From the NCBI GenBank assembly GCA_019912395.1, contig JAIOIH010000014.1, positions 80,800-144,799 on the forward strand: a stretch of 64,000 nt of DNA, given 5' to 3'. The notes under the pieces are model-generated. The model was not told the DNA's origin. It ran no database searches and saw only the letters and a program-made list of their open reading frames with translations. Below are positions 1-64,000 of this stretch, one piece after another. Each line of letters begins with the position of its first letter. The first letter of the stretch is position 1. Source of the stretch: Flavobacteriales bacterium. Lineage in GTDB: Bacteria; Bacteroidota; Bacteroidia; Flavobacteriales_F; PHOS-HE28. A program made the position numbers and the translations under genes.

Positions 1-449
1 ATGTCGCGGAAGAACTGGTTCTTCGAGCCCAGGTCGTTGTACAGGTAATCGTGCTTGATCTTCGGCTTGAAGGCCCGGCGGATGGCGCGGAGGTGGCCCA
101 GGATCTCCTCCTGCTTCTCGGGTTCCTGGAAGAATTCGCGGCAGGTCTTCACCAGCTCATCGCCCAAGCGGTCCAGGCGCACCTTGAACTGCTCGTAGCG
201 GAACACGCTCTCCAGGTCGTTGATGTACTTGCGGTACTCGGGCCTGGCCTTGAGGTCGGCCTCGAGGTTCTTCTTCAGCACGGAGAAGCGCGCATCATAG
301 ACCGCCTCGTCGCGGGCGATATCTGCCGCCACCGCATAGTTGGCGCGGGTGTTGGTGATCCCCCTGCCGATGATCTCATCCTGCTCGTTGATGATGATCG
401 CCTTGGAGGTGGTGGATCCAAGGTCCACGCCCAGATAGTACTTGCTCAT
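1..449 (-). CDS. Benzoyl-CoA reductase ATPase/activator subunit (BcrA/BadF-type, ASKHA fold), truncated at window edge
   Basis: Reverse-strand reading from ATG at 449: MSKYYLGVDLGSTTSKAIIINEQDEIIGRG...; directly upstream (same strand) are BcrB- and BcrC-like genes; no stop before window edge. Confidence 0.85.
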   Translation of the reverse strand, partial: MSKYYLGVDLGSTTSKAIIINEQDEIIGRGITNTRANYAVAADIARDEAVYDARFSVLKKNLEADLKARPEYRKYINDLESVFRYEQFKVRLDRLGDELVKTCREFFQEPEKQEEILGHLRAIRRAFKPKIKHDYLYNDLGSKNQFFRD

Positions 450-470
450 GGCTGATCGTTTAGGGTTGGG

Positions 471-1778
471 TCAGGCTTGTTCGGTGGTGGTCTGTTGCGC
501 CAGGATGGTCTTGCGCTGGGCCAGCATCTGGAAGTAGGACTCCAGGCGGTTCTTGATGTTGGCGTAGGAGAAGTAGCGCGGGTCCACCAGGTCGCTCTCG
601 ATGAAGCCCACGGGAATGCCGCAGCGCTTCTCGATCTCACGCATCATCAGCAGTTGGCCGGCGCTGAAGGAGTTGCAGCTCTTGATGGAGTTGATCAGGA
701 AACCATCGGCCTTGTACTCCTTGATGTAGTGCTCCAGCAGGTCCACGCGCTGGGGCAGGCTCAGGTTGGTGTAGCAGCCCATGCAGTAGCGTGCGAGGCT
801 CTCGATCGGATGGTCCGGGTCGTGGCGGAAGCCCTGGTCGTACACGCCGCCCACCTTGGTGTAGGTGCTGGCCACGATCACCGCGCCCATGTCGTAGAAG
901 ATCTTCCAGAACTCGCGGAAGTTGGTCCAGTTCGGCGGGCCTTCCACCACCAGGCGGAAGCGCTCCTCCTTCATCTCCCCTTCCGGGGTCACCGGCAACA
1001 GGCCCTGTTCCTTGCGGGCCATGATCTCGTCATGCAATTCCTGGTAGTACTCCAAGGCCCGCTCGGTACCACGGAACGCGGTGAACAAGGGTCCCATGTA
1101 ATAGACCCCGGCGAAGTAGGAGTCGATCGGTGATGGCACCGTTCTGGCCGACTGCAGCACCTTCACCCAGAGGTCCTCCGCCCTGGAGGAGTTGTCGAGC
1201 ATCTTCGCCAGGCGGGCGCGGTCCAGTTTCTTGCCCGCCACTTTCTCCAACTTGGGGATCACCTCCTCCTCCAACTGCTTCACCATGTAGGCCAACTGGT
1301 CCTCGGTGATGCGACCGTCCTCCTGGTAGGGCGTGTGCAGCATGGCGATCTCCACGCCGGGGTAAAGCTTCTCGAGGTTCTCGAACCATTTCATGAAGGT
1401 GAAGCAGCCCGTGTAGCTCAGCAGCAGCAGGTCCGGGTCCGGGAGCTTCTCCCCGGTGGGCCCGATGTTGCCGTTGAGCATCATGCCGATATCGCACTTC
1501 ACGTAGGTGCATACGTCCTCGCTGAAACCCATCTTCTCGGCGTCCTTGATGTAGGAGGCCGACTTCTTGCGCATGCCGGATTGCAGGGCATTGATCTCCG
1601 GGTACACCGGCAGCATGTCCAGCGCCAGGATCAATTCCGTGAGGTTGCCCGGCACGAAGGTGTACACCACCTTGCGCCCCTTTTCCTTGGCGGTGCTCAG
1701 CTCCGTGAAGAGCTCGGCGAGCATCTCCTTCTGGATGACCATGCTCCGTTCCTTGACGGCTTCTTTCACCTCTGCCAT
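471..1778 (-). CDS. bcrB: Benzoyl-CoA reductase subunit B (class I, 2-hydroxyacyl-CoA dehydratase family)
   Basis: 435 aa; motifs VVEGPPNWTNFREFWKIFYDMGAVIVASTYTKVGG, CMGCYTNLSLPQR, INSIKSCNSFSAGQLLMMREIEKR typical of BcrB/BadE. Confidence 0.9.
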   Translation of the reverse strand: MAEVKEAVKERSMVIQKEMLAELFTELSTAKEKGRKVVYTFVPGNLTELILALDMLPVYPEINALQSGMRKKSASYIKDAEKMGFSEDVCTYVKCDIGMMLNGNIGPTGEKLPDPDLLLLSYTGCFTFMKWFENLEKLYPGVEIAMLHTPYQEDGRITEDQLAYMVKQLEEEVIPKLEKVAGKKLDRARLAKMLDNSSRAEDLWVKVLQSARTVPSPIDSYFAGVYYMGPLFTAFRGTERALEYYQELHDEIMARKEQGLLPVTPEGEMKEERFRLVVEGPPNWTNFREFWKIFYDMGAVIVASTYTKVGGVYDQGFRHDPDHPIESLARYCMGCYTNLSLPQRVDLLEHYIKEYKADGFLINSIKSCNSFSAGQLLMMREIEKRCGIPVGFIESDLVDPRYFSYANIKNRLESYFQMLAQRKTILAQQTTTEQA

Positions 1779-1819
1779 TGGTTCTGTTTTTTAGTGGTGA
1801 TCGGGGTTGGTGTGGTTCA

Positions 1820-3004
1820 TCATACCCACAGCTTGATGGAATCCGAGAACGTGCCCGCCTGTTCCTTGATCACCTTGAACTGGCCGGTGTTCTCGTGGAA
1901 CTGGAAGTTGATGTGTACGATCCCTGCGGCATCGCAGGCCTTTTGCAGTTCGGGGCGGTCCAGCAGGGCCGGGTCGCAGAAGCTGGCGGCGCAGAAGATC
2001 ACCCCGTCGGCGTGGCGGTGGCGCACCAGGTCCACGAGGCGTGCCCCCTTCGGATTGCCCACATCGTAAACGGCGGAAGAGGAAGGGCTTTTCTCCAGGA
2101 ACGCGGTGACGATCGCCCCCAAGGGGTCGTCCGTGGTGTCGTCCACGTCGCCTTGCGTCCAACGCGAGCCAAGCATCAGGTCATCGTCCACGATGTAGCA
2201 ACCGGCCATCTCCATGGACTTGAGCATGCCGATCGGCGGCTGTTCGCAGAACGAACCGGTGACCACCACGCGGATGTTGTCCATCGCTTCGCCGTGATCA
2301 AGCTTGATCAGTTCCAGCACTTCCTCCAGGATGGCGTTGTGCTCCTCCACGGGCATCACCAGCCCGGCGCGCAGTATGTAATAAGTGTCCACGGCGGAAA
2401 GGCGCCAGGGGAACTCCTGCCGGATGTCGTAGATCGCTTCGATCATGCTCCGGTTCCGGTTGTACAGCCCGATGGAATGGTTCAGGCGCTCGGGGGTGAT
2501 CTTCACGCCGTTCAGCTTGAACATGTCGCTCTCCACCGTCTCGATCAGTTCGCGGAAGAAGGTGCCGCCGATGTGCTCCTTGAAGTTCTGCGGATAGTCG
2601 AAGTAGCGCGTGAACTTTCCCTTCTGCGCCAACTTGAACATGCCGGAGAGGTTCCGGATGCAATCGCAGATCGCGGGGAACAGGAAGCCATCGAAGACCT
2701 CCAGGTTGCTGTCCAGCGCCATTTCGATGATCCCGCGTGGCAGGTGGCAGATGTAGGACTGGTAGTAGGCATCGCCCTTGATGATCCGCTTGTGGTCGCC
2801 CACGCCCATGATGCCCACGGGCAGCCCGTTGGCGGCGTGGATCACTTCGCGCGGCACGTAGATGGGCAGGTACCCCACCAAGAGCCGGTCATCGGCTGCC
2901 TTGCGCCAGGCCTTGGCGTGGGTGAATTCCAGGTCGAAGGCGAGTTCTTCGCAGGTGCGCAGGATCTCCGCCAAGCGTGCGGGAGGTTGTTTGATGCCGG
3001 TCAT
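1820..3004 (-). CDS. bcrC: Benzoyl-CoA reductase subunit C (class I)
   Basis: 394 aa; YLPIYVPREVIHAANGLPVGIMG, DAYYQSYICHLPRGIIEMAL, FPAICDCIRNLSGMFKL, C-terminal EQAGTFSDSIKLWV as in BcrC/BadD. Confidence 0.9.
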   Translation of the reverse strand: MTGIKQPPARLAEILRTCEELAFDLEFTHAKAWRKAADDRLLVGYLPIYVPREVIHAANGLPVGIMGVGDHKRIIKGDAYYQSYICHLPRGIIEMALDSNLEVFDGFLFPAICDCIRNLSGMFKLAQKGKFTRYFDYPQNFKEHIGGTFFRELIETVESDMFKLNGVKITPERLNHSIGLYNRNRSMIEAIYDIRQEFPWRLSAVDTYYILRAGLVMPVEEHNAILEEVLELIKLDHGEAMDNIRVVVTGSFCEQPPIGMLKSMEMAGCYIVDDDLMLGSRWTQGDVDDTTDDPLGAIVTAFLEKSPSSSAVYDVGNPKGARLVDLVRHRHADGVIFCAASFCDPALLDRPELQKACDAAGIVHINFQFHENTGQFKVIKEQAGTFSDSIKLWV

Positions 3005-3094
3005 TCGGGTGGCGTAATGTGTGCGTTGCGGCAGGTGTTCTTCACGTCGAAAGGCATTCCGATCACGATGAAACTATATGCGAATGCGAGGGCC

Positions 3095-3118
3095 AATATA
3101 TGATTTAGATCATATATT
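3095..3118. promoter_or_regulatory. Crp/Fnr-like palindrome AATATATGATttagATCATATATT between divergent bcrC and mobA
   Basis: Perfect 10-bp arms, 4-nt spacer; on + strand CCTTG ends 29 nt after the ATCAT arm. Confidence 0.7.
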
Positions 3119-3230
3119 TGACCAAACATTTTATCAACCTTGGAATTTCGCCGACCGCATTGAACCCGCTCTTCCGACCAAGGCGGGATCCCGTGCGAAC
3201 AACTCTGAACGGAACGCTCCAAAAAGGCCC

Positions 3231-3893
3231 ATGTCAGCAGCACCAACAGGCAATTCGCACGCACGGTCGGTGATCCGCGCCCCGCTCCGCACCGGGAAAC
3301 CGGAGACCGGCTGCGTGGTGCTCAGTGCCGGTGCCTCCTCGCGCATGGGTCGGCACAAGGCCTTGCTACCGATGCCGGATGGTCGCTCTTTCCTGTCCCA
3401 GATCATATTCCAATACCGCCGCGCCGGTGTGCAATGCATCGCCGTGGTGCTGCACCCGGGCATTCCGTTGGAAAGCATTCCCATCGACCCAGTGGTCACC
3501 GTGGTGGTGAACCATGCCGCATCAGCAGGCCGCTTGGGATCGCTGCGCCTTGGGCTAGCTGCACTTCCCGGCGTGGACCATTGCTTCGTCCACAACATCG
3601 ACAATCCCTTCGTGGATCCCGCCACGATCGAGCACCTCCATGCCGTGCGCGACCGGGCCGCCAGCATCACGCCGTGCCATCAGGAACGCGGTGGGCACCC
3701 CATTCTGCTCGGGCCTGCCGCGATCGACCTCATTGCCGAGCGCACCGAAACCGACCTGCCCTTGCGCGACGTGCTCGCCCTGCTTCCACGGCATCGGGTG
3801 GAGGTGCAGGATGCCCGGATCCTGGCCAACGTCAACACGCCACAGGACCACGCCCATTGGTTCGGAACAGCCACCGCCGATGAACACGCCTGA
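3231..3893 (+). CDS. MobA-like NTP transferase (molybdenum cofactor cytidylyltransferase/MocA family)
   Basis: VVLSAGASSRMGRHKALLPMPDGRSFL; followed by XdhC-like gene; start chosen at ATG 3231 inside the longer ORF. Confidence 0.8.
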   Translation: MSAAPTGNSHARSVIRAPLRTGKPETGCVVLSAGASSRMGRHKALLPMPDGRSFLSQIIFQYRRAGVQCIAVVLHPGIPLESIPIDPVVTVVVNHAASAGRLGSLRLGLAALPGVDHCFVHNIDNPFVDPATIEHLHAVRDRAASITPCHQERGGHPILLGPAAIDLIAERTETDLPLRDVLALLPRHRVEVQDARILANVNTPQDHAHWFGTATADEHA

Positions 3894-3895
3894 CG

Positions 3896-4663
3896 ATGGA
3901 CCTGTACGACAAGCTGATCGAAGTGCGCAATGGCCCGGAGGAGGCGGCGCTCTGCTTGATCACGGGAACGCACGGCTCCACACCACGGCGCATCGGGGCA
4001 CGCATGCTGGTGCTCGCCTCGGGCACCATCCATGGCACCATCGGTGGTGGCGCCCTGGAACGCGAAGTGGTGCGCCATGCGCTGGAATGCATCCGCAAGG
4101 GCACCCCACAGATGCGCCGCCACGACCTGTTGCACCAGCATGGCATGTGCTGTGGCGGCAGTGTGGACATATACATTGAACCGGTGAAGAAGAAGAACAA
4201 GCTCTACATCTTCGGTGCCGGCCATACCGGTGCGGCATTGGCACGCCTGGCGCAAGCCGTGGACCTCGATGTCTACCTCGCAGACGACCGGCGCGAATAC
4301 CTCGACGCGGTGCAGGATGACGGCATCAACCTGCTGCCCGGCAGCCACACGGACCTCCTGCCCCTGCTCCCCTTCGACACGCGCTCCTATATCGCCATCC
4401 TGACCTACAGCCACCCCATGGACCGGGACATCCTGGCCTTCTGCCTGAAGAAGCCCTTCGCCTACCTGGGCATGATCGGCAGCCAGCGCAAGGTGGAACT
4501 GACCCGGAAGATGTTCCAGGAAGGCGGCATCGCCACGGCGGAAGAACTGGCGCGGGTGGACATGCCCATGGGGCTGGACATCGGTGCCGAAGGTCCGGAG
4601 GAGATCGCCGTGAGCATCCTGGCGAAGTTGATCACCGTGAAGAACAAGACCACCACCCCATGA
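3896..4663 (+). CDS. XdhC/CoxI family molybdoenzyme maturation protein
   Basis: GTHGSTPRRIGARMLV, GTIHGTIGGGALE, LYIFGAGHTGAALARLA. Confidence 0.85.
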   Translation: MDLYDKLIEVRNGPEEAALCLITGTHGSTPRRIGARMLVLASGTIHGTIGGGALEREVVRHALECIRKGTPQMRRHDLLHQHGMCCGGSVDIYIEPVKKKNKLYIFGAGHTGAALARLAQAVDLDVYLADDRREYLDAVQDDGINLLPGSHTDLLPLLPFDTRSYIAILTYSHPMDRDILAFCLKKPFAYLGMIGSQRKVELTRKMFQEGGIATAEELARVDMPMGLDIGAEGPEEIAVSILAKLITVKNKTTTP

Positions 4664-5400
4664 GCAACTCGCCCATCGCCATCGTCACGGGTGCCGCCAA
4701 AGGCATCGGCCGCGCCATCGCTGAACGGCTGGCGAACGACGGCTTCGATGTGCTGGCCGTGGACATGGAACCGGTTTCCGAGGACCTCCCGTCCGCTGCG
4801 CCGGGTGCCGGAAAGATCCTGTTCCACCGTGCGGATATCCGCGACGAGCAGGCGGTGCAGGCACTCTTCCGCACGGCCATGGAGCGCCACGGCCGCGTGG
4901 ATGCCGTGGTGAACAACGCGGGCATCATCCGCGACAACATGATCCACCGCATGACGCTGGAGGACTTCCAGGCGGTGATCGATGTGAACCTTAAAGGCAC
5001 CTGGCTGATGTGCCGCGAAGCCGCCCGCGTGATGAAGGAGCAGGGCAGTGGCGGCATCGTGAACATCGCCTCACGGGCCTGGTTGGGCAATCGCGGACAG
5101 AGCAACTATGCCGCGTCCAAAGCGGGAGTGGTCGCGCTCACCCGCGTACTTGCCTTGGAACTGGGCCGCCATGGGGTAAGCGTGAACACCGTGGCCCCGG
5201 GATTGATCGACACCCCGCTGACGCGCGGCCTGGAACCCCACGTCCTGCAAAGCCTGATCGATGCCCAGCCCACACGCACCATGGGAAAGCCCGAGGACGT
5301 GGCCCACGCCGTGGCCTTCCTGCTGAACAAGGACACCCGCTTCATCACGGGCCAGACCCTCTATGTGGACGGCGGCAAAAGCATCGGTGCAGGCATTTGA
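4660..5400 (+). CDS. SDR family oxidoreductase
   Basis: VTGAAKGIGRAIAERL; YAASKAGV; NNAG; overlaps xdhC stop by 4 nt. Confidence 0.85.
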   Translation: MSNSPIAIVTGAAKGIGRAIAERLANDGFDVLAVDMEPVSEDLPSAAPGAGKILFHRADIRDEQAVQALFRTAMERHGRVDAVVNNAGIIRDNMIHRMTLEDFQAVIDVNLKGTWLMCREAARVMKEQGSGGIVNIASRAWLGNRGQSNYAASKAGVVALTRVLALELGRHGVSVNTVAPGLIDTPLTRGLEPHVLQSLIDAQPTRTMGKPEDVAHAVAFLLNKDTRFITGQTLYVDGGKSIGAGI

Positions 5401-5420
5401 ACGGAAGCAACGATCAGATC

Positions 5421-5504
5421 ATGAACGACCACTTCTTCAACTACGGCACGGATACCATCAGCGCTCGCATGGATCGGATCGCTCGGATGAAGGTGAACGA
5501 CTAA
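5421..5504 (+). CDS. Possible 27-aa small protein MNDHFFNYGTDTISARMDRIARMKVND
   Basis: ATG..TAA read directly between SDR stop (5400) and hcr start (5516); no homology known to me. Confidence 0.3.
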   Translation: MNDHFFNYGTDTISARMDRIARMKVND

Positions 5505-5515
5505 GCTGTGAAACC

Positions 5516-8311
5516 ATGGCACGGATACAACTGACCATCAACGACCGGGAGCATGACCTGCTGATCGGTGCGCACGACATGCTGTCCACCGTGATCCGCG
5601 AAAATGCCGGACTGAAAGGCACCAAGGTGGGCTGCTCGCAGGGCAGCTGCGGTGCCTGTACCGTACTGGTGAACGACGAACCGGTGCTGGCCTGCATCAC
5701 GCCGGCCATGCGCTGCCACCAAGCGCGGATCACCACCATCGAGGGTCTTGCTTTGCAGGGCACGCCTCACCTGTTGCAGCAGAAATTCGTGGAGAAGGGC
5801 GCCATCCAATGCGGCTTCTGCACGCCGGGCATGGTGCTCACGGCCCTGCACCATGTGGAACAGGCCCATGACAATTCGGTGGAGGGCATCAAGGAGGCCC
5901 TCTCCGGCAACCTGTGCCGCTGCACCGGTTACAAGAAGATCATCGAGGCCGTGGCCGAATATGCGCAAGAGGTCGCGAGCGGCAATGCCGTGCCAACCGC
6001 CGAAGTGGCGGAGGGCATGGTGGGCACCGCACGCCCGTACCTCGAAGCGGCACGCAAGGCCCAGGGCACCGCCACCTATGCCGATGACCTGGCACCCGCC
6101 AACGCCTTGCACGTGCGCTTCCTGCGCAGCCCGCATCCGCACGCACGCATCCTGCGCATCGACAAGTCCGCCGCACTGGCACTGCCCGGCGTACGCTACG
6201 TGGCCACCGGTGAGGAACTGCCCACCCCGTTCGGCGTGCTCCCCATCTCCCAGGACGAGACCGCCATGGCCATCGGCAAGACGCGCTACATCGGCGAGAT
6301 CGTCGCGGCCGTGGCGGCGGATACCGAAGCCATCGCCAACAAGGCGTGCTCATTGGTCCAGGTGGATTACGAACCCATCCGGTCCTTCCTCACCATGGAC
6401 GACAGCCTTGCCGATACCGGGGAACACGAAAAGATCCACGCCCACACGCGCGGCACGAACAACGTCCACAAGAAGGCCGAACTGCGCTTCGGCGATCAGG
6501 CCAAGGGACTGGCCGAGGCCGAAGTGGTGAGCCGCATGGACTTCACCATGGAAGGCGTGAACCACGGCTTCACCGAACCGCATGCGGCCAGCGCTTACTG
6601 GGACGAGAACGGGCTTACGGTGACCACTGCCACGCAGGTCACCCACTACCTGCACCGTGCGCTGGCGAAGGTGCTGGAACTGCCCTTGCACCGGGTGCGC
6701 GTGATCAAGCCCACGGTGGGTGGCGGCTTCGGCGGCAAGAGCGATCCCTTCCCCCATGAGATGATCGTGGCACACCTGGCACGCCGTACCGGCAGGCCCA
6801 CGCGCACCTGCCTGAGCCGGGAGGAGGTCTTCCTCACCAACCACGGCAGGCACCCCTCGCGCATGACCATCCAATTGGGTGCCGACCGCGATGGCACCCT
6901 CAAGGTGCTCGATGCCGACATCGTGATCGACGGCGGGGCCTACGGCAGCTTCGGGGTGGTGACCAGCTACTACAATGGCGTGCTGTTGCAGGCACCCTAC
7001 AAGCTGGACAACTTCGGCTTCGTCACCCGCCGGGTGTACACCAACAAACCGCAGAGCGGCGCCATGCGCGGGCACGGTGCCGTGAACTCGCGTTTCGCCG
7101 TGGAATCACTGATCGACGACATCAGCCACCGGATCGGCATGGACCCCGTGGAAATGCGCATGAAGAATTTCCTCGATGCGAACACCCTTACGGTGGGGCA
7201 GTACCGCATCACCTCCAACGGCAGCCGCGAGTCGATCCAGACCGTGGCGCGGTCCTCCGGCTGGGGCGATCGGCGCGGGCATCTGCCGTACGGACGCGGG
7301 CTCGGCGTGGGCTGCGGCTTCTTCATCAGCGGCAGCGCACTGCCCATCATCCGCAACGACCTGCCGCAAAGCACCGTGCATCTCAAGGTCGATTTTGATG
7401 GTCGCGTGCTGATCACTTCCGGCGCCAACGACATCGGCCAGGGCAGCGACACCATGCTGGCGATCATCGTGGGCGAGGTGCTCGGCATCGATATGGAACG
7501 CCTCTTCGTGCTGGGTGCCGATACACTGCTCACCCCCGTGGACCTGGGCAGCTACTCCAGCCGCGTCACCTTCATGGCAGGCAATGCGGCCAAGGATGCC
7601 GCCGAACAGCTCCGCGCCGCCATCGCCGATGCGGTCGCCGCACGCCATGATGTACCGCAGGCGGAATTGGTTTTCGCCGGTGCCCGCGTCCACAGCAACG
7701 ACCGCCGCGTGGACCTCTCATGGGAGGAGGCCATCGAAGCGTTGACCGCCGGCCGTGGTGCCGTGAGCGTGAGCGGCAAGTACATCTCCCCCAAGCTGGG
7801 CGGCGACTTCAAGGGGGCCGGTGCAGGGCTCAGTCCCTCCTACTCCTTCGGTGCATGCGTGGCCGAAGTGGAGGTGGATCCAAGGACCGGACATGTGAAA
7901 GTGATGGACGTATGGGGTGCGCATGATTGCGGCAAGGCCCTGAACCCCATGGCCGTGGAAGGCCAGCTCGAAGGTTCGTGGCACATGGGCATCGGGCAGG
8001 CGCTCAGCGAGGAAATGCGCTACCACGAAGGTCTGCTGGTCAACAACAACTTTCTGGACTACCGCATCCCCACCACGCTGGACACGCCCACGATACACAC
8101 CCACATCATCGAAACGATGGATCCCGAGGGACCCTTCGGTGCCAAGGAATGCGGTGAGGGCGCGCTGCACCCGGTGATCCCCGCCATCGCCAACGCCATC
8201 TACGATGCCGTGGGGGTACGCGTGACCAAGCTGCCCATCCATGCCGAGCATGTGCTCGCACTGATCAAGGCCAAGGCCGCGCAAAACGAACCGATCCCGC
8301 AGATGCCATGA
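5516..8311 (+). CDS. 4-hydroxybenzoyl-CoA reductase, fused gamma (2x[2Fe-2S]) and alpha (molybdopterin) subunits
   Basis: N-term CSQGSCGACTVLV...CGFCTPGM...LCRCTGY; C-term Mo-binding xanthine-oxidase-family region (GGGFGGKSDPFPHEM, GAMRGHGAVNSRFAVESLIDDIS, GAKECGEGALHPVIPAIANAI). Confidence 0.8.
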   Translation: MARIQLTINDREHDLLIGAHDMLSTVIRENAGLKGTKVGCSQGSCGACTVLVNDEPVLACITPAMRCHQARITTIEGLALQGTPHLLQQKFVEKGAIQCGFCTPGMVLTALHHVEQAHDNSVEGIKEALSGNLCRCTGYKKIIEAVAEYAQEVASGNAVPTAEVAEGMVGTARPYLEAARKAQGTATYADDLAPANALHVRFLRSPHPHARILRIDKSAALALPGVRYVATGEELPTPFGVLPISQDETAMAIGKTRYIGEIVAAVAADTEAIANKACSLVQVDYEPIRSFLTMDDSLADTGEHEKIHAHTRGTNNVHKKAELRFGDQAKGLAEAEVVSRMDFTMEGVNHGFTEPHAASAYWDENGLTVTTATQVTHYLHRALAKVLELPLHRVRVIKPTVGGGFGGKSDPFPHEMIVAHLARRTGRPTRTCLSREEVFLTNHGRHPSRMTIQLGADRDGTLKVLDADIVIDGGAYGSFGVVTSYYNGVLLQAPYKLDNFGFVTRRVYTNKPQSGAMRGHGAVNSRFAVESLIDDISHRIGMDPVEMRMKNFLDANTLTVGQYRITSNGSRESIQTVARSSGWGDRRGHLPYGRGLGVGCGFFISGSALPIIRNDLPQSTVHLKVDFDGRVLITSGANDIGQGSDTMLAIIVGEVLGIDMERLFVLGADTLLTPVDLGSYSSRVTFMAGNAAKDAAEQLRAAIADAVAARHDVPQAELVFAGARVHSNDRRVDLSWEEAIEALTAGRGAVSVSGKYISPKLGGDFKGAGAGLSPSYSFGACVAEVEVDPRTGHVKVMDVWGAHDCGKALNPMAVEGQLEGSWHMGIGQALSEEMRYHEGLLVNNNFLDYRIPTTLDTPTIHTHIIETMDPEGPFGAKECGEGALHPVIPAIANAIYDAVGVRVTKLPIHAEHVLALIKAKAAQNEPIPQMP

Positions 8312-9258
8312 ACACGCACACGGACAGCCTTTACCTGAGGCCCCTTACCGCACACGAGGCCGTGCGCATGGCCGGCGAGCACCTCAACGACCATCGCTAC
8401 CTGGCCGGAGGCACGGACCTGCTCGTGAACCGCTTCCAGGGGAACGATGCGACACCCTGCCTGATCGACCTCAGCGGGATCGAAGCCCTGCACCAAGTGA
8501 CGGTCACGGACCAGTGGCTACGCATCGGCGCGCTGGTCCGGCTGAACGACCTGATGACGGACCCCGCGGTCCATGCGGAGTTCCCCGGATTGCAGGTCGC
8601 AGCGCATGCCGTGGGATCGCCCATGATCCGCCGCACCGCCACGCTCGGTGGCAACCTGCTTTGCGAGAACCGCTGCTCCTTCTACAACCAGAGCGAATGG
8701 TGGCGTGATGCCGTGGGCCGCTGCCTGAAATGCGATGGCGATATCTGCATCGCCACCGGCGGGCGCAAGGCCTGCTTCTCCAAGCTATCCAGCGATACCG
8801 CCCCCATGCTGATCGCCTTGGACGCGCAATTGGAAGTGGCCGTGCCAGGGGACATGATCACCATGCCCGTGCGCGACCTCTACACCGGCGATGGCATGGC
8901 CCCATTCGCCCTGCCACCGGCAGCGCTCGTGCAAGCTGTAATGCTGCCATTGGGCCGTGGCTTCCGCACCGCCTTCCGCAAGTTGCGCCGACGCGAAGCC
9001 GTGGATTTCTCCTCCCTCACCACCGCCGTTTCCGTGGATGCCGCCGGCAAGGTGCGCATCGTGGTGGGTGCCGTGGATCCGGGGCCCGTGGTGGTGGAAG
9101 GCACCGCGGCGGACAACCGTGCGGACCTCATCCGTAAAGCGTTCAAGAAGGCCCGTGTGATCGACAACGACACCTTCCCCAGAACCTATCGGAAGGAAAT
9201 GATCACCGTATTCCTGGAACGCTGCTTTGCCGAGATCGACGCGACAACGAACAACTGA
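8308..9258 (+). CDS. hcrB: 4-hydroxybenzoyl-CoA reductase beta (FAD) subunit, HcrB-like
   Basis: YLAGGTDLLVN, ATLGGNLLCENRCSFYNQSEWWRDAVGRCLKCDGDIC..GGRKACFSKLSSDTAPML: Cys-rich insert as in HcrB. Confidence 0.8.
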   Translation: MNTHTDSLYLRPLTAHEAVRMAGEHLNDHRYLAGGTDLLVNRFQGNDATPCLIDLSGIEALHQVTVTDQWLRIGALVRLNDLMTDPAVHAEFPGLQVAAHAVGSPMIRRTATLGGNLLCENRCSFYNQSEWWRDAVGRCLKCDGDICIATGGRKACFSKLSSDTAPMLIALDAQLEVAVPGDMITMPVRDLYTGDGMAPFALPPAALVQAVMLPLGRGFRTAFRKLRRREAVDFSSLTTAVSVDAAGKVRIVVGAVDPGPVVVEGTAADNRADLIRKAFKKARVIDNDTFPRTYRKEMITVFLERCFAEIDATTNN

Positions 9259-9271
9259 TAAAAACACCACC

Positions 9272-9808
9272 ATGCACCAAGCCATCAACGCACTTTACGA
9301 AGAGCATATCATCATCATCCAGGCCGCCGGTATCGCCCGCGACGCACGGCGGCTCATCGATACCGAACCAGCCCGGTACGCCGATACGATGCGTTCCCTG
9401 CTGACCTTCTTCCGCGAATACGCCGACCAGTACCACCACCACAAGGAAGAGGAGGTCCTCTTCCCCGAGATGGCCCGGCAGAACGAGCTGCTCGCCGACG
9501 GGGTGTTGCAGGAAATGCTGGAGAACCACGCCGACTTCAGGGGAATGCTGGACGACATCGAGGGCCTGCTGCGCGAGGAGCGCTGGAGCGATGCCCAGGA
9601 TGCGGTGGAGCGCTATTGCGAATCCCTGCAGGACCACATCGCCGTGGAGAACGACGAGGTGTTCCACATGGCCGAAACGCTCCTGAACGAGGATGAACTG
9701 GACCGCGTCCGCTTCCGTTTTGAGGACGGCGACCGCGAGCGGGGCGATGCACGCAAAGCGGAACTCGCCGCCATGCTCGATACGTTGACGACCGCGGTGC
9801 AGTCCTAG
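9272..9808 (+). CDS. Hemerythrin HHE domain protein
   Basis: LYEEHIIII...YHHHKEEEVLFPEM...LENHADFRGML...HIAVENDEVFHMAE. Confidence 0.85.
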   Translation: MHQAINALYEEHIIIIQAAGIARDARRLIDTEPARYADTMRSLLTFFREYADQYHHHKEEEVLFPEMARQNELLADGVLQEMLENHADFRGMLDDIEGLLREERWSDAQDAVERYCESLQDHIAVENDEVFHMAETLLNEDELDRVRFRFEDGDRERGDARKAELAAMLDTLTTAVQS

Positions 9809-9929
9809 GCGGACGGTCCGGGGCAAGGAGGGCGGCGCGTCGTGTCCCTGAAGGCCATGATATGCGCTTCTCCCACCTTCACCCGGTGCTGCGGAAGCCG
9901 ATAAGTATTCCTCACCACGCTCCGATTGT

Positions 9930-9943
9930 ATGATCTATGTCAT
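9930..9943 (+). promoter_or_regulatory. Crp/Fnr-like site ATGATctatGTCAT upstream of narK-like gene
   Basis: Palindrome; TAACCTTG with G 29 nt downstream. Confidence 0.6.
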
Positions 9944-10394
9944 ATTTTCATTCCTGCCAATCCCTAACCTTGCGTTATGGAAAGTGGCTTCCTTCATCCC
10001 TCGAGATACGGCCATCCGTTGATCGGGATGCATGCGCCACATACGTGCAGGCCGCGCCGATCCCACAAGTGGATCCCGCTCTGTACACGGGCTGAAACCT
10101 GCTGCGGAGCAGAACGACCCCACTGCCAGGCATGACCCATCTCCTCCATCCGATCACCGTGGCCAAGGAGAGGATCGCAAGCGTGCTCTCCGTCCGTTTC
10201 ACCGTGATCACCGGCATTCCTCTCCAGAGCCGAATGTGGAGCCCGACTTGTGCAGCAACAACACGGCGGCCAACACCGGGGCCGGTGCCGATCTGGGCAT
10301 GGTCCCTTATCGCATCACACCCCCGGGCCGGCGAGGTTCATGCATTCAATGTCACCACCATGCGCACCGAACAACTCCCCAACCGCTTCACCCC

Positions 10395-11900
10395 ATGAAC
10401 CAAGCCACCGGAAGATCCAATCTTATGCTCCTGCTGAGCACGCTTGCCTTTACCATCTCCTTTGCCGCATGGATGGTCAACGGCGTGCTGGTCACCTACC
10501 TGACGAACAACGGCATCTTCAACTGGACCCCGGTGCAGACCGGCTGGCTCCTCGGGGTACCGGTGCTGATCGGTTCCGTGTTCCGCTTGCCCGTGGGGAT
10601 ACTCACGGACAAGTTCGGCGGTAAATGGCTGATGATCGCCGTGCTCCTGCTGAGCGCCCTGCCGATGTATTTCCTGTCATGGGCCAATAGCTATGGCGCT
10701 TTTCTGTTGTTGAGCTTCGCTTTCGGCATCTCCGGAAGTTCATTCGCTGCGGGCGTGGCATACGTATCGCTCTGGTACCCCAAGGAAAAGCAGGGCACCG
10801 CGCTCGGCATATTCGGTGCAGGTAACGCCGGTGCGGCATTGACCACCTTGTTCGCCCCAAGTATCCTCACGTGGCTGACGGACGGCAACACGGTATTGGA
10901 GGGTTGGCGGGACCTTCCGAAACTGTACGCGGCACTTTTGGTCCTCATGGCGGTCATCATTCTGCTTTTTGCCAAGAACAAAACGCCCGGCATGGTGAAA
11001 TCCCTTGGTCAGCGGCTACTGCCATTGAAGGAGCTCCGGGTATGGCGCTTCGGCCTGTATTACTTCTTCGTTTTCGGCAGCTTCGTGGCGCTTTCGCAAT
11101 GGCTCATCCCGTATTACGTCAACGTCTATTCGCTCTCGATCGTCAGTGCGGGGATGATGACCACGGCGTTCAACTTACCGGCAGGCCTGTTGCGCATTGT
11201 GGGCGGCGTACTTTCCGATAAGGTGGGTGCGCGCATCGTGCTCTACTGGGTCTTCGGTGTCTCGCTCGTCGGCCTGCTTTTCCTGCTGCCCCCGCGCGTG
11301 GAGCTCCAAACTCCCGGACAGGGGATCATGGCTGCCAAGTCAGGGATCGTGGAGACCATCACCACCACCGAGATCATCATTGCCAATGAGACGGACCCGG
11401 CGGACAAGACCACATACACCCTGCTCGCCGCCGAACAGGCGGACATCCGGTTCGGCATTCACCACGATACTGAAGGATTCCAACCGATGCCCTCCACTGC
11501 CGAATGGCAGAAGCCGCAAGTACGCGTGGGCGATCGCGTGAGCAAGGGAGACCTGTTGGCCAAAGGCACCACACACATCTATTTCCAGGCGAACAAATGG
11601 ATCTTCTCGGTGCTGGTGTTCCTGATCGGGGCCATGATGGGTCTCGGGGGCGCCGCGGTCTTCAAGCATATTTCAACCTACTACCCCGATGAGGTGGGGA
11701 CGGTGGGTGGCATCGTGGGCGTGCTGGGCGGTCTCGGCGGTTTCTTTGGTCCGATCCTTTTCGGTTATCTGCTGAAAGCAACCGGGGTTTGGACCAGTTG
11801 CTGGGCCCTGCTCTTTGTCATTGCCTTGGTCGCTCTTATCTGGATGCGCTTTGCCATCAAGGATTCCATGCGGATCCCATCGCCACCCGGCCCGAAATAG
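10395..11900 (+). CDS. MFS transporter, NarK-type nitrate/nitrite transporter with extra soluble loop
   Basis: ATG 10395 (MNQATGRSN); VFRLPVGILTDKFGGKW, GNAGAALTTLFAPSI; cytosolic/periplasmic insert with VRVGDRVSKGDLLAKG. Confidence 0.75.
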   Translation: MNQATGRSNLMLLLSTLAFTISFAAWMVNGVLVTYLTNNGIFNWTPVQTGWLLGVPVLIGSVFRLPVGILTDKFGGKWLMIAVLLLSALPMYFLSWANSYGAFLLLSFAFGISGSSFAAGVAYVSLWYPKEKQGTALGIFGAGNAGAALTTLFAPSILTWLTDGNTVLEGWRDLPKLYAALLVLMAVIILLFAKNKTPGMVKSLGQRLLPLKELRVWRFGLYYFFVFGSFVALSQWLIPYYVNVYSLSIVSAGMMTTAFNLPAGLLRIVGGVLSDKVGARIVLYWVFGVSLVGLLFLLPPRVELQTPGQGIMAAKSGIVETITTTEIIIANETDPADKTTYTLLAAEQADIRFGIHHDTEGFQPMPSTAEWQKPQVRVGDRVSKGDLLAKGTTHIYFQANKWIFSVLVFLIGAMMGLGGAAVFKHISTYYPDEVGTVGGIVGVLGGLGGFFGPILFGYLLKATGVWTSCWALLFVIALVALIWMRFAIKDSMRIPSPPGPK

Positions 11901-12047
11901 AACGCGGCCAGCGCATACATCCATGAACAGGACCATGAGCCGCGCCAAGGAACCCTGTGCCAAGAACAGAGTCCCTTTATTTGTGTCCCGGATGCTTCGG
12001 ATCCCTTCATCGTCCTGATGATCACGGTCCGTCCCACTGGGTGACCC

Positions 12048-13097
12048 ATGAAAAGACTCCTCATCGAAGCGGTCCGTGACCTGTCCCCGGCGTACTTCGC
12101 CATGGTGATGGCCACCGGCATCGTGTCCAGTGCCTCCTTCTTTCTGGACCTGCAATGGATCGCCTATCCCCTGTTCGCGGTCAATATCTTTTTCTATGTG
12201 GTGCTCTGTGCGCTTGCGATCCTGAGGTTGCTGTTCTTCCTCCCCAGGGTGATGGATGACCTGTTCGACCACGTCCGGGGTATGGGCTTCTTCACCGCTC
12301 CCACCGCAACCGCCGTGCTCGGCACCCAGTTCATCCTCTTGGAGAACATGCACGGAATAGCGATGGTCCTTTGGTTCGTATCCGTGTTGCTGTGGACGGT
12401 GATCACGTTCACGGTCTTCACGAATCTCACGATCAAGGCTGAAAAGCCCTCGTTCTCCGAGGGGATCAATGGGGCTTGGCTCTTGTCGGTGGTCTCCACG
12501 CAAAGCTTGGCGGTCCTCAGCGCCAAGCTGTCCATGCATTACATCGACTACAAGCTGATATTGAACTTCTTCAGCTTCTCCATGTGGCTGTGGGGCGGCA
12601 TGCTCTACATCTGGATGATCTCCCTCATCTTCTATCGGTACACGTTCTTCAAATTCGCACCCAGCGACCTGACCCCGCCCTATTGGATCAATATGGGCGC
12701 CATGGCCATTTCCACCTTGGCCGGGTCGCTGCTTATCCTCAACACCCCCCACGCGCCGTTCCTGCTTTCCACCCTCCCCTTCCTCAAGGGGTTCACCATC
12801 TTCTACTGGGTTACCGGCACGTGGTGGATCCCGATGCTCTTCATTCTGGCCGCATGGCGACACGGCTACAAACGCTTCCCGCTAACGTACGACCCGCTGT
12901 ACTGGGGTGCCGTTTTCCCCTTGGGCATGTACACGGCCGCCACGTTCGAGATGGCGAAGGCCATGGACCTGGAATTCCTGCTCCCCATCCCCCGGTTCTT
13001 CATCTATGTGGCATTGGCCGCCTGGGCCGCAACATTCTACGGATTCACCCGCTCCTTGATCAACTTTGTTCGGAGGAAGGATCCTGCTACCCTTTGA
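12048..13097 (+). CDS. TehA/SLAC1-like (tellurite resistance/C4-dicarboxylate transporter) membrane protein
   Basis: 349 aa polytopic; LSPAYFAMVMATGIVS, WMISLIFYRYTFF. Confidence 0.7.
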   Translation: MKRLLIEAVRDLSPAYFAMVMATGIVSSASFFLDLQWIAYPLFAVNIFFYVVLCALAILRLLFFLPRVMDDLFDHVRGMGFFTAPTATAVLGTQFILLENMHGIAMVLWFVSVLLWTVITFTVFTNLTIKAEKPSFSEGINGAWLLSVVSTQSLAVLSAKLSMHYIDYKLILNFFSFSMWLWGGMLYIWMISLIFYRYTFFKFAPSDLTPPYWINMGAMAISTLAGSLLILNTPHAPFLLSTLPFLKGFTIFYWVTGTWWIPMLFILAAWRHGYKRFPLTYDPLYWGAVFPLGMYTAATFEMAKAMDLEFLLPIPRFFIYVALAAWAATFYGFTRSLINFVRRKDPATL

Positions 13098-13165
13098 CCA
13101 TCGGGAATGGATGAACGCATCGGTACCGACCGCCCTACTTGAAACCCAACGAACACGCACGCACC

Positions 13166-13516
13166 ATGGCCAACACGAACGACAACACCGGAACACCGGC
13201 AGCCTTCAAGCAATTCAACACCCGCTTCCCGCAGATCGCGGAACGATACGAGGCCTTGGGCAATGCGGTACATGACCATGGCCCTTTGAACGATCGTGAA
13301 CGGGCCTTGGTGAAGCTGGCCATTTCCGGTACCGCCGGACTGGGCAGCGCGTTCAAAACGCACATCCGGAAGGGCCGCGAGGCGGGCATCACGCGCGCCG
13401 AAATGGAACACGTGGCCCTGCTGTTCCTGCCCACCATCGGCCTGCCTGCGATGATTCGTGCCATGCGATTGATCGAACGCATGTACACACCGATCGATGC
13501 GGGAGCCAAACCCTGA
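13166..13516 (+). CDS. Carboxymuconolactone decarboxylase family protein
   Basis: LNDRERALVKLAISGTAGLGSAFKTHIRKGREAGITRAEMEHVALL. Confidence 0.75.
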   Translation: MANTNDNTGTPAAFKQFNTRFPQIAERYEALGNAVHDHGPLNDRERALVKLAISGTAGLGSAFKTHIRKGREAGITRAEMEHVALLFLPTIGLPAMIRAMRLIERMYTPIDAGAKP

Positions 13517-13541
13517 TGCGACGACCGGGATCCATCCACCG

Positions 13542-14867
13542 ATGAAGTTGGAACGCTCACTGCTGCATGCCGCGATGATCACCCTGTGCATCATGGCCGC
13601 TCCTCCTTCCCAAGCCCAATTCAGCATTGGCGGGCAGATCCTGCAGCGCAGTGAATTCCGCAACGGTTACGGCAAGCTGATCGACACCGTTCAGGACCCG
13701 GCGGCCTTCATCGGACATCGCGCCAGACTGCAGGTGACCTACACGCATGAGCAGGTGCGCTTCTTCGTGAGCGCGCAGGACGTGCGCACGTGGGGGAATA
13801 CGCCCCAGATCAATGCCACGGACGGGCTGCTGTCCGTTCACGAAGCCTGGGGCGAGATCCAATTGGATTCGAGCTGGGTGCTGAAACTCGGCAGGCAGGA
13901 ACTCAACTACGACAACAGCCGCTTCCTGGGGAACTTGGACTGGGCACTTCAGGCCCGATCGCATGACCTCGCTCTGGTGAAGTATGAGAAGAAGAAGTTC
14001 AAATTGCACCTGGGCGTGGCCTACAACGCCGATCGCGAATCGCTGGTGAACGAACGCTACACGACCTCCCCACAGTACAAGGCCGCACAGATGGTGTGGG
14101 CTGAACACAAGTGGGAACACCTTACCGTGAGCGCCTTGTTCTGGAACAACGGGCTGCAATGGGTGAAACTGGACAGCTTGGGCGCAGTGAAGGAGCAGGG
14201 TATCCGTTACACGCAGACCTTCGGCCTTCCGACCGTGCGTTATGAACGCGGCGGACTGACCCTTTCCGGGTTCTATTATCATCAGATCGGCGAAGATGTG
14301 AGCAAGCGGACCGTGGAGGCCTATGATGCAAATGTGCAGGCCTCCTACAAATTCGAGCTGAACAAGGAGAAAGGGAGGGCCTTGCGCACCACCCTGGGAG
14401 TTGAGCTGCTTTCCGGAACGGCGCAGGATGCCACGGACAACGTGAACCGCTCCTACAACCCGATGTACGGCACCAACCATGCCTTCAACGGCTACATGGA
14501 CCACTTCTACGTCGGTGGCCGCTTCGGAAACTCCGTGGGCCTGAACGACATCTTCCTCCGCGTGCGCTACGACCTGAACAAGCGCACCTTCCTCTCGCTC
14601 AATGCGCACGAGTTGCAGGCCGCGTCGGACATCATCAGGAACGGTGAGAAGATGGACCGTAGGCTTGGCAACGAGATCGACCTTACCGTAGGGCATTTGC
14701 TCAACGAGGTGGTCTCGTTCCAGTTCGGCTATTCCCAGCTGTTCCAGACCGAGAGCCTCGAGCGCGTGGAGGCGGTGACCGCACCGGCAGCACTGCAGAA
14801 CTGGGCCTACATTGCCATCCTCTATCGACCCGGAATGAAGAACCGGTTCTCCGGTGTCCAGTTCTGA
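13542..14867 (+). CDS. Alginate-export-like outer membrane porin
   Basis: Signal peptide ending SQAQ; LKLGRQELNYDNSRFLGNLDWALQARSHDLALVKY; beta-barrel-like pattern. Confidence 0.65.
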   Translation: MKLERSLLHAAMITLCIMAAPPSQAQFSIGGQILQRSEFRNGYGKLIDTVQDPAAFIGHRARLQVTYTHEQVRFFVSAQDVRTWGNTPQINATDGLLSVHEAWGEIQLDSSWVLKLGRQELNYDNSRFLGNLDWALQARSHDLALVKYEKKKFKLHLGVAYNADRESLVNERYTTSPQYKAAQMVWAEHKWEHLTVSALFWNNGLQWVKLDSLGAVKEQGIRYTQTFGLPTVRYERGGLTLSGFYYHQIGEDVSKRTVEAYDANVQASYKFELNKEKGRALRTTLGVELLSGTAQDATDNVNRSYNPMYGTNHAFNGYMDHFYVGGRFGNSVGLNDIFLRVRYDLNKRTFLSLNAHELQAASDIIRNGEKMDRRLGNEIDLTVGHLLNEVVSFQFGYSQLFQTESLERVEAVTAPAALQNWAYIAILYRPGMKNRFSGVQF

Positions 14868-14905
14868 TCGTTGATCCCTGCACATACCCTGATCACCCGA
14901 AAGCC

Positions 14906-16255
14906 ATGAAACGAGCGCTCAGTGCGGCCCTGATCCCTGCCCTTTTCGCTCCGCTGTTCGTTGCCGGGCAGACCATCACTTCCGTGTCCAACGGACTGTT
15001 CTACTTCCCCACCACGTGGGACTGCCTCTGCATCCCCGCACCGCAGAGCGGCCAGAACGTGGTGATCGACCATCTGGTGACCTTGAACAACGCCATCGGC
15101 GTGTACGGCGGCACGCTCACCATACACGGCCAGGGAGCGCTGTTGCAGGACGGTACGCCCCGCCAACTCCACGTCAATAACGGCGGCAGCGTGGTGAACC
15201 AAGGCACATTCACAGTGGACCAAGCATGGGTCCAGAACGGGTCCATCAACAATACCGGAACGGCCACCATCCACACCTTCCTGAATGAACAAACGCTCAC
15301 CAACGCGGGCCTCATCCTCGGGGTGGACAGTTTCCTGAACAACGGGGCGATCACCAACGGCACCGCAGCGATCATTGAGGTCGGAACCTTCCAGAACAAC
15401 GACCAATTGCACAACCTTGGAACCATCCAGCACGTGGACAGCCTCTTCAACACCGGATGGTTGCACAACGATGCCGATGCCATGCTCCAAGTGGACAGCC
15501 TGTTGAACACCGGTACCCTGATCAACGATGGGACCATGCAGCTCATATCGATGATGAACGCGGGCGGGCAGACCAATGGCGGCACCATCAACGCGAACGA
15601 CCTGCTGAACACCGGCACGTTCGAGAACCATGGCAGCATGCTGTGCGGCGGATCACTGGCCAACATGGGCAACATGACCAACCACCCGGACGCCGAGATG
15701 CAGATCGAGGCGAGTTTCCTGAACGCCGACCAGGACCCTCCGGTGCCCTTCGGGCAGGCCCTGTTCACCAACAACGGATCGGTGCAGGTGGACCACAGTT
15801 GGTACAACTTCGCCCACATCGCGGGGGATGCGCCAGGATCGTTCGTGGTGCAGGACTCCACCGTGAACGCCGGTGCCCTGACCGGCACCTTCGACCTGTG
15901 CGACCTGAGCCCCCAAACGACCGTTCCTCCGATCATCGACCTCAACATCGGCACGGTGGAACCCGGGATCACGTACTGCACCATACCCAGTGGGATCGGT
16001 GCCACGCAACGATCCGAGCCGTTGCTCCGGTTCGATCCCACGACGCGGATATTGATCTTGGAACGGCCGCAGCAGACCTGGCGGAACGCACGCGTACGGG
16101 TACATGATGCTCTGGCACGTATGGTGCGCGACCTGTCTATCCAAGGCACCACCAGTATCCAACTGGACCTGTCCACGTTGCGAGCCGGAACCTACTTGGT
16201 GACCGTGACGAGCCACGGAGGCACACCGTGGACCACGCGTTTGGTGCTGCCCTGA
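14906..16255 (+). CDS. Secreted repeat protein with T9SS type A C-terminal sorting domain
   Basis: Signal peptide; repeated [LN]-N-[TG]-G motifs (SLFNTGWL, SLLNTGTLIND, DLLNTGTFENHG); C-term GTYLVTVTSHGGTPWTTRLVLP. Confidence 0.65.
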   Translation: MKRALSAALIPALFAPLFVAGQTITSVSNGLFYFPTTWDCLCIPAPQSGQNVVIDHLVTLNNAIGVYGGTLTIHGQGALLQDGTPRQLHVNNGGSVVNQGTFTVDQAWVQNGSINNTGTATIHTFLNEQTLTNAGLILGVDSFLNNGAITNGTAAIIEVGTFQNNDQLHNLGTIQHVDSLFNTGWLHNDADAMLQVDSLLNTGTLINDGTMQLISMMNAGGQTNGGTINANDLLNTGTFENHGSMLCGGSLANMGNMTNHPDAEMQIEASFLNADQDPPVPFGQALFTNNGSVQVDHSWYNFAHIAGDAPGSFVVQDSTVNAGALTGTFDLCDLSPQTTVPPIIDLNIGTVEPGITYCTIPSGIGATQRSEPLLRFDPTTRILILERPQQTWRNARVRVHDALARMVRDLSIQGTTSIQLDLSTLRAGTYLVTVTSHGGTPWTTRLVLP

Positions 16256-16341
16256 AGCCCTGCGGATCACGGATACCGGACAGCGGCACGTTCATGGTGC
16301 GTCCGATGCCCCATGGGAAAAGCACACGGCCATCCCATTTG

Positions 16342-16355
16342 ATGATATAAATCAT
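16342..16355 (+). promoter_or_regulatory. Crp/Fnr-like site ATGATataaATCAT upstream of TonB receptor
   Basis: Perfect palindrome; TTCTTTG with G 30 nt downstream. Confidence 0.65.
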
Positions 16356-16422
16356 ATCTCACCTGCTCGCGCTGTTCATTCTTTGCGATATGCTCCGTTG
16401 AACATATCGCATCCACCACCAC

Positions 16423-18420
16423 GTGAAGCTCCTGATCACCACCAGCATCGTACTGTTCCACTTGGCACTTTCGGCACAAACCCCGAGCGATACGCTCATT
16501 GCCGCAACGCCAAGCTGCACATACGGTCTCGGCGAGGTGACCATCGTGGGAACGCGCCACACGGATACCACCTCCACAGTGGGGATCCGGGACATTGAGC
16601 TGTACAACCGGATGAACGTGGCCCAGGCCGTGAACCTGCTTCCGGGTGTGACCCTGGCGGCCTCCGGCGCACGCAATGAAACCATGGTCCACGTGCGTGG
16701 CTTTGATCTGCGGCAGGTGCCACTGTATTTGGACGGCATACCGGTGTACATCCCTTATGACGGTTATGTGGACCTGGCACGCTTCGCCACTATGGACCTG
16801 GCACGCATCGATGTCTCCAAGGGCTTCACCTCCATCCTGTACGGGCCCAATACCATGGGAGGCGCGATCAACATGATCACCCGAAAGCCTGTGGGCAAGT
16901 TGGACTACAACGGTAGCCTCTCCTTGATCAACACCAACGGTGGAGCGGGCAACCTCAACATCGGAACCCTTCGGAAGAAATACTTCCTGCAGGGCGGCAT
17001 CGCATACATCCAACGTGGCGACTACAGTCTTTCCAAGGACTTCGAACCCACCAGGAACGAGGATGGCGGAGTACGGGAGCACAGCGCCTTCACCGACCAA
17101 CGCTTCAACGTGAAGGCGGGCTTCACGCCCAACGAGCACACCGAGTACACAGTGGGCTTCATCCAGCAGCATGGCGAGAAGAGCGCGCCGATCTATGCAG
17201 GCATAGATCAAATGAATCCCCTCCTGACCAAACCGCGCTATTGGGAGTGGCCCAGTTGGGACAAGCAAAGCATCTACTTCATGTCGCGCAACCGTTTGCG
17301 CAAGCAGGCGGATGAACTGAACACCCGGATCTACTTCGACAAATTCCAGAACGCGGTGTTCAGCTATGACGATGCCACGTACAGCACCATGAGCAAGCCC
17401 TACGCGTTCAAGAGCTACTATGACGACCAGGCGGGCGGGGCGCAGGTGGAGTACATCACCCGTGCGGTGCCAAGCAACATGACCAAGGTGGCCGCCACCT
17501 ACCGCTTCGACGAGCACCAGGAGCACAACGAAGGTGATCCCATCCAAACTTACTTCGACAGGACCTGGTCCATCGGCCTGGAGAACATCGTGTACATGGG
17601 TGCCAAATGGCAGCTGATCCCCGGTTTGAGCTACAACGCTCGGCAGAACGACCGTGCCGATGACGTAGTGAGCGGCGAGGTCATTTCCCATGATGGGGCC
17701 GCGATCAACGATGCCTTCAATGGACAAGTGCTGATCCAATTCCAACCTCGCTCGGATCACCGGCTGCACCTATCCGGCTCCAGCAAGACCCGTTTCGCCA
17801 CCATCAAGGATCGGTACTCCTACCGCATGGGCCAGGCGGTACCCAACCCGGACCTGGGGTCGGAGACCGCCATCAATACCGAGATCGGGTATACCGGAAG
17901 CATCAATGACCGGTTGGTGGTGGAGGCCGCCCTGTTCTACAGCCACCTGAACGACGTGATCCAACAGGTGGACAACGTGCAGGGTTCCAAGTGGCAACTA
18001 CAGAATGCCGGGGAAGCCGTATTCCTCGGCGGCGAGCTGGCCCTGAACTGGTCCGCCAGCCCTAAGGTACAGGTGGGTGCCAACTATAGCTACATCCAAC
18101 AGAACAACGTGGACAATCCCGAGATCGAATTCATCGGCGTACCACCGCAGAAGGTCTTCGGCCATGTGGACTTCCGCCCTACGAAATGGATTTTTCTTAA
18201 TGCCAATGCGGAGTACAACGACTCCCGCTACTCCACCAGCTATGGCGGGCAGACCGATCCCTTCGCCGTGTTCAACGCCAAGGTGGGCTTTCACCTGAAG
18301 CAGCACATCACCTTGGAAGCCACAGCGAACAACATTGTGGATGCCAACTACGCCATCACGGAAGGTTACCCCTGCGAAGGGCGAAATTTCATGCTTCGCC
18401 TCCTGTTCCGCTCCATCTAG
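16423..18420 (+). CDS. TonB-dependent receptor
   Basis: Plug-domain motifs NLLPGVTLAASGARNETMVHVRGFDLRQVPLYLDGIPVY; C-term ENFMLRLLFRSI-like barrel end; GTG start. Confidence 0.85.
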   Translation: MKLLITTSIVLFHLALSAQTPSDTLIAATPSCTYGLGEVTIVGTRHTDTTSTVGIRDIELYNRMNVAQAVNLLPGVTLAASGARNETMVHVRGFDLRQVPLYLDGIPVYIPYDGYVDLARFATMDLARIDVSKGFTSILYGPNTMGGAINMITRKPVGKLDYNGSLSLINTNGGAGNLNIGTLRKKYFLQGGIAYIQRGDYSLSKDFEPTRNEDGGVREHSAFTDQRFNVKAGFTPNEHTEYTVGFIQQHGEKSAPIYAGIDQMNPLLTKPRYWEWPSWDKQSIYFMSRNRLRKQADELNTRIYFDKFQNAVFSYDDATYSTMSKPYAFKSYYDDQAGGAQVEYITRAVPSNMTKVAATYRFDEHQEHNEGDPIQTYFDRTWSIGLENIVYMGAKWQLIPGLSYNARQNDRADDVVSGEVISHDGAAINDAFNGQVLIQFQPRSDHRLHLSGSSKTRFATIKDRYSYRMGQAVPNPDLGSETAINTEIGYTGSINDRLVVEAALFYSHLNDVIQQVDNVQGSKWQLQNAGEAVFLGGELALNWSASPKVQVGANYSYIQQNNVDNPEIEFIGVPPQKVFGHVDFRPTKWIFLNANAEYNDSRYSTSYGGQTDPFAVFNAKVGFHLKQHITLEATANNIVDANYAITEGYPCEGRNFMLRLLFRSI

Positions 18421-18454
18421 AGCCACACGATCCACCTACCTGCGACCACGTCCC

Positions 18455-19072
18455 ATGAAACACCTCCCCAAGTTCATCCTCGTGCTTCTGGTCCCCGTGC
18501 TGAGCTGCCAACAGGCGGTGGACACTTCCGTCGCCGGGGGCACCATGGCCGCGGCCAGCACCGCCTCGGCCAACGAGGGCCATGGCTGCATGAAACGGAT
18601 ACCTTCCGGCGATACCACCTCGTACATCAGCCATAGTATCGAAGTGTATGGTGATGTGGAGACCCCGCTTACCATGGGACTCGAAGACCTGCGCAGCTTA
18701 CCGGTCCATCAGGGAGCCGATTTCGATGTGATCTGCCAGACCGGCACCAAGATGAGCGAAGCGGGTTCCTTCAAGGGTGCCCTGCTGCGCGATGTGTTGG
18801 ACAAGGCCAAATTGGCTCAGGAGAACCACAAGGACCGCAACTTCTATATCGTAGCGCAGGCCACCGACGACTACATGGCCACCTTCTCCTGGGCGGAGAT
18901 CTACAACCTCGCCGTGGGCGACAGCACGTTCATCCTGTATGAAGTGGATGGTGCGTCCATTGGCGGGAAGGGTGAATTCATGCTGATCACCTCCACGGAC
19001 AAGAAGACCGGGCCACGGCATGTATACTGGCTCAGTGGCATCGGCGTACACAAGGTGCGCATGGAATCCTGA
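18455..19072 (+). CDS. Lipoprotein with sulfite-oxidase-type molybdopterin domain
   Basis: Lipobox LVPVLSC; DFDVICQTGTKMSEAGSFKGALLRDVLDKAKL; GPRHVYWLSGIGVHKVRM. Confidence 0.6.
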   Translation: MKHLPKFILVLLVPVLSCQQAVDTSVAGGTMAAASTASANEGHGCMKRIPSGDTTSYISHSIEVYGDVETPLTMGLEDLRSLPVHQGADFDVICQTGTKMSEAGSFKGALLRDVLDKAKLAQENHKDRNFYIVAQATDDYMATFSWAEIYNLAVGDSTFILYEVDGASIGGKGEFMLITSTDKKTGPRHVYWLSGIGVHKVRMES

Positions 19073-19074
19073 AC

Positions 19075-19512
19075 ATGAGCGGCCAGCAACGATCACCGGT
19101 GCATGTGCGCGTATGGCTCGACACGGAGGAGGGCCTGTACCTGGGTGAGGGGCGGGTACGCCTTTTGGAACTCATCGGCAGCACGGGTTCCATCTCCAAG
19201 GCGGCCAGTGCGTTGCACATGTCCTACCGGCAGGCCTGGCAACACGTGCAGGACATGAATGCCGGCACCGGCGAACCGTTGGTACGCAAGGTCCAAGGTG
19301 GTATCGGCGGCGGCGGTGCGGAACTGACCGAGGCCGGTAAGCGTGGCATCACTATTTTTCGCGAAATGCGGCAGCGCATCGATCAATACGCGACGGAACT
19401 TGCGGAAGCAAAGACCTATCGCGACCTGCTGTACAAGAAAGCCAAGGGCACCCGTGCCCCATCAAAACAACACAGACCAACCCGGTCCAAGACCGACATT
19501 CCCAAGACCTGA
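19075..19512 (+). CDS. ModE-like (N-terminal HTH only) molybdate-responsive regulator
   Basis: GEGRVRLLELIGSTGSISKAASALHMSYRQAWQHVQDMN, GGGGAELTEAGK. Confidence 0.8.
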   Translation: MSGQQRSPVHVRVWLDTEEGLYLGEGRVRLLELIGSTGSISKAASALHMSYRQAWQHVQDMNAGTGEPLVRKVQGGIGGGGAELTEAGKRGITIFREMRQRIDQYATELAEAKTYRDLLYKKAKGTRAPSKQHRPTRSKTDIPKT

Positions 19513-19515
19513 AGC

Positions 19516-20220
19516 ATGAAGATCATTGATCCCGAGACCGGAAAACGATTGGACAACAAAGGCCCCAAGCTGGATCCGAGCCTGAAAAAGACCGACCCGC
19601 TGAAGCTGAAGGCGGAGAAAGGCATGGAAGGCGAGGAGGAAAGTTCGCCCATGGACCCGCCGGACGCGTATGGCGGGGCCGTGATCGAGGATGTGCCCTA
19701 CGAGGCCATGCACCCCATGCTGCAGCGCTATATGGACGAGCACAAGGCCGCAGTGGAGATGATCGAGCGTTTCGACAAGGCCATCGGGAGGTTCAAGGAG
19801 GGGCAGTACCGGATGGACGAGGAGATCAGCGCGGACTTCCATGACTTTTTCGAGTTCTTCGACGATAATCTGTTGGACCACAACCGGCGCGAGGAACGCC
19901 AACTGTTCCCCCTATTGCACACCAAGCTCGTCGCCTCCGGGGAGCACAGTACGGACAAGGTGCCGCGCACGGCGATCGACCTGATGGAGGACGACCATGT
20001 CAAGTTCATCCAGTTGGGCGCGCTCTGCTTCAACATGCTCGGTCTGGCCTCGCACCTGCACGATGCCCGCTCAGCCGCTTTCGTGCTGGACACCGCCTGC
20101 AATACGGCGCGTGAACTGACCGAGCTGCTTCGACTGCACATCCACCGCGAGGACAACATCCTCTTCCCGCTGGCGCACAAATTGATCAACCTCGAGGAGT
20201 TCGACCGCATCGCAAACTGA
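19516..20220 (+). CDS. Hemerythrin HHE domain protein with N-terminal extension
   Basis: MDEHKAAVEMIERFDKA, LLDHNRREERQLFPLLH, LRLHIHREDNILFPLAHK. Confidence 0.75.
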   Translation: MKIIDPETGKRLDNKGPKLDPSLKKTDPLKLKAEKGMEGEEESSPMDPPDAYGGAVIEDVPYEAMHPMLQRYMDEHKAAVEMIERFDKAIGRFKEGQYRMDEEISADFHDFFEFFDDNLLDHNRREERQLFPLLHTKLVASGEHSTDKVPRTAIDLMEDDHVKFIQLGALCFNMLGLASHLHDARSAAFVLDTACNTARELTELLRLHIHREDNILFPLAHKLINLEEFDRIAN

Positions 20221-20226
20221 CCACCG

Positions 20227-21234
20227 ATGGATGAGCAAGTCACCGCGTTGACGGACACCTTCGGAAGGAAGCACGATTACCTGCGCATCTCCCTCACCGA
20301 GCGCTGCAACATGCGGTGCTTCTATTGCATGCCCGAGGAAGGGATCCCGCTGCGGCCCCGGGAGGAATTCATGCGGCAGGAGGAACTGCTTTCCATCGCC
20401 GGCACCTTCGTATCCATGGGCGTGCGAAAGATCCGCCTGACGGGTGGAGAGCCGCTCGTGCGCCGCGATGCCGCCGAGATCATCGAGGGCCTGTCCAAGC
20501 TGCCGGTGGAGCTCGCGATCACCACCAATGGCGTCCTGGTGGACCGGTTCATCGATGTATTCCAGCGTTCGGGGCTCCGGAACGTGAACGTCAGCCTGGA
20601 TTCCCTGGACGCCGAACGGATGCATCGGATCGCGCGGCGCGACCATTTCGAGCAGATCATGGCCAATATCCGACTGCTCATGCGCGAGGGCTTCGATGTG
20701 AAGGTGAACGTGGTCCTGATCCGTGGTACCAATGAGGACGAGATCGGCGACTTCGTGCAATGGACGGCACAGGAGAACATCAATGTCCGTTTCATCGAGT
20801 TCATGCCGTTCGACGGGAACAAGTGGGACTGGAGCAAGGGCATCTCCCTGCAGGAGGTCCTCGATACGGTGGGTGAAAGGTTCGGTGCGGGGAACATCGA
20901 ACGAATGATCGACGGCCCGCACGACACGGCCAAGCACTACCGGATCAACGGGCACAAGGGAACCTTCGCGGTGATCAGCACGGTCACGAATCCGTTCTGC
21001 GACTCGTGCAACCGATTGCGCCTCACCGCCGACGGCCGCATGAAGAACTGCCTGTTCTCCGGCACGGAGACCGACCTGTTGCAAGCCTACCGAAAGGGCG
21101 AGGACATTACCGCACTGATCCGCGATACGGTCCTGCACAAGAAGAAGGCACGCGGCGGAATGGAGACCATGGAGGAGTTCCGCAAGCCGGAGAACCATGC
21201 GGGAAACCGCGCCATGCAGACCATTGGAGGCTGA
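20227..21234 (+). CDS. moaA: GTP 3',8-cyclase MoaA
   Basis: LRISLTERCNMRCFYCMPEEG, RLTGGEPLVRRD, CDSCNRLRLTADGRMKNCLFS, C-terminal GG. Confidence 0.92.
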   Translation: MDEQVTALTDTFGRKHDYLRISLTERCNMRCFYCMPEEGIPLRPREEFMRQEELLSIAGTFVSMGVRKIRLTGGEPLVRRDAAEIIEGLSKLPVELAITTNGVLVDRFIDVFQRSGLRNVNVSLDSLDAERMHRIARRDHFEQIMANIRLLMREGFDVKVNVVLIRGTNEDEIGDFVQWTAQENINVRFIEFMPFDGNKWDWSKGISLQEVLDTVGERFGAGNIERMIDGPHDTAKHYRINGHKGTFAVISTVTNPFCDSCNRLRLTADGRMKNCLFSGTETDLLQAYRKGEDITALIRDTVLHKKKARGGMETMEEFRKPENHAGNRAMQTIGG

Positions 21235-21279
21235 TCCCAATTGACAATTCGGCACCGGAAACCCACCCGTGCTGTTTCC

Positions 21280-23163
21280 TCACACCCATTGATCCGACGG
21301 ACGGATCGATCGGATGGACCGGACCTGCTCCACCAGCACCGGCTCCGGCAGCAACATGGCCTTCACTTCGGCGGCATGGCGTTCCAAGTCCTTCCTGAAC
21401 CGTTGCAGTTGCGTCACTGCCTGCTGGTGCAGCACCGGTGCGAGTTCCTCGTAGTAGCGGATCCCGTTGAGCATGTTGGTCTTGAACGTCTCGATGTAGC
21501 GGCGCTGCTTGTCCGTGACATCGTGCTTCATCTGCTCGAACTCGCGTTTGAGGTAATCCACGTAAAGCCTCATCTCGTTGATGAACATGTGGGCGCGATC
21601 GTTCTCGTTCAGCAGGGAGATACGTCCGTAGATGTGGTCCACCATCGTCTTCAGCGGCACGATCTTCGAGAAGTAGGCCAAGTTGGGGCCAGGGCAGATC
21701 GCCACGGCCTCCAGCTTATGGGCCGGCGTCATGTTTCCCTTCAGTAGCACACTGGCACCAAGTCCCTCACAGAGGCAGTCCTTCTCCGTGATGCGTGCGG
21801 CCTGCACAGCATAGGTCAACGGATCGAGGTTCTCCTCCTCGAGCTGCTTCAACTTCAGGTTCTGGTATTGGCGTGAAGCCGTGCAGATGGGGATCTCGGT
21901 GAACTCCGTATTGGTGCTCAGGAATTTCTTGTAGCAAGCACTGCCGGGCCTGTTCTTGGCGATGCGGGCCTTGCGCTGTGCCTCGGAGGTGCTGGGGCGG
22001 AAATTGTGGAATGGGATCCCCAGGGGCGAGGCCCAGCTCATGTAGTAGTCCTCCTTTTTCGCCTTGGTGATCTGCTGTAGCGTCTTCTCGTCCACGTTGG
22101 TGGCTTCGGGTACCAGCAGGAACGGACTACCCCATCCGGTACCGTCCACTCCGTAGTGCTCCCGCAGGAAGCGATCCTCCACGGTGGTACCGATGCCCCC
22201 TTGCACCGCCACGCGGAAAGTGGCGTTGGAAGGCAGCGGATGATGGCCACCCTCTTTCAGGGTCCTGCTGCACAGCGCGAACAGCTCCTCCAACACCTCC
22301 GTGCGCCTCTCCTTGAACTCCTGCAGGATCGGCCCCATCAATACGCCATCGGTAGCGAAGGCATGGCCACCGCAGTTCAAGCCGGATTCAATGCGGAACT
22401 CCGAGACCCAGATGCCCTTCTTGGCGAGGATCTTCCCTTGGATCGTGGCCGAGCGCAGATCGCTCACCTTCAGGACCACTTTCTTGCGGATCACACCCTC
22501 GGCATCGGGGAAGAAATCCGGGAACGTGGCGATATAGCTGTAGATGCGCGGGTTATAGCCTGCACTGATGACGATGGAGGAATCCAACGCGCTCGACGCG
22601 AAGCCGCGGAAGGCCGCCATGCCCTCGGCATATTCCACCGGTAGGGGCGTACCGTCCTTGGCATGCACTGTCCGGTCGATCTTGGCCATGATGTTCACGT
22701 CGATGGCACCTGACCGGACCGAGGCCCGCAGCTCCTGCTGTGCCTGCTGACGCTCATCCCCTTCGGGCATGGCCTTCATCGCCAGGAACTTTTTATGCAG
22801 CGGGTGCTGATCGGCGAGCAGCAGGAAATACTTTTCTATGTCCGAACCTTCCGTGAAGGGCTCGGCGCGCAGGGTTTCCGTGTTCCGTTTCACGATGCGC
22901 TGCACCAGGTCGAGGTAGGCGGTGATGCGCTGTGCCCGATGGTCGATCTCCTTCAGGGGGATCTCGGTATAGGGTTCACCGGCGTTCCTACTGTGGAATT
23001 CGCGCATGCGCTCCACCAGCTCGTCCTCGATGATGGAGATCACGGAGGAGATGCCGAAATGGGCCACTTTTACCGGTGTATCGATGGTGTACCCAAGGCC
23101 CATCACGGGGATATGGAAGGTATGCGGTGAGCTTTCGGGCATAAAGGCGGGGGTCAGTTTCAT
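21280..23163 (-). CDS. Uncharacterised 627-aa protein, possibly TIM-barrel-like
   Basis: Long single ORF; IPVMGLGYTIDTPVKVAHFGISSVISIIEDELVERMRE, SGLNCGGHAFATDGVLMGPIL, GTGWGSPFLLVPEATNVDE; function not recognised. Confidence 0.75.
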   Translation of the reverse strand: MKLTPAFMPESSPHTFHIPVMGLGYTIDTPVKVAHFGISSVISIIEDELVERMREFHSRNAGEPYTEIPLKEIDHRAQRITAYLDLVQRIVKRNTETLRAEPFTEGSDIEKYFLLLADQHPLHKKFLAMKAMPEGDERQQAQQELRASVRSGAIDVNIMAKIDRTVHAKDGTPLPVEYAEGMAAFRGFASSALDSSIVISAGYNPRIYSYIATFPDFFPDAEGVIRKKVVLKVSDLRSATIQGKILAKKGIWVSEFRIESGLNCGGHAFATDGVLMGPILQEFKERRTEVLEELFALCSRTLKEGGHHPLPSNATFRVAVQGGIGTTVEDRFLREHYGVDGTGWGSPFLLVPEATNVDEKTLQQITKAKKEDYYMSWASPLGIPFHNFRPSTSEAQRKARIAKNRPGSACYKKFLSTNTEFTEIPICTASRQYQNLKLKQLEEENLDPLTYAVQAARITEKDCLCEGLGASVLLKGNMTPAHKLEAVAICPGPNLAYFSKIVPLKTMVDHIYGRISLLNENDRAHMFINEMRLYVDYLKREFEQMKHDVTDKQRRYIETFKTNMLNGIRYYEELAPVLHQQAVTQLQRFRKDLERHAAEVKAMLLPEPVLVEQVRSIRSIRPSDQWV

Positions 23164-23237
23164 TTGGCGAAGACCAGCCGGTAGGACGGCACCACACTTC
23201 GCGTTGTCAAAGTTGTCGATCCAGGGTGGTTCTTGCG

Positions 23238-23251
23238 GTGACGTTCATCAG
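23238..23251 (-). promoter_or_regulatory. Crp/Fnr-like site GTGACgttcATCAG upstream of 627-aa protein
   Basis: Core TGACnnnnATCA; on - strand CAACTTTG with G 30 nt downstream. Confidence 0.5.
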
Positions 23252-23377
23252 GGATCATTGTGGGATCCCCCGTATCCCGCATTTGTGTATGCGGCTGAAC
23301 GCCGATCGGGAACGATCTGAACGTACAAAGATAAGGAAGGTATCCTGGACCCGGTTCAGGCACGGCTTCGGCCTATT

Positions 23378-24943
23378 TCAGGCCACCGGTTCACTGGCCC
23401 TCCTCTCCCGCCGATCCGCGTTCCAATGGGCACCTGCATTGCGAGGCTCCTCGATGGCCTGTTCGCAGATCGCCCGAGCGACCATCACCAGGTCCCGTAG
23501 TTCAAAAAGCTCCATGGACCGTTCGCCGCTCGACCAAACCACATCGGTCCGGTGAAGGATGGTGCCCAGGGCATCCCAGGCCAGTCGAAGGCCCGCATCA
23601 TCACGCACGATGCCGACACTGGTCATCATGCGGTCCTGCAATTCGGCCCGCAGCGCAAGGGTTGTCCGGGAGGGACCGGTGAACATGTAGCGGCCTGACA
23701 CCTCATTCCCGGGAACCGGCTCCCGCCGTTCGGAGGCCAGCACTGATGCGGCCGCGTAACGGGGGATCACCAGGGCCTCCAACAAGGAGTTGCTCGCGAG
23801 GCGGTCGGCACCGTGCAGGCCGCTGCCCGCGCATTCGCCCAAGGCGTACAGACCGTCCAGCCCGGTGCGCCCCTCCCCATCGGTGCGGATCCCCCCACAG
23901 AGATAGTGCGCTGCGGGCATCACGGGGATCGGTTCACGGCCCGGGTCCAGGCCCATCGACCAGCAGTGGTCCAGGATCATGGGGAATTCACGGGCGAAGC
24001 GCGCCTTGCCGATACGGGTTGCGTCCAGCCAAACATGCGGCGCTCCCTGCTCGCTCATCACGGCGTGGATGGCACGGGCCACCACGTTGCGCGGTGCCAG
24101 GTCGGCCATCGGGTGCAGCCCATCCATCAAGCGGGAGCCATCGGGCCGCAACAACACGGCACCCGCACCGCGCACCGCTTCGCTGATCAAAAAGGTCCCC
24201 TTCCGCTCCGGTGCGTACAGTGCCGTTGGATGGAACTGCACGAAGGCCATGTCGCGCAGCGCGACGCCGGCCCGCATGGCCATCGCCACGCCGCTGCCCG
24301 TTGCTCCTTCCGGATTGGTCGTATGGCGATAGACCTGACCTGCCCCTCCGGTGGCCAACACCACGACATCCGCATGTTGCAAAGTGATCTCGCCCGAATG
24401 GATATCGATCGTCCGCACGCCATTGCACCACCTTCCCCCGGGGCCGTCCGCCACCAAGAGGTCCAGCGCCAGCAGTGATTCGGTCACGGTAATGTTCGTG
24501 CTCAACTTCACCTGGGAGCGGAGCACGCGTACCAGTTCCGCACCCGTGCGGTCGCCGCGATGCACCACCCGAGCGGTACTGTGCCCTCCCTCGCGTGCGG
24601 CATCCAACCGGCCCTGGCCATCGGTATCGAAGCGGGCCCCTCTCCTCAGCAGTTCATGGATGCAGGCTGAACCTTCCTTCACCACGCGCTCCACCACTTC
24701 CGGGTCGCAACGGCCCGCCCCCACCTCCAGGGTATCGTCCCGGTGCTTTTCCCAGGAATCGGCCGGGTCGGTCACCGCCGCCACGCCTCCTTGGGCCGCA
24801 TGTGAATTGCTCATCTCCGGCGGGGCCTTCGAGAGCATCCGGATCGTCCCCTCACCACCCTTCATCAGATCGGACAAGCGAAGGGCGAAGGCCATCCCGG
24901 CCACACCGCTACCCACCACGATCACGTTCAACGGTCGCGTCAT
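23378..24943 (-). CDS. nadB: L-aspartate oxidase
   Basis: VVGSGVAGMAFALRL, NSHAAQGGVAA, GGAGQVYRHTTNPEGATGSGVAMAMRAG, ECAGSGLHGADRLASNSLLEALV. Confidence 0.9.
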   Translation of the reverse strand: MTRPLNVIVVGSGVAGMAFALRLSDLMKGGEGTIRMLSKAPPEMSNSHAAQGGVAAVTDPADSWEKHRDDTLEVGAGRCDPEVVERVVKEGSACIHELLRRGARFDTDGQGRLDAAREGGHSTARVVHRGDRTGAELVRVLRSQVKLSTNITVTESLLALDLLVADGPGGRWCNGVRTIDIHSGEITLQHADVVVLATGGAGQVYRHTTNPEGATGSGVAMAMRAGVALRDMAFVQFHPTALYAPERKGTFLISEAVRGAGAVLLRPDGSRLMDGLHPMADLAPRNVVARAIHAVMSEQGAPHVWLDATRIGKARFAREFPMILDHCWSMGLDPGREPIPVMPAAHYLCGGIRTDGEGRTGLDGLYALGECAGSGLHGADRLASNSLLEALVIPRYAAASVLASERREPVPGNEVSGRYMFTGPSRTTLALRAELQDRMMTSVGIVRDDAGLRLAWDALGTILHRTDVVWSSGERSMELFELRDLVMVARAICEQAIEEPRNAGAHWNADRRERRASEPVA

Positions 24944-25914
24944 CCCAGCTCCATCATGCGCCGAAGCGCTTTTTCGGCACCACGCCGCACCGATTCCTCC
25001 AGAATGATCTCCGGCGAACCGTTCAGCAGCGCATCATGCACCTTCTGCAGGGTGTTCATCTTCATGTACGGGCATTCGCTGCAGGCGCAGGAATTCTCCA
25101 CGTTGGCCGGTGCCGCGATCAAGGTCTTGTGCGGTACGGCCTGCCGCATCTTGTGCAGGATACCGCCTTCGGTGGCCACGATGAAGGTGCTTCCGGGATC
25201 GCGCTGCACGAAGTCCAACAGGGAGGTGGTGCTGCCCACGTGATCAGCCTCGGCGAGGATGTGCGGCGGGCATTCCGGGTGGGCCACCAACTTGGCATCG
25301 GGATGTTTTCCCAGCAGGAACTTCATCTTGTCCAGGCTGATGTCCACGTGTACCTCGCACACGCCGTCCCACAGCACGAGCTTGCGCCCCGTCATGCGTT
25401 GCACGTAGGCGCCCAAGTGCTTGTCCGGCGCGAAGATCACCTTGCGGTCCGCAGGGATGCTGTTCACCACGCGCACCGCGTTGCTGCTGGTGCAGATGAT
25501 GTCGCTCATGGCCTTCACCTCCGCACTGCAGTTGATGTAGCTCACCACCACGTGATCGGGGTGCTGATCAAGGAACGCCCGGAACTTCTCCGGCGGAGCG
25601 CTGTCCGCCAGCGAACAGCCGGCATCGAGGTCCGGCAACAGCACCGTGCGCTTGGGGTTCAGGATCTTCGCCGTTTCCGCCATGAAATGCACACCCGCGA
25701 AGAGGATGATGTCCGCTTTGCTCCGGTCGGCGGCTTGGGCCAAGGCGAGGCTGTCGCCCACGAAGTCGGCGAGTTCCTGGATCTCCGGCTGTTGGTAGTA
25801 GTGCGCCAGGAACACGACGTTCTTCTCGCGTTTCATGCGCTGGATACCCTCAACCAGTTCAAAGGCCGAGAGCGTTGGAACATCCGGTTCCCGCATTGTT
25901 TGCCCCGCTATCAT
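24940..25914 (-). CDS. nadA: Quinolinate synthase
   Basis: VVFLAHYYQQPEIQELADFVGDSLALAQAA; NPKRTVLLPDLDAGCSLADSAP; CSECPYMKMNTLQKV. Confidence 0.92.
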   Translation of the reverse strand: MIAGQTMREPDVPTLSAFELVEGIQRMKREKNVVFLAHYYQQPEIQELADFVGDSLALAQAADRSKADIILFAGVHFMAETAKILNPKRTVLLPDLDAGCSLADSAPPEKFRAFLDQHPDHVVVSYINCSAEVKAMSDIICTSSNAVRVVNSIPADRKVIFAPDKHLGAYVQRMTGRKLVLWDGVCEVHVDISLDKMKFLLGKHPDAKLVAHPECPPHILAEADHVGSTTSLLDFVQRDPGSTFIVATEGGILHKMRQAVPHKTLIAAPANVENSCACSECPYMKMNTLQKVHDALLNGSPEIILEESVRRGAEKALRRMMELG

Positions 25915-27326
25915 GGCTGTAAGGTAGTTGTAGATCCCTGGCGGACGGCATGTCCGTTCTCCGGGGCCGGACTTCCGGGTCCCTCCACCAGGAACGCGCT
26001 GTGGATGTCAAGTTCCGCCGGATCACCGGGCGTGCGCAGCAGTGTACGCACCCCGGCCCAGGTCAGCATCCACAGGCCGATGAACAGGCCGACCCCACTG
26101 ACCGCGAATCCGACGATGAAGGGCCGTGCCCGCAGCATGATCGATTGGAAGGGCAGATCGCTGAGCACGGTGTAGTAACCCTTCACCATGCCCGCACCCA
26201 CCAAGCACAGCCAAAAGACCAGCAAGGACCCGTTGAAGAGCCAGAAGCCCACGCGCAGGTTCTTCGTGATCGGCGCGCTGGAAATGAAGAACACCGATGC
26301 GAAAAGGATCGTGGTGTTGATGCCGATGGTGCTGCCCATGGCGTGCGCGACCGTGATGTGCGTGCCGTGGGTGAAGAGGTTGATCGCGGGGATCGAGATC
26401 AACAGCGCAAGGCCGAGGTTGATGAACACCCATGCTTCACTGGCGAACAGGAAACGACCGGTCATGGAACCCTGGCCGCGCTTGCCCTCTTCCAAGGTGC
26501 CGCGCCACTGCCGGATCATGCGGGCCAGGATGATCCACTCGGTCATGCTGACCCCATACGCCAGCACCCGTATCCACAACGCGGACGGCACCGGATAGAT
26601 GTGGTGCGCCCAGCCGAAGAGCAGGTTGGTGAACCCCAGCCCGAAGAGCAGGAATGCCGTTTTGGACCGGGCTATGGCGGTGTTCCCGGTGGAGCGTTCC
26701 ATCACCACCATGGCCGTGCCGTACACCAGCAGGTTCCATGAGCCGGTGAGCGCCCCGTAAGCCTTCCACTGCACCGTGAGCTCGCGCACCATGTTGCCGG
26801 TGAAGTGCGGGAAGAGGTAGAGGTTGGCCTCGGTATAAGTGATCAGGAAGAACACGATGCCCGTGCCCCACATCCACAAATAGGCGGGCCAGGGACCCTT
26901 GTGCTTGTTCGCCGTGCGGAAGAAATTGTAGATCAACAGCAGCCATGATGCCACGATCGGGATACCGAGCACCGGGGGGAACTCCCAGTACTCCCTTCCG
27001 CCGAACCGGCCCATGAAGTAGGACACCACCACCGCGATGCCCGTGCCAATGAAGATCGCCAAGTGCAGCCAGGCCAGGCGCGTTGAATGCAAGGGCGCGC
27101 CCACGATCTTCGGCAGGTAGTGGTACACGCCGCCCACGGCCGTTAGGAAGATCCACGCGATCACCAGCGAGACGTGCAAGGGGCGCGACTTAACGAAGGG
27201 GATCGCGTCCACCACACCGGGGATCACATGCTGCCATGAACCGATCACGCCGAACAATGCACCGGACAGCAAAGCGATCAGCCCGGCGACCACGAATCCC
27301 TTCGCCGCGGTCCACTCACTTTTCAT
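25911..27326 (-). CDS. norB: NorB-like nitric oxide reductase large subunit (heme-copper oxidase superfamily), non-canonical active-site helix VI
   Basis: SRPLHVSLVIAWIFLTAVGGVYHYLPK, FGWAHHIYPVP, THGTHITVAHAMGSTIGIN; adjacent NorC. Confidence 0.75.
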   Translation of the reverse strand: MKSEWTAAKGFVVAGLIALLSGALFGVIGSWQHVIPGVVDAIPFVKSRPLHVSLVIAWIFLTAVGGVYHYLPKIVGAPLHSTRLAWLHLAIFIGTGIAVVVSYFMGRFGGREYWEFPPVLGIPIVASWLLLIYNFFRTANKHKGPWPAYLWMWGTGIVFFLITYTEANLYLFPHFTGNMVRELTVQWKAYGALTGSWNLLVYGTAMVVMERSTGNTAIARSKTAFLLFGLGFTNLLFGWAHHIYPVPSALWIRVLAYGVSMTEWIILARMIRQWRGTLEEGKRGQGSMTGRFLFASEAWVFINLGLALLISIPAINLFTHGTHITVAHAMGSTIGINTTILFASVFFISSAPITKNLRVGFWLFNGSLLVFWLCLVGAGMVKGYYTVLSDLPFQSIMLRARPFIVGFAVSGVGLFIGLWMLTWAGVRTLLRTPGDPAELDIHSAFLVEGPGSPAPENGHAVRQGSTTTLQP

Positions 27327-27795
27327 CGGTGTGCATTTCGCGGTACGTGCCCCACACGGTCAGGTCCATGTTCCGTACGGGGTAAGTGCCCGTTGCCGAC
27401 ACCGCCCCCAAAAAGGCCACCAGGGCATCGGCCTGTTCCTCGCTCACGCCCATGGCGGGCATGCGTCCGGTGCCATACAGGATGAACACCTTTGCGTACG
27501 CTGGCCCCTTCCCTTCCGCGCTGATCACGTTCGTCAGGTCCGGTCCCATATATCCGCCCAAACCATAGAACTGGTGGCAGGCCGTGCAGTTGAATTCACG
27601 GTAGAGCGCTTCCCCATGCCGGGCCTGTTCCGAAAGGGTCGCAGCACTATCCGGCACTTCCGTGGAGGTGGTATAGGTCAGTCCACTCTGCACGACGAAC
27701 AAGCCGATGAGCGCGAAATACACGAAGCGCTTCCGGTGTACACCGAACCCACTGGGATCCTTGGATCCGACCTGTACCTCATCGCGCAATGCCAT
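27316..27795 (-). CDS. norC: NorC-like cytochrome c subunit of nitric oxide reductase
   Basis: Single TM then EALYREFNCTACHQFYGLGGYMGPDLTNV; start at ATG 27795. Confidence 0.85.
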   Translation of the reverse strand: MALRDEVQVGSKDPSGFGVHRKRFVYFALIGLFVVQSGLTYTTSTEVPDSAATLSEQARHGEALYREFNCTACHQFYGLGGYMGPDLTNVISAEGKGPAYAKVFILYGTGRMPAMGVSEEQADALVAFLGAVSATGTYPVRNMDLTVWGTYREMHTDEK

Positions 27796-27836
27796 AAGCT
27801 TCACTGACAAAAGTACCGGTTCCAGGAGCTCGTTTC

Positions 27837-27850
27837 CTGACGCAGGTCAT
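27837..27850 (-). promoter_or_regulatory. Crp/Fnr-like site CTGACgcagGTCAT upstream of norC
   Basis: TACTTTTG (fits TAnnTTTG) with G 29 nt downstream on - strand. Confidence 0.75.
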
Positions 27851-28020
27851 TGTTCCCACACCCCGGTCCGGGCCGCCGATCACGGCGGTTCCATGCGGTC
27901 CGGGCCATGATCCCACTCATGCCAAGCGGCACTGGCAACGATGGCTCCCTGCGTGAACGACCCCGCAGCGAACTGCCGGGCAAGCGCTTACCCGGACATC
28001 GGATGCAGGATTGGTCGGCC

Positions 28021-28719
28021 CTACTTCGGTACCTCGCCCTTCACGATGTTGAAGTTGAACATGCCATGGCCAAGCGTGCCGTACAGCCGCACCCAGATGG
28101 GCAACAGTTGCTCCGTGCCGCGTGCCGTGGTGATGTCGCCGAGGTCGATCACCTCGTTGTTTTCCCAACCAAAGGAGCGCAGCAATTCCCGCACGCGGTC
28201 CTTGGCACCGGTATCGTTCCCGCTCAGGAATACGGTGTGGGTGCTCGGAAGCGAACGCGGCGCAACCATAAGATAGGTGTTCATGGTGTTCAGGCTCTTC
28301 ACCACCTTCACATCGGGATATGCCCGTTGCACCTGCTCGCCCAGCGAATCCGTGTTGCAGACTGTGAGCGCGGGAGGAAAGCCCTTTGAGAAGTCCAACG
28401 GATTGGCAATGTCCAAAAGGATCTTGCCCGCCAGGTTGGCCGCGCCTGCCGCTGCCAAGGCAGGGAGCGTGCCGGTCCCGTTGGTCGCGTTCACCAGGAA
28501 CTCGCCGTGCAAGGCAGCCTCGGCGAAGGTGCCGATCTTGACCGTGGGATGCTCCTTGTGCCAGTCCTTCAATGGCGGACGGCCGAAACTGTCCTTGTCC
28601 GCCCGTTGCAGGGATGCCTTCACATCACGTGTGCCAAGCATCACCTCGTGGCCCAAGCTGTTCAACTTATCTGCGATGGTCTGCCCCACGGGGCCGGTAC
28701 CGAAAACTGCGGTCTTCAT
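28021..28719 (-). CDS. NADPH-dependent F420-reductase-like NAD(P)-binding protein
   Basis: MKTAVFGTGPVGQTIADKLNSLGHEVMLGTRD; LLDIANPLDF. Confidence 0.75.
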   Translation of the reverse strand: MKTAVFGTGPVGQTIADKLNSLGHEVMLGTRDVKASLQRADKDSFGRPPLKDWHKEHPTVKIGTFAEAALHGEFLVNATNGTGTLPALAAAGAANLAGKILLDIANPLDFSKGFPPALTVCNTDSLGEQVQRAYPDVKVVKSLNTMNTYLMVAPRSLPSTHTVFLSGNDTGAKDRVRELLRSFGWENNEVIDLGDITTARGTEQLLPIWVRLYGTLGHGMFNFNIVKGEVPK

Positions 28720-28873
28720 GGTATGGATCGTATTGGTTGGAGTTCGATCTTGGACTGCAAAGTTGAACGGCAACTAACCTATTTACAAGAGCTGTCCTTT
28801 TGTATAGTATTGCACCCTGACACCGGCCATGGTGGATGGCAGGGTATCCCACACATGAAATATTTTCAGCACA

Positions 28874-29266
28874 ATGAACATTGAAGGAACCGAGTACAAG
28901 ATCCTGATCGGCGACCGCACCTTCCACTGTGCGTTGGACGTGACCATGCACGTGATCGGAGGCAAGTGGAAGACGATCGTGCTGTGGTATCTGCGCAAGG
29001 ACAGCAAGCGGTTCAGTGAATTGCGCCGGTTGATCCCGGACATCACGGAGAAGATGCTCTCCATGCAGTTGAAGCAGCTGGAGAAGGACGGGCTGGTGAG
29101 CCGCAAGGTGTTCGCCGAAGTACCTCCCCGCGTGGAGTACACGTTGACCACGCATGGCCATACGCTGCTTCCCCTGTTGGAGGAGATCGCCAAATGGGGA
29201 CGCATGATGGGCAAGAAACACGGAAAGCTGGAGAAGGTGATGCCGTTGGCACGAGCGAAGAGGTAA
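28874..29266 (+). CDS. HxlR family transcriptional regulator
   Basis: ALDVTMHVIGGKWKTIVLWYLRKDSKRFSELRRLIPDITEKMLSMQLKQLEKDGLV. Confidence 0.9.
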   Translation: MNIEGTEYKILIGDRTFHCALDVTMHVIGGKWKTIVLWYLRKDSKRFSELRRLIPDITEKMLSMQLKQLEKDGLVSRKVFAEVPPRVEYTLTTHGHTLLPLLEEIAKWGRMMGKKHGKLEKVMPLARAKR

Positions 29267-29365
29267 CGAAATCAAGAGCTTTCCAAGGGAACACCGGAAA
29301 ACATCAACCTCTCCTGGGGCCCGATGCGGAGACGCTGAGGAAGCGGATACTCCCTCGAATTGAAC

Positions 29366-29686
29366 TCATTCCCCTGTTCGATGACCATTCGTCCTCTGGT
29401 TCCGGTAATGCGCGTACACGGCATTGATGAAACCAAGGATCAGGCCCAGGCCAATGAAGATATAGGCCACGGTGAACAACTTGCCCGGGTCCGTGACCGG
29501 GTGCAGGTCGCCGTAACCGATGGTCGTGAGCGTAATGACCGAGAAGTAGAACGCATCGATCCAGCTCCAGCCTTCGATCCATTGATAGGCGACCGTACCA
29601 ATGGCCAGGACCAAACTGGAAGCGAACAGCAAGGAACGGTACTCCTTGTTGCGAAGGAAACTCAAAATGGTTCGGAGCAGGAACAT
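29366..29686 (-). CDS. Two-TM potassium channel family protein
   Basis: [20 protein letters not shown] selectivity filter flanked by TM helices. Confidence 0.85.
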
Positions 29687-29857
29687 GCGGTAGGTTCAGG
29701 GCTATTGTTGATCACGCTCCGACCAGGCGGATCCCTGTTATCGTGCTGGCTTTTGGAGCGATCAGGCGTTTGCGAAAATAGGATTCTCCACTTTCAGGTC
29801 CCCCTTCCCACCTTCCGGCTGAAGTTGCATCACTCGCATGGGATGCCTGATACTACT

Positions 29858-30301
29858 TCACATGTAGATCACCATCACTTCGATCGCCCTATTGCCTTTT
29901 AGTTCAAAACTGGCCTTCGTGAAATTCGGTTTGTTCCTGAGCCCTATCGATCGGTAGTTTGAGAAACCGATCCCCTCCTTTGGCAGGATCAAGCCCTTAT
30001 CGATCTTGCCATTCCTATTCTCATCGTGGAGAATGTTCACGGCATACCTTCCCGGAGGGAGATGCTCAAAAGTGGCCTGAGCCGATCCGTTCATGATCTC
30101 TCCTTTCAGCAGTCGGTAGTAGTTCTCGTAGTCCTCGTCCGGTATGGACCCGTCTTCATTGTACAATACGAACTGAACCACTCCTGTTGAATTGCGCAGC
30201 TGGTTCACCTCCACGTTCAAGGAAAATGTTTCTTCGCTCGGGATCGTAAAGGAGCCCAATAGAAGCACTGCGGCCAAGGAGGTAAATGTCATCGCTCTCA
30301 T
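29858..30301 (-). CDS. DUF2141-like secreted protein
   Basis: Signal peptide; GVVQFVLYNEDGS...FEHLPPGRYAVNILHDENRNGKIDKG...GFSN. Confidence 0.75.
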   Translation of the reverse strand: MRAMTFTSLAAVLLLGSFTIPSEETFSLNVEVNQLRNSTGVVQFVLYNEDGSIPDEDYENYYRLLKGEIMNGSAQATFEHLPPGRYAVNILHDENRNGKIDKGLILPKEGIGFSNYRSIGLRNKPNFTKASFELKGNRAIEVMVIYM

Positions 30302-30302
30302 T

Positions 30303-33300
30303 TCAATTCGCTCTTCTTTTGACCAACCTTTCCTTAATGGCATCCACCACATAGTACACCACGGGAACGAGGAACACGGTGAGGATCATGGAACTGGTGA
30401 GGCCGCCGATCAAGGCCCAGCCCAGGCCGTTCTTCCATTCACTGGCCGTGCCGGTGGCCAAGGCGATGGGCAACATGCCGAAGACCATGGCGAAGGTGGT
30501 CATCATGATGGGCCGCAAGCGCGTGCGCCCCGCGTCCACCAAGGCCTCGCTGAAGTGGACCCCCTGGGCCTTCAATTGGTTGGTGCGGTCCACGATGAGG
30601 ATGGCGTTCTTGGAGACCAGGCCCAGCAGCATGATCATGCCCAGCAAGGTGAACAGGCTGAGCGTGGACATGGAGAGGTTGAGCGCGAGCAAGGCACCGA
30701 TGATGGCCACCGGGATGCTGAAGAGCACCACGAAGGGATAGAGGAAACTGTCGTACAAGGCGACCATGATCAGGTACACCAGGATCAAGGAGATGATCAA
30801 TGCCCCGCCCAATGCGCCGAAGCTGTCGTTCTGCCGCTTGATGTCGCTGCCCCATGCCATTTGGACCCCGGGTGGCAAAGGGTTGCTTTTCACGTAGGCC
30901 ACCACGTCATCCGCCACGGTCCCGCTACCCCTGCCCAAGGCATCGGCGGTGAGGGTCACGGCGTTCTGCCGGTCCATGCGTTCCACCATCGCGTGCGGTT
31001 CGCGGCGCACCACCTCGGCGAACTGGTCCAGTTGCACCGAGGAGCCGGTGGGTGTGATGAAGCGGATCCTGGAAACATCCTGCTCATGGCGGCGGTCCAT
31101 GCCGTCCAGCCGGATGCGGATGGGATATTCCGTGCCTCCCTCGAAGAGCTTGGCCTCATCGTTCCCCGCCAGGGCATTGCGCAGGGTGGCCCCAACCACG
31201 GCCACGTCCAGACCAAGATCGGCCATGCGGTCGCGGTCCAGTTCCACCTGCAGTTCGGGGCTTCCCGCCTCGATGCTCAGGCGCACGTTGTTCGCTCCGG
31301 GAATGCCGACCAACGTGTCCTTCAAGGTGTTCGCGGTGCGCATCAACAGCGCTGGGTCGGCACCGCTCAGGGTGATCTCCACCGGTGCCGTCCGGGGGAT
31401 CAGTCCGATCGCGGACATGGTGAAGTCGATCCCCGGAAAACTGTCCTGCAAAGCCTCACGCACATCCTTCATGTAGGCGTCGGTGCGGATGCCCTCCCGT
31501 TCTTCCTTCGGCACCAACGAGATGGTGAGCTCGGTCTTGTTCTCGGCCCCCACGCCCATGCTTCCGATGCCGGTGCTGGGGCCGCCCACATTGCTGAACA
31601 CGGAGGCCACCTCGGGCTGTGCGAGCAGATAGTGCTCCACTGCGAACGAATGCAGGTTGTTCTCCTTCAGGGCGGTGCTCTTGTCGAACTCCAAGGCCAG
31701 CATGAATTTCCCTTGGTCTCCGGTGGCGATGAGCTCCTTGCCCATGATCCCCTGCCGCATCATGATGGCCGTCCCCGCAAACAGCGCGAGGATGATACCC
31801 ATGAATGCAAGCTTGTGGCGGAGCACCCAGCGCAAGGCGCCCTCGTACCATTCGCTCAACGCCTCCACGCCCCGCTCAAAGCGCATGAGCATGCGTGAAT
31901 AAAGGCCTTTCGGCTGCAGGTCGGATCGCTTGCCCATGCGGGATGCGAGCCAAGGCGTAAGGGTGAAGCTGACGAAGAGGCTCATCAACGTGCTCACCAC
32001 CACCACCACACTGAACTGCTTCAAGAGGTCGGCCACGAAGACCTGCAAGAAGATGATGGGCAGGAAGACCACCACGTCCACCAAGGTGATGGAGAGCGCA
32101 CTGAAGCCGATCTCCGCACGTCCTTCGATCGCGGCCGTCACCTTGTCGTGGCCCTTGTCCAAGTAGCGCTGGATGTTCTCCAAGATCACGATGGAGTCGT
32201 CCACGAGGATGCCGATGATGAGCGACATCGCCAGCAGCGTCATCAGGTTCAAGGTGTAGCCGAAGAGGCCCATCGCGAGGAAGGCGCTGATGAGCGACGC
32301 GGGGATCGCCACCAGCACAATGAGCGCATTGCGCAGGCTGTGCAGGAAGATCAGCATGATGAAGGAGACGAGCAGCACGGCCAGCCCCAGGTCGAACAGC
32401 ACGCCGTTCACGGCTTCGATGGTGATGTCGGTGCTGTCATCGGCCAGAATGAAGCGCATATCCGAGGCCTTCTGCTCCTGTTCGATCCGCGTGAACTCCT
32501 CGCGCACGGCACTGCTCACCTCCACGGCATTGGCATCCCCTTGCTTTTTGATCAGCAGGCCGATGCCCTCCTCGCCGTTGTGGCGGTTCACCGATCCGAT
32601 CTCCGCGATGCCGTCCACCACGGTGGCCACATCCTTCACCCGAACCACGGAGCCCGGTTGGGGCATGGCCACCACCACGTTCTCCAACTCTTGCACGGTG
32701 TGGATCTTGCCGGCCAGCTTCACGGTGATCCGGTCGCGCTCCGTGCGCACGTTGCCTGCAGGCACTTCCCGTCCGGCGCGCAGGATGGCCTCCGTGACCC
32801 GGGGCAGCGGCACGCGGTAATGCATCAGCTTCGCTTGGTCCACTTGCACCTGCACCTCGCGCTGTTCGCCGCCGAGCAGCGTGATCTCCGCCACGCCCTT
32901 CAGCTGTTGAAAGCGGGGCAGCAGCTCATCGTGCATCAACTGATAAAACTCCGGCGCGGGCAGCTTGCTCAACGCCGTCACGCTCATGATCGGCAGGTCG
33001 TTCGGCGACACCTTGGTCATTACCGGTGGTTGCAGTCCGTCCGGCAGGTCCTTGCGGATGTTGTCGATCTGGCGCTGCGCATCCTGCATGGCCAGGTCCA
33101 GGTTCGCACCGTACTTGAAGTTGACGATGATGATGGAGGCGTTGGCCACCGAGCGGCTCGCGATGTAGTCCACGTGCTCCAAGGCGCTCAGGGCATCTTC
33201 CACGGGGCGGGTCACCGTGTTGGCCACCTCTTCCGGCGCGGCACCGGGGTACATCGTGCGGATCGTGATCACCGGCTGGTTGAAGTCCGGCATCAACTCC

Positions 33301-33401
33301 ACGCCGAGCCCCCTAAAGGCCACAATGCCGCCCAACAGCAACACGCCGAAGATGACGATGATCAACGAGGGGCGTTTGATCGCGAGCTCTGTGATGGTCA
33401 T
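30303..33401 (-). CDS. Efflux RND transporter permease subunit
   Basis: 1032 aa; DFNQPVITIRTMYPGAAPEEVANTVTRPVEDALS; AcrB-family layout. Confidence 0.92.
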   Translation of the reverse strand: MTITELAIKRPSLIIVIFGVLLLGGIVAFRGLGVELMPDFNQPVITIRTMYPGAAPEEVANTVTRPVEDALSALEHVDYIASRSVANASIIIVNFKYGANLDLAMQDAQRQIDNIRKDLPDGLQPPVMTKVSPNDLPIMSVTALSKLPAPEFYQLMHDELLPRFQQLKGVAEITLLGGEQREVQVQVDQAKLMHYRVPLPRVTEAILRAGREVPAGNVRTERDRITVKLAGKIHTVQELENVVVAMPQPGSVVRVKDVATVVDGIAEIGSVNRHNGEEGIGLLIKKQGDANAVEVSSAVREEFTRIEQEQKASDMRFILADDSTDITIEAVNGVLFDLGLAVLLVSFIMLIFLHSLRNALIVLVAIPASLISAFLAMGLFGYTLNLMTLLAMSLIIGILVDDSIVILENIQRYLDKGHDKVTAAIEGRAEIGFSALSITLVDVVVFLPIIFLQVFVADLLKQFSVVVVVSTLMSLFVSFTLTPWLASRMGKRSDLQPKGLYSRMLMRFERGVEALSEWYEGALRWVLRHKLAFMGIILALFAGTAIMMRQGIMGKELIATGDQGKFMLALEFDKSTALKENNLHSFAVEHYLLAQPEVASVFSNVGGPSTGIGSMGVGAENKTELTISLVPKEEREGIRTDAYMKDVREALQDSFPGIDFTMSAIGLIPRTAPVEITLSGADPALLMRTANTLKDTLVGIPGANNVRLSIEAGSPELQVELDRDRMADLGLDVAVVGATLRNALAGNDEAKLFEGGTEYPIRIRLDGMDRRHEQDVSRIRFITPTGSSVQLDQFAEVVRREPHAMVERMDRQNAVTLTADALGRGSGTVADDVVAYVKSNPLPPGVQMAWGSDIKRQNDSFGALGGALIISLILVYLIMVALYDSFLYPFVVLFSIPVAIIGALLALNLSMSTLSLFTLLGMIMLLGLVSKNAILIVDRTNQLKAQGVHFSEALVDAGRTRLRPIMMTTFAMVFGMLPIALATGTASEWKNGLGWALIGGLTSSMILTVFLVPVVYYVVDAIKERLVKRRAN

Positions 33402-33439
33402 CCTGCTATGCGTGTTTTTTGATCAATGACTTCCATCGT

Positions 33440-34486
33440 TCAGCGGAATTTCACGGGTGCGCCATCGGCCAGACTGATGAAGCCACTGGTGATCACCACA
33501 TCGCCGATCGCCAGCCCTTCGGTGACCGCTACCATGCCTGCATCCCTGTCGCCGGTTCCGATGCGCTTTCGCTTCGCGGTGCCGTTCTCCACCACGTACA
33601 CCTCGGGATCCAACGAGGAGCCGATGATCGCGCTGGAGGGAATGGTCAACGATGCACTTTTACTATCCGGAATTGAGAGGACCGTGGCAGCCATGCCGGG
33701 TTTCACCCTGTGGTCGGGATCGGCCTGAAGCGTGATCCGCACCGGGAAATTGTGGGCCATGTCACCGCGACTGCCGATACTTTCCACCGTTCCGGACACT
33801 TGGCTTGCTTCGCTCTCCAGGCTCACCCGTACGGATTGCCCCTTGGTGAAGGCGGCCAGTTCCGTACCGGGTACCGCAACCACCAGTTCCAAGGCGCGAT
33901 CATCGGTGATCATCGCCACCGGCATCGACGGGTTCAACACCGTGCCCACTTCCACGCCGAGCTGGGTGACGTGGCCGCTGAACGGAGCAGTGATGGCGGT
34001 GCGCTGCACTTGCTCCTTCAGCGTGTTCACCTGGATCCGCGCACCGCGCAACGCCAGTTCCGTTTTCTCCAATTGGATCCCCTGAACGGCATCGGCTCCG
34101 GTGAGGACCGTGTATCGCTGCTGGTCCTTCTCCAAACCTTCCAACTGCACTTGCGCGGCTTCCAGCTGCAAGCGCAACAGGTCGCCGTCCAAGCGCATCA
34201 TCACTTGGCCCTTCTCCACCCAATGGCCTTCACTCACTTCCAAAGCCACTACCCTGCCGGGCACTTCCGCCATCACCTTGCCTTCCCTCAGGGAGCTGAT
34301 GGTGCCGCTGTAGCGCACGCCGTCGGTGAATGCGCGTTGCCGCACGGTGTCCACCGTTACGTGAACGGCGGCATTGCGATCATGCCGGTAGACGCGCTCC
34401 TCTTGCACGCTCTTGTTGCTGGCAAGCTTCCAAACCGTCAAGGCAAGAAGCGCGATGAGGATGATCCATACGATGCTGCGTTTCAT
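33440..34486 (-). CDS. Efflux RND periplasmic adaptor subunit
   Basis: EVPGRVVALEVSEGHWVEKGQVMMRLD; ITAPFSGHVTQLGVEVG. Confidence 0.9.
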   Translation of the reverse strand: MKRSIVWIILIALLALTVWKLASNKSVQEERVYRHDRNAAVHVTVDTVRQRAFTDGVRYSGTISSLREGKVMAEVPGRVVALEVSEGHWVEKGQVMMRLDGDLLRLQLEAAQVQLEGLEKDQQRYTVLTGADAVQGIQLEKTELALRGARIQVNTLKEQVQRTAITAPFSGHVTQLGVEVGTVLNPSMPVAMITDDRALELVVAVPGTELAAFTKGQSVRVSLESEASQVSGTVESIGSRGDMAHNFPVRITLQADPDHRVKPGMAATVLSIPDSKSASLTIPSSAIIGSSLDPEVYVVENGTAKRKRIGTGDRDAGMVAVTEGLAIGDVVITSGFISLADGAPVKFR

Positions 34487-34493
34487 GGTCTGT

Positions 34494-35822
34494 TCATTTC
34501 ATTAGTACACCTTGCAGGCGTTGCAGTTCCAATTGTGCTTTGCGCAGGTCCACCAAGGCGTCCAGGTAGTTCTGCTGGGCTTCCCAGTGGGCTTGGTGTA
34601 CCATCACCAGGTCGGTGACAGCGGCTGTTCCCTGCTGATGCTGGGCCACGGTGCTGCTCCGTATGCGGCTCGCGAGGTCCAGTTGTGCCTCGGCGTTCAC
34701 CACGGTCTGCTTTGCCACGGTGAACTGCCGCTCCGCCGTTCGCAGCTCCATGCCTTCGCGGTCCTTCAAGGCTTCGCGTTGCTGCTCCGCCTTTTCCAGC
34801 TCGAGCCGTTCCGCCTTGATCTTGTGCTGCACCACGGTGCCCTGGAAGATCGGGACCTGCAATTGCAGGCCGAGGAAGCTCATCGGATAGTAGTCAAAGT
34901 GGTCGTCCGTACCGATGGGTCCGAAACCGGTGGTTCCATAGAAACCTTGCCCGCTCAAGCTCGGCAGGCGCGCCTGCCGCATCAGGCTCAGCTTCGCGGA
35001 CCGCACACGCAGGGCTTGATCGGCGTAACGCATCGCGGTGCTGGTGCCGGCGCCGGCGACCGGTTCCACGATGGTCGGCTCCACGGGTTCGACGGCCAAC
35101 GGCGTTCCCGGCGGCATTCCGGTGAGGATCCGCAGCACATCGAGCACTTGCTCCTGCTGGGACAGCACCTGAGCCTTTTTCGTTCGCAACTGGTCCCGCT
35201 GCAACTTCATGCGGTCCACATCGGTACCGCGCGCCAGGGCCTGTTCCTGCAACAGGGTCATCGTTCGTACCAGTTCCTCCGCGTTCACCAGGTTGCTGTC
35301 CAGAAAGGCTGCACGGCTTTGGAGGATCTGTGCGTTGTAGTAAACCGCGCTCACTTCAAGCACCACATCCTCGCGCGTTCGTTCACCTTGTATCCCGGCC
35401 AAGGCCGCAGCCTCCTTGTTGACGCGGATGGCACCGATCGCGGTGGGATCGTACAGCGGGACCTGCAACGCCAAGTTGGCCGAGACGTTCTGCGGCGTGC
35501 CGAACTGGATGGCGCGATAAGTGTCCGCAGGTCCGCCGAAAATGGAGGCGGGCATCAGTTGGTAGGGGAGGTCGTCGAAATACTTGTACTCGGCACCGGC
35601 ACGCAGTTTCGGGATCATCATTCCCCGGGCCTCCCGCACCCGTTCCTCCGCGATGCGCTCATCGGTGCCCGCCATTTGGATGCGGCGCTCATGTACCATC
35701 GCGGAATCGATGCACTGCTGCAACGATCGCTCCTGTCCATGGAGAAGCCCGGCGGATCCAAGGAAAACAAGGAAGGCAGTGCCTTTCCATGCGTGGTGTG
35801 CGATGTGCGCGATGCTGTTCAT
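34494..35822 (-). CDS. TolC family outer membrane efflux protein
   Basis: SLQQCIDSAMVHERRIQMAG; coiled-coil repeats; operon with RND genes. Confidence 0.88.
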   Translation of the reverse strand: MNSIAHIAHHAWKGTAFLVFLGSAGLLHGQERSLQQCIDSAMVHERRIQMAGTDERIAEERVREARGMMIPKLRAGAEYKYFDDLPYQLMPASIFGGPADTYRAIQFGTPQNVSANLALQVPLYDPTAIGAIRVNKEAAALAGIQGERTREDVVLEVSAVYYNAQILQSRAAFLDSNLVNAEELVRTMTLLQEQALARGTDVDRMKLQRDQLRTKKAQVLSQQEQVLDVLRILTGMPPGTPLAVEPVEPTIVEPVAGAGTSTAMRYADQALRVRSAKLSLMRQARLPSLSGQGFYGTTGFGPIGTDDHFDYYPMSFLGLQLQVPIFQGTVVQHKIKAERLELEKAEQQREALKDREGMELRTAERQFTVAKQTVVNAEAQLDLASRIRSSTVAQHQQGTAAVTDLVMVHQAHWEAQQNYLDALVDLRKAQLELQRLQGVLMK

Positions 35823-36274
35823 GGCCGATGTTCCCTGCTATTTGAAATAGTTCCCGTGGCTGCCATCATGTGGTCATTACGGCTCTTGCCCAGCCAGTAC
35901 GCGACCAGGAAGAAGACCGCGGTCAATGGAGTGCGGAAGGCCAAGGCACCGATGGTATGTTGCTCGTGGATCCCGCCGCCACTGATGTGGAAGGCGAGGC
36001 CGACTGCGGTAACGATCAACATCACGGTGGCAAAAAGCAAGAGTCGGCCCGGCCCGATGGTTTTCCTCCTCAGCAAACCGAGGGCGGCCAACAGGTAGGC
36101 CAACGATGCAATGAAATTGGCCCACACCACGAAGTCCACGTAGTTGCCCTCCTTGGCCCGCATGTCGAACAGGTCGAGGATCACGGAGCCGCTCAGGAAC
36201 AGCGTGAGCGCTCCGAAGGCAAGCAGGATGGCGGCCAATGCGTAGCGAATGATGGATCTCTTGCGTGCGTTCAT
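35819..36274 (-). CDS. Small 4-TM membrane protein, paralogous to 38935-39342 gene
   Basis: IIRYALAAILLAFGALTLFLSGSVILDLF...GGGIHEQHTIGALAFRTPLTAVFFLVAYWLGK. Confidence 0.7.
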   Translation of the reverse strand: MNARKRSIIRYALAAILLAFGALTLFLSGSVILDLFDMRAKEGNYVDFVVWANFIASLAYLLAALGLLRRKTIGPGRLLLFATVMLIVTAVGLAFHISGGGIHEQHTIGALAFRTPLTAVFFLVAYWLGKSRNDHMMAATGTISNSREHRP

Positions 36275-36864
36275 CGGGAAGTTCCTATCAGGGAGATCAC
36301 CGCGTCCATCAGGCTGCGGCCTTTCCGGGCAATGTCGAAACCACGCCCGCTGATGCGCCATTGCAGCATGTGCAGGCGAAAGGTTCCCATGACAATGGCG
36401 ACGAGCATATCGGTCGGGATGGCCTTGACGAAGACACCGCTCTTCTGCCCTTCGCTTACCACGGCCCGCAGGTGCTGGCGCATCACTTCCATCAACTCCT
36501 TGATCGCCCGATCGGTGGCCGGTGACGACTCCATGAAGTTGGTGGCGAAAATGGCCATCAGGTACTCCGGGTGGGCCTTGAAATAACTGAAGTGGCTCTC
36601 GAACATGGCCCGGAGCCTCGGCTCGGGATCCTCCTCCCGCCGGGCCACTTCCTCCATGCGCAGCTTCACGGATGCGGTGAGGTGTTCGATCATGCTCACC
36701 AGGATCGCTTCCTTGCTGGAGAAGTGCCGGTAGAGGGCGGCTTCGCTGAACTGCATGCGCTCGGCCAACCGCTTGGTGGTCAGCATCGCGTAGCCGTCCT
36801 CGGTGATCAAGCGCCCGGCGGCCTCGATGATCTCCAATTGCCTGGGGGTGATGTCCGTTTTCAT
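36271..36864 (-). CDS. TetR/AcrR family transcriptional regulator
   Basis: RQLEIIEAAGRLITEDGYAMLTTKRLAERMQFSEAALYRHFSSKEAI. Confidence 0.9.
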   Translation of the reverse strand: MKTDITPRQLEIIEAAGRLITEDGYAMLTTKRLAERMQFSEAALYRHFSSKEAILVSMIEHLTASVKLRMEEVARREEDPEPRLRAMFESHFSYFKAHPEYLMAIFATNFMESSPATDRAIKELMEVMRQHLRAVVSEGQKSGVFVKAIPTDMLVAIVMGTFRLHMLQWRISGRGFDIARKGRSLMDAVISLIGTSR

Positions 36865-37697
36865 TGTTGAGCAGGTCGTGTTGATTCTTGTTCCTTCCAG
36901 TCCAAGCGTTCGTTCGGCAAGTCGAACGAGCCTCGAAGTATCCCGTGCAGGAATGCGATGGGCAGGATAAGCGCTCCACCTATCAACATCCCCAGCTCGA
37001 AGAACAGGGAACTGTCCTTGAATGGTTTTCCCTTGAGCCGTGATCGGAAGGCGCTATAGGGAATGCCGTACATGTTACCGGCGATCATGACCTGGGCCGC
37101 TGAGAGCATGATGCGCGCCTGCTTCTCCCCGTACTCCTTCACGACCGCGTCATAGGCATACTCTTTGGGATGGCCCTGTGAGTCCGCAAAGTGCTGTGCG
37201 AATACGATGGCCTTGGCTTCCTCGGGCTTGATGAACGCTTCGCCACCACTGAGGAAGCTGCTGATCTCCGCACCGCTCATCCCTTGGTGCAAGGCCATTT
37301 TCGCATGCTCGTATGAACATGCTGCACAACCGTTCACCTCGGTTACCGCCAATTCGATCCGCTTCACTAGATCCGGGTCCACCAACTTGCTCTTCTTGTT
37401 CCCGATAATGTCCGGTATCGCTCTCGGTATGCATGCGAAGGAGCGGTACATGTCCCAGAAGCTGTACTTGCGCTTGTACTCCGTCATGGAACGTATCGCC
37501 TCAGGGATCACATCTTCCGGGCCGGGCCTCATCTTCTCCCTTGTGCCCTGCAGATCCATCGGCCCGGGGTTCAGGTTGTCGGGAGCCTTCAACAAGGATC
37601 CCTCGGCATTACGAAGGGTATCCGACATCCGGACGTCCACTCCTTCCCGATCAAGGATCGCTTCTCTATCGTGCCACATCATTGGAGTCGTTTGCAA
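36861..37697 (-). CDS. Carboxymuconolactone decarboxylase/AhpD-like protein
   Basis: KRIELAVTEVNGCAACSYEHAKMALHQGMSGAEI. Confidence 0.8.
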   Translation of the reverse strand: MQTTPMMWHDREAILDREGVDVRMSDTLRNAEGSLLKAPDNLNPGPMDLQGTREKMRPGPEDVIPEAIRSMTEYKRKYSFWDMYRSFACIPRAIPDIIGNKKSKLVDPDLVKRIELAVTEVNGCAACSYEHAKMALHQGMSGAEISSFLSGGEAFIKPEEAKAIVFAQHFADSQGHPKEYAYDAVVKEYGEKQARIMLSAAQVMIAGNMYGIPYSAFRSRLKGKPFKDSSLFFELGMLIGGALILPIAFLHGILRGSFDLPNERLDWKEQESTRPAQQ

Positions 37698-37827
37698 CGC
37701 TTGAAATGATCCCTTTCCCGTCCATGAATTCAGCCTTCAGCACACCCGCCAGCTGGACCGCGATGGCGCAACGGACGATCCGGCATACAGTGGGACGGGA
37801 GTTCTTTTCCATGGATAACGGGCCTTA

Positions 37828-38247
37828 TCAAGCTGTTGGCTTCACCTCGAACTTCATGGTGTAGAACGAAATGCCGAGCCAGATCACGGAGGCGGTCATG
37901 GCAATGGCTCCCACGAGCACCAATGCTGGCGGGACACCGAAGTAGACCTCTGCGAGGATCCCCACGGGCATCAGCAAGCCCGCCATGGCCAACCAGGAGA
38001 TCGTCCTGGAATGGTTCAGCTTCCCGTGGAAGTGCAAAAGCAGATAACCGATGATCACGTTCAGCACGGCGAAGAGGTTGCCATGCACGTGCGCCAAGCG
38101 CGATTCGAAGTGCTTGCCCACCGAGTAGCTGTCCACCCACGCCTCCTTGTCGGGTGCGAAATCACGCAGCCAGATCAACAGGAATCCGTAGAGCATGAAG
38201 CCGCCCATGATGAGAAAGCCGATCGCGATGTTGTTCTTGCCGTTCAT
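37828..38247 (-). CDS. Membrane protein with His-containing TM segments
   Basis: KHFESRLAHVHGNLFAVLNVIIGYLLLHF; ~4 TM. Confidence 0.65.
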   Translation of the reverse strand: MNGKNNIAIGFLIMGGFMLYGFLLIWLRDFAPDKEAWVDSYSVGKHFESRLAHVHGNLFAVLNVIIGYLLLHFHGKLNHSRTISWLAMAGLLMPVGILAEVYFGVPPALVLVGAIAMTASVIWLGISFYTMKFEVKPTA

Positions 38248-38272
38248 GATATCATCCTTTGATCGGGCCAAA

Positions 38273-38288
38273 GTTAGTGATTACTAAC
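38273..38288. promoter_or_regulatory. Operator-like palindrome GTTAGTgattACTAAC overlapping a -7 box
   Basis: Perfect 6-bp arms; overlaps TAACTTTG of the promoter for the 38247 gene. Confidence 0.5.
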
Positions 38289-38298
38289 TAACCTTGGA

Positions 38299-38314
38299 TG
38301 TGACTTTTGTCACA
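38299..38314 (-). promoter_or_regulatory. Crp/Fnr-like site TGTGACttttGTCACA upstream of 38247 gene
   Basis: Perfect 6-bp arms; TAACTTTG with G 31 nt downstream on - strand. Confidence 0.65.
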
Positions 38315-38379
38315 CAGGCGGTTCGGGGGTTCAGCCCTGGCCTTCGGAGATCTCCTCACCGCTCCTGAGCACCATGAAA

Positions 38380-38419
38380 AAGGTCCCCGTTGGATGCGAT
38401 CGCATCCAACGGGGACCTT
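38380..38419 (-). terminator. Perfect 40-bp palindrome, terminator of lipoprotein gene
   Basis: AAGGTCCCCGTTGGATGCGATCGCATCCAACGGGGACCTT followed on - strand by TTT, 32 nt after stop codon. Confidence 0.8.
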
Positions 38420-38451
38420 GTAAAGTGTTGCCGGCCTACTGCCGGGCAGGC

Positions 38452-38919
38452 TCAATGGAAGTAGTTCGGGTAGGTCTTCAAGTAATCACCGAGCTCGGCG
38501 AGTTCGGCAGCGGAGGGCTCCGGGCTCAGCTTGTCCAACATCTTATGGATCGGAATGAGGTAATTGTGGAGCTGGTCGTGCGCCTCGCCGGTCATCGTGC
38601 ATTTGGCGAAGATGTCCTTGAACTCCGCCTCCAGTTCCTCCTTGAACACGGCTCCATCCCCGGTTGCGGGATCGAATCCGGCCACGATGGCCTGCATGTT
38701 CTTCACTCCTTCCGTGGTTTCCACATTCGCCTCCCAAGTCTTGCCGTTGTCCAGTTGCACCGCACTTCCATCGGCGCTGGTGTGCTCCTCCTGTTCCGGG
38801 GCTTCAGTGGCCGCATGATCGTGGTCCTGGGCTTCGTTGGCATTCCCCGAGGTGCCACAGGCTGTGCCCATCAGCGCGATAAGAAGAAACGAAAAGATGG
38901 TGTTCTGCTTCATGTTCAA
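38452..38919 (-). CDS. Uncharacterised lipoprotein
   Basis: Lipobox LMGTACG; conserved C-terminal helical region. Confidence 0.7.
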   Translation of the reverse strand: MNMKQNTIFSFLLIALMGTACGTSGNANEAQDHDHAATEAPEQEEHTSADGSAVQLDNGKTWEANVETTEGVKNMQAIVAGFDPATGDGAVFKEELEAEFKDIFAKCTMTGEAHDQLHNYLIPIHKMLDKLSPEPSAAELAELGDYLKTYPNYFH

Positions 38920-38934
38920 GTTCTTTTGTAAGGG

Positions 38935-39342
38935 TTATTTCGGTGGTAAGGTCCGCACGTAGTAACGCGCCGCTGCGTACAACATGGCGGTGACGAAGAT
39001 GCGAAAAACAAGCGCACCAATGGTGCGAGGCTCATATTCGCCCCCACTGCGGACGTGGAAATAGAAGCCGATAGCGGCTATCACGATCAGGATAAGGGCA
39101 ATGGCAAGGATCGTTGGCGTCCATGCCTTACGGAAGATGAAGCCGTAGGTGGCGATGAGGTACAGGATGGATGCGAAGAAGTTCATCCAGACCACCACGG
39201 GAACGTAGTGGCCGGCCTCTTCCCCCATCCCGCCGATGTTGAAGATGATGGAGGCACTGGCCACCAAGGTCATGAGGCCGAACAGGCCCAATACACCAGC
39301 CGTGACCTGCGATCCGCGCGGTAAACCGTTCTGCTGTTTCAT
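38935..39342 (-). CDS. Small 4-TM membrane protein
   Basis: VVVWMNFFASILYLIATYGFIFRK...RTIGALVFRIFVTAMLYAAARYY; similar to 35819-36274. Confidence 0.7.
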   Translation of the reverse strand: MKQQNGLPRGSQVTAGVLGLFGLMTLVASASIIFNIGGMGEEAGHYVPVVVWMNFFASILYLIATYGFIFRKAWTPTILAIALILIVIAAIGFYFHVRSGGEYEPRTIGALVFRIFVTAMLYAAARYYVRTLPPK

Positions 39343-39381
39343 AGCGCCCCCCAAAGTTGCTCACCGGGTCACCGGGAATAG

Positions 39382-39395
39382 CTGACCCTTATCAG
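39382..39395 (-). promoter_or_regulatory. Crp/Fnr-like site CTGACccttATCAG
   Basis: CAACTTTG with G 30 nt downstream on - strand. Confidence 0.6.
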
Positions 39396-39429
39396 TGAAA
39401 CCAATGGCGCTCCGGATAGTTCGGTAGTG

Positions 39430-39888
39430 CTACGCGCTTTCCACCACCTCCGGCTTGTTACTGAAGACCTGCTGACCGTTGTACAGTACTTCCCATGTCA
39501 CCGGCACCACCTTCTTCAGCATGGAGCTCACCCCGCAGAGTTCGTTCTGCGAGCGTTGCACCATTTTCAGCGCCTCTTCCGCGTGCGTGGCATCGCCATG
39601 GATGTTGTAGGTCACGTGAATGTTCGTGTAGGCAATGGGCGGTGCCTTGCTGATCTCTCCGCTCACACCCACGTCGAACCGTTCCATCTCAATACCTGCC
39701 CTGCGCAACAGCGCTACCACGTCCATGCCGGTGCATCCCGCAAGCGCGCTTAGCATGAACGGCTTGGGGATGGGGCCCAGGTCCTCGCCGCCTGCCCGTA
39801 CCGGTGCATCCATGGTCACCGTGTGGCCGCCCACCAGTGCGTTGAACTGCATCTTCCCCATCCATACCGCTTCCACTTCGTGTGTCAT
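39430..39888 (-). CDS. OsmC family protein
   Basis: GPIPKPFMLSALAGCTGMDVVALLRRAGIEMERFDVGVSGE; NELCGVSSML. Confidence 0.85.
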   Translation of the reverse strand: MTHEVEAVWMGKMQFNALVGGHTVTMDAPVRAGGEDLGPIPKPFMLSALAGCTGMDVVALLRRAGIEMERFDVGVSGEISKAPPIAYTNIHVTYNIHGDATHAEEALKMVQRSQNELCGVSSMLKKVVPVTWEVLYNGQQVFSNKPEVVESA

Positions 39889-39964
39889 TGCCCTTGTGCT
39901 TTGTTTCGTCGGCGGTGCGTCCGCCTTTTCGGCTGCAAGGTGAAGAGTTCTTTCACCTTGGGCA

Positions 39965-39978
39965 GTGAGAATTATCAC
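39965..39978 (-). promoter_or_regulatory. Degenerate Crp/Fnr-like site GTGAGaattATCAC upstream of OsmC gene
   Basis: TTCACCTTG with G 29 nt downstream on - strand; one mismatch to core. Confidence 0.4.
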
Positions 39979-40041
39979 CCTCGGCCCCCAAGGCACGAGT
40001 TGCGGATGACCTCGCTTTTCCGCGCAGGATAACTTTGCCAC

Positions 40042-40773
40042 ATGTGCCTCATCGTCCTCGCATACAAGGTCCATCCCCGCTTCCCGCTGATCCTTGCGGC
40101 CAACCGGGATGAGTTCCTGGACCGCCCTGCGAAGCCCGCGCACTTCTGGGCCGATGCACCGGACATCCTCGCCGGTCGTGATAAACGCGCAGGCGGCACT
40201 TGGCTCGGCATCACGAAGTCCGGCAGGTTCGCGGCGGTCACCAATTACCGCAACATGCGAATGAGCTTTCCGCCCGGACCCTCACGCGGACTGTTGGTGC
40301 GTCAGGCCCTGGAGGAGGGCATCGACCCAAGGAACACAGGGGCGTACGCAGGCTTCAGCCTGATCCACGGAGCCTTGGACCACCTGCGCTACCACAATAA
40401 CATCAACGGCGTTGATGAGCCAATTTCCCAGGGCATCCATGGGCTCAGCAACCATTTCCTGAACACGCCCTGGCCCAAGGTGGTAAAGGCCAAGCAAGCA
40501 ATGAAGAGGTTGCTGGAACTGCCGGTAGCGGAAATGAAGGACGGCCTCTTCCACCTTTTGGCCGACGACGGCATTGCGCCGGACAAGGCACTTCCCGACA
40601 CGGGCCTTCCACTGGAGATGGAGCGTGCAGCATCGTCCATCTTCATCCATACGCCGGGCTATGGCACGCGCTGCAGCACGGTAGTGCTTGTGGAAAAGGA
40701 GGGGACGGTGCGCTTTAAGGAGAGGATCTTCCCGGAGAAGGGAACCATTGAGGAGCAGTTCAGAATTGAATAA
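40042..40773 (+). CDS. NRDE (TANGO2-like) family protein
   Basis: MCLIVLAYKVHPRFPLILAANRDEFLDRPAKPAHFW; GTWLGITKSGRFAAVTNYR. Confidence 0.9.
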   Translation: MCLIVLAYKVHPRFPLILAANRDEFLDRPAKPAHFWADAPDILAGRDKRAGGTWLGITKSGRFAAVTNYRNMRMSFPPGPSRGLLVRQALEEGIDPRNTGAYAGFSLIHGALDHLRYHNNINGVDEPISQGIHGLSNHFLNTPWPKVVKAKQAMKRLLELPVAEMKDGLFHLLADDGIAPDKALPDTGLPLEMERAASSIFIHTPGYGTRCSTVVLVEKEGTVRFKERIFPEKGTIEEQFRIE

Positions 40774-40799
40774 CCGGCCGCCAGGGGTGGTTCACACCT

Positions 40800-41369
40800 C
40801 TACGCCACCTCGTGCTCTGCACAATCGGTACGAAGTTCCGCCACCTGCATGGTCTTTTCGAGGAGCAGACAATGGTGCTTGCCCTTGCGATCGCCTTCAT
40901 AATGCTTGCAGGTGAAGCACATGCGTTGCATCTGCACGGATTCCTTCCGGAACAGTGACTCCAACACCGCCATCAGCCCCAACAACAGGACTTCCTTGTG
41001 CTCTGGCAAAAGCTCCGCGACGGCCGCGTCCATCGGAGTACCGGCCGTGACATGCCTTTTGCCCAGTGATGTCAGATGCAGAGCATGGCTTCGCGCATCG
41101 TTCTTGTCCGGCTTCCTCACGACGAACTTCCTATCGGCCAGTAGCTTCACACTATCGCTGATGGTCGGCTTGCTCACCAGCAGTTCCTCCGCCAAGCGAG
41201 CCACCCCGACGCCCTCGCCGGCGTGGTCGGCCAAGAAGCCAAGGATCCGGATCTGCAAAGGGCTCAGCCCTTCTTCCACCGCCTGCTTCCAACGAAGCGC
41301 ACGGCCCACTTCGCCGATGCGTTCCAGCACCTGCGCCAAGTGCGCGTCGAGTTCGGATGGGGAGGACAT
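40800..41369 (-). CDS. MarR family regulator with C-terminal Cys/His-rich tail
   Basis: LLVSKPTISDSVKLLADRKFVVRKPDKNDARSHALHLT; tail CFTCKHYEGDRKGKHHCLLLEKTMQVAELRTDCAEHE. Confidence 0.85.
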   Translation of the reverse strand: MSSPSELDAHLAQVLERIGEVGRALRWKQAVEEGLSPLQIRILGFLADHAGEGVGVARLAEELLVSKPTISDSVKLLADRKFVVRKPDKNDARSHALHLTSLGKRHVTAGTPMDAAVAELLPEHKEVLLLGLMAVLESLFRKESVQMQRMCFTCKHYEGDRKGKHHCLLLEKTMQVAELRTDCAEHEVA

Positions 41370-41502
41370 GGGGACGAAATTAGGGTGTGGGCATGGAAAG
41401 CTCCCGTTGGACCACGTGCGTTGGATACGGGGCCAAAGAGCGAGAGGGTGAAAGAGCGCGATCGCACCCTGACACCCTCACACCCTTGAATGCGGCCGCC
41501 CT

Positions 41503-41739
41503 TCAGCCTTTTACCTCGGCCATGGAGGCACCGTGGTTGATGTGCAGCACATCATGCCCCAGCAACAGCGCAGGCACGCTCTTCACACCAGCGGCTTCCG
41601 CTTCACTGATACGAGCCTTGTTCTCGCCGAGGTGGACGATCTCCACATCGTACTTGTTCCGGTCCACGATCTCGGTGATGCGCTCTTCGGCGTTCACGCA
41701 AACAGGGCATCCGGCATGGTAGAAAACTGCTTTGGTCAT
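41503..41739 (-). CDS. Thioredoxin/glutaredoxin-like small protein
   Basis: VFYHAGCPVCVNAEERI; VKSVPALLL. Confidence 0.8.
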   Translation of the reverse strand: MTKAVFYHAGCPVCVNAEERITEIVDRNKYDVEIVHLGENKARISEAEAAGVKSVPALLLGHDVLHINHGASMAEVKG

Positions 41740-41906
41740 TGTATTGGGGTTAATTGGTTCGGGGACAAATATAGTAAGGTATCCTAACTAAACAAATTCC
41801 GACTTGATCCGAACGATGGAAGGTACCGCGTACAGGGTACCGGGTACAATGCCGCAGCATTTTCCGGTACCTGTACTCCGTACACTACACACTTTACAAA
41901 AAACCC

Positions 41907-44480
41907 CTACCCGCACTTGGAGCTTCCGCAGCTCCTGCACTTCAGGCAACCCTCCTCGTAGAATACGCCTTCGCTGTCGCCGCAGTCGTTGCACTTGCGA
42001 CCGCTGGCACTGGTGCCGTCCGCGATGTAGCGCGAGAGCGCACGCGCAATGCCGTTCTTCCACGTATTCAGCGTTTCATCGTAGAGGTTCAGGTTCACCA
42101 CGGTGTCCACCACGTGCGGCACGGAAACGCCTTGGCGCAGCATGCCGCTGATCAGGATCGCGTAGTTCCAGTACTCCTTGTCGAAGCTGCGGCTGAGCCC
42201 CTGGATGGTCACGCGATAATCATCGCTGTCGGCGTACTCGAGGTCGTAGATGTTCTTGCCGCTCTTCTTGTCCTTGCGTTTGTTCACCCAACCCTTTTCC
42301 ACCCACTTCGGCAGTTGGAACACGCCTTTGGCCTTGCCGGTGAAGATCTCGTAGGGCTTGCCGTCCAGTAGACCCACCACGGCGATCCAAGGCTCCAGCT
42401 CGTTGTTGAAGCGGATCACGTCGGCTTCCAGAACATCCGGGCGCTTGTTGTGCGAAACAGCGGTATCCTCCTTCTTGTTGCTGGATACGAGCACGCCGCT
42501 GCGCGATCCATCGCGATAGACGGTAACGCCCTTGAGGCCCATCTTCCAGGCTTCGCGATAGATGTTGCCCACCAGTTCGGCGGAAACGTCCGAGGGCAGG
42601 TTGATGGTGCTGCTGATGCTGTGCGTGGTGTACTTCTGTACTGCGGCTTGCAGGCGCACGCGGTGGTGCCAGTCGATATCGTTCGCCGTGCAGTTGGAGT
42701 AAGGACTTTCCTTCACGTCGGTCCTGCCCGTGGCATGCATCCAATCCACAAGGCGCGGGTGGTGAACGATGAATTCCTCCCACTGGTCACCCATGGCATC
42801 GGTGAAGGCGACGGCCTCCTTCGGTGCGTTCGGGCCAAGCTTGCGGCGACGCGTGTAGCCGAGCATGTAAACCGGCTCAATGCCGCTGCTGGTACGGGTG
42901 AGCAGGCTGAGGGTGCCCGTTGGCGCAACCGTGCTGATGCTGATGTTGCGACGACCGTTCTTCATCATGCGGGCGTGCAGCTCGGGCAGTTCGGTGGCCA
43001 GCATGTTGGTGAACTCGGAAGTGCGTTCCACGGCGGGATCGAAGCCGACAAAACTGCCGCGCTCGATCGCCATGTCGATGCTGCTGTTGAACTCGGCCTC
43101 GCACTTGGTGCGCATGATGTGCTCGGCGGCTTCCACCGCAGCCTTGCTATCGTAGGCCAGGTTCAGTGCGGCAAGCGCATCGGCCATACCGGTGAAGCCC
43201 AACCCGGTGCGACGGCCCTTGCGCCCCGTCTCGCCGAGCAACTGCCACGTCTCGCGCTCCACACGCTTTACGGCATCCGGCTCGGGGTCGTTGTCGATCT
43301 TCACCAGGATCCGTTCCACGGCCTCCAGTTCGAGGTCCACCAGATCGTCCATCAGGCGCTGCGCTTCGTATGTCACCTTGGCCAAACGGGCATGGTCGAA
43401 ACGGGCTTTCGGCGTGAAGGGATCGGTGACGAAGGAGAAGAAATTGATGGCGATCAAGCGGCAGCTGTCCCCGCCCTGCATGGCGATCTCGCCGCACGGA
43501 TTGGTGCTTTCGTTCTTGAAGCCGGGATAGATGCTCGAAGTGGAATACTTGTGCTGGCGATCCCAGAAGATGATGCCGGGTTCCGCGCTGTTGTGCGCGC
43601 ACTTGATCAGCGTGTTCCACAGCTCGCGGGCGCGAACGGTCTTGGTCACCGAAGGCGTTTTACTGTCGATGGGCCATTGGTGGGTGTATTCCGCATCGTC
43701 CTCAACGGCCTGCAGGAAGGCATCGCCCACGCGCACGCTCACGTTCGCACCGGTCACCTTGGTGAGGTCCTGCTTCATGGTGATGAACTCCTCCACATCG
43801 GGGTGGGCGATGTCCATGGTCAACATCAGGGCACCTCTCCTACCCTTCTGTGCCACTTCGCGCGTGGTGTTGCTGAAGCGCTCCATGAATGAAACGGCCC
43901 CGGTGCTGGTGCGTGCGGCATTGCTCACGGGTGCGCCGGCGGGGCGAAGGGTGCTGAGGTCGAAGCCCACGCCGCAGCGGCGCTTGAAGAGCTGTGCCAG
44001 TTGCTGGTCGTTGCGGAAGATGCCGCCGTAGCTGTCCACCGGTGCGGGGATCACCACGCAATTGCTGAGCGAGGCCAAGCGTGTGGCGTCACCCAACGAG
44101 GCCATCACACTGCCCTGCGGAACGATGTCGCGGAACCCGTCGAAAAGGTCGAAAATGCGCTTCTCGTCCAAGGGTTTGCGCTTTTTTCCATAAGCGGAAA
44201 GCAGGGCCTGTTTCTCCGCCGGGACCGGCTTGTACGAGCGCTCGATGCGCGCGAACTCCCCGGCCATGCGGAGATGCGTATCGGCGGGGGTCAGTTCGAT
44301 CAATTCACCCTTGGCATTGCGCAGGGCATATTTGTTCATCCATGTGGTGGCGGCGAGCTCATCATCCTGAAAATAGTCCAGCGCCGCAGCCAAGACCTCT
44401 TCCTGTGAATAGCTGTTGTCGGCTGCAACGACGGAGGTTCGCATGGCGATGGCTTCTTCAAAAAGTATGGCTTGTGGCAT
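41907..44480 (-). CDS. nrdJ: Adenosylcobalamin-dependent (class II) ribonucleotide reductase
   Basis: GLGFTGMADALAALNLAYDSKAAVEAAE; NPCGEIAMQGGDSCRLIAIN; C-terminal CNDCG...CLKCRSCGSSKCG. Confidence 0.88.
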   Translation of the reverse strand: MPQAILFEEAIAMRTSVVAADNSYSQEEVLAAALDYFQDDELAATTWMNKYALRNAKGELIELTPADTHLRMAGEFARIERSYKPVPAEKQALLSAYGKKRKPLDEKRIFDLFDGFRDIVPQGSVMASLGDATRLASLSNCVVIPAPVDSYGGIFRNDQQLAQLFKRRCGVGFDLSTLRPAGAPVSNAARTSTGAVSFMERFSNTTREVAQKGRRGALMLTMDIAHPDVEEFITMKQDLTKVTGANVSVRVGDAFLQAVEDDAEYTHQWPIDSKTPSVTKTVRARELWNTLIKCAHNSAEPGIIFWDRQHKYSTSSIYPGFKNESTNPCGEIAMQGGDSCRLIAINFFSFVTDPFTPKARFDHARLAKVTYEAQRLMDDLVDLELEAVERILVKIDNDPEPDAVKRVERETWQLLGETGRKGRRTGLGFTGMADALAALNLAYDSKAAVEAAEHIMRTKCEAEFNSSIDMAIERGSFVGFDPAVERTSEFTNMLATELPELHARMMKNGRRNISISTVAPTGTLSLLTRTSSGIEPVYMLGYTRRRKLGPNAPKEAVAFTDAMGDQWEEFIVHHPRLVDWMHATGRTDVKESPYSNCTANDIDWHHRVRLQAAVQKYTTHSISSTINLPSDVSAELVGNIYREAWKMGLKGVTVYRDGSRSGVLVSSNKKEDTAVSHNKRPDVLEADVIRFNNELEPWIAVVGLLDGKPYEIFTGKAKGVFQLPKWVEKGWVNKRKDKKSGKNIYDLEYADSDDYRVTIQGLSRSFDKEYWNYAILISGMLRQGVSVPHVVDTVVNLNLYDETLNTWKNGIARALSRYIADGTSASGRKCNDCGDSEGVFYEEGCLKCRSCGSSKCG

Positions 44481-44852
44481 GGTCGTGGATCCCTGTTTCG
44501 CGGGTTTCAAAGCTGCAAGATCCAGTCCTTGCCATGGGTCATTTGCCCGATCGATCATCCACAGCGTTATGAACGATCCCCTTGGATCGTGGATTGCGTG
44601 TTGATAGAACGGAGATGGGTAGAATCAGCGTGGATCTGGGGAGCGCGCGCAATGAGTGGAGAACAGGGGCAGGTGATCCATGACCGGACCGGGGCCGGGG
44701 ACTTCAGTGGTCCACACCTGCTGTCCCATACGTGAAGGGCACGGCATTTTTTTTGTCGACCAGCACCGAAAGGTGATATGGCCATGTGGAGTTACAGGGT
44801 GAGCGAGGACCCCGTCACCGATCACTTGTCATCAATTGGATCAAAAACAGCA

Positions 44853-44873
44853 AAGGCACCCTCTCGGGCGCCT
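44853..44873 (-). terminator. Hairpin downstream of fasciclin gene
   Basis: AAGGCaCCCtctcGGGcGCCTT. Confidence 0.5.
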
Positions 44874-44924
44874 TCACCGACTTTCACCATGCCCCAAGGA
44901 AGTAGGACAATGGCAATTGGATCA

Positions 44925-45473
44925 CTACCCCGGCAGGAGCACTTTGTCGATCACGCAGACCAAGCCGTTCGCGGCCGGCACCGTCCCTACGATCTTGGCA
45001 TCGTTCACCATGGCCTGGCCATCCTTCACATGGAAGGTGACGTTGCCCCCGTTCACCATCCCTTGCACTTGGCCGTCGCGCAGGTCCTCCGGCTTGAAGA
45101 CCCCCAAGGCCACATGGTATTCAAGGATGTTGATGAGGTCATCCCGTTGTTCAGTCTTCAACAAACCTTCCACGGTACCGGCGGGAAGGGCATCGAAGGC
45201 CGCATTGGTGGGCGCGAACACCGTAAAGGGCCCGGCATTGGAAAGGGCATCCACAAGCTCGGCCGTGGTCACCGCCGTTACCAGTGTAGTATGGTCGGGG
45301 GAACTTACGGCCACGCCCACCACGTTCGGTTGCGATTCCGCATCCACCACGGTGGATTGGCCACCGTCCTTGATCACGGCACCGGATGCTTCCGGAGTTG
45401 TGGCCTCAGGGCTTCCGCCACAAGAGGCAAGGAAGGCGATCAAAGCGAGCGATGTGAGTTGCTTCATGTTCAT
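44925..45473 (-). CDS. Fasciclin-domain lipoprotein
   Basis: Lipobox IAFLASCGG; TVFAPTNAAFDALPAGTVEGLLK. Confidence 0.88.
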   Translation of the reverse strand: MNMKQLTSLALIAFLASCGGSPEATTPEASGAVIKDGGQSTVVDAESQPNVVGVAVSSPDHTTLVTAVTTAELVDALSNAGPFTVFAPTNAAFDALPAGTVEGLLKTEQRDDLINILEYHVALGVFKPEDLRDGQVQGMVNGGNVTFHVKDGQAMVNDAKIVGTVPAANGLVCVIDKVLLPG

Positions 45474-45561
45474 GGTGGAGGAGTTTAATGGTGAGGGTGT
45501 TTGTATGGTCAAAGATGGACGAACAGCTTTTACAATAAGCTGACGGAACGCAGTTGAAGGA

Positions 45562-45575
45562 ATGACCCTTGTCAG
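45562..45575 (-). promoter_or_regulatory. Crp/Fnr-like site ATGACccttGTCAG upstream of fasciclin gene
   Basis: Perfect core TGACccttGTCA; TTATTG with G 29 nt downstream on - strand. Confidence 0.5.
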
Positions 45576-45700
45576 AGAGCCGTGGTGAGCGGTGACTGGC
45601 GGCCACTTACCGGGCCGGAGCCTGAACCCTCCGTGTGCTTCCTGTTCCGTGGCCGTGCTTCGCGTTGCTGACAAAGGTAGCAGGACGGGACAACCCGAGC

Positions 45701-46468
45701 TCAAAGATCCTTCCTTCCGAAAGCGCGGAAAGCGAACAGGGAGGGTATCGCTACCCATGCCATGAGGGCCGCCAGTGAGACCAGGATACCGCGGACATTC
45801 CCGAAGAACTTCTCGTACACCGCACCGCTATAGCCCATCATGGCGGCAAGGTCCACTTTCAACAGCACCATGATGCGGCCGAGGTCGATCGGGTCCAAGG
45901 CGGCCAAAGGCACGATCCAGGGTTCAATGGGATAATCGCTGAAGGCGAACATCACCCACAGCAGCACCGCATCATATACCAGTACGAAGAGAAACCAGAC
46001 CACCAGGCCCAATCCCACGCCACGCGCCTTTTCCCTGTTCTTGATCGCGATCAGTGAACCGATGGCCACGAACACCAGCGTAAGCATTACGCAGGCCAGT
46101 ATCAGCGTAAAGGACGCCCCGTTCGGCAGGAATGCCACCAACGGGATCCCAGCGCCCAGCAATGCACCCAGCACCAGGGCGGTGCCCAGCGCCAGCATCT
46201 GTCCGCTCAGGATCTTCGATCGCCGCAAGGGCTGAACCGCCAACAGCTCGGTGAATTCCATGGCATCGTACAGGTATACGATGGTGAAGACCGATGAAAC
46301 GAGCGGCACCAAGGCCAACAGCACTTGGGACAAGCTCAACATGGCCTTCACGGGTTGATCCTCCAGCTGGAACAAGCCCAAGCTGATCGCCAGCAACAAC
46401 AGCATCCAACCCGCCACGAACTTGTTCCGCGCCAGGTCTATCAGGGTGTACTTATATACTTTCCACAT
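45701..46468 (-). CDS. nosY: NosY-like ABC transporter permease
   Basis: 6-TM permease, adjacent to NosF and NosD. Confidence 0.82.
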   Translation of the reverse strand: MWKVYKYTLIDLARNKFVAGWMLLLLAISLGLFQLEDQPVKAMLSLSQVLLALVPLVSSVFTIVYLYDAMEFTELLAVQPLRRSKILSGQMLALGTALVLGALLGAGIPLVAFLPNGASFTLILACVMLTLVFVAIGSLIAIKNREKARGVGLGLVVWFLFVLVYDAVLLWVMFAFSDYPIEPWIVPLAALDPIDLGRIMVLLKVDLAAMMGYSGAVYEKFFGNVRGILVSLAALMAWVAIPSLFAFRAFGRKDL

Positions 46469-47189
46469 GCGCTTCGGTGTTGCTGATGAGCATGGCGGGG
46501 ATGGCCTTCGAGAGCCGGTTCTGACCGGTGGCCGCCAGCAGGTCCTCCGGTGGAAGCAGAAAGCGCAACGTGCCGTCCTGCAGGTAGGCCACGCGATCGG
46601 CCAAGGCCTCCACTTCCTCCATGAGGTGGCTGGTAATGAGCACGGTGCAACCCGTGCGCTTGATCTCCCGCACGGCCTTGAGCACGATCCCGGAGCTCAA
46701 CGGGTCCAGGCCCGCCGTGGGCTCGTCCAGTACCAGTACGCTGGGGGAATAACGGAAGGCCAACACCGCGCTCACTTTCTGGCGCTGCCCTCCGGAGAGC
46801 GTGCCCAAGCGTTTCTCCATCATGGCATCCACCCCCAGGTCGCGGACCAAAGGACCTTCAGCACGGCCCTTTTTACTGCCGCGGATGTCATCCATGAGAT
46901 CGATGAGCTGCCCGATCTTCAGTTCGTTGGGGAAGCGCGAGATCTGTGGCATGTGCCCCACATGATGCCGGTACTTCGGGTCCGGCCCCACGGGTTCGCC
47001 ATTCACCGTGATGGTCCCGGTGGTGGCATGCACCAAGCCCAGCAGGCATTTGATCATGGTGGTCTTTCCCGAGCCGTTGGGTCCGATCACCGAAACGGTC
47101 TCGCCGGGTTCGAAGCGTGCACTGAACTCACGCAGCGCCCACATCCTACCGTACTTCTTGCCGACGTTCTCAAAGGTTACGCGTGCCAT
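46452..47189 (-). CDS. nosF: NosF-like ABC transporter ATPase
   Basis: VIGPNGSGKTTMIKCLLGL, LSGGQRQKVSAVLAF, VLDEPTAGLDP. Confidence 0.88.
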   Translation of the reverse strand: MARVTFENVGKKYGRMWALREFSARFEPGETVSVIGPNGSGKTTMIKCLLGLVHATTGTITVNGEPVGPDPKYRHHVGHMPQISRFPNELKIGQLIDLMDDIRGSKKGRAEGPLVRDLGVDAMMEKRLGTLSGGQRQKVSAVLAFRYSPSVLVLDEPTAGLDPLSSGIVLKAVREIKRTGCTVLITSHLMEEVEALADRVAYLQDGTLRFLLPPEDLLAATGQNRLSKAIPAMLISNTEAHVESI

Positions 47190-48438
47190 GCGGTGATCTC
47201 ATCAAGGGTTTATCATCTTCAAGGCCCGGGGGTGTCATCGACGGTACCAGTCGCTCGGCCCGGTCCAGTAATTGGGTAAGCAGGCTTCGCGACAACACCA
47301 CCGCATAGGGCATGCGCTCGTTCACCATCGCGAAGAGGCTTACCGGTCGGAAGGGAACGTCTCCCGTGCCGTCGTGCTCCAGGTCGTAGCCCTGATAGCG
47401 GTCCCAGTAGTTGCCGCTAAAGCTGTTGTATACCGGGTTACCATTGGTGCTCATGTCGAAGGTGTTGCCAATGAAGCTGTTTCCCGTGAACCTGCCATCG
47501 GTGGCATTGGCGAACAGGCGCAGCGCCCAGCCATTGGCCTGGAAGATGTTCCCGTTCACCTCGGCCCGGTTGCAGCCGTCCACCAGCATGCCCGTGGTGT
47601 TGTTGATGAACTGGTTGCTGTCGATCACCACATCATTGATCTCCTTCAACAGCAGCCCGTAGGAACTGGCACCCCGGTTGCTGATGAACCGATTGCGGCG
47701 CATCTCCACCTCCTTGCTGTACATCACGGCCACGCCCGCTCCGTTCTCCGTGAAGAGATTGTCCGAGTAGGTATCGCGGTGGCTGAACATGAAATGCAGG
47801 CCATAGCGCGAGTTCCGCATGCTTTTGTTGCGGCGTACATGACTGTCCGTGACGAACTCGAAGTAGATGCCGTCGCGGTGGTCCTGCGATACGTTGTCCA
47901 CGACCTCCGCCCCGGAACAGCGCCACAGGTGAATGCCGTTGGCTTGGCGGGTCTCGATCTCATCGGGGTCGCCCAGCACGGAATTTCCGGCGACGACCGT
48001 GTTGCGCGAGTTGGAGACGTGAATGGCAAAGAAGCAATGCTCCAGGACATTGTCCAGGATCTTCACATTGTCGCTCTTCTTTACCTTGATACCGGCATTG
48101 TCGTCGATGTTGCTGAGCAGGGTGCCGCGTACCACGAAGCCCTGAACGGTCACGTCCGGCGCGGTGATCACCAGCACATCGCCTTGCCTTCCCCCATCGA
48201 TCACCGGCCTCCCGATGCCGATCAATGTGAGGGGCCGATCGATGGTAAGGGTCCCCTCGGAATAGGTGCCCTGCAATACCCGGATGGTGTCATGGGGCTC
48301 CGCGGACGCCAAGGCCACGGCCAGTTTTTTGTGGACCCCGTCGGGGCCTACCGTCCAGGTTCTTGCCACCAGCGGACCCGTAGCCCACAGCACCAGAAGC
48401 AGTGCGGCCACGCGGTGCCCTGCGCGGTTGCCCGTCAT
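47170..48438 (-). CDS. nosD: Nitrous oxide reductase maturation protein NosD
   Basis: Right-handed parallel beta-helix repeats; SFSGNYWDRYQGYDLEHDGTGDVPFRPVSLF. Confidence 0.9.
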   Translation of the reverse strand: MTGNRAGHRVAALLLVLWATGPLVARTWTVGPDGVHKKLAVALASAEPHDTIRVLQGTYSEGTLTIDRPLTLIGIGRPVIDGGRQGDVLVITAPDVTVQGFVVRGTLLSNIDDNAGIKVKKSDNVKILDNVLEHCFFAIHVSNSRNTVVAGNSVLGDPDEIETRQANGIHLWRCSGAEVVDNVSQDHRDGIYFEFVTDSHVRRNKSMRNSRYGLHFMFSHRDTYSDNLFTENGAGVAVMYSKEVEMRRNRFISNRGASSYGLLLKEINDVVIDSNQFINNTTGMLVDGCNRAEVNGNIFQANGWALRLFANATDGRFTGNSFIGNTFDMSTNGNPVYNSFSGNYWDRYQGYDLEHDGTGDVPFRPVSLFAMVNERMPYAVVLSRSLLTQLLDRAERLVPSMTPPGLEDDKPLMRSPHGTRNL

Positions 48439-48878
48439 TCGTCGGTGAATAGCTTCTTCACCGCAGGCCAGTCCAACTCTTCGCCCGGGAAGTGTTCCTC
48501 AGCGACCTTGCGGTCGGCGGCGGAAGAGAATGCGGCCACATTGCCGCGCATGGGGCTCTTCAGCGTGGGAGCGTGCAAATAGAATGCGGTTTTGGCATCG
48601 ATGAGCGTTCCGGGATGTGCAAAGTCCGAGACATACCAGCCCTTCACTTCCTCCTCCACCAAGCGGCCTTCATGGCTCACGAAGGGTACCATGCACTCGG
48701 GTGCATCGAAAACGTAGCTGCGCCCTTTCACCGTTTGGAGGGCAGCACCGAACTTGGCGTCCATCACGTTCATGCGGCAATGGGCACATTCGTCGGAGCC
48801 GTACTTGATCTCCGGCTGGCCCACGGAGCAACTGGAGGCCAGCATGAGCATACCAGCGGAGATGATGAGGTTTTTCAT
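48435..48878 (-). CDS. nosL: NosL-like copper-binding lipoprotein
   Basis: Lipobox LASSCS; YGSDECAHCRMNVMDAKFGAALQT. Confidence 0.88.
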   Translation of the reverse strand: MKNLIISAGMLMLASSCSVGQPEIKYGSDECAHCRMNVMDAKFGAALQTVKGRSYVFDAPECMVPFVSHEGRLVEEEVKGWYVSDFAHPGTLIDAKTAFYLHAPTLKSPMRGNVAAFSSAADRKVAEEHFPGEELDWPAVKKLFTDE

Positions 48879-48879
48879 G

Positions 48880-49464
48880 TCAACTTTTTGGGATGGACAC
48901 AGTGCGGGGTTTCAGCCACTCGCGCAGAAAGACAAACACCGCCATGGATATGGAGACGAAGAGCACATAGCCCCCCACGTCCGGGTAGGACCAGGCCTCA
49001 AAGTTAAGCAGTGTCTTGTGCCCGAACAGGGGCGGCTGGTAGGCCATGCCCTCGATCTTGATCGCCGCGTGCGGATCCAGGTTATGGCCGTAGTTCCAGC
49101 CCCACGAGTACATGTCCCACATGGCCCAGAGCACGAATGCAAAAAGTGCGAAGAGCCAGCTTCCCAAGGCCCAGCGCCTCCCGATCAACGCCGCCAGAAG
49201 GCCCCAACCGATCAACATGCCGAACACATAGCGCATGATCTTGAACTCGGGGAACATCTCGTTATGAATGGTGGCCATGCCGATGTAGTGGTTCAGCCCG
49301 TTGATCTGGTCCACATTGCCAGAGAACCGGTTGTGGTGGATCTGCAACAACAGGCCCTCGGGGTACTGCGGGGCCAGCAGGTCGATGCGCCAAATGGGCT
49401 GCACCAGATTGATGCTCAACGCAAGAGCGGCGATGGCGATGAGGATGCGGGAGATCGGGCGCAT
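48880..49464 (-). CDS. nos-cluster membrane protein of unknown function
   Basis: TM segments; PIWRIDLLAPQYPEGLLLQIHHNRFSGNVDQINGLNHYIGM; between nosL and nosZ. Confidence 0.75.
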   Translation of the reverse strand: MRPISRILIAIAALALSINLVQPIWRIDLLAPQYPEGLLLQIHHNRFSGNVDQINGLNHYIGMATIHNEMFPEFKIMRYVFGMLIGWGLLAALIGRRWALGSWLFALFAFVLWAMWDMYSWGWNYGHNLDPHAAIKIEGMAYQPPLFGHKTLLNFEAWSYPDVGGYVLFVSISMAVFVFLREWLKPRTVSIPKS

Positions 49465-49650
49465 GGGAGAAGGTCGTTGGGTTTTGCCGATATGGGGGAA
49501 GGAAGAATGCCAGGAGAACCGATGGGCATGGCAGGCTGGCCGGTGCCCTGTCCCAATATGGTCCGCTACGGAACGGGAAGGGCCTTGCGGAGTTGACTAG
49601 TAGTGACCAGCCACCGGTGGCCAGGGATGCACAATGCCCTCGAAAGGAAG

Positions 49651-49692
49651 CGCCCGGCCCTTTGCACCCTGATGGATGCTTGGGGCCGGGCG
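49651..49692. terminator. Hairpin with perfect 10-bp arms downstream of nosZ
   Basis: CGCCCGGCCC ... GGGCCGGGCG. Confidence 0.6.
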
Positions 49693-49716
49693 TTCTTCGT
49701 TCATTCTCGCTTGAGG

Positions 49717-51705
49717 TCAAAGACCGGCGTCGGCGGCTTTGGTGTTCGCGCTAAGCGGTACGTTGCTGCCCGCCGGAGAGACGCGGATGTAGCCCTGCAT
49801 CTCCTGGTGGAGGGCCGAGCAGAAGTCCGTGCAGTAGAAGGGCTTCACACCTACGCTGGTGGGGGTCCACTTCAGGGTCTGCGTTTCGCCGGGCATGATC
49901 AGCAGTTCGGCCGTTTGGGCACCTTTTATCGCGAAGCCATGCGGTACGTCCCAGTCCTGCTCCAGGTTGGTCACATGGAAGTACACGTCGTCGCCGACCT
50001 TCACGCCTTCGATGTTGTCGGGGGCGAAGTGCGAGCGGATGCAGGTCATGTACACGTGGACGTTCTTGCCATCGCGCACCACCCGGGCCTCTTTCTCGCC
50101 CATGGTCACATAGGGGTGCTTGTTGTCCTCGATCTTGAAGAACTTCACCGACTTATCCTTGATCAGGTCGGCCGGCAGGCTCTGAGCGTAGTGTGGTTCA
50201 CCGATGGACGGGTAGTCCGACAGCAATTCCATCTTGGGTCCATCGATGCTGAAAAGCTGTGCGGATTGTGCAAGCTCGGGGCCGGTGGGCAGGTAGCGGT
50301 CCTTGGTGATCTTGTTGTAGGCGATCACATACTTGCCCCATGGCTTGCGGCTATCCCCACCGGGGATGCTCAAGTGGCCAATGGAGTAGTAGGTGGGCAC
50401 GCGGTCCACCACTTCCAGGGTCTTCACGTTCCACTTCACGATCTCGCTGCTCACGAACATCGAACTGTACGCGAAGCCGTTGTTGTCAAACTCCGTGTGC
50501 AAGGGTCCCAGTCCGGGACGCTTCACCTCGCCATGCAATACGCTCTCGTAATTCAGTACGGGGATGCCGTCGAACTCGCCTTCGTAGTCCTTGCCATCGA
50601 TCGCCTTGATCATCTTCTCGAAGGAGAACACGGGAATCAGCGCGGCCAGTTTGCCGCTGCCCACGATGAACTCGCCGGTGGGATCCACGTCGCAACCGTG
50701 CGGGCTCTTCGGGCAGGGCATGAAGTAGAGCAGGTCGGTGAGTTCCTTGGGGTCCAACTGCAGCACTTGCTCCACCACTTCGCTGGTGGCCATGTGGGTC
50801 TCATCGCTGTAGTGGTTCATGTAGTGCCTGCCCGGCACCATCTTGCCCTTGCCTTCCTTGACGTATTGCTCGGCCTTCTTCCAGTTCACGGCCATGATGA
50901 AGTCCTTGTCGTTCTGGCTGGCGTTCACCTCCAGCAGTTCATGCGCCTGTTCGGTGTTGTAGGTGCTGAAGAAGAACCATCCATCGCTTGGCCCCTTGCC
51001 GGCATGGCTCAGGTCGAAGTGGATGCCCGGGGTGAGGATCTGGAAGGCGATGGACATCTTTCCGGTTTCCTTGTCCGGATGGACGAAGGACACCGTGCCC
51101 TTGAAATTCTTCTTGTAGGTATCGATCGGTACGTCGCGCTCCGCATCGGTGCCCAAGGGGAGGCTGAAGCGTGTTCCGGCCACTACATACTCGCTGTTCG
51201 GGGTAATGAACGGTGAGCTGTGGTTGCCCGCACTGTTGGGGATCTCGATGATGGTCTTCGTGCGGAAGGTCGTGAGATCGATCAAGGCGATGCGCGGGGT
51301 ATTGTTGCCGTTGATGAACATCCAGCGGCCATCGGGCACGCCATCGGTCATGGAAGGCTCCACGTGGTGGGAGTCGTCCCAGGGAATGAACCCGTGGGTG
51401 GACATCAGCATGGGCTTGGTCTCTTCGCTGTAGCCCCAGCCGCTCTCGGGGTTCACCGAGAACACGGGGATGTTCCGCAGCATCCGGCCGGAGGGAATGC
51501 CGTACACGGACATCTGCCCATTGAAGCCACCGCTTACGAAGTTGTAGAACTCATCGTACTGTCCGGGCGGCACGAAGACCTTCGAGGCTGCGTTGCCGGT
51601 GACGGCACTTTTGGTATTGGCCGGCTTGCAGCCTTGGGCCAGTGGAACGGCGATACCGGCGGCGAGGAGCAGCGGGAACGCGGTGGTTAGCGGGGTCCTT
51701 CTCAT
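49717..51705 (-). CDS. nosZ: Nitrous oxide reductase, Sec-dependent (clade II) type
   Basis: No Tat RR motif, lipobox-like PLAQGC; CPKSPHGCDVDPTGEF; CuA site YCTDFCSALHQEMQGYI. Confidence 0.95.
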   Translation of the reverse strand: MRRTPLTTAFPLLLAAGIAVPLAQGCKPANTKSAVTGNAASKVFVPPGQYDEFYNFVSGGFNGQMSVYGIPSGRMLRNIPVFSVNPESGWGYSEETKPMLMSTHGFIPWDDSHHVEPSMTDGVPDGRWMFINGNNTPRIALIDLTTFRTKTIIEIPNSAGNHSSPFITPNSEYVVAGTRFSLPLGTDAERDVPIDTYKKNFKGTVSFVHPDKETGKMSIAFQILTPGIHFDLSHAGKGPSDGWFFFSTYNTEQAHELLEVNASQNDKDFIMAVNWKKAEQYVKEGKGKMVPGRHYMNHYSDETHMATSEVVEQVLQLDPKELTDLLYFMPCPKSPHGCDVDPTGEFIVGSGKLAALIPVFSFEKMIKAIDGKDYEGEFDGIPVLNYESVLHGEVKRPGLGPLHTEFDNNGFAYSSMFVSSEIVKWNVKTLEVVDRVPTYYSIGHLSIPGGDSRKPWGKYVIAYNKITKDRYLPTGPELAQSAQLFSIDGPKMELLSDYPSIGEPHYAQSLPADLIKDKSVKFFKIEDNKHPYVTMGEKEARVVRDGKNVHVYMTCIRSHFAPDNIEGVKVGDDVYFHVTNLEQDWDVPHGFAIKGAQTAELLIMPGETQTLKWTPTSVGVKPFYCTDFCSALHQEMQGYIRVSPAGSNVPLSANTKAADAGL

Positions 51706-51761
51706 TTAGAATGGTTGGTTGTTCAGTCGTTCGTGGCTTTTGTTGGGCTGGGGGAATGGCT

Positions 51762-52235
51762 TCAAAGGGAGCGGATGAATTCCAGCACGTTGCGTGCGTC
51801 ATCCACGGACAGGTTCTGGTTGGGCATCCGGACCAAGCACTCCTCCAACATGGCTTGTGCTTCAGGGTCGGTCTCCAACATGGCATCGGTATGAACGATC
51901 ATGTTCATGATCCATTCCGGCTTGCGCTGATCGAGCAAGTTCTTCCAGCCCGGGCCTACCACACGGTTGGTGCCAGTGCTGTGGCAGGCTTGGCATTTCA
52001 CGTCGTAGAGCTCCTTGCCCTTGGCCACCATGCCCGGGTCGATCTCGCCCAACTTCACCTGGTCGGCGGTGATCAGATCGGTGGGCGGTGCGGCCGGTGC
52101 TCCCCCCGGAGCCGGTGTTGAAGCGCCTTCGGTGGAAGTGTCACCACCCCCACAAGCCATGGCAAGGGCGAGTATTGTGACCAGACCGAAGCCTTTAAGC
52201 ATGCTCAGAGGGTGGGTGCTGTTACGGGTTGACAT
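51762..52235 (-). CDS. c-type cytochrome lipoprotein upstream of nosZ
   Basis: Lipobox LAMACGGG; CQACHSTG; C-term MPNQNLS. Confidence 0.85.
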   Translation of the reverse strand: MSTRNSTHPLSMLKGFGLVTILALAMACGGGDTSTEGASTPAPGGAPAAPPTDLITADQVKLGEIDPGMVAKGKELYDVKCQACHSTGTNRVVGPGWKNLLDQRKPEWIMNMIVHTDAMLETDPEAQAMLEECLVRMPNQNLSVDDARNVLEFIRSL

Positions 52236-52285
52236 GAATTGGAATGTTTTCGGGTTCAAAAGTCGTTTCCGCGGCGAAGATAGGT

Positions 52286-52299
52286 CTGATCCTTGTCAG
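52286..52299 (-). promoter_or_regulatory. Crp/Fnr-like site CTGATccttGTCAG upstream of cytochrome c-nosZ
   Basis: TTTTG with G 29 nt downstream on - strand. Confidence 0.65.
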
Positions 52300-52360
52300 A
52301 ATTCGGAATGAGTTTGATCAGTGCGGTCCATCCCCGGTTTATTCGGACCTTCGGCCCCCC

Positions 52361-53590
52361 ATGCGTAGATGGTTCAACATTGCCCTCCTCAATTTCGGCG
52401 TGGCTGCCGTGATCGGTTGCGTACTTCGCGCCTATTACATCTGGGAAATTCCCTTCTTCCGCTTCAAGGCCCTGTTGAACGCCCACTCCCACGTGGCCAT
52501 GCTGGGCTGGGCCTTCATCGCCATGGTCGTCTTCATGCTGCAGGACGAGACCGAGCGTGGTCCCTCACGCCTCAGCCGCATCCTGCTCGCCATTGCCCAA
52601 GTGGCGGTAGTGGGCATGCTGCTGGGCTTCCCCGTGCAGAGCTATGGCACCTTCACCATTACCGTTTCGGTGCTGCACATGCTGGCTGGTTATGTGCTCG
52701 GGGTAATGGTATGGAAGGCTACCCGCACCTGGAGGGCCAATGGAAGCCGCCTGCTGGTGCGCACATCCGTGGTGCTGATGTACATCTCCACCCTCGGCGT
52801 GTGGGCCATGGGCCCGATCATCTCCAGCGGTGGTTTCGGCACGGAACTCTACTATTGGTCCATCCAATTCTACCTGCACTTCCAGCTCAACGGCTGGTTC
52901 TGGTTCGGTGCGCTGGCGCTGTGGAGCCGCTGGGCGGAGACGCACGGAGCACGCTATGTGCTGGACCGCTTCACCATCCGCCTCTGGCTCAGCTCGGTGC
53001 TGCTCACTTTCGCGCTCGCCATCGCATGGAGTGAACACCACTGGTCCGTGTACCTGGTGAACTCCGTGGGCGTGGTGCTGCAGCTCTGGGCGGGCTGGCG
53101 CACGGCAAAGGCCATCCTCAAGGCCCAGCGGATGCTCCACGACAAGGCCCCGCTGTGGGCGTGGCGCTGCGTCACCTATTCGCTTGTCGGCATGGGCCTC
53201 AAAGTACTGATGCAGGCCGCCGTGGCCATTCCCGAGGTGGCCATCATGGCCTTTACCGTGCGCAACTATGTGATCGGTTTCATCCACCTCAATACCCTTG
53301 GTGCCATCAGCATGATGCTCTTCGCCATGGCCCTCGTCCGCGGCTGGTTCGTCAGTACCTCGGCGGTAGCACGGGTGGGCCTATCGGTCTTCACCACGGG
53401 CTTTCTGCTCAGTGAAGGCATACTTTTCCTGCAAGGCATCCTCTTCTGGTTCGGCTGGGGCATGATGCCCGGCTACTACGGCATCATCCTCGGGGTGTCG
53501 CTGCTGATGCCCATAGGCATCTTCATTCTGCTCGGGCACGCGTGGAAGAAGCGCTCCAAGCCACAACCCGTGGCGTTGCAAGGGAGCTGA
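52361..53590 (+). CDS. 12-TM heme-copper-oxidase-subunit-I-like protein of unknown function
   Basis: NAHSHVAMLGW, FYLHFQLNGWFWFG, AWSEHHWSVY, GFIHLNTLGA; twelve hydrophobic segments counted. Confidence 0.65.
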   Translation: MRRWFNIALLNFGVAAVIGCVLRAYYIWEIPFFRFKALLNAHSHVAMLGWAFIAMVVFMLQDETERGPSRLSRILLAIAQVAVVGMLLGFPVQSYGTFTITVSVLHMLAGYVLGVMVWKATRTWRANGSRLLVRTSVVLMYISTLGVWAMGPIISSGGFGTELYYWSIQFYLHFQLNGWFWFGALALWSRWAETHGARYVLDRFTIRLWLSSVLLTFALAIAWSEHHWSVYLVNSVGVVLQLWAGWRTAKAILKAQRMLHDKAPLWAWRCVTYSLVGMGLKVLMQAAVAIPEVAIMAFTVRNYVIGFIHLNTLGAISMMLFAMALVRGWFVSTSAVARVGLSVFTTGFLLSEGILFLQGILFWFGWGMMPGYYGIILGVSLLMPIGIFILLGHAWKKRSKPQPVALQGS

Positions 53591-53604
53591 TCACAGGACC
53601 GGAA

Positions 53605-53638
53605 AAAAAGGCCGACCCGTTGCCGGGCCGGCCTTTTT
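53605..53638. terminator. Bidirectional terminator between convergent genes
   Basis: AAAAAGGCCGaCCCGttgcCGGGCCGGCCTTTTT. Confidence 0.85.
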
Positions 53639-53660
53639 CAATGGTCCAAGGACCGGCGGA

Positions 53661-54140
53661 TCAGAGTGAACGGATCAACTCCAACATGGCGCGGGCCTGT
53701 TCCCTCGTGAGTTCCTGGTCAGGCATCACCGTCTTGGTTTCCTCCACCAAGGCCTGGGCCTCCGGATCGTTCTCCACCATCCACTGGGTATGGAGCATCA
53801 TGTTCATGATCCACTCCGGCTTGCGCTCATTGATCACGCCTTTCCAGCCGGGTCCCACCACCTTTTCCTCGGTCAAGCCGTGGCATACGTGGCATTTGGC
53901 ATCGAAGATCTTCTTGGCCTCGGTCACCATCCCTTCGTCAATGGGACCCAAGGTGAGATCAGAGGCCGTGATGAAGCCGGCCGGGTACGAGGGTGAGGAA
54001 GCTTCACTGGTAACGGGGGCATCGGCCTTTGGGGCCTCCGCAGGCGGAGCTTCCTTGGGTGCATCGCCACCGCAGGCTGCGACGAGCAGGGCAACGCCCA
54101 GCGGCATCAGGGATCGACGGAAGGTACGGGATGTGAACAT
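53661..54140 (-). CDS. c-type cytochrome lipoprotein, paralogue of 51762-52235
   Basis: Lipobox LVAACGG; CHVCHGLTEEKVVGPGWKGVINERKPEWIMNMMLHT. Confidence 0.85.
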   Translation of the reverse strand: MFTSRTFRRSLMPLGVALLVAACGGDAPKEAPPAEAPKADAPVTSEASSPSYPAGFITASDLTLGPIDEGMVTEAKKIFDAKCHVCHGLTEEKVVGPGWKGVINERKPEWIMNMMLHTQWMVENDPEAQALVEETKTVMPDQELTREQARAMLELIRSL

Positions 54141-54287
54141 GGCTAATGATTGATTTTTTGGTTCGGGAAGATTCCCAAGGGGCGAAGTTCTCAGTATTTG
54201 ATCGCCCCGCCAAAGAAACAGATGAGCGGGGAAACTGTTCCCGGCCATTCAGGGAAGCCCGGGGCGACCATCCTCTCGTGGACGTCC

Positions 54288-55382
54288 TCACTCGGACGCA
54301 TGGGGTTTCTCCACTTCCATCATCAGGTCGTTGTTCCAATTGCCGCCCACCTTTACATGGCCTACTGCATTGAACACCAGCGCCTTGATCAGCTCATGGT
54401 CCACGAAGGCATAGGTGCCCGGTTGGCGGAACTTGTACAGTGCGGCCACGGCAGCCCCGCCAGGGACATCCCAGGTTTCATAGTTCGTGGCAGGCCGGTC
54501 ATTGAACGACCCCCCGTTCCACACCAGGTCGGCATGGCCTCCAATGATGTGAAAACGTGCATCCAAATTGCAGGATGCCGTGACAAAAAGCACCTTCTCG
54601 CCCACTTCGGCCAGCATGGCGTTCTCGTTCAGGAGCGCTCCTGCCTTGCCGTTGAGCATGATGTGGCTGGGCGTTAGGGTCTTCATCGCCTGGATCATTT
54701 CGGCAAAACCTTCCGCCGGGGTGTTGTAGTCCTTGTATTTCCCTTGATCGTCCTTGGGGATATAGTAATCCTGTTCCACCACGTAGTAGGCACGATCGTA
54801 CGTGACCCGCTTCCCGTTCTCATCGGTCAACCCATTCCGCGGCAGCACCATGATGGCACCGTTCATTCCCGAGGCCACATGTACGGGAACCATGGCACCT
54901 CCGGGGGCACAGTGGTACACGAACACCCCCGGCTTGGTGACGCGGAAGCGGATGGTGGCCTCCTGCCCCGGTGCCACCTCGGTCAGGTCACCCCCTCCCA
55001 TGGCACCCGTGGCGGCGTGAAAGTCCACATTGTGCATCATGCTGTTGGTCTTTGGGTTCACCACCTTCACCTGCACATAGTCACCCTCGTGCGCCACAAT
55101 GATCGGTGCCGGCACCGAACCGTTGAAGGTAAGTGCCCAGAACGTGGTGATGGGGTCGATCTTTATCTTCTTTTCCTCCACGGTCAGCGTTACCTCCACC
55201 ACCACCGGACCGCCCTTCGCCACCTGATCGTGCTCCGGCAGGGCCGGTGCAGGTACCAGCATCTGCTCCACATGCGGCAGCTTATCGGGGTTCAGTGGCT
55301 TCGGGTCCTCGAAAACGGACTTGTTCGTGCAGGACCAGAAGCACGGGATGACGATCAGGAAAACGAGCTTGGGTATCTTCAT
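54288..55382 (-). CDS. nirK: Copper-containing nitrite reductase NirK, predicted lipoprotein
   Basis: Type 1 Cu motif VYHCAPGGAMVPVHVASGMNG; NVDFHAATGAMGGGDLT; RFHIIGGHADLVW; lipobox CFWSC. Confidence 0.93.
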   Translation of the reverse strand: MKIPKLVFLIVIPCFWSCTNKSVFEDPKPLNPDKLPHVEQMLVPAPALPEHDQVAKGGPVVVEVTLTVEEKKIKIDPITTFWALTFNGSVPAPIIVAHEGDYVQVKVVNPKTNSMMHNVDFHAATGAMGGGDLTEVAPGQEATIRFRVTKPGVFVYHCAPGGAMVPVHVASGMNGAIMVLPRNGLTDENGKRVTYDRAYYVVEQDYYIPKDDQGKYKDYNTPAEGFAEMIQAMKTLTPSHIMLNGKAGALLNENAMLAEVGEKVLFVTASCNLDARFHIIGGHADLVWNGGSFNDRPATNYETWDVPGGAAVAALYKFRQPGTYAFVDHELIKALVFNAVGHVKVGGNWNNDLMMEVEKPHASE

Positions 55383-55579
55383 GGTCTTTTGGAACTTGGG
55401 GGGACAAAGGTCCAAACCATCGATGCGGGACACAAATGGTTGCATGAACAGGGAGAAATGCATGGCCCCGGCGGACTGATCCGGCATGGCCAGCTCAATT
55501 GGCGGAACTCTCGACGTACCCTTGCTTGCCACAACAGCACGACGAACACAGTACATTCGCTGATCTTAACATCCCGAAC

Positions 55580-56941
55580 ATGAAACACACTATCCTCAAA
55601 TTGGCCTTGGTCACGCTGCTGGGTGCCATGGCCTTTTCCACTCAAGCTCAAAATGCGTACTTGGAGAATCTCTCCATGCCGAGGTACATTAAAGCGGGCA
55701 CCAACTACCCCATTCAGGTGAATGCCAAGAACCTCAGTTCAGTGCCACTGCCCAGCTTCTCCGTCCGCTGGCGATTGGACGGGGGAGCTTGGAACAATGG
55801 CACCACGCTGACGATCACGCCCCCCGGGCTCTCGAACGGAGGTTATTACATCGCGATAACACACCCTATACAGCTGAATACCACCCAAGGCGTGCATACC
55901 TTGGACGTGGAGATCCTGTCCACGAACGATTCCGACCCCGGCAACAACGTGCTGAGCATGAGCTTCACCGCACTGAACGCCTGGGCTGACAAGGTCGTCC
56001 TTATGGAGGGCCGCACGGAAACTTGGTGCCCGCAATGTCCGACCGCCAACACGGTCACCAATACATTGATGACCGACCCGGACTATGCCGTTGCGAAGTT
56101 CCACACGAGCGATGGCTTCGCCTTTACCGATGGAACCTCCTACTACAACACCTATTACAATCCAGGATTCACCCCGGCTGGCGTGGTGGACATGGGCGAG
56201 TATGGTGATTACGCGGTCAATTACGCGAGCAACCAATGGGGCGATGAAATGGAGGCTCGTGCTGCCGGTGTCGCTCCCGCCTCGATTTCCATGAACTCCA
56301 CGCTGAACCATGCCACACGGACGCTCACGGTGTCCGTTACGGCCACCTTCACCTACGCGTTCACGGGTCCGTTCAAATTGAACGTCTACCTGCTGGAGGA
56401 TGCCGTGCCCGGGCCGCAAGCCAACGCTCCTTCCGGCTATTTGCACAACGGGGTGGTCCGCGCCCTGCTCGGAGGGGCCACCGGCACCGGCGGCTTGATC
56501 CCGAACACCCCCGTGGTGGGCACACCCTACATCAAGACGTACACCTACACCGTTCCGGCCACCTTCAAATTGGGCGACCTGAAGCTCATTGGCGTACTCG
56601 AGCATGCCATCTCCAACACCAACCGCTACTGCGTGAACGCTGCCAAAGGCGAGGCCAGCCCGGTCGGTATCGCTGAACTTGCCGACATGAGCGATCGGCT
56701 GGAGGTATACCCCAATCCCTTCCACGACGCGGTGAACATCACGCTGAAGGGGACCACGGGACCGGCCCGCGCCGAATTGATCGCGCCCGATGGACGCCTG
56801 CTGGTGCAGCGTGACCTGATGCTGGACCAAGCGGGCGCAGTTCGGTTGGAACTGGGGTCCGATCTTCCTTCCAGTGTGTACGTTCTTCGCATCGTAACCA
56901 ACGAGGGAGTCGCCCAACAACAGCTTCTGCATGTGAAGTAG
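55580..56941 (+). CDS. Omp28-related secreted protein with T9SS C-terminal domain
   Basis: Signal peptide; RTETWCPQCPTANTV; C-term YVLRIVTNEGVAQQQLLHVK. Confidence 0.75.
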   Translation: MKHTILKLALVTLLGAMAFSTQAQNAYLENLSMPRYIKAGTNYPIQVNAKNLSSVPLPSFSVRWRLDGGAWNNGTTLTITPPGLSNGGYYIAITHPIQLNTTQGVHTLDVEILSTNDSDPGNNVLSMSFTALNAWADKVVLMEGRTETWCPQCPTANTVTNTLMTDPDYAVAKFHTSDGFAFTDGTSYYNTYYNPGFTPAGVVDMGEYGDYAVNYASNQWGDEMEARAAGVAPASISMNSTLNHATRTLTVSVTATFTYAFTGPFKLNVYLLEDAVPGPQANAPSGYLHNGVVRALLGGATGTGGLIPNTPVVGTPYIKTYTYTVPATFKLGDLKLIGVLEHAISNTNRYCVNAAKGEASPVGIAELADMSDRLEVYPNPFHDAVNITLKGTTGPARAELIAPDGRLLVQRDLMLDQAGAVRLELGSDLPSSVYVLRIVTNEGVAQQQLLHVK

Positions 56942-56959
56942 ATCTTTTTGATGCAGTGT

Positions 56960-56987
56960 GAAAGGGGGTCCACCGTGGCCCCCTTTC
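56960..56987 (+). terminator. Terminator hairpin
   Basis: GAAAGGGGGtccaccgtggCCCCCTTTC directly after stop codon. Confidence 0.75.
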
Positions 56988-57140
56988 CTTTGGCACCATT
57001 GCCCCCGGCTTGTTCCCCGACAAGCCCGCTCCCGTACAGCGCTCCAACAACCATCACGCCTGCTCCGGAAGGGCAGCTTTGGCCCGCATTGCCGCGCACT
57101 GCGCCGCAAGAAGTAAATTGCGCAACCCAAGACGTATTCC

Positions 57141-59528
57141 ATGAATTCGACCAACACCGACATCGCCGAAGAAAAAATGACCCTTGACGAGGTCCGCGAA
57201 GAGATCCTCCGCGACTTCGCCCTCGTGATGCTCAGCCGCGAGGCCAGCCTCCTCGGCCGCAGGGAAGTGCTTACCGGCAAGGCCAAGTTCGGCATCTTCG
57301 GTGATGGCAAGGAACTGGCACAGGTGTGCATGGCCAAGCAGTTCCGCCCCGGTGATTGGCGCAGCGGCTACTACCGCGACCAAACGTTCATGTTCGCCAT
57401 TGGCGAGCTCACCGTTCAACAATGGTTCGCCCAGCTGTACGCCCATGCGGACGTACACGCCGAGCCCGCCAGCGCGGGACGCCAGATGAACGGCCACTTC
57501 GCCACCCGCAGCCTGGACGACAACGGCGAGTGGAAGAACCTCGCCGAGCAATACAATTCCAGTCCGGACATCTCCCCCACCGCCGGCCAGATGCCGCGCC
57601 TGCTCGGGCTCGCGCAGGCCAGCAAGATGTTCCGGCAGAACGAGGCGCTGCACGGCTACACGCAATTCAGCAACCGCGGCAACGAGGTCGCCTTCGGCAC
57701 CATCGGTGACGCCAGCACCAGCGAAGGACCGTTCTGGGAAGCGATCAATGCGGCCGGCGTGCTCCAAGTGCCCATGGCCGTGAGCGTTTGGGACGACGGC
57801 TGGGGCATCAGCGTGAGCAAGGAATACCAGACCACCAAGGGCAGCATCAGCAAATTGCTCCAAGGTTTCGAGAAGCAGGAAGGCACCAACGGCCTGCGCA
57901 TCCACAGGGTGAAGGGCTGGGACTACGCCGCGCTGAACAAGACCTACGAACAGGCCATCGGCCTATGCCGCGAGGAGCATGTGCCGTGCCTGATCCACGT
58001 GGAGGAGATCACCCAGCCGCAAGGCCACAGCACCAGCGGAAGCCACGAGCGCTACAAGAGCAAGGAGCTACTGGATTGGTACAAGACCGCCGACTGCACC
58101 GTGCGCTTCCGCGAATGGATCCTCGCCTTCAAGCCCGGTGGGGTGCCCATCGCCACGGCGGAACAACTGGATGCCATCCAAGCAAAGGCAAAAGCCGATG
58201 CCCGCGCTGCGCAGAAGGCCGCATGGGCGGATTTCCTCGCGCCGATCCAAGCCGAACGGGAAGAAGTGACGGCGCTCGTTGAAGGTCTTGGTGTTGAAGG
58301 CACCGATGCGCTCGCACAGGAATTGCGCAGCGCCATGGATCCCGGCCGCAAGGACATCATGAGCACCGCGCGTCGTGCGTTGATCGCTGCGAGCGGGACC
58401 GGCAACGCAGCCGTGGAAGCCTTGAAGAACTGGGTGGACCAAGCGAACGTCGCGAACGCCGATCGGTACGGCAGCCATCTGTACAGCCAAAGTGCAAAGA
58501 GTTGCCTGAACGTGCGCGAAGTACCGGTGCAGTACAGCGACGATGAAGAGGTGGACGGCCGCGTCCTCATCCGCGACAACTTCGCCGCGCTCTTCGAGAA
58601 GGAGCCGCTGCTCCTCACCTTCGGGGAGGACACCGGCAGGATCGGCGACGTGAACCAGGGCATGGAAGGCATGCAGGCGCGCTTCGGCGAACTGCGCGTG
58701 AGCGATGTCGGCATCCGCGAGAACAGCATCCTCGGCCAAGGCATTGGAATGGCCCTTCGCGGCCTGCGCCCCGTGGCGGAGATCCAATACCTGGACTACC
58801 TGCTCTACTGCCTCCAGCCGATGAGCGACGACCTCGCCACCATCCAATGGCGCACCAAGGGCGGCCAGAAGGCACCGCTGATCGTGCGCACGCGCGGGCA
58901 CCGGCTCGAAGGTGTCTGGCACAGCGGCAGCCCCATGGGCATGATCATCAACAGCCTGCGCGGCATCGTGGTGTGCGTGCCGCGCAACATGCAGCAGGCC
59001 GCGGGCATGTACAATACGCTGATCCAAAGCGATGATCCCGCGCTGGTGATCGAATGCCTCAACGGCTACCGCACCAAGGAGCGCCTGCCGAGCAACCTCG
59101 GCGAATTCACCGTGCCCATCGGCATTCCGGAGATCGTCCGTGAAGGCAAGGACCTCACGTTGGTGAGCTATGGAAGCACTTTTCACATCTGCAAACAGGC
59201 AGCGGAGCGGCTCTACGAACTGGGCATCGATGTCGAGATGGTGGATGCACGCACGCTCCTCCCCTTCGACCGAGAGCACCGCATTGTGGAAAGCCTGAAA
59301 AAGACCAATCGCCTGCTGGTAGTGGACGAGGACGTGCCCGGTGGTGCCAGCGCCTACATCCTGCAACAGGTGCTGCAAGTGCAAGGCGGCTACCGCTGGT
59401 TGGACAGCGCGCCCGTAACGCTTACCGCCAAACCACACCGTCCGGCATACGGCACGGACGGGGATTACTTCAGCAAGCCGAGTGTGGAGGATGTGGTGGA
59501 GGCGGTGGTGGGGATGATGCGGGAGTAA
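57141..59528 (+). CDS. 2-oxoacid (branched-chain/2-oxoisovalerate) dehydrogenase E1, fused alpha and beta
   Basis: TPP region GTIGDASTSEGPFWEAINAAGVLQVPMAVSVWDDGWGIS; beta part LLTFGEDTGRIGDVNQGM, TLLPFDREHRIVESLKKTNRLLVVDED. Confidence 0.88.
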   Translation: MNSTNTDIAEEKMTLDEVREEILRDFALVMLSREASLLGRREVLTGKAKFGIFGDGKELAQVCMAKQFRPGDWRSGYYRDQTFMFAIGELTVQQWFAQLYAHADVHAEPASAGRQMNGHFATRSLDDNGEWKNLAEQYNSSPDISPTAGQMPRLLGLAQASKMFRQNEALHGYTQFSNRGNEVAFGTIGDASTSEGPFWEAINAAGVLQVPMAVSVWDDGWGISVSKEYQTTKGSISKLLQGFEKQEGTNGLRIHRVKGWDYAALNKTYEQAIGLCREEHVPCLIHVEEITQPQGHSTSGSHERYKSKELLDWYKTADCTVRFREWILAFKPGGVPIATAEQLDAIQAKAKADARAAQKAAWADFLAPIQAEREEVTALVEGLGVEGTDALAQELRSAMDPGRKDIMSTARRALIAASGTGNAAVEALKNWVDQANVANADRYGSHLYSQSAKSCLNVREVPVQYSDDEEVDGRVLIRDNFAALFEKEPLLLTFGEDTGRIGDVNQGMEGMQARFGELRVSDVGIRENSILGQGIGMALRGLRPVAEIQYLDYLLYCLQPMSDDLATIQWRTKGGQKAPLIVRTRGHRLEGVWHSGSPMGMIINSLRGIVVCVPRNMQQAAGMYNTLIQSDDPALVIECLNGYRTKERLPSNLGEFTVPIGIPEIVREGKDLTLVSYGSTFHICKQAAERLYELGIDVEMVDARTLLPFDREHRIVESLKKTNRLLVVDEDVPGGASAYILQQVLQVQGGYRWLDSAPVTLTAKPHRPAYGTDGDYFSKPSVEDVVEAVVGMMRE

Positions 59529-59539
59529 TAGCCACTCGC

Positions 59540-60037
59540 ATGTTCCGTATACTCTGTTCTCTCATTAACGTGCTCCTTACCCTGCTTACATGGGCACAAG
59601 AACCACCTCGCAGAGGCACCTATGGGGATAAAGCCTACATGCGGCAGTTCAAAGTCACTCAAGATCTCGTTGAGATCCTCGCCGACGGCAGGAAGGCTGG
59701 ATTGAGTTCATTCTTTGAACGCACCACCTACGCTGATTCTCTTCAGCCCACATTGGATTCACTCGCAGCTACTTGGGGAAAGGGTGAACGCAAGCGCATC
59801 ATTGTGCAAGGCGAAATCGACGGCCCAGACAATCGGATGCGTGCTACGGTGCTGACTGCGGATGACAAGGTCCTTGGACAAGTCGTAGTCTACTATGCTC
59901 CGAAAGATGCGATATGCTTAATCCGCAAATTCGGGGTCGTCTCAAAGAAGAAGATCGTATTTGACACGTCTGACCTGCCACCAAAAGAAGAACCTCCTCC
60001 GACCCAGCAGATGCTGGAAGAGCAACAGAATCGATAG
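59540..60037 (+). CDS. Hypothetical secreted protein
   Basis: ORF with N-terminal hydrophobic stretch; no recognised domain. Confidence 0.5.
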   Translation: MFRILCSLINVLLTLLTWAQEPPRRGTYGDKAYMRQFKVTQDLVEILADGRKAGLSSFFERTTYADSLQPTLDSLAATWGKGERKRIIVQGEIDGPDNRMRATVLTADDKVLGQVVVYYAPKDAICLIRKFGVVSKKKIVFDTSDLPPKEEPPPTQQMLEEQQNR

Positions 60038-60363
60038 GTGCCACGAATCCTCGCGCTTTTCAAGACATCGACGGCGACCGGTTCTTCTTCTTAAAGCACG
60101 CACTTGCTCTTTTCGCAGATACCCCAGCCAGCGCTCGCGTTTCTTGCGAGCACATGTAAATCCTGAAGACCCACGCCATGGTCTTTCGGATGGAGCTCTG
60201 ACGCGGCGTTGATCAACTGCCATCGGTGGAAACTTGCCGTGGCCTCGTGTCCGTTCGCCAGATCGCCGCGGATACCTTGCCTTCCATCGTTGAACCGCCT
60301 GCGCGCAGATCGTCCCCATGATCCGAAAAGTCCGTTCATGCGCAAGGGCATAACACCCGCCGC

Positions 60364-61110
60364 ATGAACGAACAGGACTGGGATGATGTCGCCACCACCT
60401 TCGAGGAGGAGATCTTCAACGTGCCGGAGAACGATACGAAGGGATTGATCACCGAGGCGATCGAACGTCTCGCTTCACCCGAGGCGACGGCCACGGACCT
60501 CGGTTGTGGCGTGGGCCGGACATTGCCATTGCTCTCCCGGAATTTTGCCCACGTTCAGGCCGTGGACGTCAGCAGCCAATGCCTTGCCGTGGCGGAGAGG
60601 GCCTGCGCGGAATGCAACAACATCACCTACGTGCATGCCGACCTTTCCAATGACCGGAACGGCTATCCGGCGACCAACGTGGTGCTCTGCATCAACACGC
60701 TGCTGAACGCTTCCATCACGGTGCGCGAACCGCTCTTCGACCGCACCTGCCGCAGCGTGAAGCGTGGTGGCCACCTGGTGCTGGTGGTGCCCGCACTGGG
60801 TTCCGCGCTGCTCACGGCATATCGACGTCTTCAATGGAACCTGCGCGACGGCATGAGCCCCGAACAAGCACAATTGGAGACAACAAAGAATGATGCGGGC
60901 ATCGAACATGGCATCGTGCAGATCGACGGCGTGCCCACCAAGCATTTTCTACGTGAGGAGTTGGAAGCATCCTTGCTGGCCCGGGGTTTCGCAGTGGACA
61001 CGATGGAGAAGCTCGAGTATGGCTGGGACACGGAGTTCACCGCGCCACCGCGCTGGATGAAGGCACCCTACCCATGGGACTGGTTCCTGGTGGCGAAACG
61101 CATGCGCTGA
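60364..61110 (+). CDS. Class I SAM-dependent methyltransferase
   Basis: ATDLGCGVGRTLPLLSRNFAHVQAVDVSSQCLAVAERA. Confidence 0.85.
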   Translation: MNEQDWDDVATTFEEEIFNVPENDTKGLITEAIERLASPEATATDLGCGVGRTLPLLSRNFAHVQAVDVSSQCLAVAERACAECNNITYVHADLSNDRNGYPATNVVLCINTLLNASITVREPLFDRTCRSVKRGGHLVLVVPALGSALLTAYRRLQWNLRDGMSPEQAQLETTKNDAGIEHGIVQIDGVPTKHFLREELEASLLARGFAVDTMEKLEYGWDTEFTAPPRWMKAPYPWDWFLVAKRMR

Positions 61111-61243
61111 GCGGCCGGCCCTCCTCATTGTCCTTCAGGCTGCACGTGGACCGCATTGCAGTACACAAGGATGGCCACCATACTGAACTGTACACACCCA
61201 TTCACGGGCATGCTAGTTTTGTGTACCAGGACCCACATCCATC

Positions 61244-61705
61244 ATGAAACCCAGATTGAACATTGCCGCCGCTGCCCCCGGCATCTACAAAGCCATGTCG
61301 GGGCTCGAGGAATACCTCCACCATTGTTCCATTGAGATCCCCCTGATTCACTTGATAAAGCTGCGGGCCTCCCAGATCAATGAGTGCGCCTATTGCATCG
61401 ACATGCACTGGAAGGACCTGCGTGCGCTTGGCGAGGATGAGCAACGGCTCTACTCCTTGGATGCTTGGCGCGAATGCCCTTGGTACACCGATCGCGAACG
61501 CGCCGCCCTGGCCTGGACCGAGGCCGTGACCCTGGTGGCCGAAGACCAGGTCCCGGATGCCGTGTACAATGAGGTCCATCCGCATTTCAGCGATACCGAG
61601 CTCGCCGACCTCACCTTCGCCATTGCCACCATCAATGTGTGGAACAGGCTTTCCATCGCGGCGCGCGGGGAGCCTGGCGTGTACAAGGTGAAGCAGCACG
61701 CGTGA
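61244..61705 (+). CDS. AhpD/carboxymuconolactone decarboxylase family protein
   Basis: LIKLRASQINECAYCIDMHWKDLRALGE. Confidence 0.88.
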   Translation: MKPRLNIAAAAPGIYKAMSGLEEYLHHCSIEIPLIHLIKLRASQINECAYCIDMHWKDLRALGEDEQRLYSLDAWRECPWYTDRERAALAWTEAVTLVAEDQVPDAVYNEVHPHFSDTELADLTFAIATINVWNRLSIAARGEPGVYKVKQHA

Positions 61706-61721
61706 GCGGTACGTCCCTTGG

Positions 61722-62093
61722 CTACCCGCCACGCTTCAGCCCGATCACGCCGATGATGATGAAGGCGAACCACAGCAGTTGCATACCACTTGCAGGTTGC
61801 CTGAACCAGAAGGTGTCGATCATCTTGGAGCTGATCAATGCCACGGCCATCCAGACCGCGAAGGCGGTGCTGGCAGGAATGGTGCGCATGCTCATGGACA
61901 GAAAGATCACATTGCCCGCGCCGAAGACGGCATAGCCCAGGAACGGCAGCAGCGATTTGGCGTGCAATGGATCACTGAAGAGTCCGGACCAGCCCATCTC
62001 CTTCACTGCCCTTACATCCATCGCACGCACGGCATAGAGCCATACGGATTCACTGAGCGATGCGATGAGGAGATAGATCCAGCTAATGGCCAT
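61722..62093 (-). CDS. SMR (EmrE-like) family small multidrug transporter
   Basis: WIYLLIASLSESVWLYAVRAMD...ASTAFAVWMAVALISSKMIDTFWFRQPAS. Confidence 0.75.
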   Translation of the reverse strand: MAISWIYLLIASLSESVWLYAVRAMDVRAVKEMGWSGLFSDPLHAKSLLPFLGYAVFGAGNVIFLSMSMRTIPASTAFAVWMAVALISSKMIDTFWFRQPASGMQLLWFAFIIIGVIGLKRGG

Positions 62094-62210
62094 GCGTACC
62101 GGTTTCGGAGCGCAAGGAACGCAGGAAGCTCGGAACAGGCTCCACCTTTCCCGTTTTACCGGAACGCCCCTACCTTCGATGAGCAAACCGTGTTCCTATC
62201 CTTCCAACAA

Positions 62211-63488
62211 ATGGCATTCACGCCCCCAAGCATTCGATGGCCGCGCATATCGTGCGCCTGGATCGCCAGTGCCTCGCTCAGCGCAGCCATGGCTCAAACG
62301 GAAAATTCCGGTGACATCATTCCCCAGCCCGGATCGGTGCCGGCGTTCTCGCTTGAAGCGGAATTCGATCTGCCACCGCACTATACCTTGTCCGACAGCG
62401 TCGACCTAAGCCCTTGGTTCCCGCCGCCCGGCAACCAACGCCGACAAGCCTCCTGCACCACGTGGGCCCTGTGCTACGGTGCAATGGGCTATGCGCTTAA
62501 CCGCTCGCTGGGCCGCACCTATACGCCTCTGGACACCGCCGATCCAGCCACCACCTACAGCCCGGCGTTCCTCTTCAACCTCCTGAAGCAGCGTGACGAC
62601 GAAGCCTGCACCACCAACGCATCCTTCGAAAACGTGGTAAAGCTGGCCCAAGGAGAGGGTTGCTGCCGATGGTCCGAAATGCCCTACGATACCGCATGGA
62701 ACGGCTGCTTGGAGGCCGTGCCGCTGAGAGCCATGCAAGAGGCGGGGCAATTCCACCTGCCGGAATTGATCGACATCGACCCCACCAACAAACTCCAATG
62801 GCAATACCATCTGGACCAAGGGCGGCCCATCATCACCGAGATCACCATCGATTCCCTGTTCTTCCATGGTGGCTATGCCACCCATGGCGACAGCATGCTG
62901 CATTGGCGCTACACTGGCCCCGTGCGCTTTATGGGTGGTCATGCGGTGGTGTGTACCGGGTACGAGAACGACAGCACCTTCACCTTCATCAATTCGTATG
63001 GTACCCGTTGGGGCTGCGACGGCTATTTCACGGCGAGCTGGGACATGATCTTCCGCCGATGTTACGGTGCGCATGTGCTCATGCCGGACATCTCCAACAC
63101 CGACCTGCTACCCTTGCTCCCTGCGGGAAACAGGACATTGAACGGTGAGAGGGTCAAGAAAGGGATCAGGCCCGGAAGATCCATTAGGGTGAACCATGCG
63201 CTGGTGCAACTGGCCGCGCTTACGCCCGACCAGGAACGAGCGGTGGTACGGGTGGTCCGGCCCTCGGACCATGAAGTGCTGCACACCTTGCACCTGCGCC
63301 CAGGCCGGACCATGACCATTTACGGGAACGGCAAGCGGACCGACTACATGTACAGCAAACCCTCCATTCCGGGAAGGTGGTTCAAGCGGCCGATCCGGCT
63401 CATCGTAACCAATACGGATATCGCTTCGGACCCCTATCTGGTGCGCCGGGACACCCTGTTGCGGCGTCTCCATGCCGGAATGCGGTGA
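62211..63488 (+). CDS. Papain-like (C1 family) cysteine peptidase, secreted
   Basis: NQRRQASCTTWALCYGAMGY; GGHAVVCTGYENDSTFTFINSYGTRWGCDGYF. Confidence 0.8.
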   Translation: MAFTPPSIRWPRISCAWIASASLSAAMAQTENSGDIIPQPGSVPAFSLEAEFDLPPHYTLSDSVDLSPWFPPPGNQRRQASCTTWALCYGAMGYALNRSLGRTYTPLDTADPATTYSPAFLFNLLKQRDDEACTTNASFENVVKLAQGEGCCRWSEMPYDTAWNGCLEAVPLRAMQEAGQFHLPELIDIDPTNKLQWQYHLDQGRPIITEITIDSLFFHGGYATHGDSMLHWRYTGPVRFMGGHAVVCTGYENDSTFTFINSYGTRWGCDGYFTASWDMIFRRCYGAHVLMPDISNTDLLPLLPAGNRTLNGERVKKGIRPGRSIRVNHALVQLAALTPDQERAVVRVVRPSDHEVLHTLHLRPGRTMTIYGNGKRTDYMYSKPSIPGRWFKRPIRLIVTNTDIASDPYLVRRDTLLRRLHAGMR

Positions 63489-63491
63489 TGC

Positions 63492-64000
63492 TCATGCCCG
63501 CTCCACAAAGTACATGTTCAGCATGCCCTTGCCCTTGACCTGCACAGCTCCGCGCGGGGTGAAGCGCAGGCCGGCCGCGTCCTTTATCTCGTCGTAAGTG
63601 GTCTGGCTGATGTTCACTTTGGCCACCTCGCCGGAGGTTTCCATGCGGTTGGCCACGTTCACCGTGTCGCCCCAGATGTCGTAGGCATACTTCTTCACAC
63701 CCACGATGCCGGCGATCACCGGTCCGGTGTGCAGGCCCGTACGCATCACGAAATAATGGCGGCCTTCAGCGATCCGCTGTTGCTTGTACGCTTGCATGAA
63801 TTCGTGCATATCCAATGCCGCGTGTACGGTCTGTAGCGGGCTGCCCCTGTCCTTGTCCGGAAGTCCGCCTGCGGCCATGTAGGCATCACCGATGGTCTTG
63901 ATCTTCTCGATGCCGTGCTTCTCCACGATGCCGTCGAACGCCTTGAAGCAATGGTCGAGCTCTCCGACCAGGTCCTGGGCGCTCATCTTCGCGCCCATCT
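63492..64000 (-). CDS. Adenylate/guanylate cyclase catalytic domain protein, truncated at window edge
   Basis: KTIGDAYMAAGGLP; RTGLHTGPVIAGIVGVKKYAYDIWGDTVNVANRMETSGE. Confidence 0.85.
   Translation of the reverse strand, partial: MGAKMSAQDLVGELDHCFKAFDGIVEKHGIEKIKTIGDAYMAAGGLPDKDRGSPLQTVHAALDMHEFMQAYKQQRIAEGRHYFVMRTGLHTGPVIAGIVGVKKYAYDIWGDTVNVANRMETSGEVAKVNISQTTYDEIKDAAGLRFTPRGAVQVKGKGMLNMYFVERA

Follow-up and report, generated by a model that had tools for sequence, protein, structure and literature searches.

Roughly ten genes and operons in a 64,000-nt stretch of a Flavobacteriales bacterium genome (the window) share one palindrome whose distance from the promoter is fixed, and several of them serve nitrate, nitric oxide and nitrous oxide respiration. 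We consider it probable that the ten sites are activator boxes of a single Crp-superfamily anaerobic-respiration regulon, whose most likely main reader would be REC-CRP, a predicted protein with a receiver, a Crp sensor fold and a winged helix. Gene content supports a regulon for anaerobic nitrogen-oxide respiration, so this part of the original prediction of an anaerobic/NO regulon stands; its NO part is less secure, as the best candidate regulator looks phospho-controlled and unlike an NO-binding DNR or HcpR. The boxes and the genes most relevant to them are as follows (window positions).

3101..3112, plus strand: box TGATTTAGATCA; -7-like CAACCTTG at 3135-3142; faces MobA-like, XdhC, SDR and molybdopterin-hydroxylase genes.
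9931..9942, plus strand: box TGATCTATGTCA; -7-like TAACCTTG at 9965-9972; faces MFS (narK-like) and SLAC1 genes.
16343..16354, plus strand: box TGATATAAATCA; -7-like ATTCTTTG at 16378-16385; faces TonB receptor, molybdopterin oxidoreductase, hemerythrin and MoaA-like genes.
23239..23250, minus strand: box TGATGAACGTCA; -7 CAACTTTG at 23208-23215; faces the 627-aa orphan.
21280..23163, minus strand: 627-aa orphan protein, with homologues (~50% identity) beside REC-CRP in Pedobacter.
27838..27849, minus strand: box TGACCTGCGTCA; -7 TACTTTTG at 27808-27815; faces a norC-like cytochrome c and a norB-like COX1-family gene.
38301..38312, minus strand: box TGACAAAAGTCA; -7 TAACTTTG at 38269-38276; faces a 139-aa small membrane-type protein; conserved in genome G010.
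39383..39394, minus strand: box TGATAAGGGTCA; -7 CAACTTTG at 39352-39359; faces a 135-aa protein; conserved in G004.
39966..39977, minus strand: box TGATAATTCTCA (CTCA variant); -7-like TCACCTTG at 39936-39943; faces OsmC, which probably starts near 39888.
45563..45574, minus strand: distal tandem box TGACAAGGGTCA; -7-like CATCTTTG at 45510-45517 (gap 49); faces a fasciclin-domain gene.
45541..45552, minus strand: proximal half-conserved box TGCGTTCCGTCA, 22 bp below 45563.
52287..52298, minus strand: proximal nosZ box TGACAAGGATCA; -7 GACTTTTG at 52257-52264; faces cytochrome c-nosZ.
52309..52320, minus strand: distal nosZ box TGATCAAACTCA, 22 bp above the proximal one; TGATnnnnCTCA in 8/8 close loci.
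49717..51705, minus strand: clade II (Sec-dependent) nosZ (TIGR04246).

The boxes of the OsmC and fasciclin genes fall within over-long ORF calls, and the likely starts lie downstream of the promoter. The box at 23239 is kept in G004 and also occurs in Pedobacter adjoining HK-REC-CRP. The 627-aa orphan that it faces had no match in Pfam or NCBIfam; malate synthase, PfaD and DfnA enoyl reductase were its best structural matches, but were unconvincing, and the AlphaFold model is weak (pLDDT 61).

All ten palindromes of the original prediction were found. Nine match TGAYnnnnRTCA (TGAYNNNNRTCA) exactly, and the tenth, at 39966 (given earlier as 39965, correctly with one core mismatch), is a recurrent TGAYnnnnCTCA variant. 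The gap from the TCA arm to NTTG is 26 nt at 3101, 9931, 27838, 39966, 45563 and 52287, 27 nt at 16343, 23239 and 39383, and 28 nt at 38301, equivalent to the 29, 30 and 31 nt counted previously. Assuming a -7 box placed as in Flavobacterium, where it was mapped at -12 to -5 (PMC9723704), the palindromes have their centres between -40.5 and -42.5, which is where class II activators bind.

The original prediction had proposed comparing the composite of palindrome and -7 box with shuffled sequence. Within the window we counted 14 exact palindromes against 4.6 expected (0/100 shuffles as high), while the oriented composite with a 26-28 nt gap occurred eight times with YTTG (0.20 expected) and six times with TTTG (0.09 expected), counts that 0/300 shuffles reached in either case. 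Scanning the whole 303-kb contig placed TTG 27-29 nt downstream of 11 of its 14 intergenic palindromes. The own genome was searched by pattern; we considered a reversed-pattern control too permissive, since gaps of 24, 25 and 29 gave seven matches there, against two reversed at gaps 24-29, and a gap-shifted control was used instead. Genus-wide, the composite matched 520 times at gap 26-28 and 84 times at gap 32-34, and each of 35 genus genomes exceeded its own control. The spacing predicted for class II boxes on Bacteroidota -7 promoters thus passes both the window shuffles and the gap-shifted control. A Fisher test of intergenic versus coding DNA was only weakly significant (p 0.03), in part because true promoters had been assigned to coding sequence by the gene caller. 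Palindromes at C68:35013 and C68:38082 (C68 being the window's contig) lack TTTG at the right distance, the latter having TACATTTC by eye; in the window NrdJ shows no clear composite, unlike its G010 orthologue.

New here is a second box at a distance of exactly 22 bp. This tandem, with predicted centres at about -63.5 and -41.5, occurs at nosZ, at the 45563 site and at many promoters near the regulator gene. Across 80 REC-CRP loci from Bacteroidota, the spacing from palindrome to TTTG peaks at gaps of 27 (69) and 49-50 (92) over a background of ~4, and in 76 of the 92 cases at gap 49-50 one or both arms of a second box follow exactly 22 bp below. At 45563 (formerly 45562) the palindrome holds, but the weak -7 proposed for it, GCTTATTG, is probably not the promoter, because the gap-49 CATCTTTG and the half-site 22 bp downstream match the phylum-wide tandem.

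Comparison with relatives shows that the palindrome switch is conserved across the phylum Bacteroidota. Of 30 cytochrome c-nosZ loci, 24 keep the composite in the promoter, with inner bases and spacer turned over. Promoters in orthologous or neighbouring positions in relatives bring in a narG-linked cytochrome c, a class II ribonucleotide reductase, the ScdA/RIC repair protein and a tryptophanase-like enzyme. One assigned target had to be replaced: the site at 3101 (3100 in the original prediction) is there, but the HGD-D (bcr-like) genes taken as its bcr/hcr target lie on the other strand. Our literature searches, whose coverage stopped short of subscription journals, found no paper on this regulon and no description of this little-studied receiver-Crp fusion.

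As had been noted, the window encodes no Crp/Fnr regulator: the genome's four cNMP-domain proteins all lie outside it, two of them on the same contig.

C68:9570-10631: REC-CRP, ~70 kb before the window.
C68:8365-9573: PAS histidine kinase (PAS-HisKA-HATPase), just upstream of and adjacent to REC-CRP.
C68:20342-21034: second Crp, recognition helix TTYESVIR, inside the regulon.

Both REC-CRP and the second Crp carry PF00027 and PF13545 above cut-off, placing them in the Crp/Fnr superfamily, and residues 148-349 of REC-CRP match Crp chains in the PDB. Its receiver has invariant E8, D9, D52 and K104, which supply the acidic pocket and the putative phospho-accepting Asp and the Lys of a two-component response regulator; its recognition helix, TATESLIR, is identical in 29 genus genomes. 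The FNR cysteine set is missing: REC-CRP has no conserved cysteine in its Crp half, and the whole second Crp contains only two. In E. coli CRP, Arg82 and Ser83 are the phosphate-binding residues of the cAMP pocket; their equivalents are absent from REC-CRP in a by-eye comparison of the GDFIGxLG segment with the E. coli sequence. FixL-type haem binding by the kinase PAS domain was considered and was unsupported by eye. Loss of the equivalent of FNR Ser212 as the cause of the free outer base was dropped, because some REC-CRP proteins (Pedobacter, Mucilaginibacter) carry Ser at that position, yet an outer T is rare in their boxes too.

Boxes cluster around REC-CRP genes across Bacteroidota, and REC-CRP's own promoter is included: the composite lies upstream of its operon in G000, G004 and G024 and just before REC-CRP itself in Saprospiraceae. 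REC-CRP-neighbourhood loci also share homologous genes. Genomes with REC-CRP average 7.2 strict composites and those without it 3.2 (198 genomes, no tree correction), and 19 of 23 informative families agree. REC-CRP is present in almost all genus genomes, and among cultivated genera in Pedobacter, Mucilaginibacter, Flavobacterium and Winogradskyella. G036 lacks it and keeps the nosZ box; G005 also keeps that box, and REC-CRP had no match in its fragmented, 91% complete assembly. Naming REC-CRP, with its PAS histidine kinase, as the likely reader is new here; the regulator, the tandem boxes and their phylum-wide extent lay beyond the view of the original prediction, which covered the window only.

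Under the mechanism we propose, a Crp-type dimer would bind VTGAYnnnnRTCAT centred at about -41.5 and contact RNA polymerase carrying the Bacteroidota housekeeping sigma factor at the TAnnTTTG -7 box, activating rather than repressing (class II), with a second box two helical turns away at some promoters. The PAS kinase presumably phosphorylates the receiver domain in response to low oxygen or redox state, and REC-CRP probably also activates its own operon. The same boxes are probably read by the second Crp in an accessory or downstream role, and other Crp proteins of this class may recognise them too.

The roles of the two Crp proteins could also be divided otherwise, with the second Crp acting as a DNR-like one-component sensor and main regulator of the denitrification boxes, and REC-CRP running a separate stress/fermentation regulon through the same box. 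Near relatives of the second Crp do lie divergent from or beside cytochrome c-nosZ (G018, G024, G042) or near norC (G007), a composite at C68:18459, kept in G010, places it inside the regulon, and its helix is similar to that of REC-CRP, with Glu and Arg kept at the base-reading positions. We nevertheless think this division unlikely, given that nosZ and its box occur without any such relative in the nearly complete genomes G008 (99%), G013 and G033, and that G015 and G020 have composites where REC-CRP is the only Crp of this kind.

We think it very improbable that some other type of factor, or a repressor bound at this position, uses the boxes and that the class II geometry is incidental. Across the phylum, the -7 spacing has its peak at a single base value and the 22-bp tandem lies on the same helical face, as expected for polymerase contact; in favour of such a reading, some nosZ promoters have a second inverted repeat, GGAYn6RTCC, overlapping their spacer. 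Chance or composition hardly enters at all; the sites were picked by eye, and intergenic DNA may be enriched in both palindromes and TTTG, but the window shuffles, the 35-genome control, the single-base spacing peak and the nosZ promoter's conservation despite turnover contradict it.

For REC-CRP as reader, we hold in even balance a broader proposal: that REC-CRP and the PAS kinase form a widespread phosphorylation-gated Crp system, the Bacteroidota master regulator of oxygen limitation, acting through single and 22-bp tandem boxes on the phylum's -7 promoters, and that in denitrifiers it captured clade II N2O reductase. Elsewhere this role belongs to FNR or FixLJ-FixK. Clade II N2O reducers are an important biological N2O sink whose nosZ genes have seen few detailed studies (PMC11539149). 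A readable box of fixed geometry, with a named candidate regulator in cultivated genera, makes anaerobic control in the phylum directly testable, and the receiver-Crp fusion would gain a DNA motif and a regulon.

By sequence, PDB 2GAU is the solved structure nearest to both the Crp half of REC-CRP and the second Crp; it is a P. gingivalis Crp/Fnr protein whose chain has no receiver domain and, by alignment, no Glu at the reading position. HcpR2 of Bacteroides and relatives is likewise a Crp-family regulator of nitrogen-oxide genes in Bacteroidota, but its box is GTAACnnnnGTTAC (PMC1274295), a type that we did not see here; it lacks the Glu at position 181 kept here and targets mainly hcp. Class II and tandem promoters of E. 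coli-type CRP share the fold, the centre near -41.5 that is predicted here and a possible second dimer upstream, whereas here TGTGA is not required, the cAMP contacts are not conserved in REC-CRP (alignment by eye) and a phospho-receiver would replace ligand control. The FNR, DNR and NnrR regulons of Proteobacteria share the superfamily, the TGAYnnnnRTCA core (FNR-type box TTGATnnnnATCAA, PMC1274295), the class II position predicted here and nar/nor/nos targets. They differ in their outer T (TTGAY), disfavoured here (T at 4% of nosZ sites and at 12% of sites across the phylum), and in lacking what marks this system: Crp proteins in which no FNR cysteines were seen, the Bacteroidota -7 promoter, tandem boxes and a receiver domain. 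FixLJ-FixK of Alphaproteobacteria resembles it by analogy, a PAS kinase leading to a FixK/Crp-type regulator of anaerobic respiration; the FixL haem histidine is unaligned by eye, and here the receiver and Crp domains are fused in one protein.

The host genome is 4.13 Mb long and 99% complete, and contig C68, which carries the window at bases 80800–144799, spans 303 kb. All ten Crp/Fnr-like palindromes of the original prediction are present as described, and the reported distance of 29–31 nt to the -7 box equals a gap of 26–28 nt as counted here, between the TCA arm and NTTG. The window contains 14 exact TGAYNNNNRTCA palindromes (4.6 expected); nine coincide with predicted sites (nine out of 10), and the other five lie inside called genes. 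Palindromes with a TTG-ending element 26–28 nt downstream numbered eight to 11, compared with 0.2–0.4 expected from shuffling the window, and 0 out of 300 shuffles reached the observed count. The core mismatch reported at site 39966 exists and is explained by a CTCA form of the box. As a yardstick for composition we used a gap-shifted pattern in 35 genus genomes: CAAA-N26–28-palindrome occurred 520 times versus 84 for CAAA-N32–34-palindrome, and was the more frequent in 35 out of 35 genomes. A reversed-pattern control gave even lower counts and was set aside because it is biased.

Upstream of cytochrome c-nosZ, the composite (palindrome, 26–28 nt, TTTG) is retained at 24 out of 30 loci, one of them from another family of the class, and it persists while the inner bases, outer base and spacer vary. 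Among genus genomes, it is also found at the norC promoter of G010 and, in G004 or G010, in front of the genes for the 627-aa orphan, OsmC and two small proteins. In relatives, composites further precede a cytochrome c gene whose ortholog lies before narG, as well as genes for a class II ribonucleotide reductase, a tryptophanase-like enzyme, a repair protein of the ScdA/RIC type and a cation-transport ATPase. Together, composite-bearing genes look like an anaerobic-respiration set. The window encodes its own adenosylcobalamin-dependent class II ribonucleotide reductase (41907–44480, minus strand; TIGR02504), for which a search found no clear composite promoter; the G010 ortholog has one.

The proposed reading of the sites as a Crp/Fnr-type anaerobic regulon is supported, and we extend it with a candidate regulator. 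The genome encodes four cNMP-domain proteins, three with a clear Crp helix, one of which has a CRP-like REVVTR helix. The other two are as follows:

C68:9570–10631, REC-CRP, a receiver plus a Crp half
C68:20342–21034, second Crp, after MbnP-family and cytochrome c peroxidase-like genes

Their recognition helices (TATESLIR in REC-CRP, TTYESVIR in the second Crp) both retain the Glu and Arg with which FNR and CRP recognize TGA. The REC-CRP receiver keeps E8, D9, D52 and K104, and the gene follows a cysteine-dioxygenase-like gene and a PAS histidine kinase. The former (C68:7690–8349; PF05995), which likely starts downstream of its called start, would be an oxygen-using enzyme within an anaerobic control operon. 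The nearest named records with this REC-CRP are MAGs of uncultured "Bacteroidetes" or "Flavobacteriales".

We place REC-CRP ahead of the second Crp as the first candidate reader of the boxes because of its near-universal presence in genus genomes, the boxes at its own operon and neighborhood, and composite counts. Composites lie upstream of its operon in G000, G004 and G024, and immediately before its start codon in Saprospiraceae; boxes crowd its neighborhood phylum-wide. Box-bearing neighbors include D-lactate-dehydrogenase-like and universal stress protein genes (named from N-termini by eye) and, in Pedobacter, orphan homologs divergent from the kinase. Across 198 Bacteroidia genomes, strict composites averaged 7.2 per genome with REC-CRP versus 3.2 without, a trend that holds in 19 out of 23 informative families. 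The second Crp is a serious candidate too, perhaps as a second tier: its relatives adjoin nosZ in three genomes and sit near norC in one, but G008, G013 and G033 have nosZ and the box without a near relative of it. It may sense NO in a DNR-like manner.

The orphan itself (window 21280–23163, minus strand), whose homologs lie beside the kinase and REC-CRP in Pedobacter, has conserved cysteines, no Pfam or NCBIfam match, and a weak, non-significant likeness to PfaD-type barrels among known structures.

The TAnnTTTG -7 box has been mapped at -12 to -5 in Flavobacterium psychrophilum (PMC9723704). Given that position, palindrome centers would fall at -40.5, -41.5 or -42.5, in line with the class II placement near -41 first suggested. 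At 80 REC-CRP loci across Bacteroidota, many of them homologous and hence non-independent Mucilaginibacter and Pedobacter promoters, TTTG after palindromes peaks at gap 27 (69 cases) and gap 49–50 (92 cases), with about four at other gaps. Of these 92 cases, 76 have one or both arms of a second box precisely 22 bp downstream, and far fewer have them at other offsets. Judged from sequence, the offset is that of two boxes two helical turns apart, with predicted centers at about -63.5 and -41.5. The window's nosZ promoter is of this tandem type, with TGATCAAACTCA 22 bp above the known box; the distal box reads TGATnnnnCTCA in eight out of eight close loci and keeps at least one arm in 18 out of 24. 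Site 45563 is corrected to a probable tandem in reverse order to nosZ, the exact box above and a half-site 22 bp below, with a -7-like box CATCTTTG at gap 49.

Other repeats were seen near these promoters. In one subclade, nine nosZ promoters (L061, L064, L066, L068, L071, L073, L074, L076 and L078) carry an inverted repeat, GGAYn6RTCC, between Crp box and -7 box, starting 21–22 nt before TTTG; the nosZ promoter of the window lacks it. Similar repeats were noted by eye before norC in G010 and before ScdA in both G010 and G024. The position of GGAYn6RTCC would fit a possible repressor on nitrogen-oxide genes. Long inverted repeats, found by eye, overlap the -7 box at window 38269–38312 (CCAAGGTTAGT...ACTAACTTTGG) and 39936–39977 (CAAGGTGAA...TTCACCTTG), both on the minus strand, and are a possible extra operator. 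Elsewhere on the contig (C68:38433–43095), genes resembling by eye the start of a type I-C CRISPR system (Cas3-, Cas5- and Csd1-like) are separated from a minus-strand gene by an intergenic TGACCCTTGTCA palindrome.

Compared with the named Crp/FNR subfamilies, the proposed regulator, REC-CRP, falls outside FNR, whose cysteine set it lacks, and outside cAMP-CRP, whose cAMP contacts are missing by eye. It also differs from HcpR2 in both the box and residue 181, the position assigned to the recognition Glu (PMC1274295). In its mode of action, it would work like a class II Crp/FNR activator.
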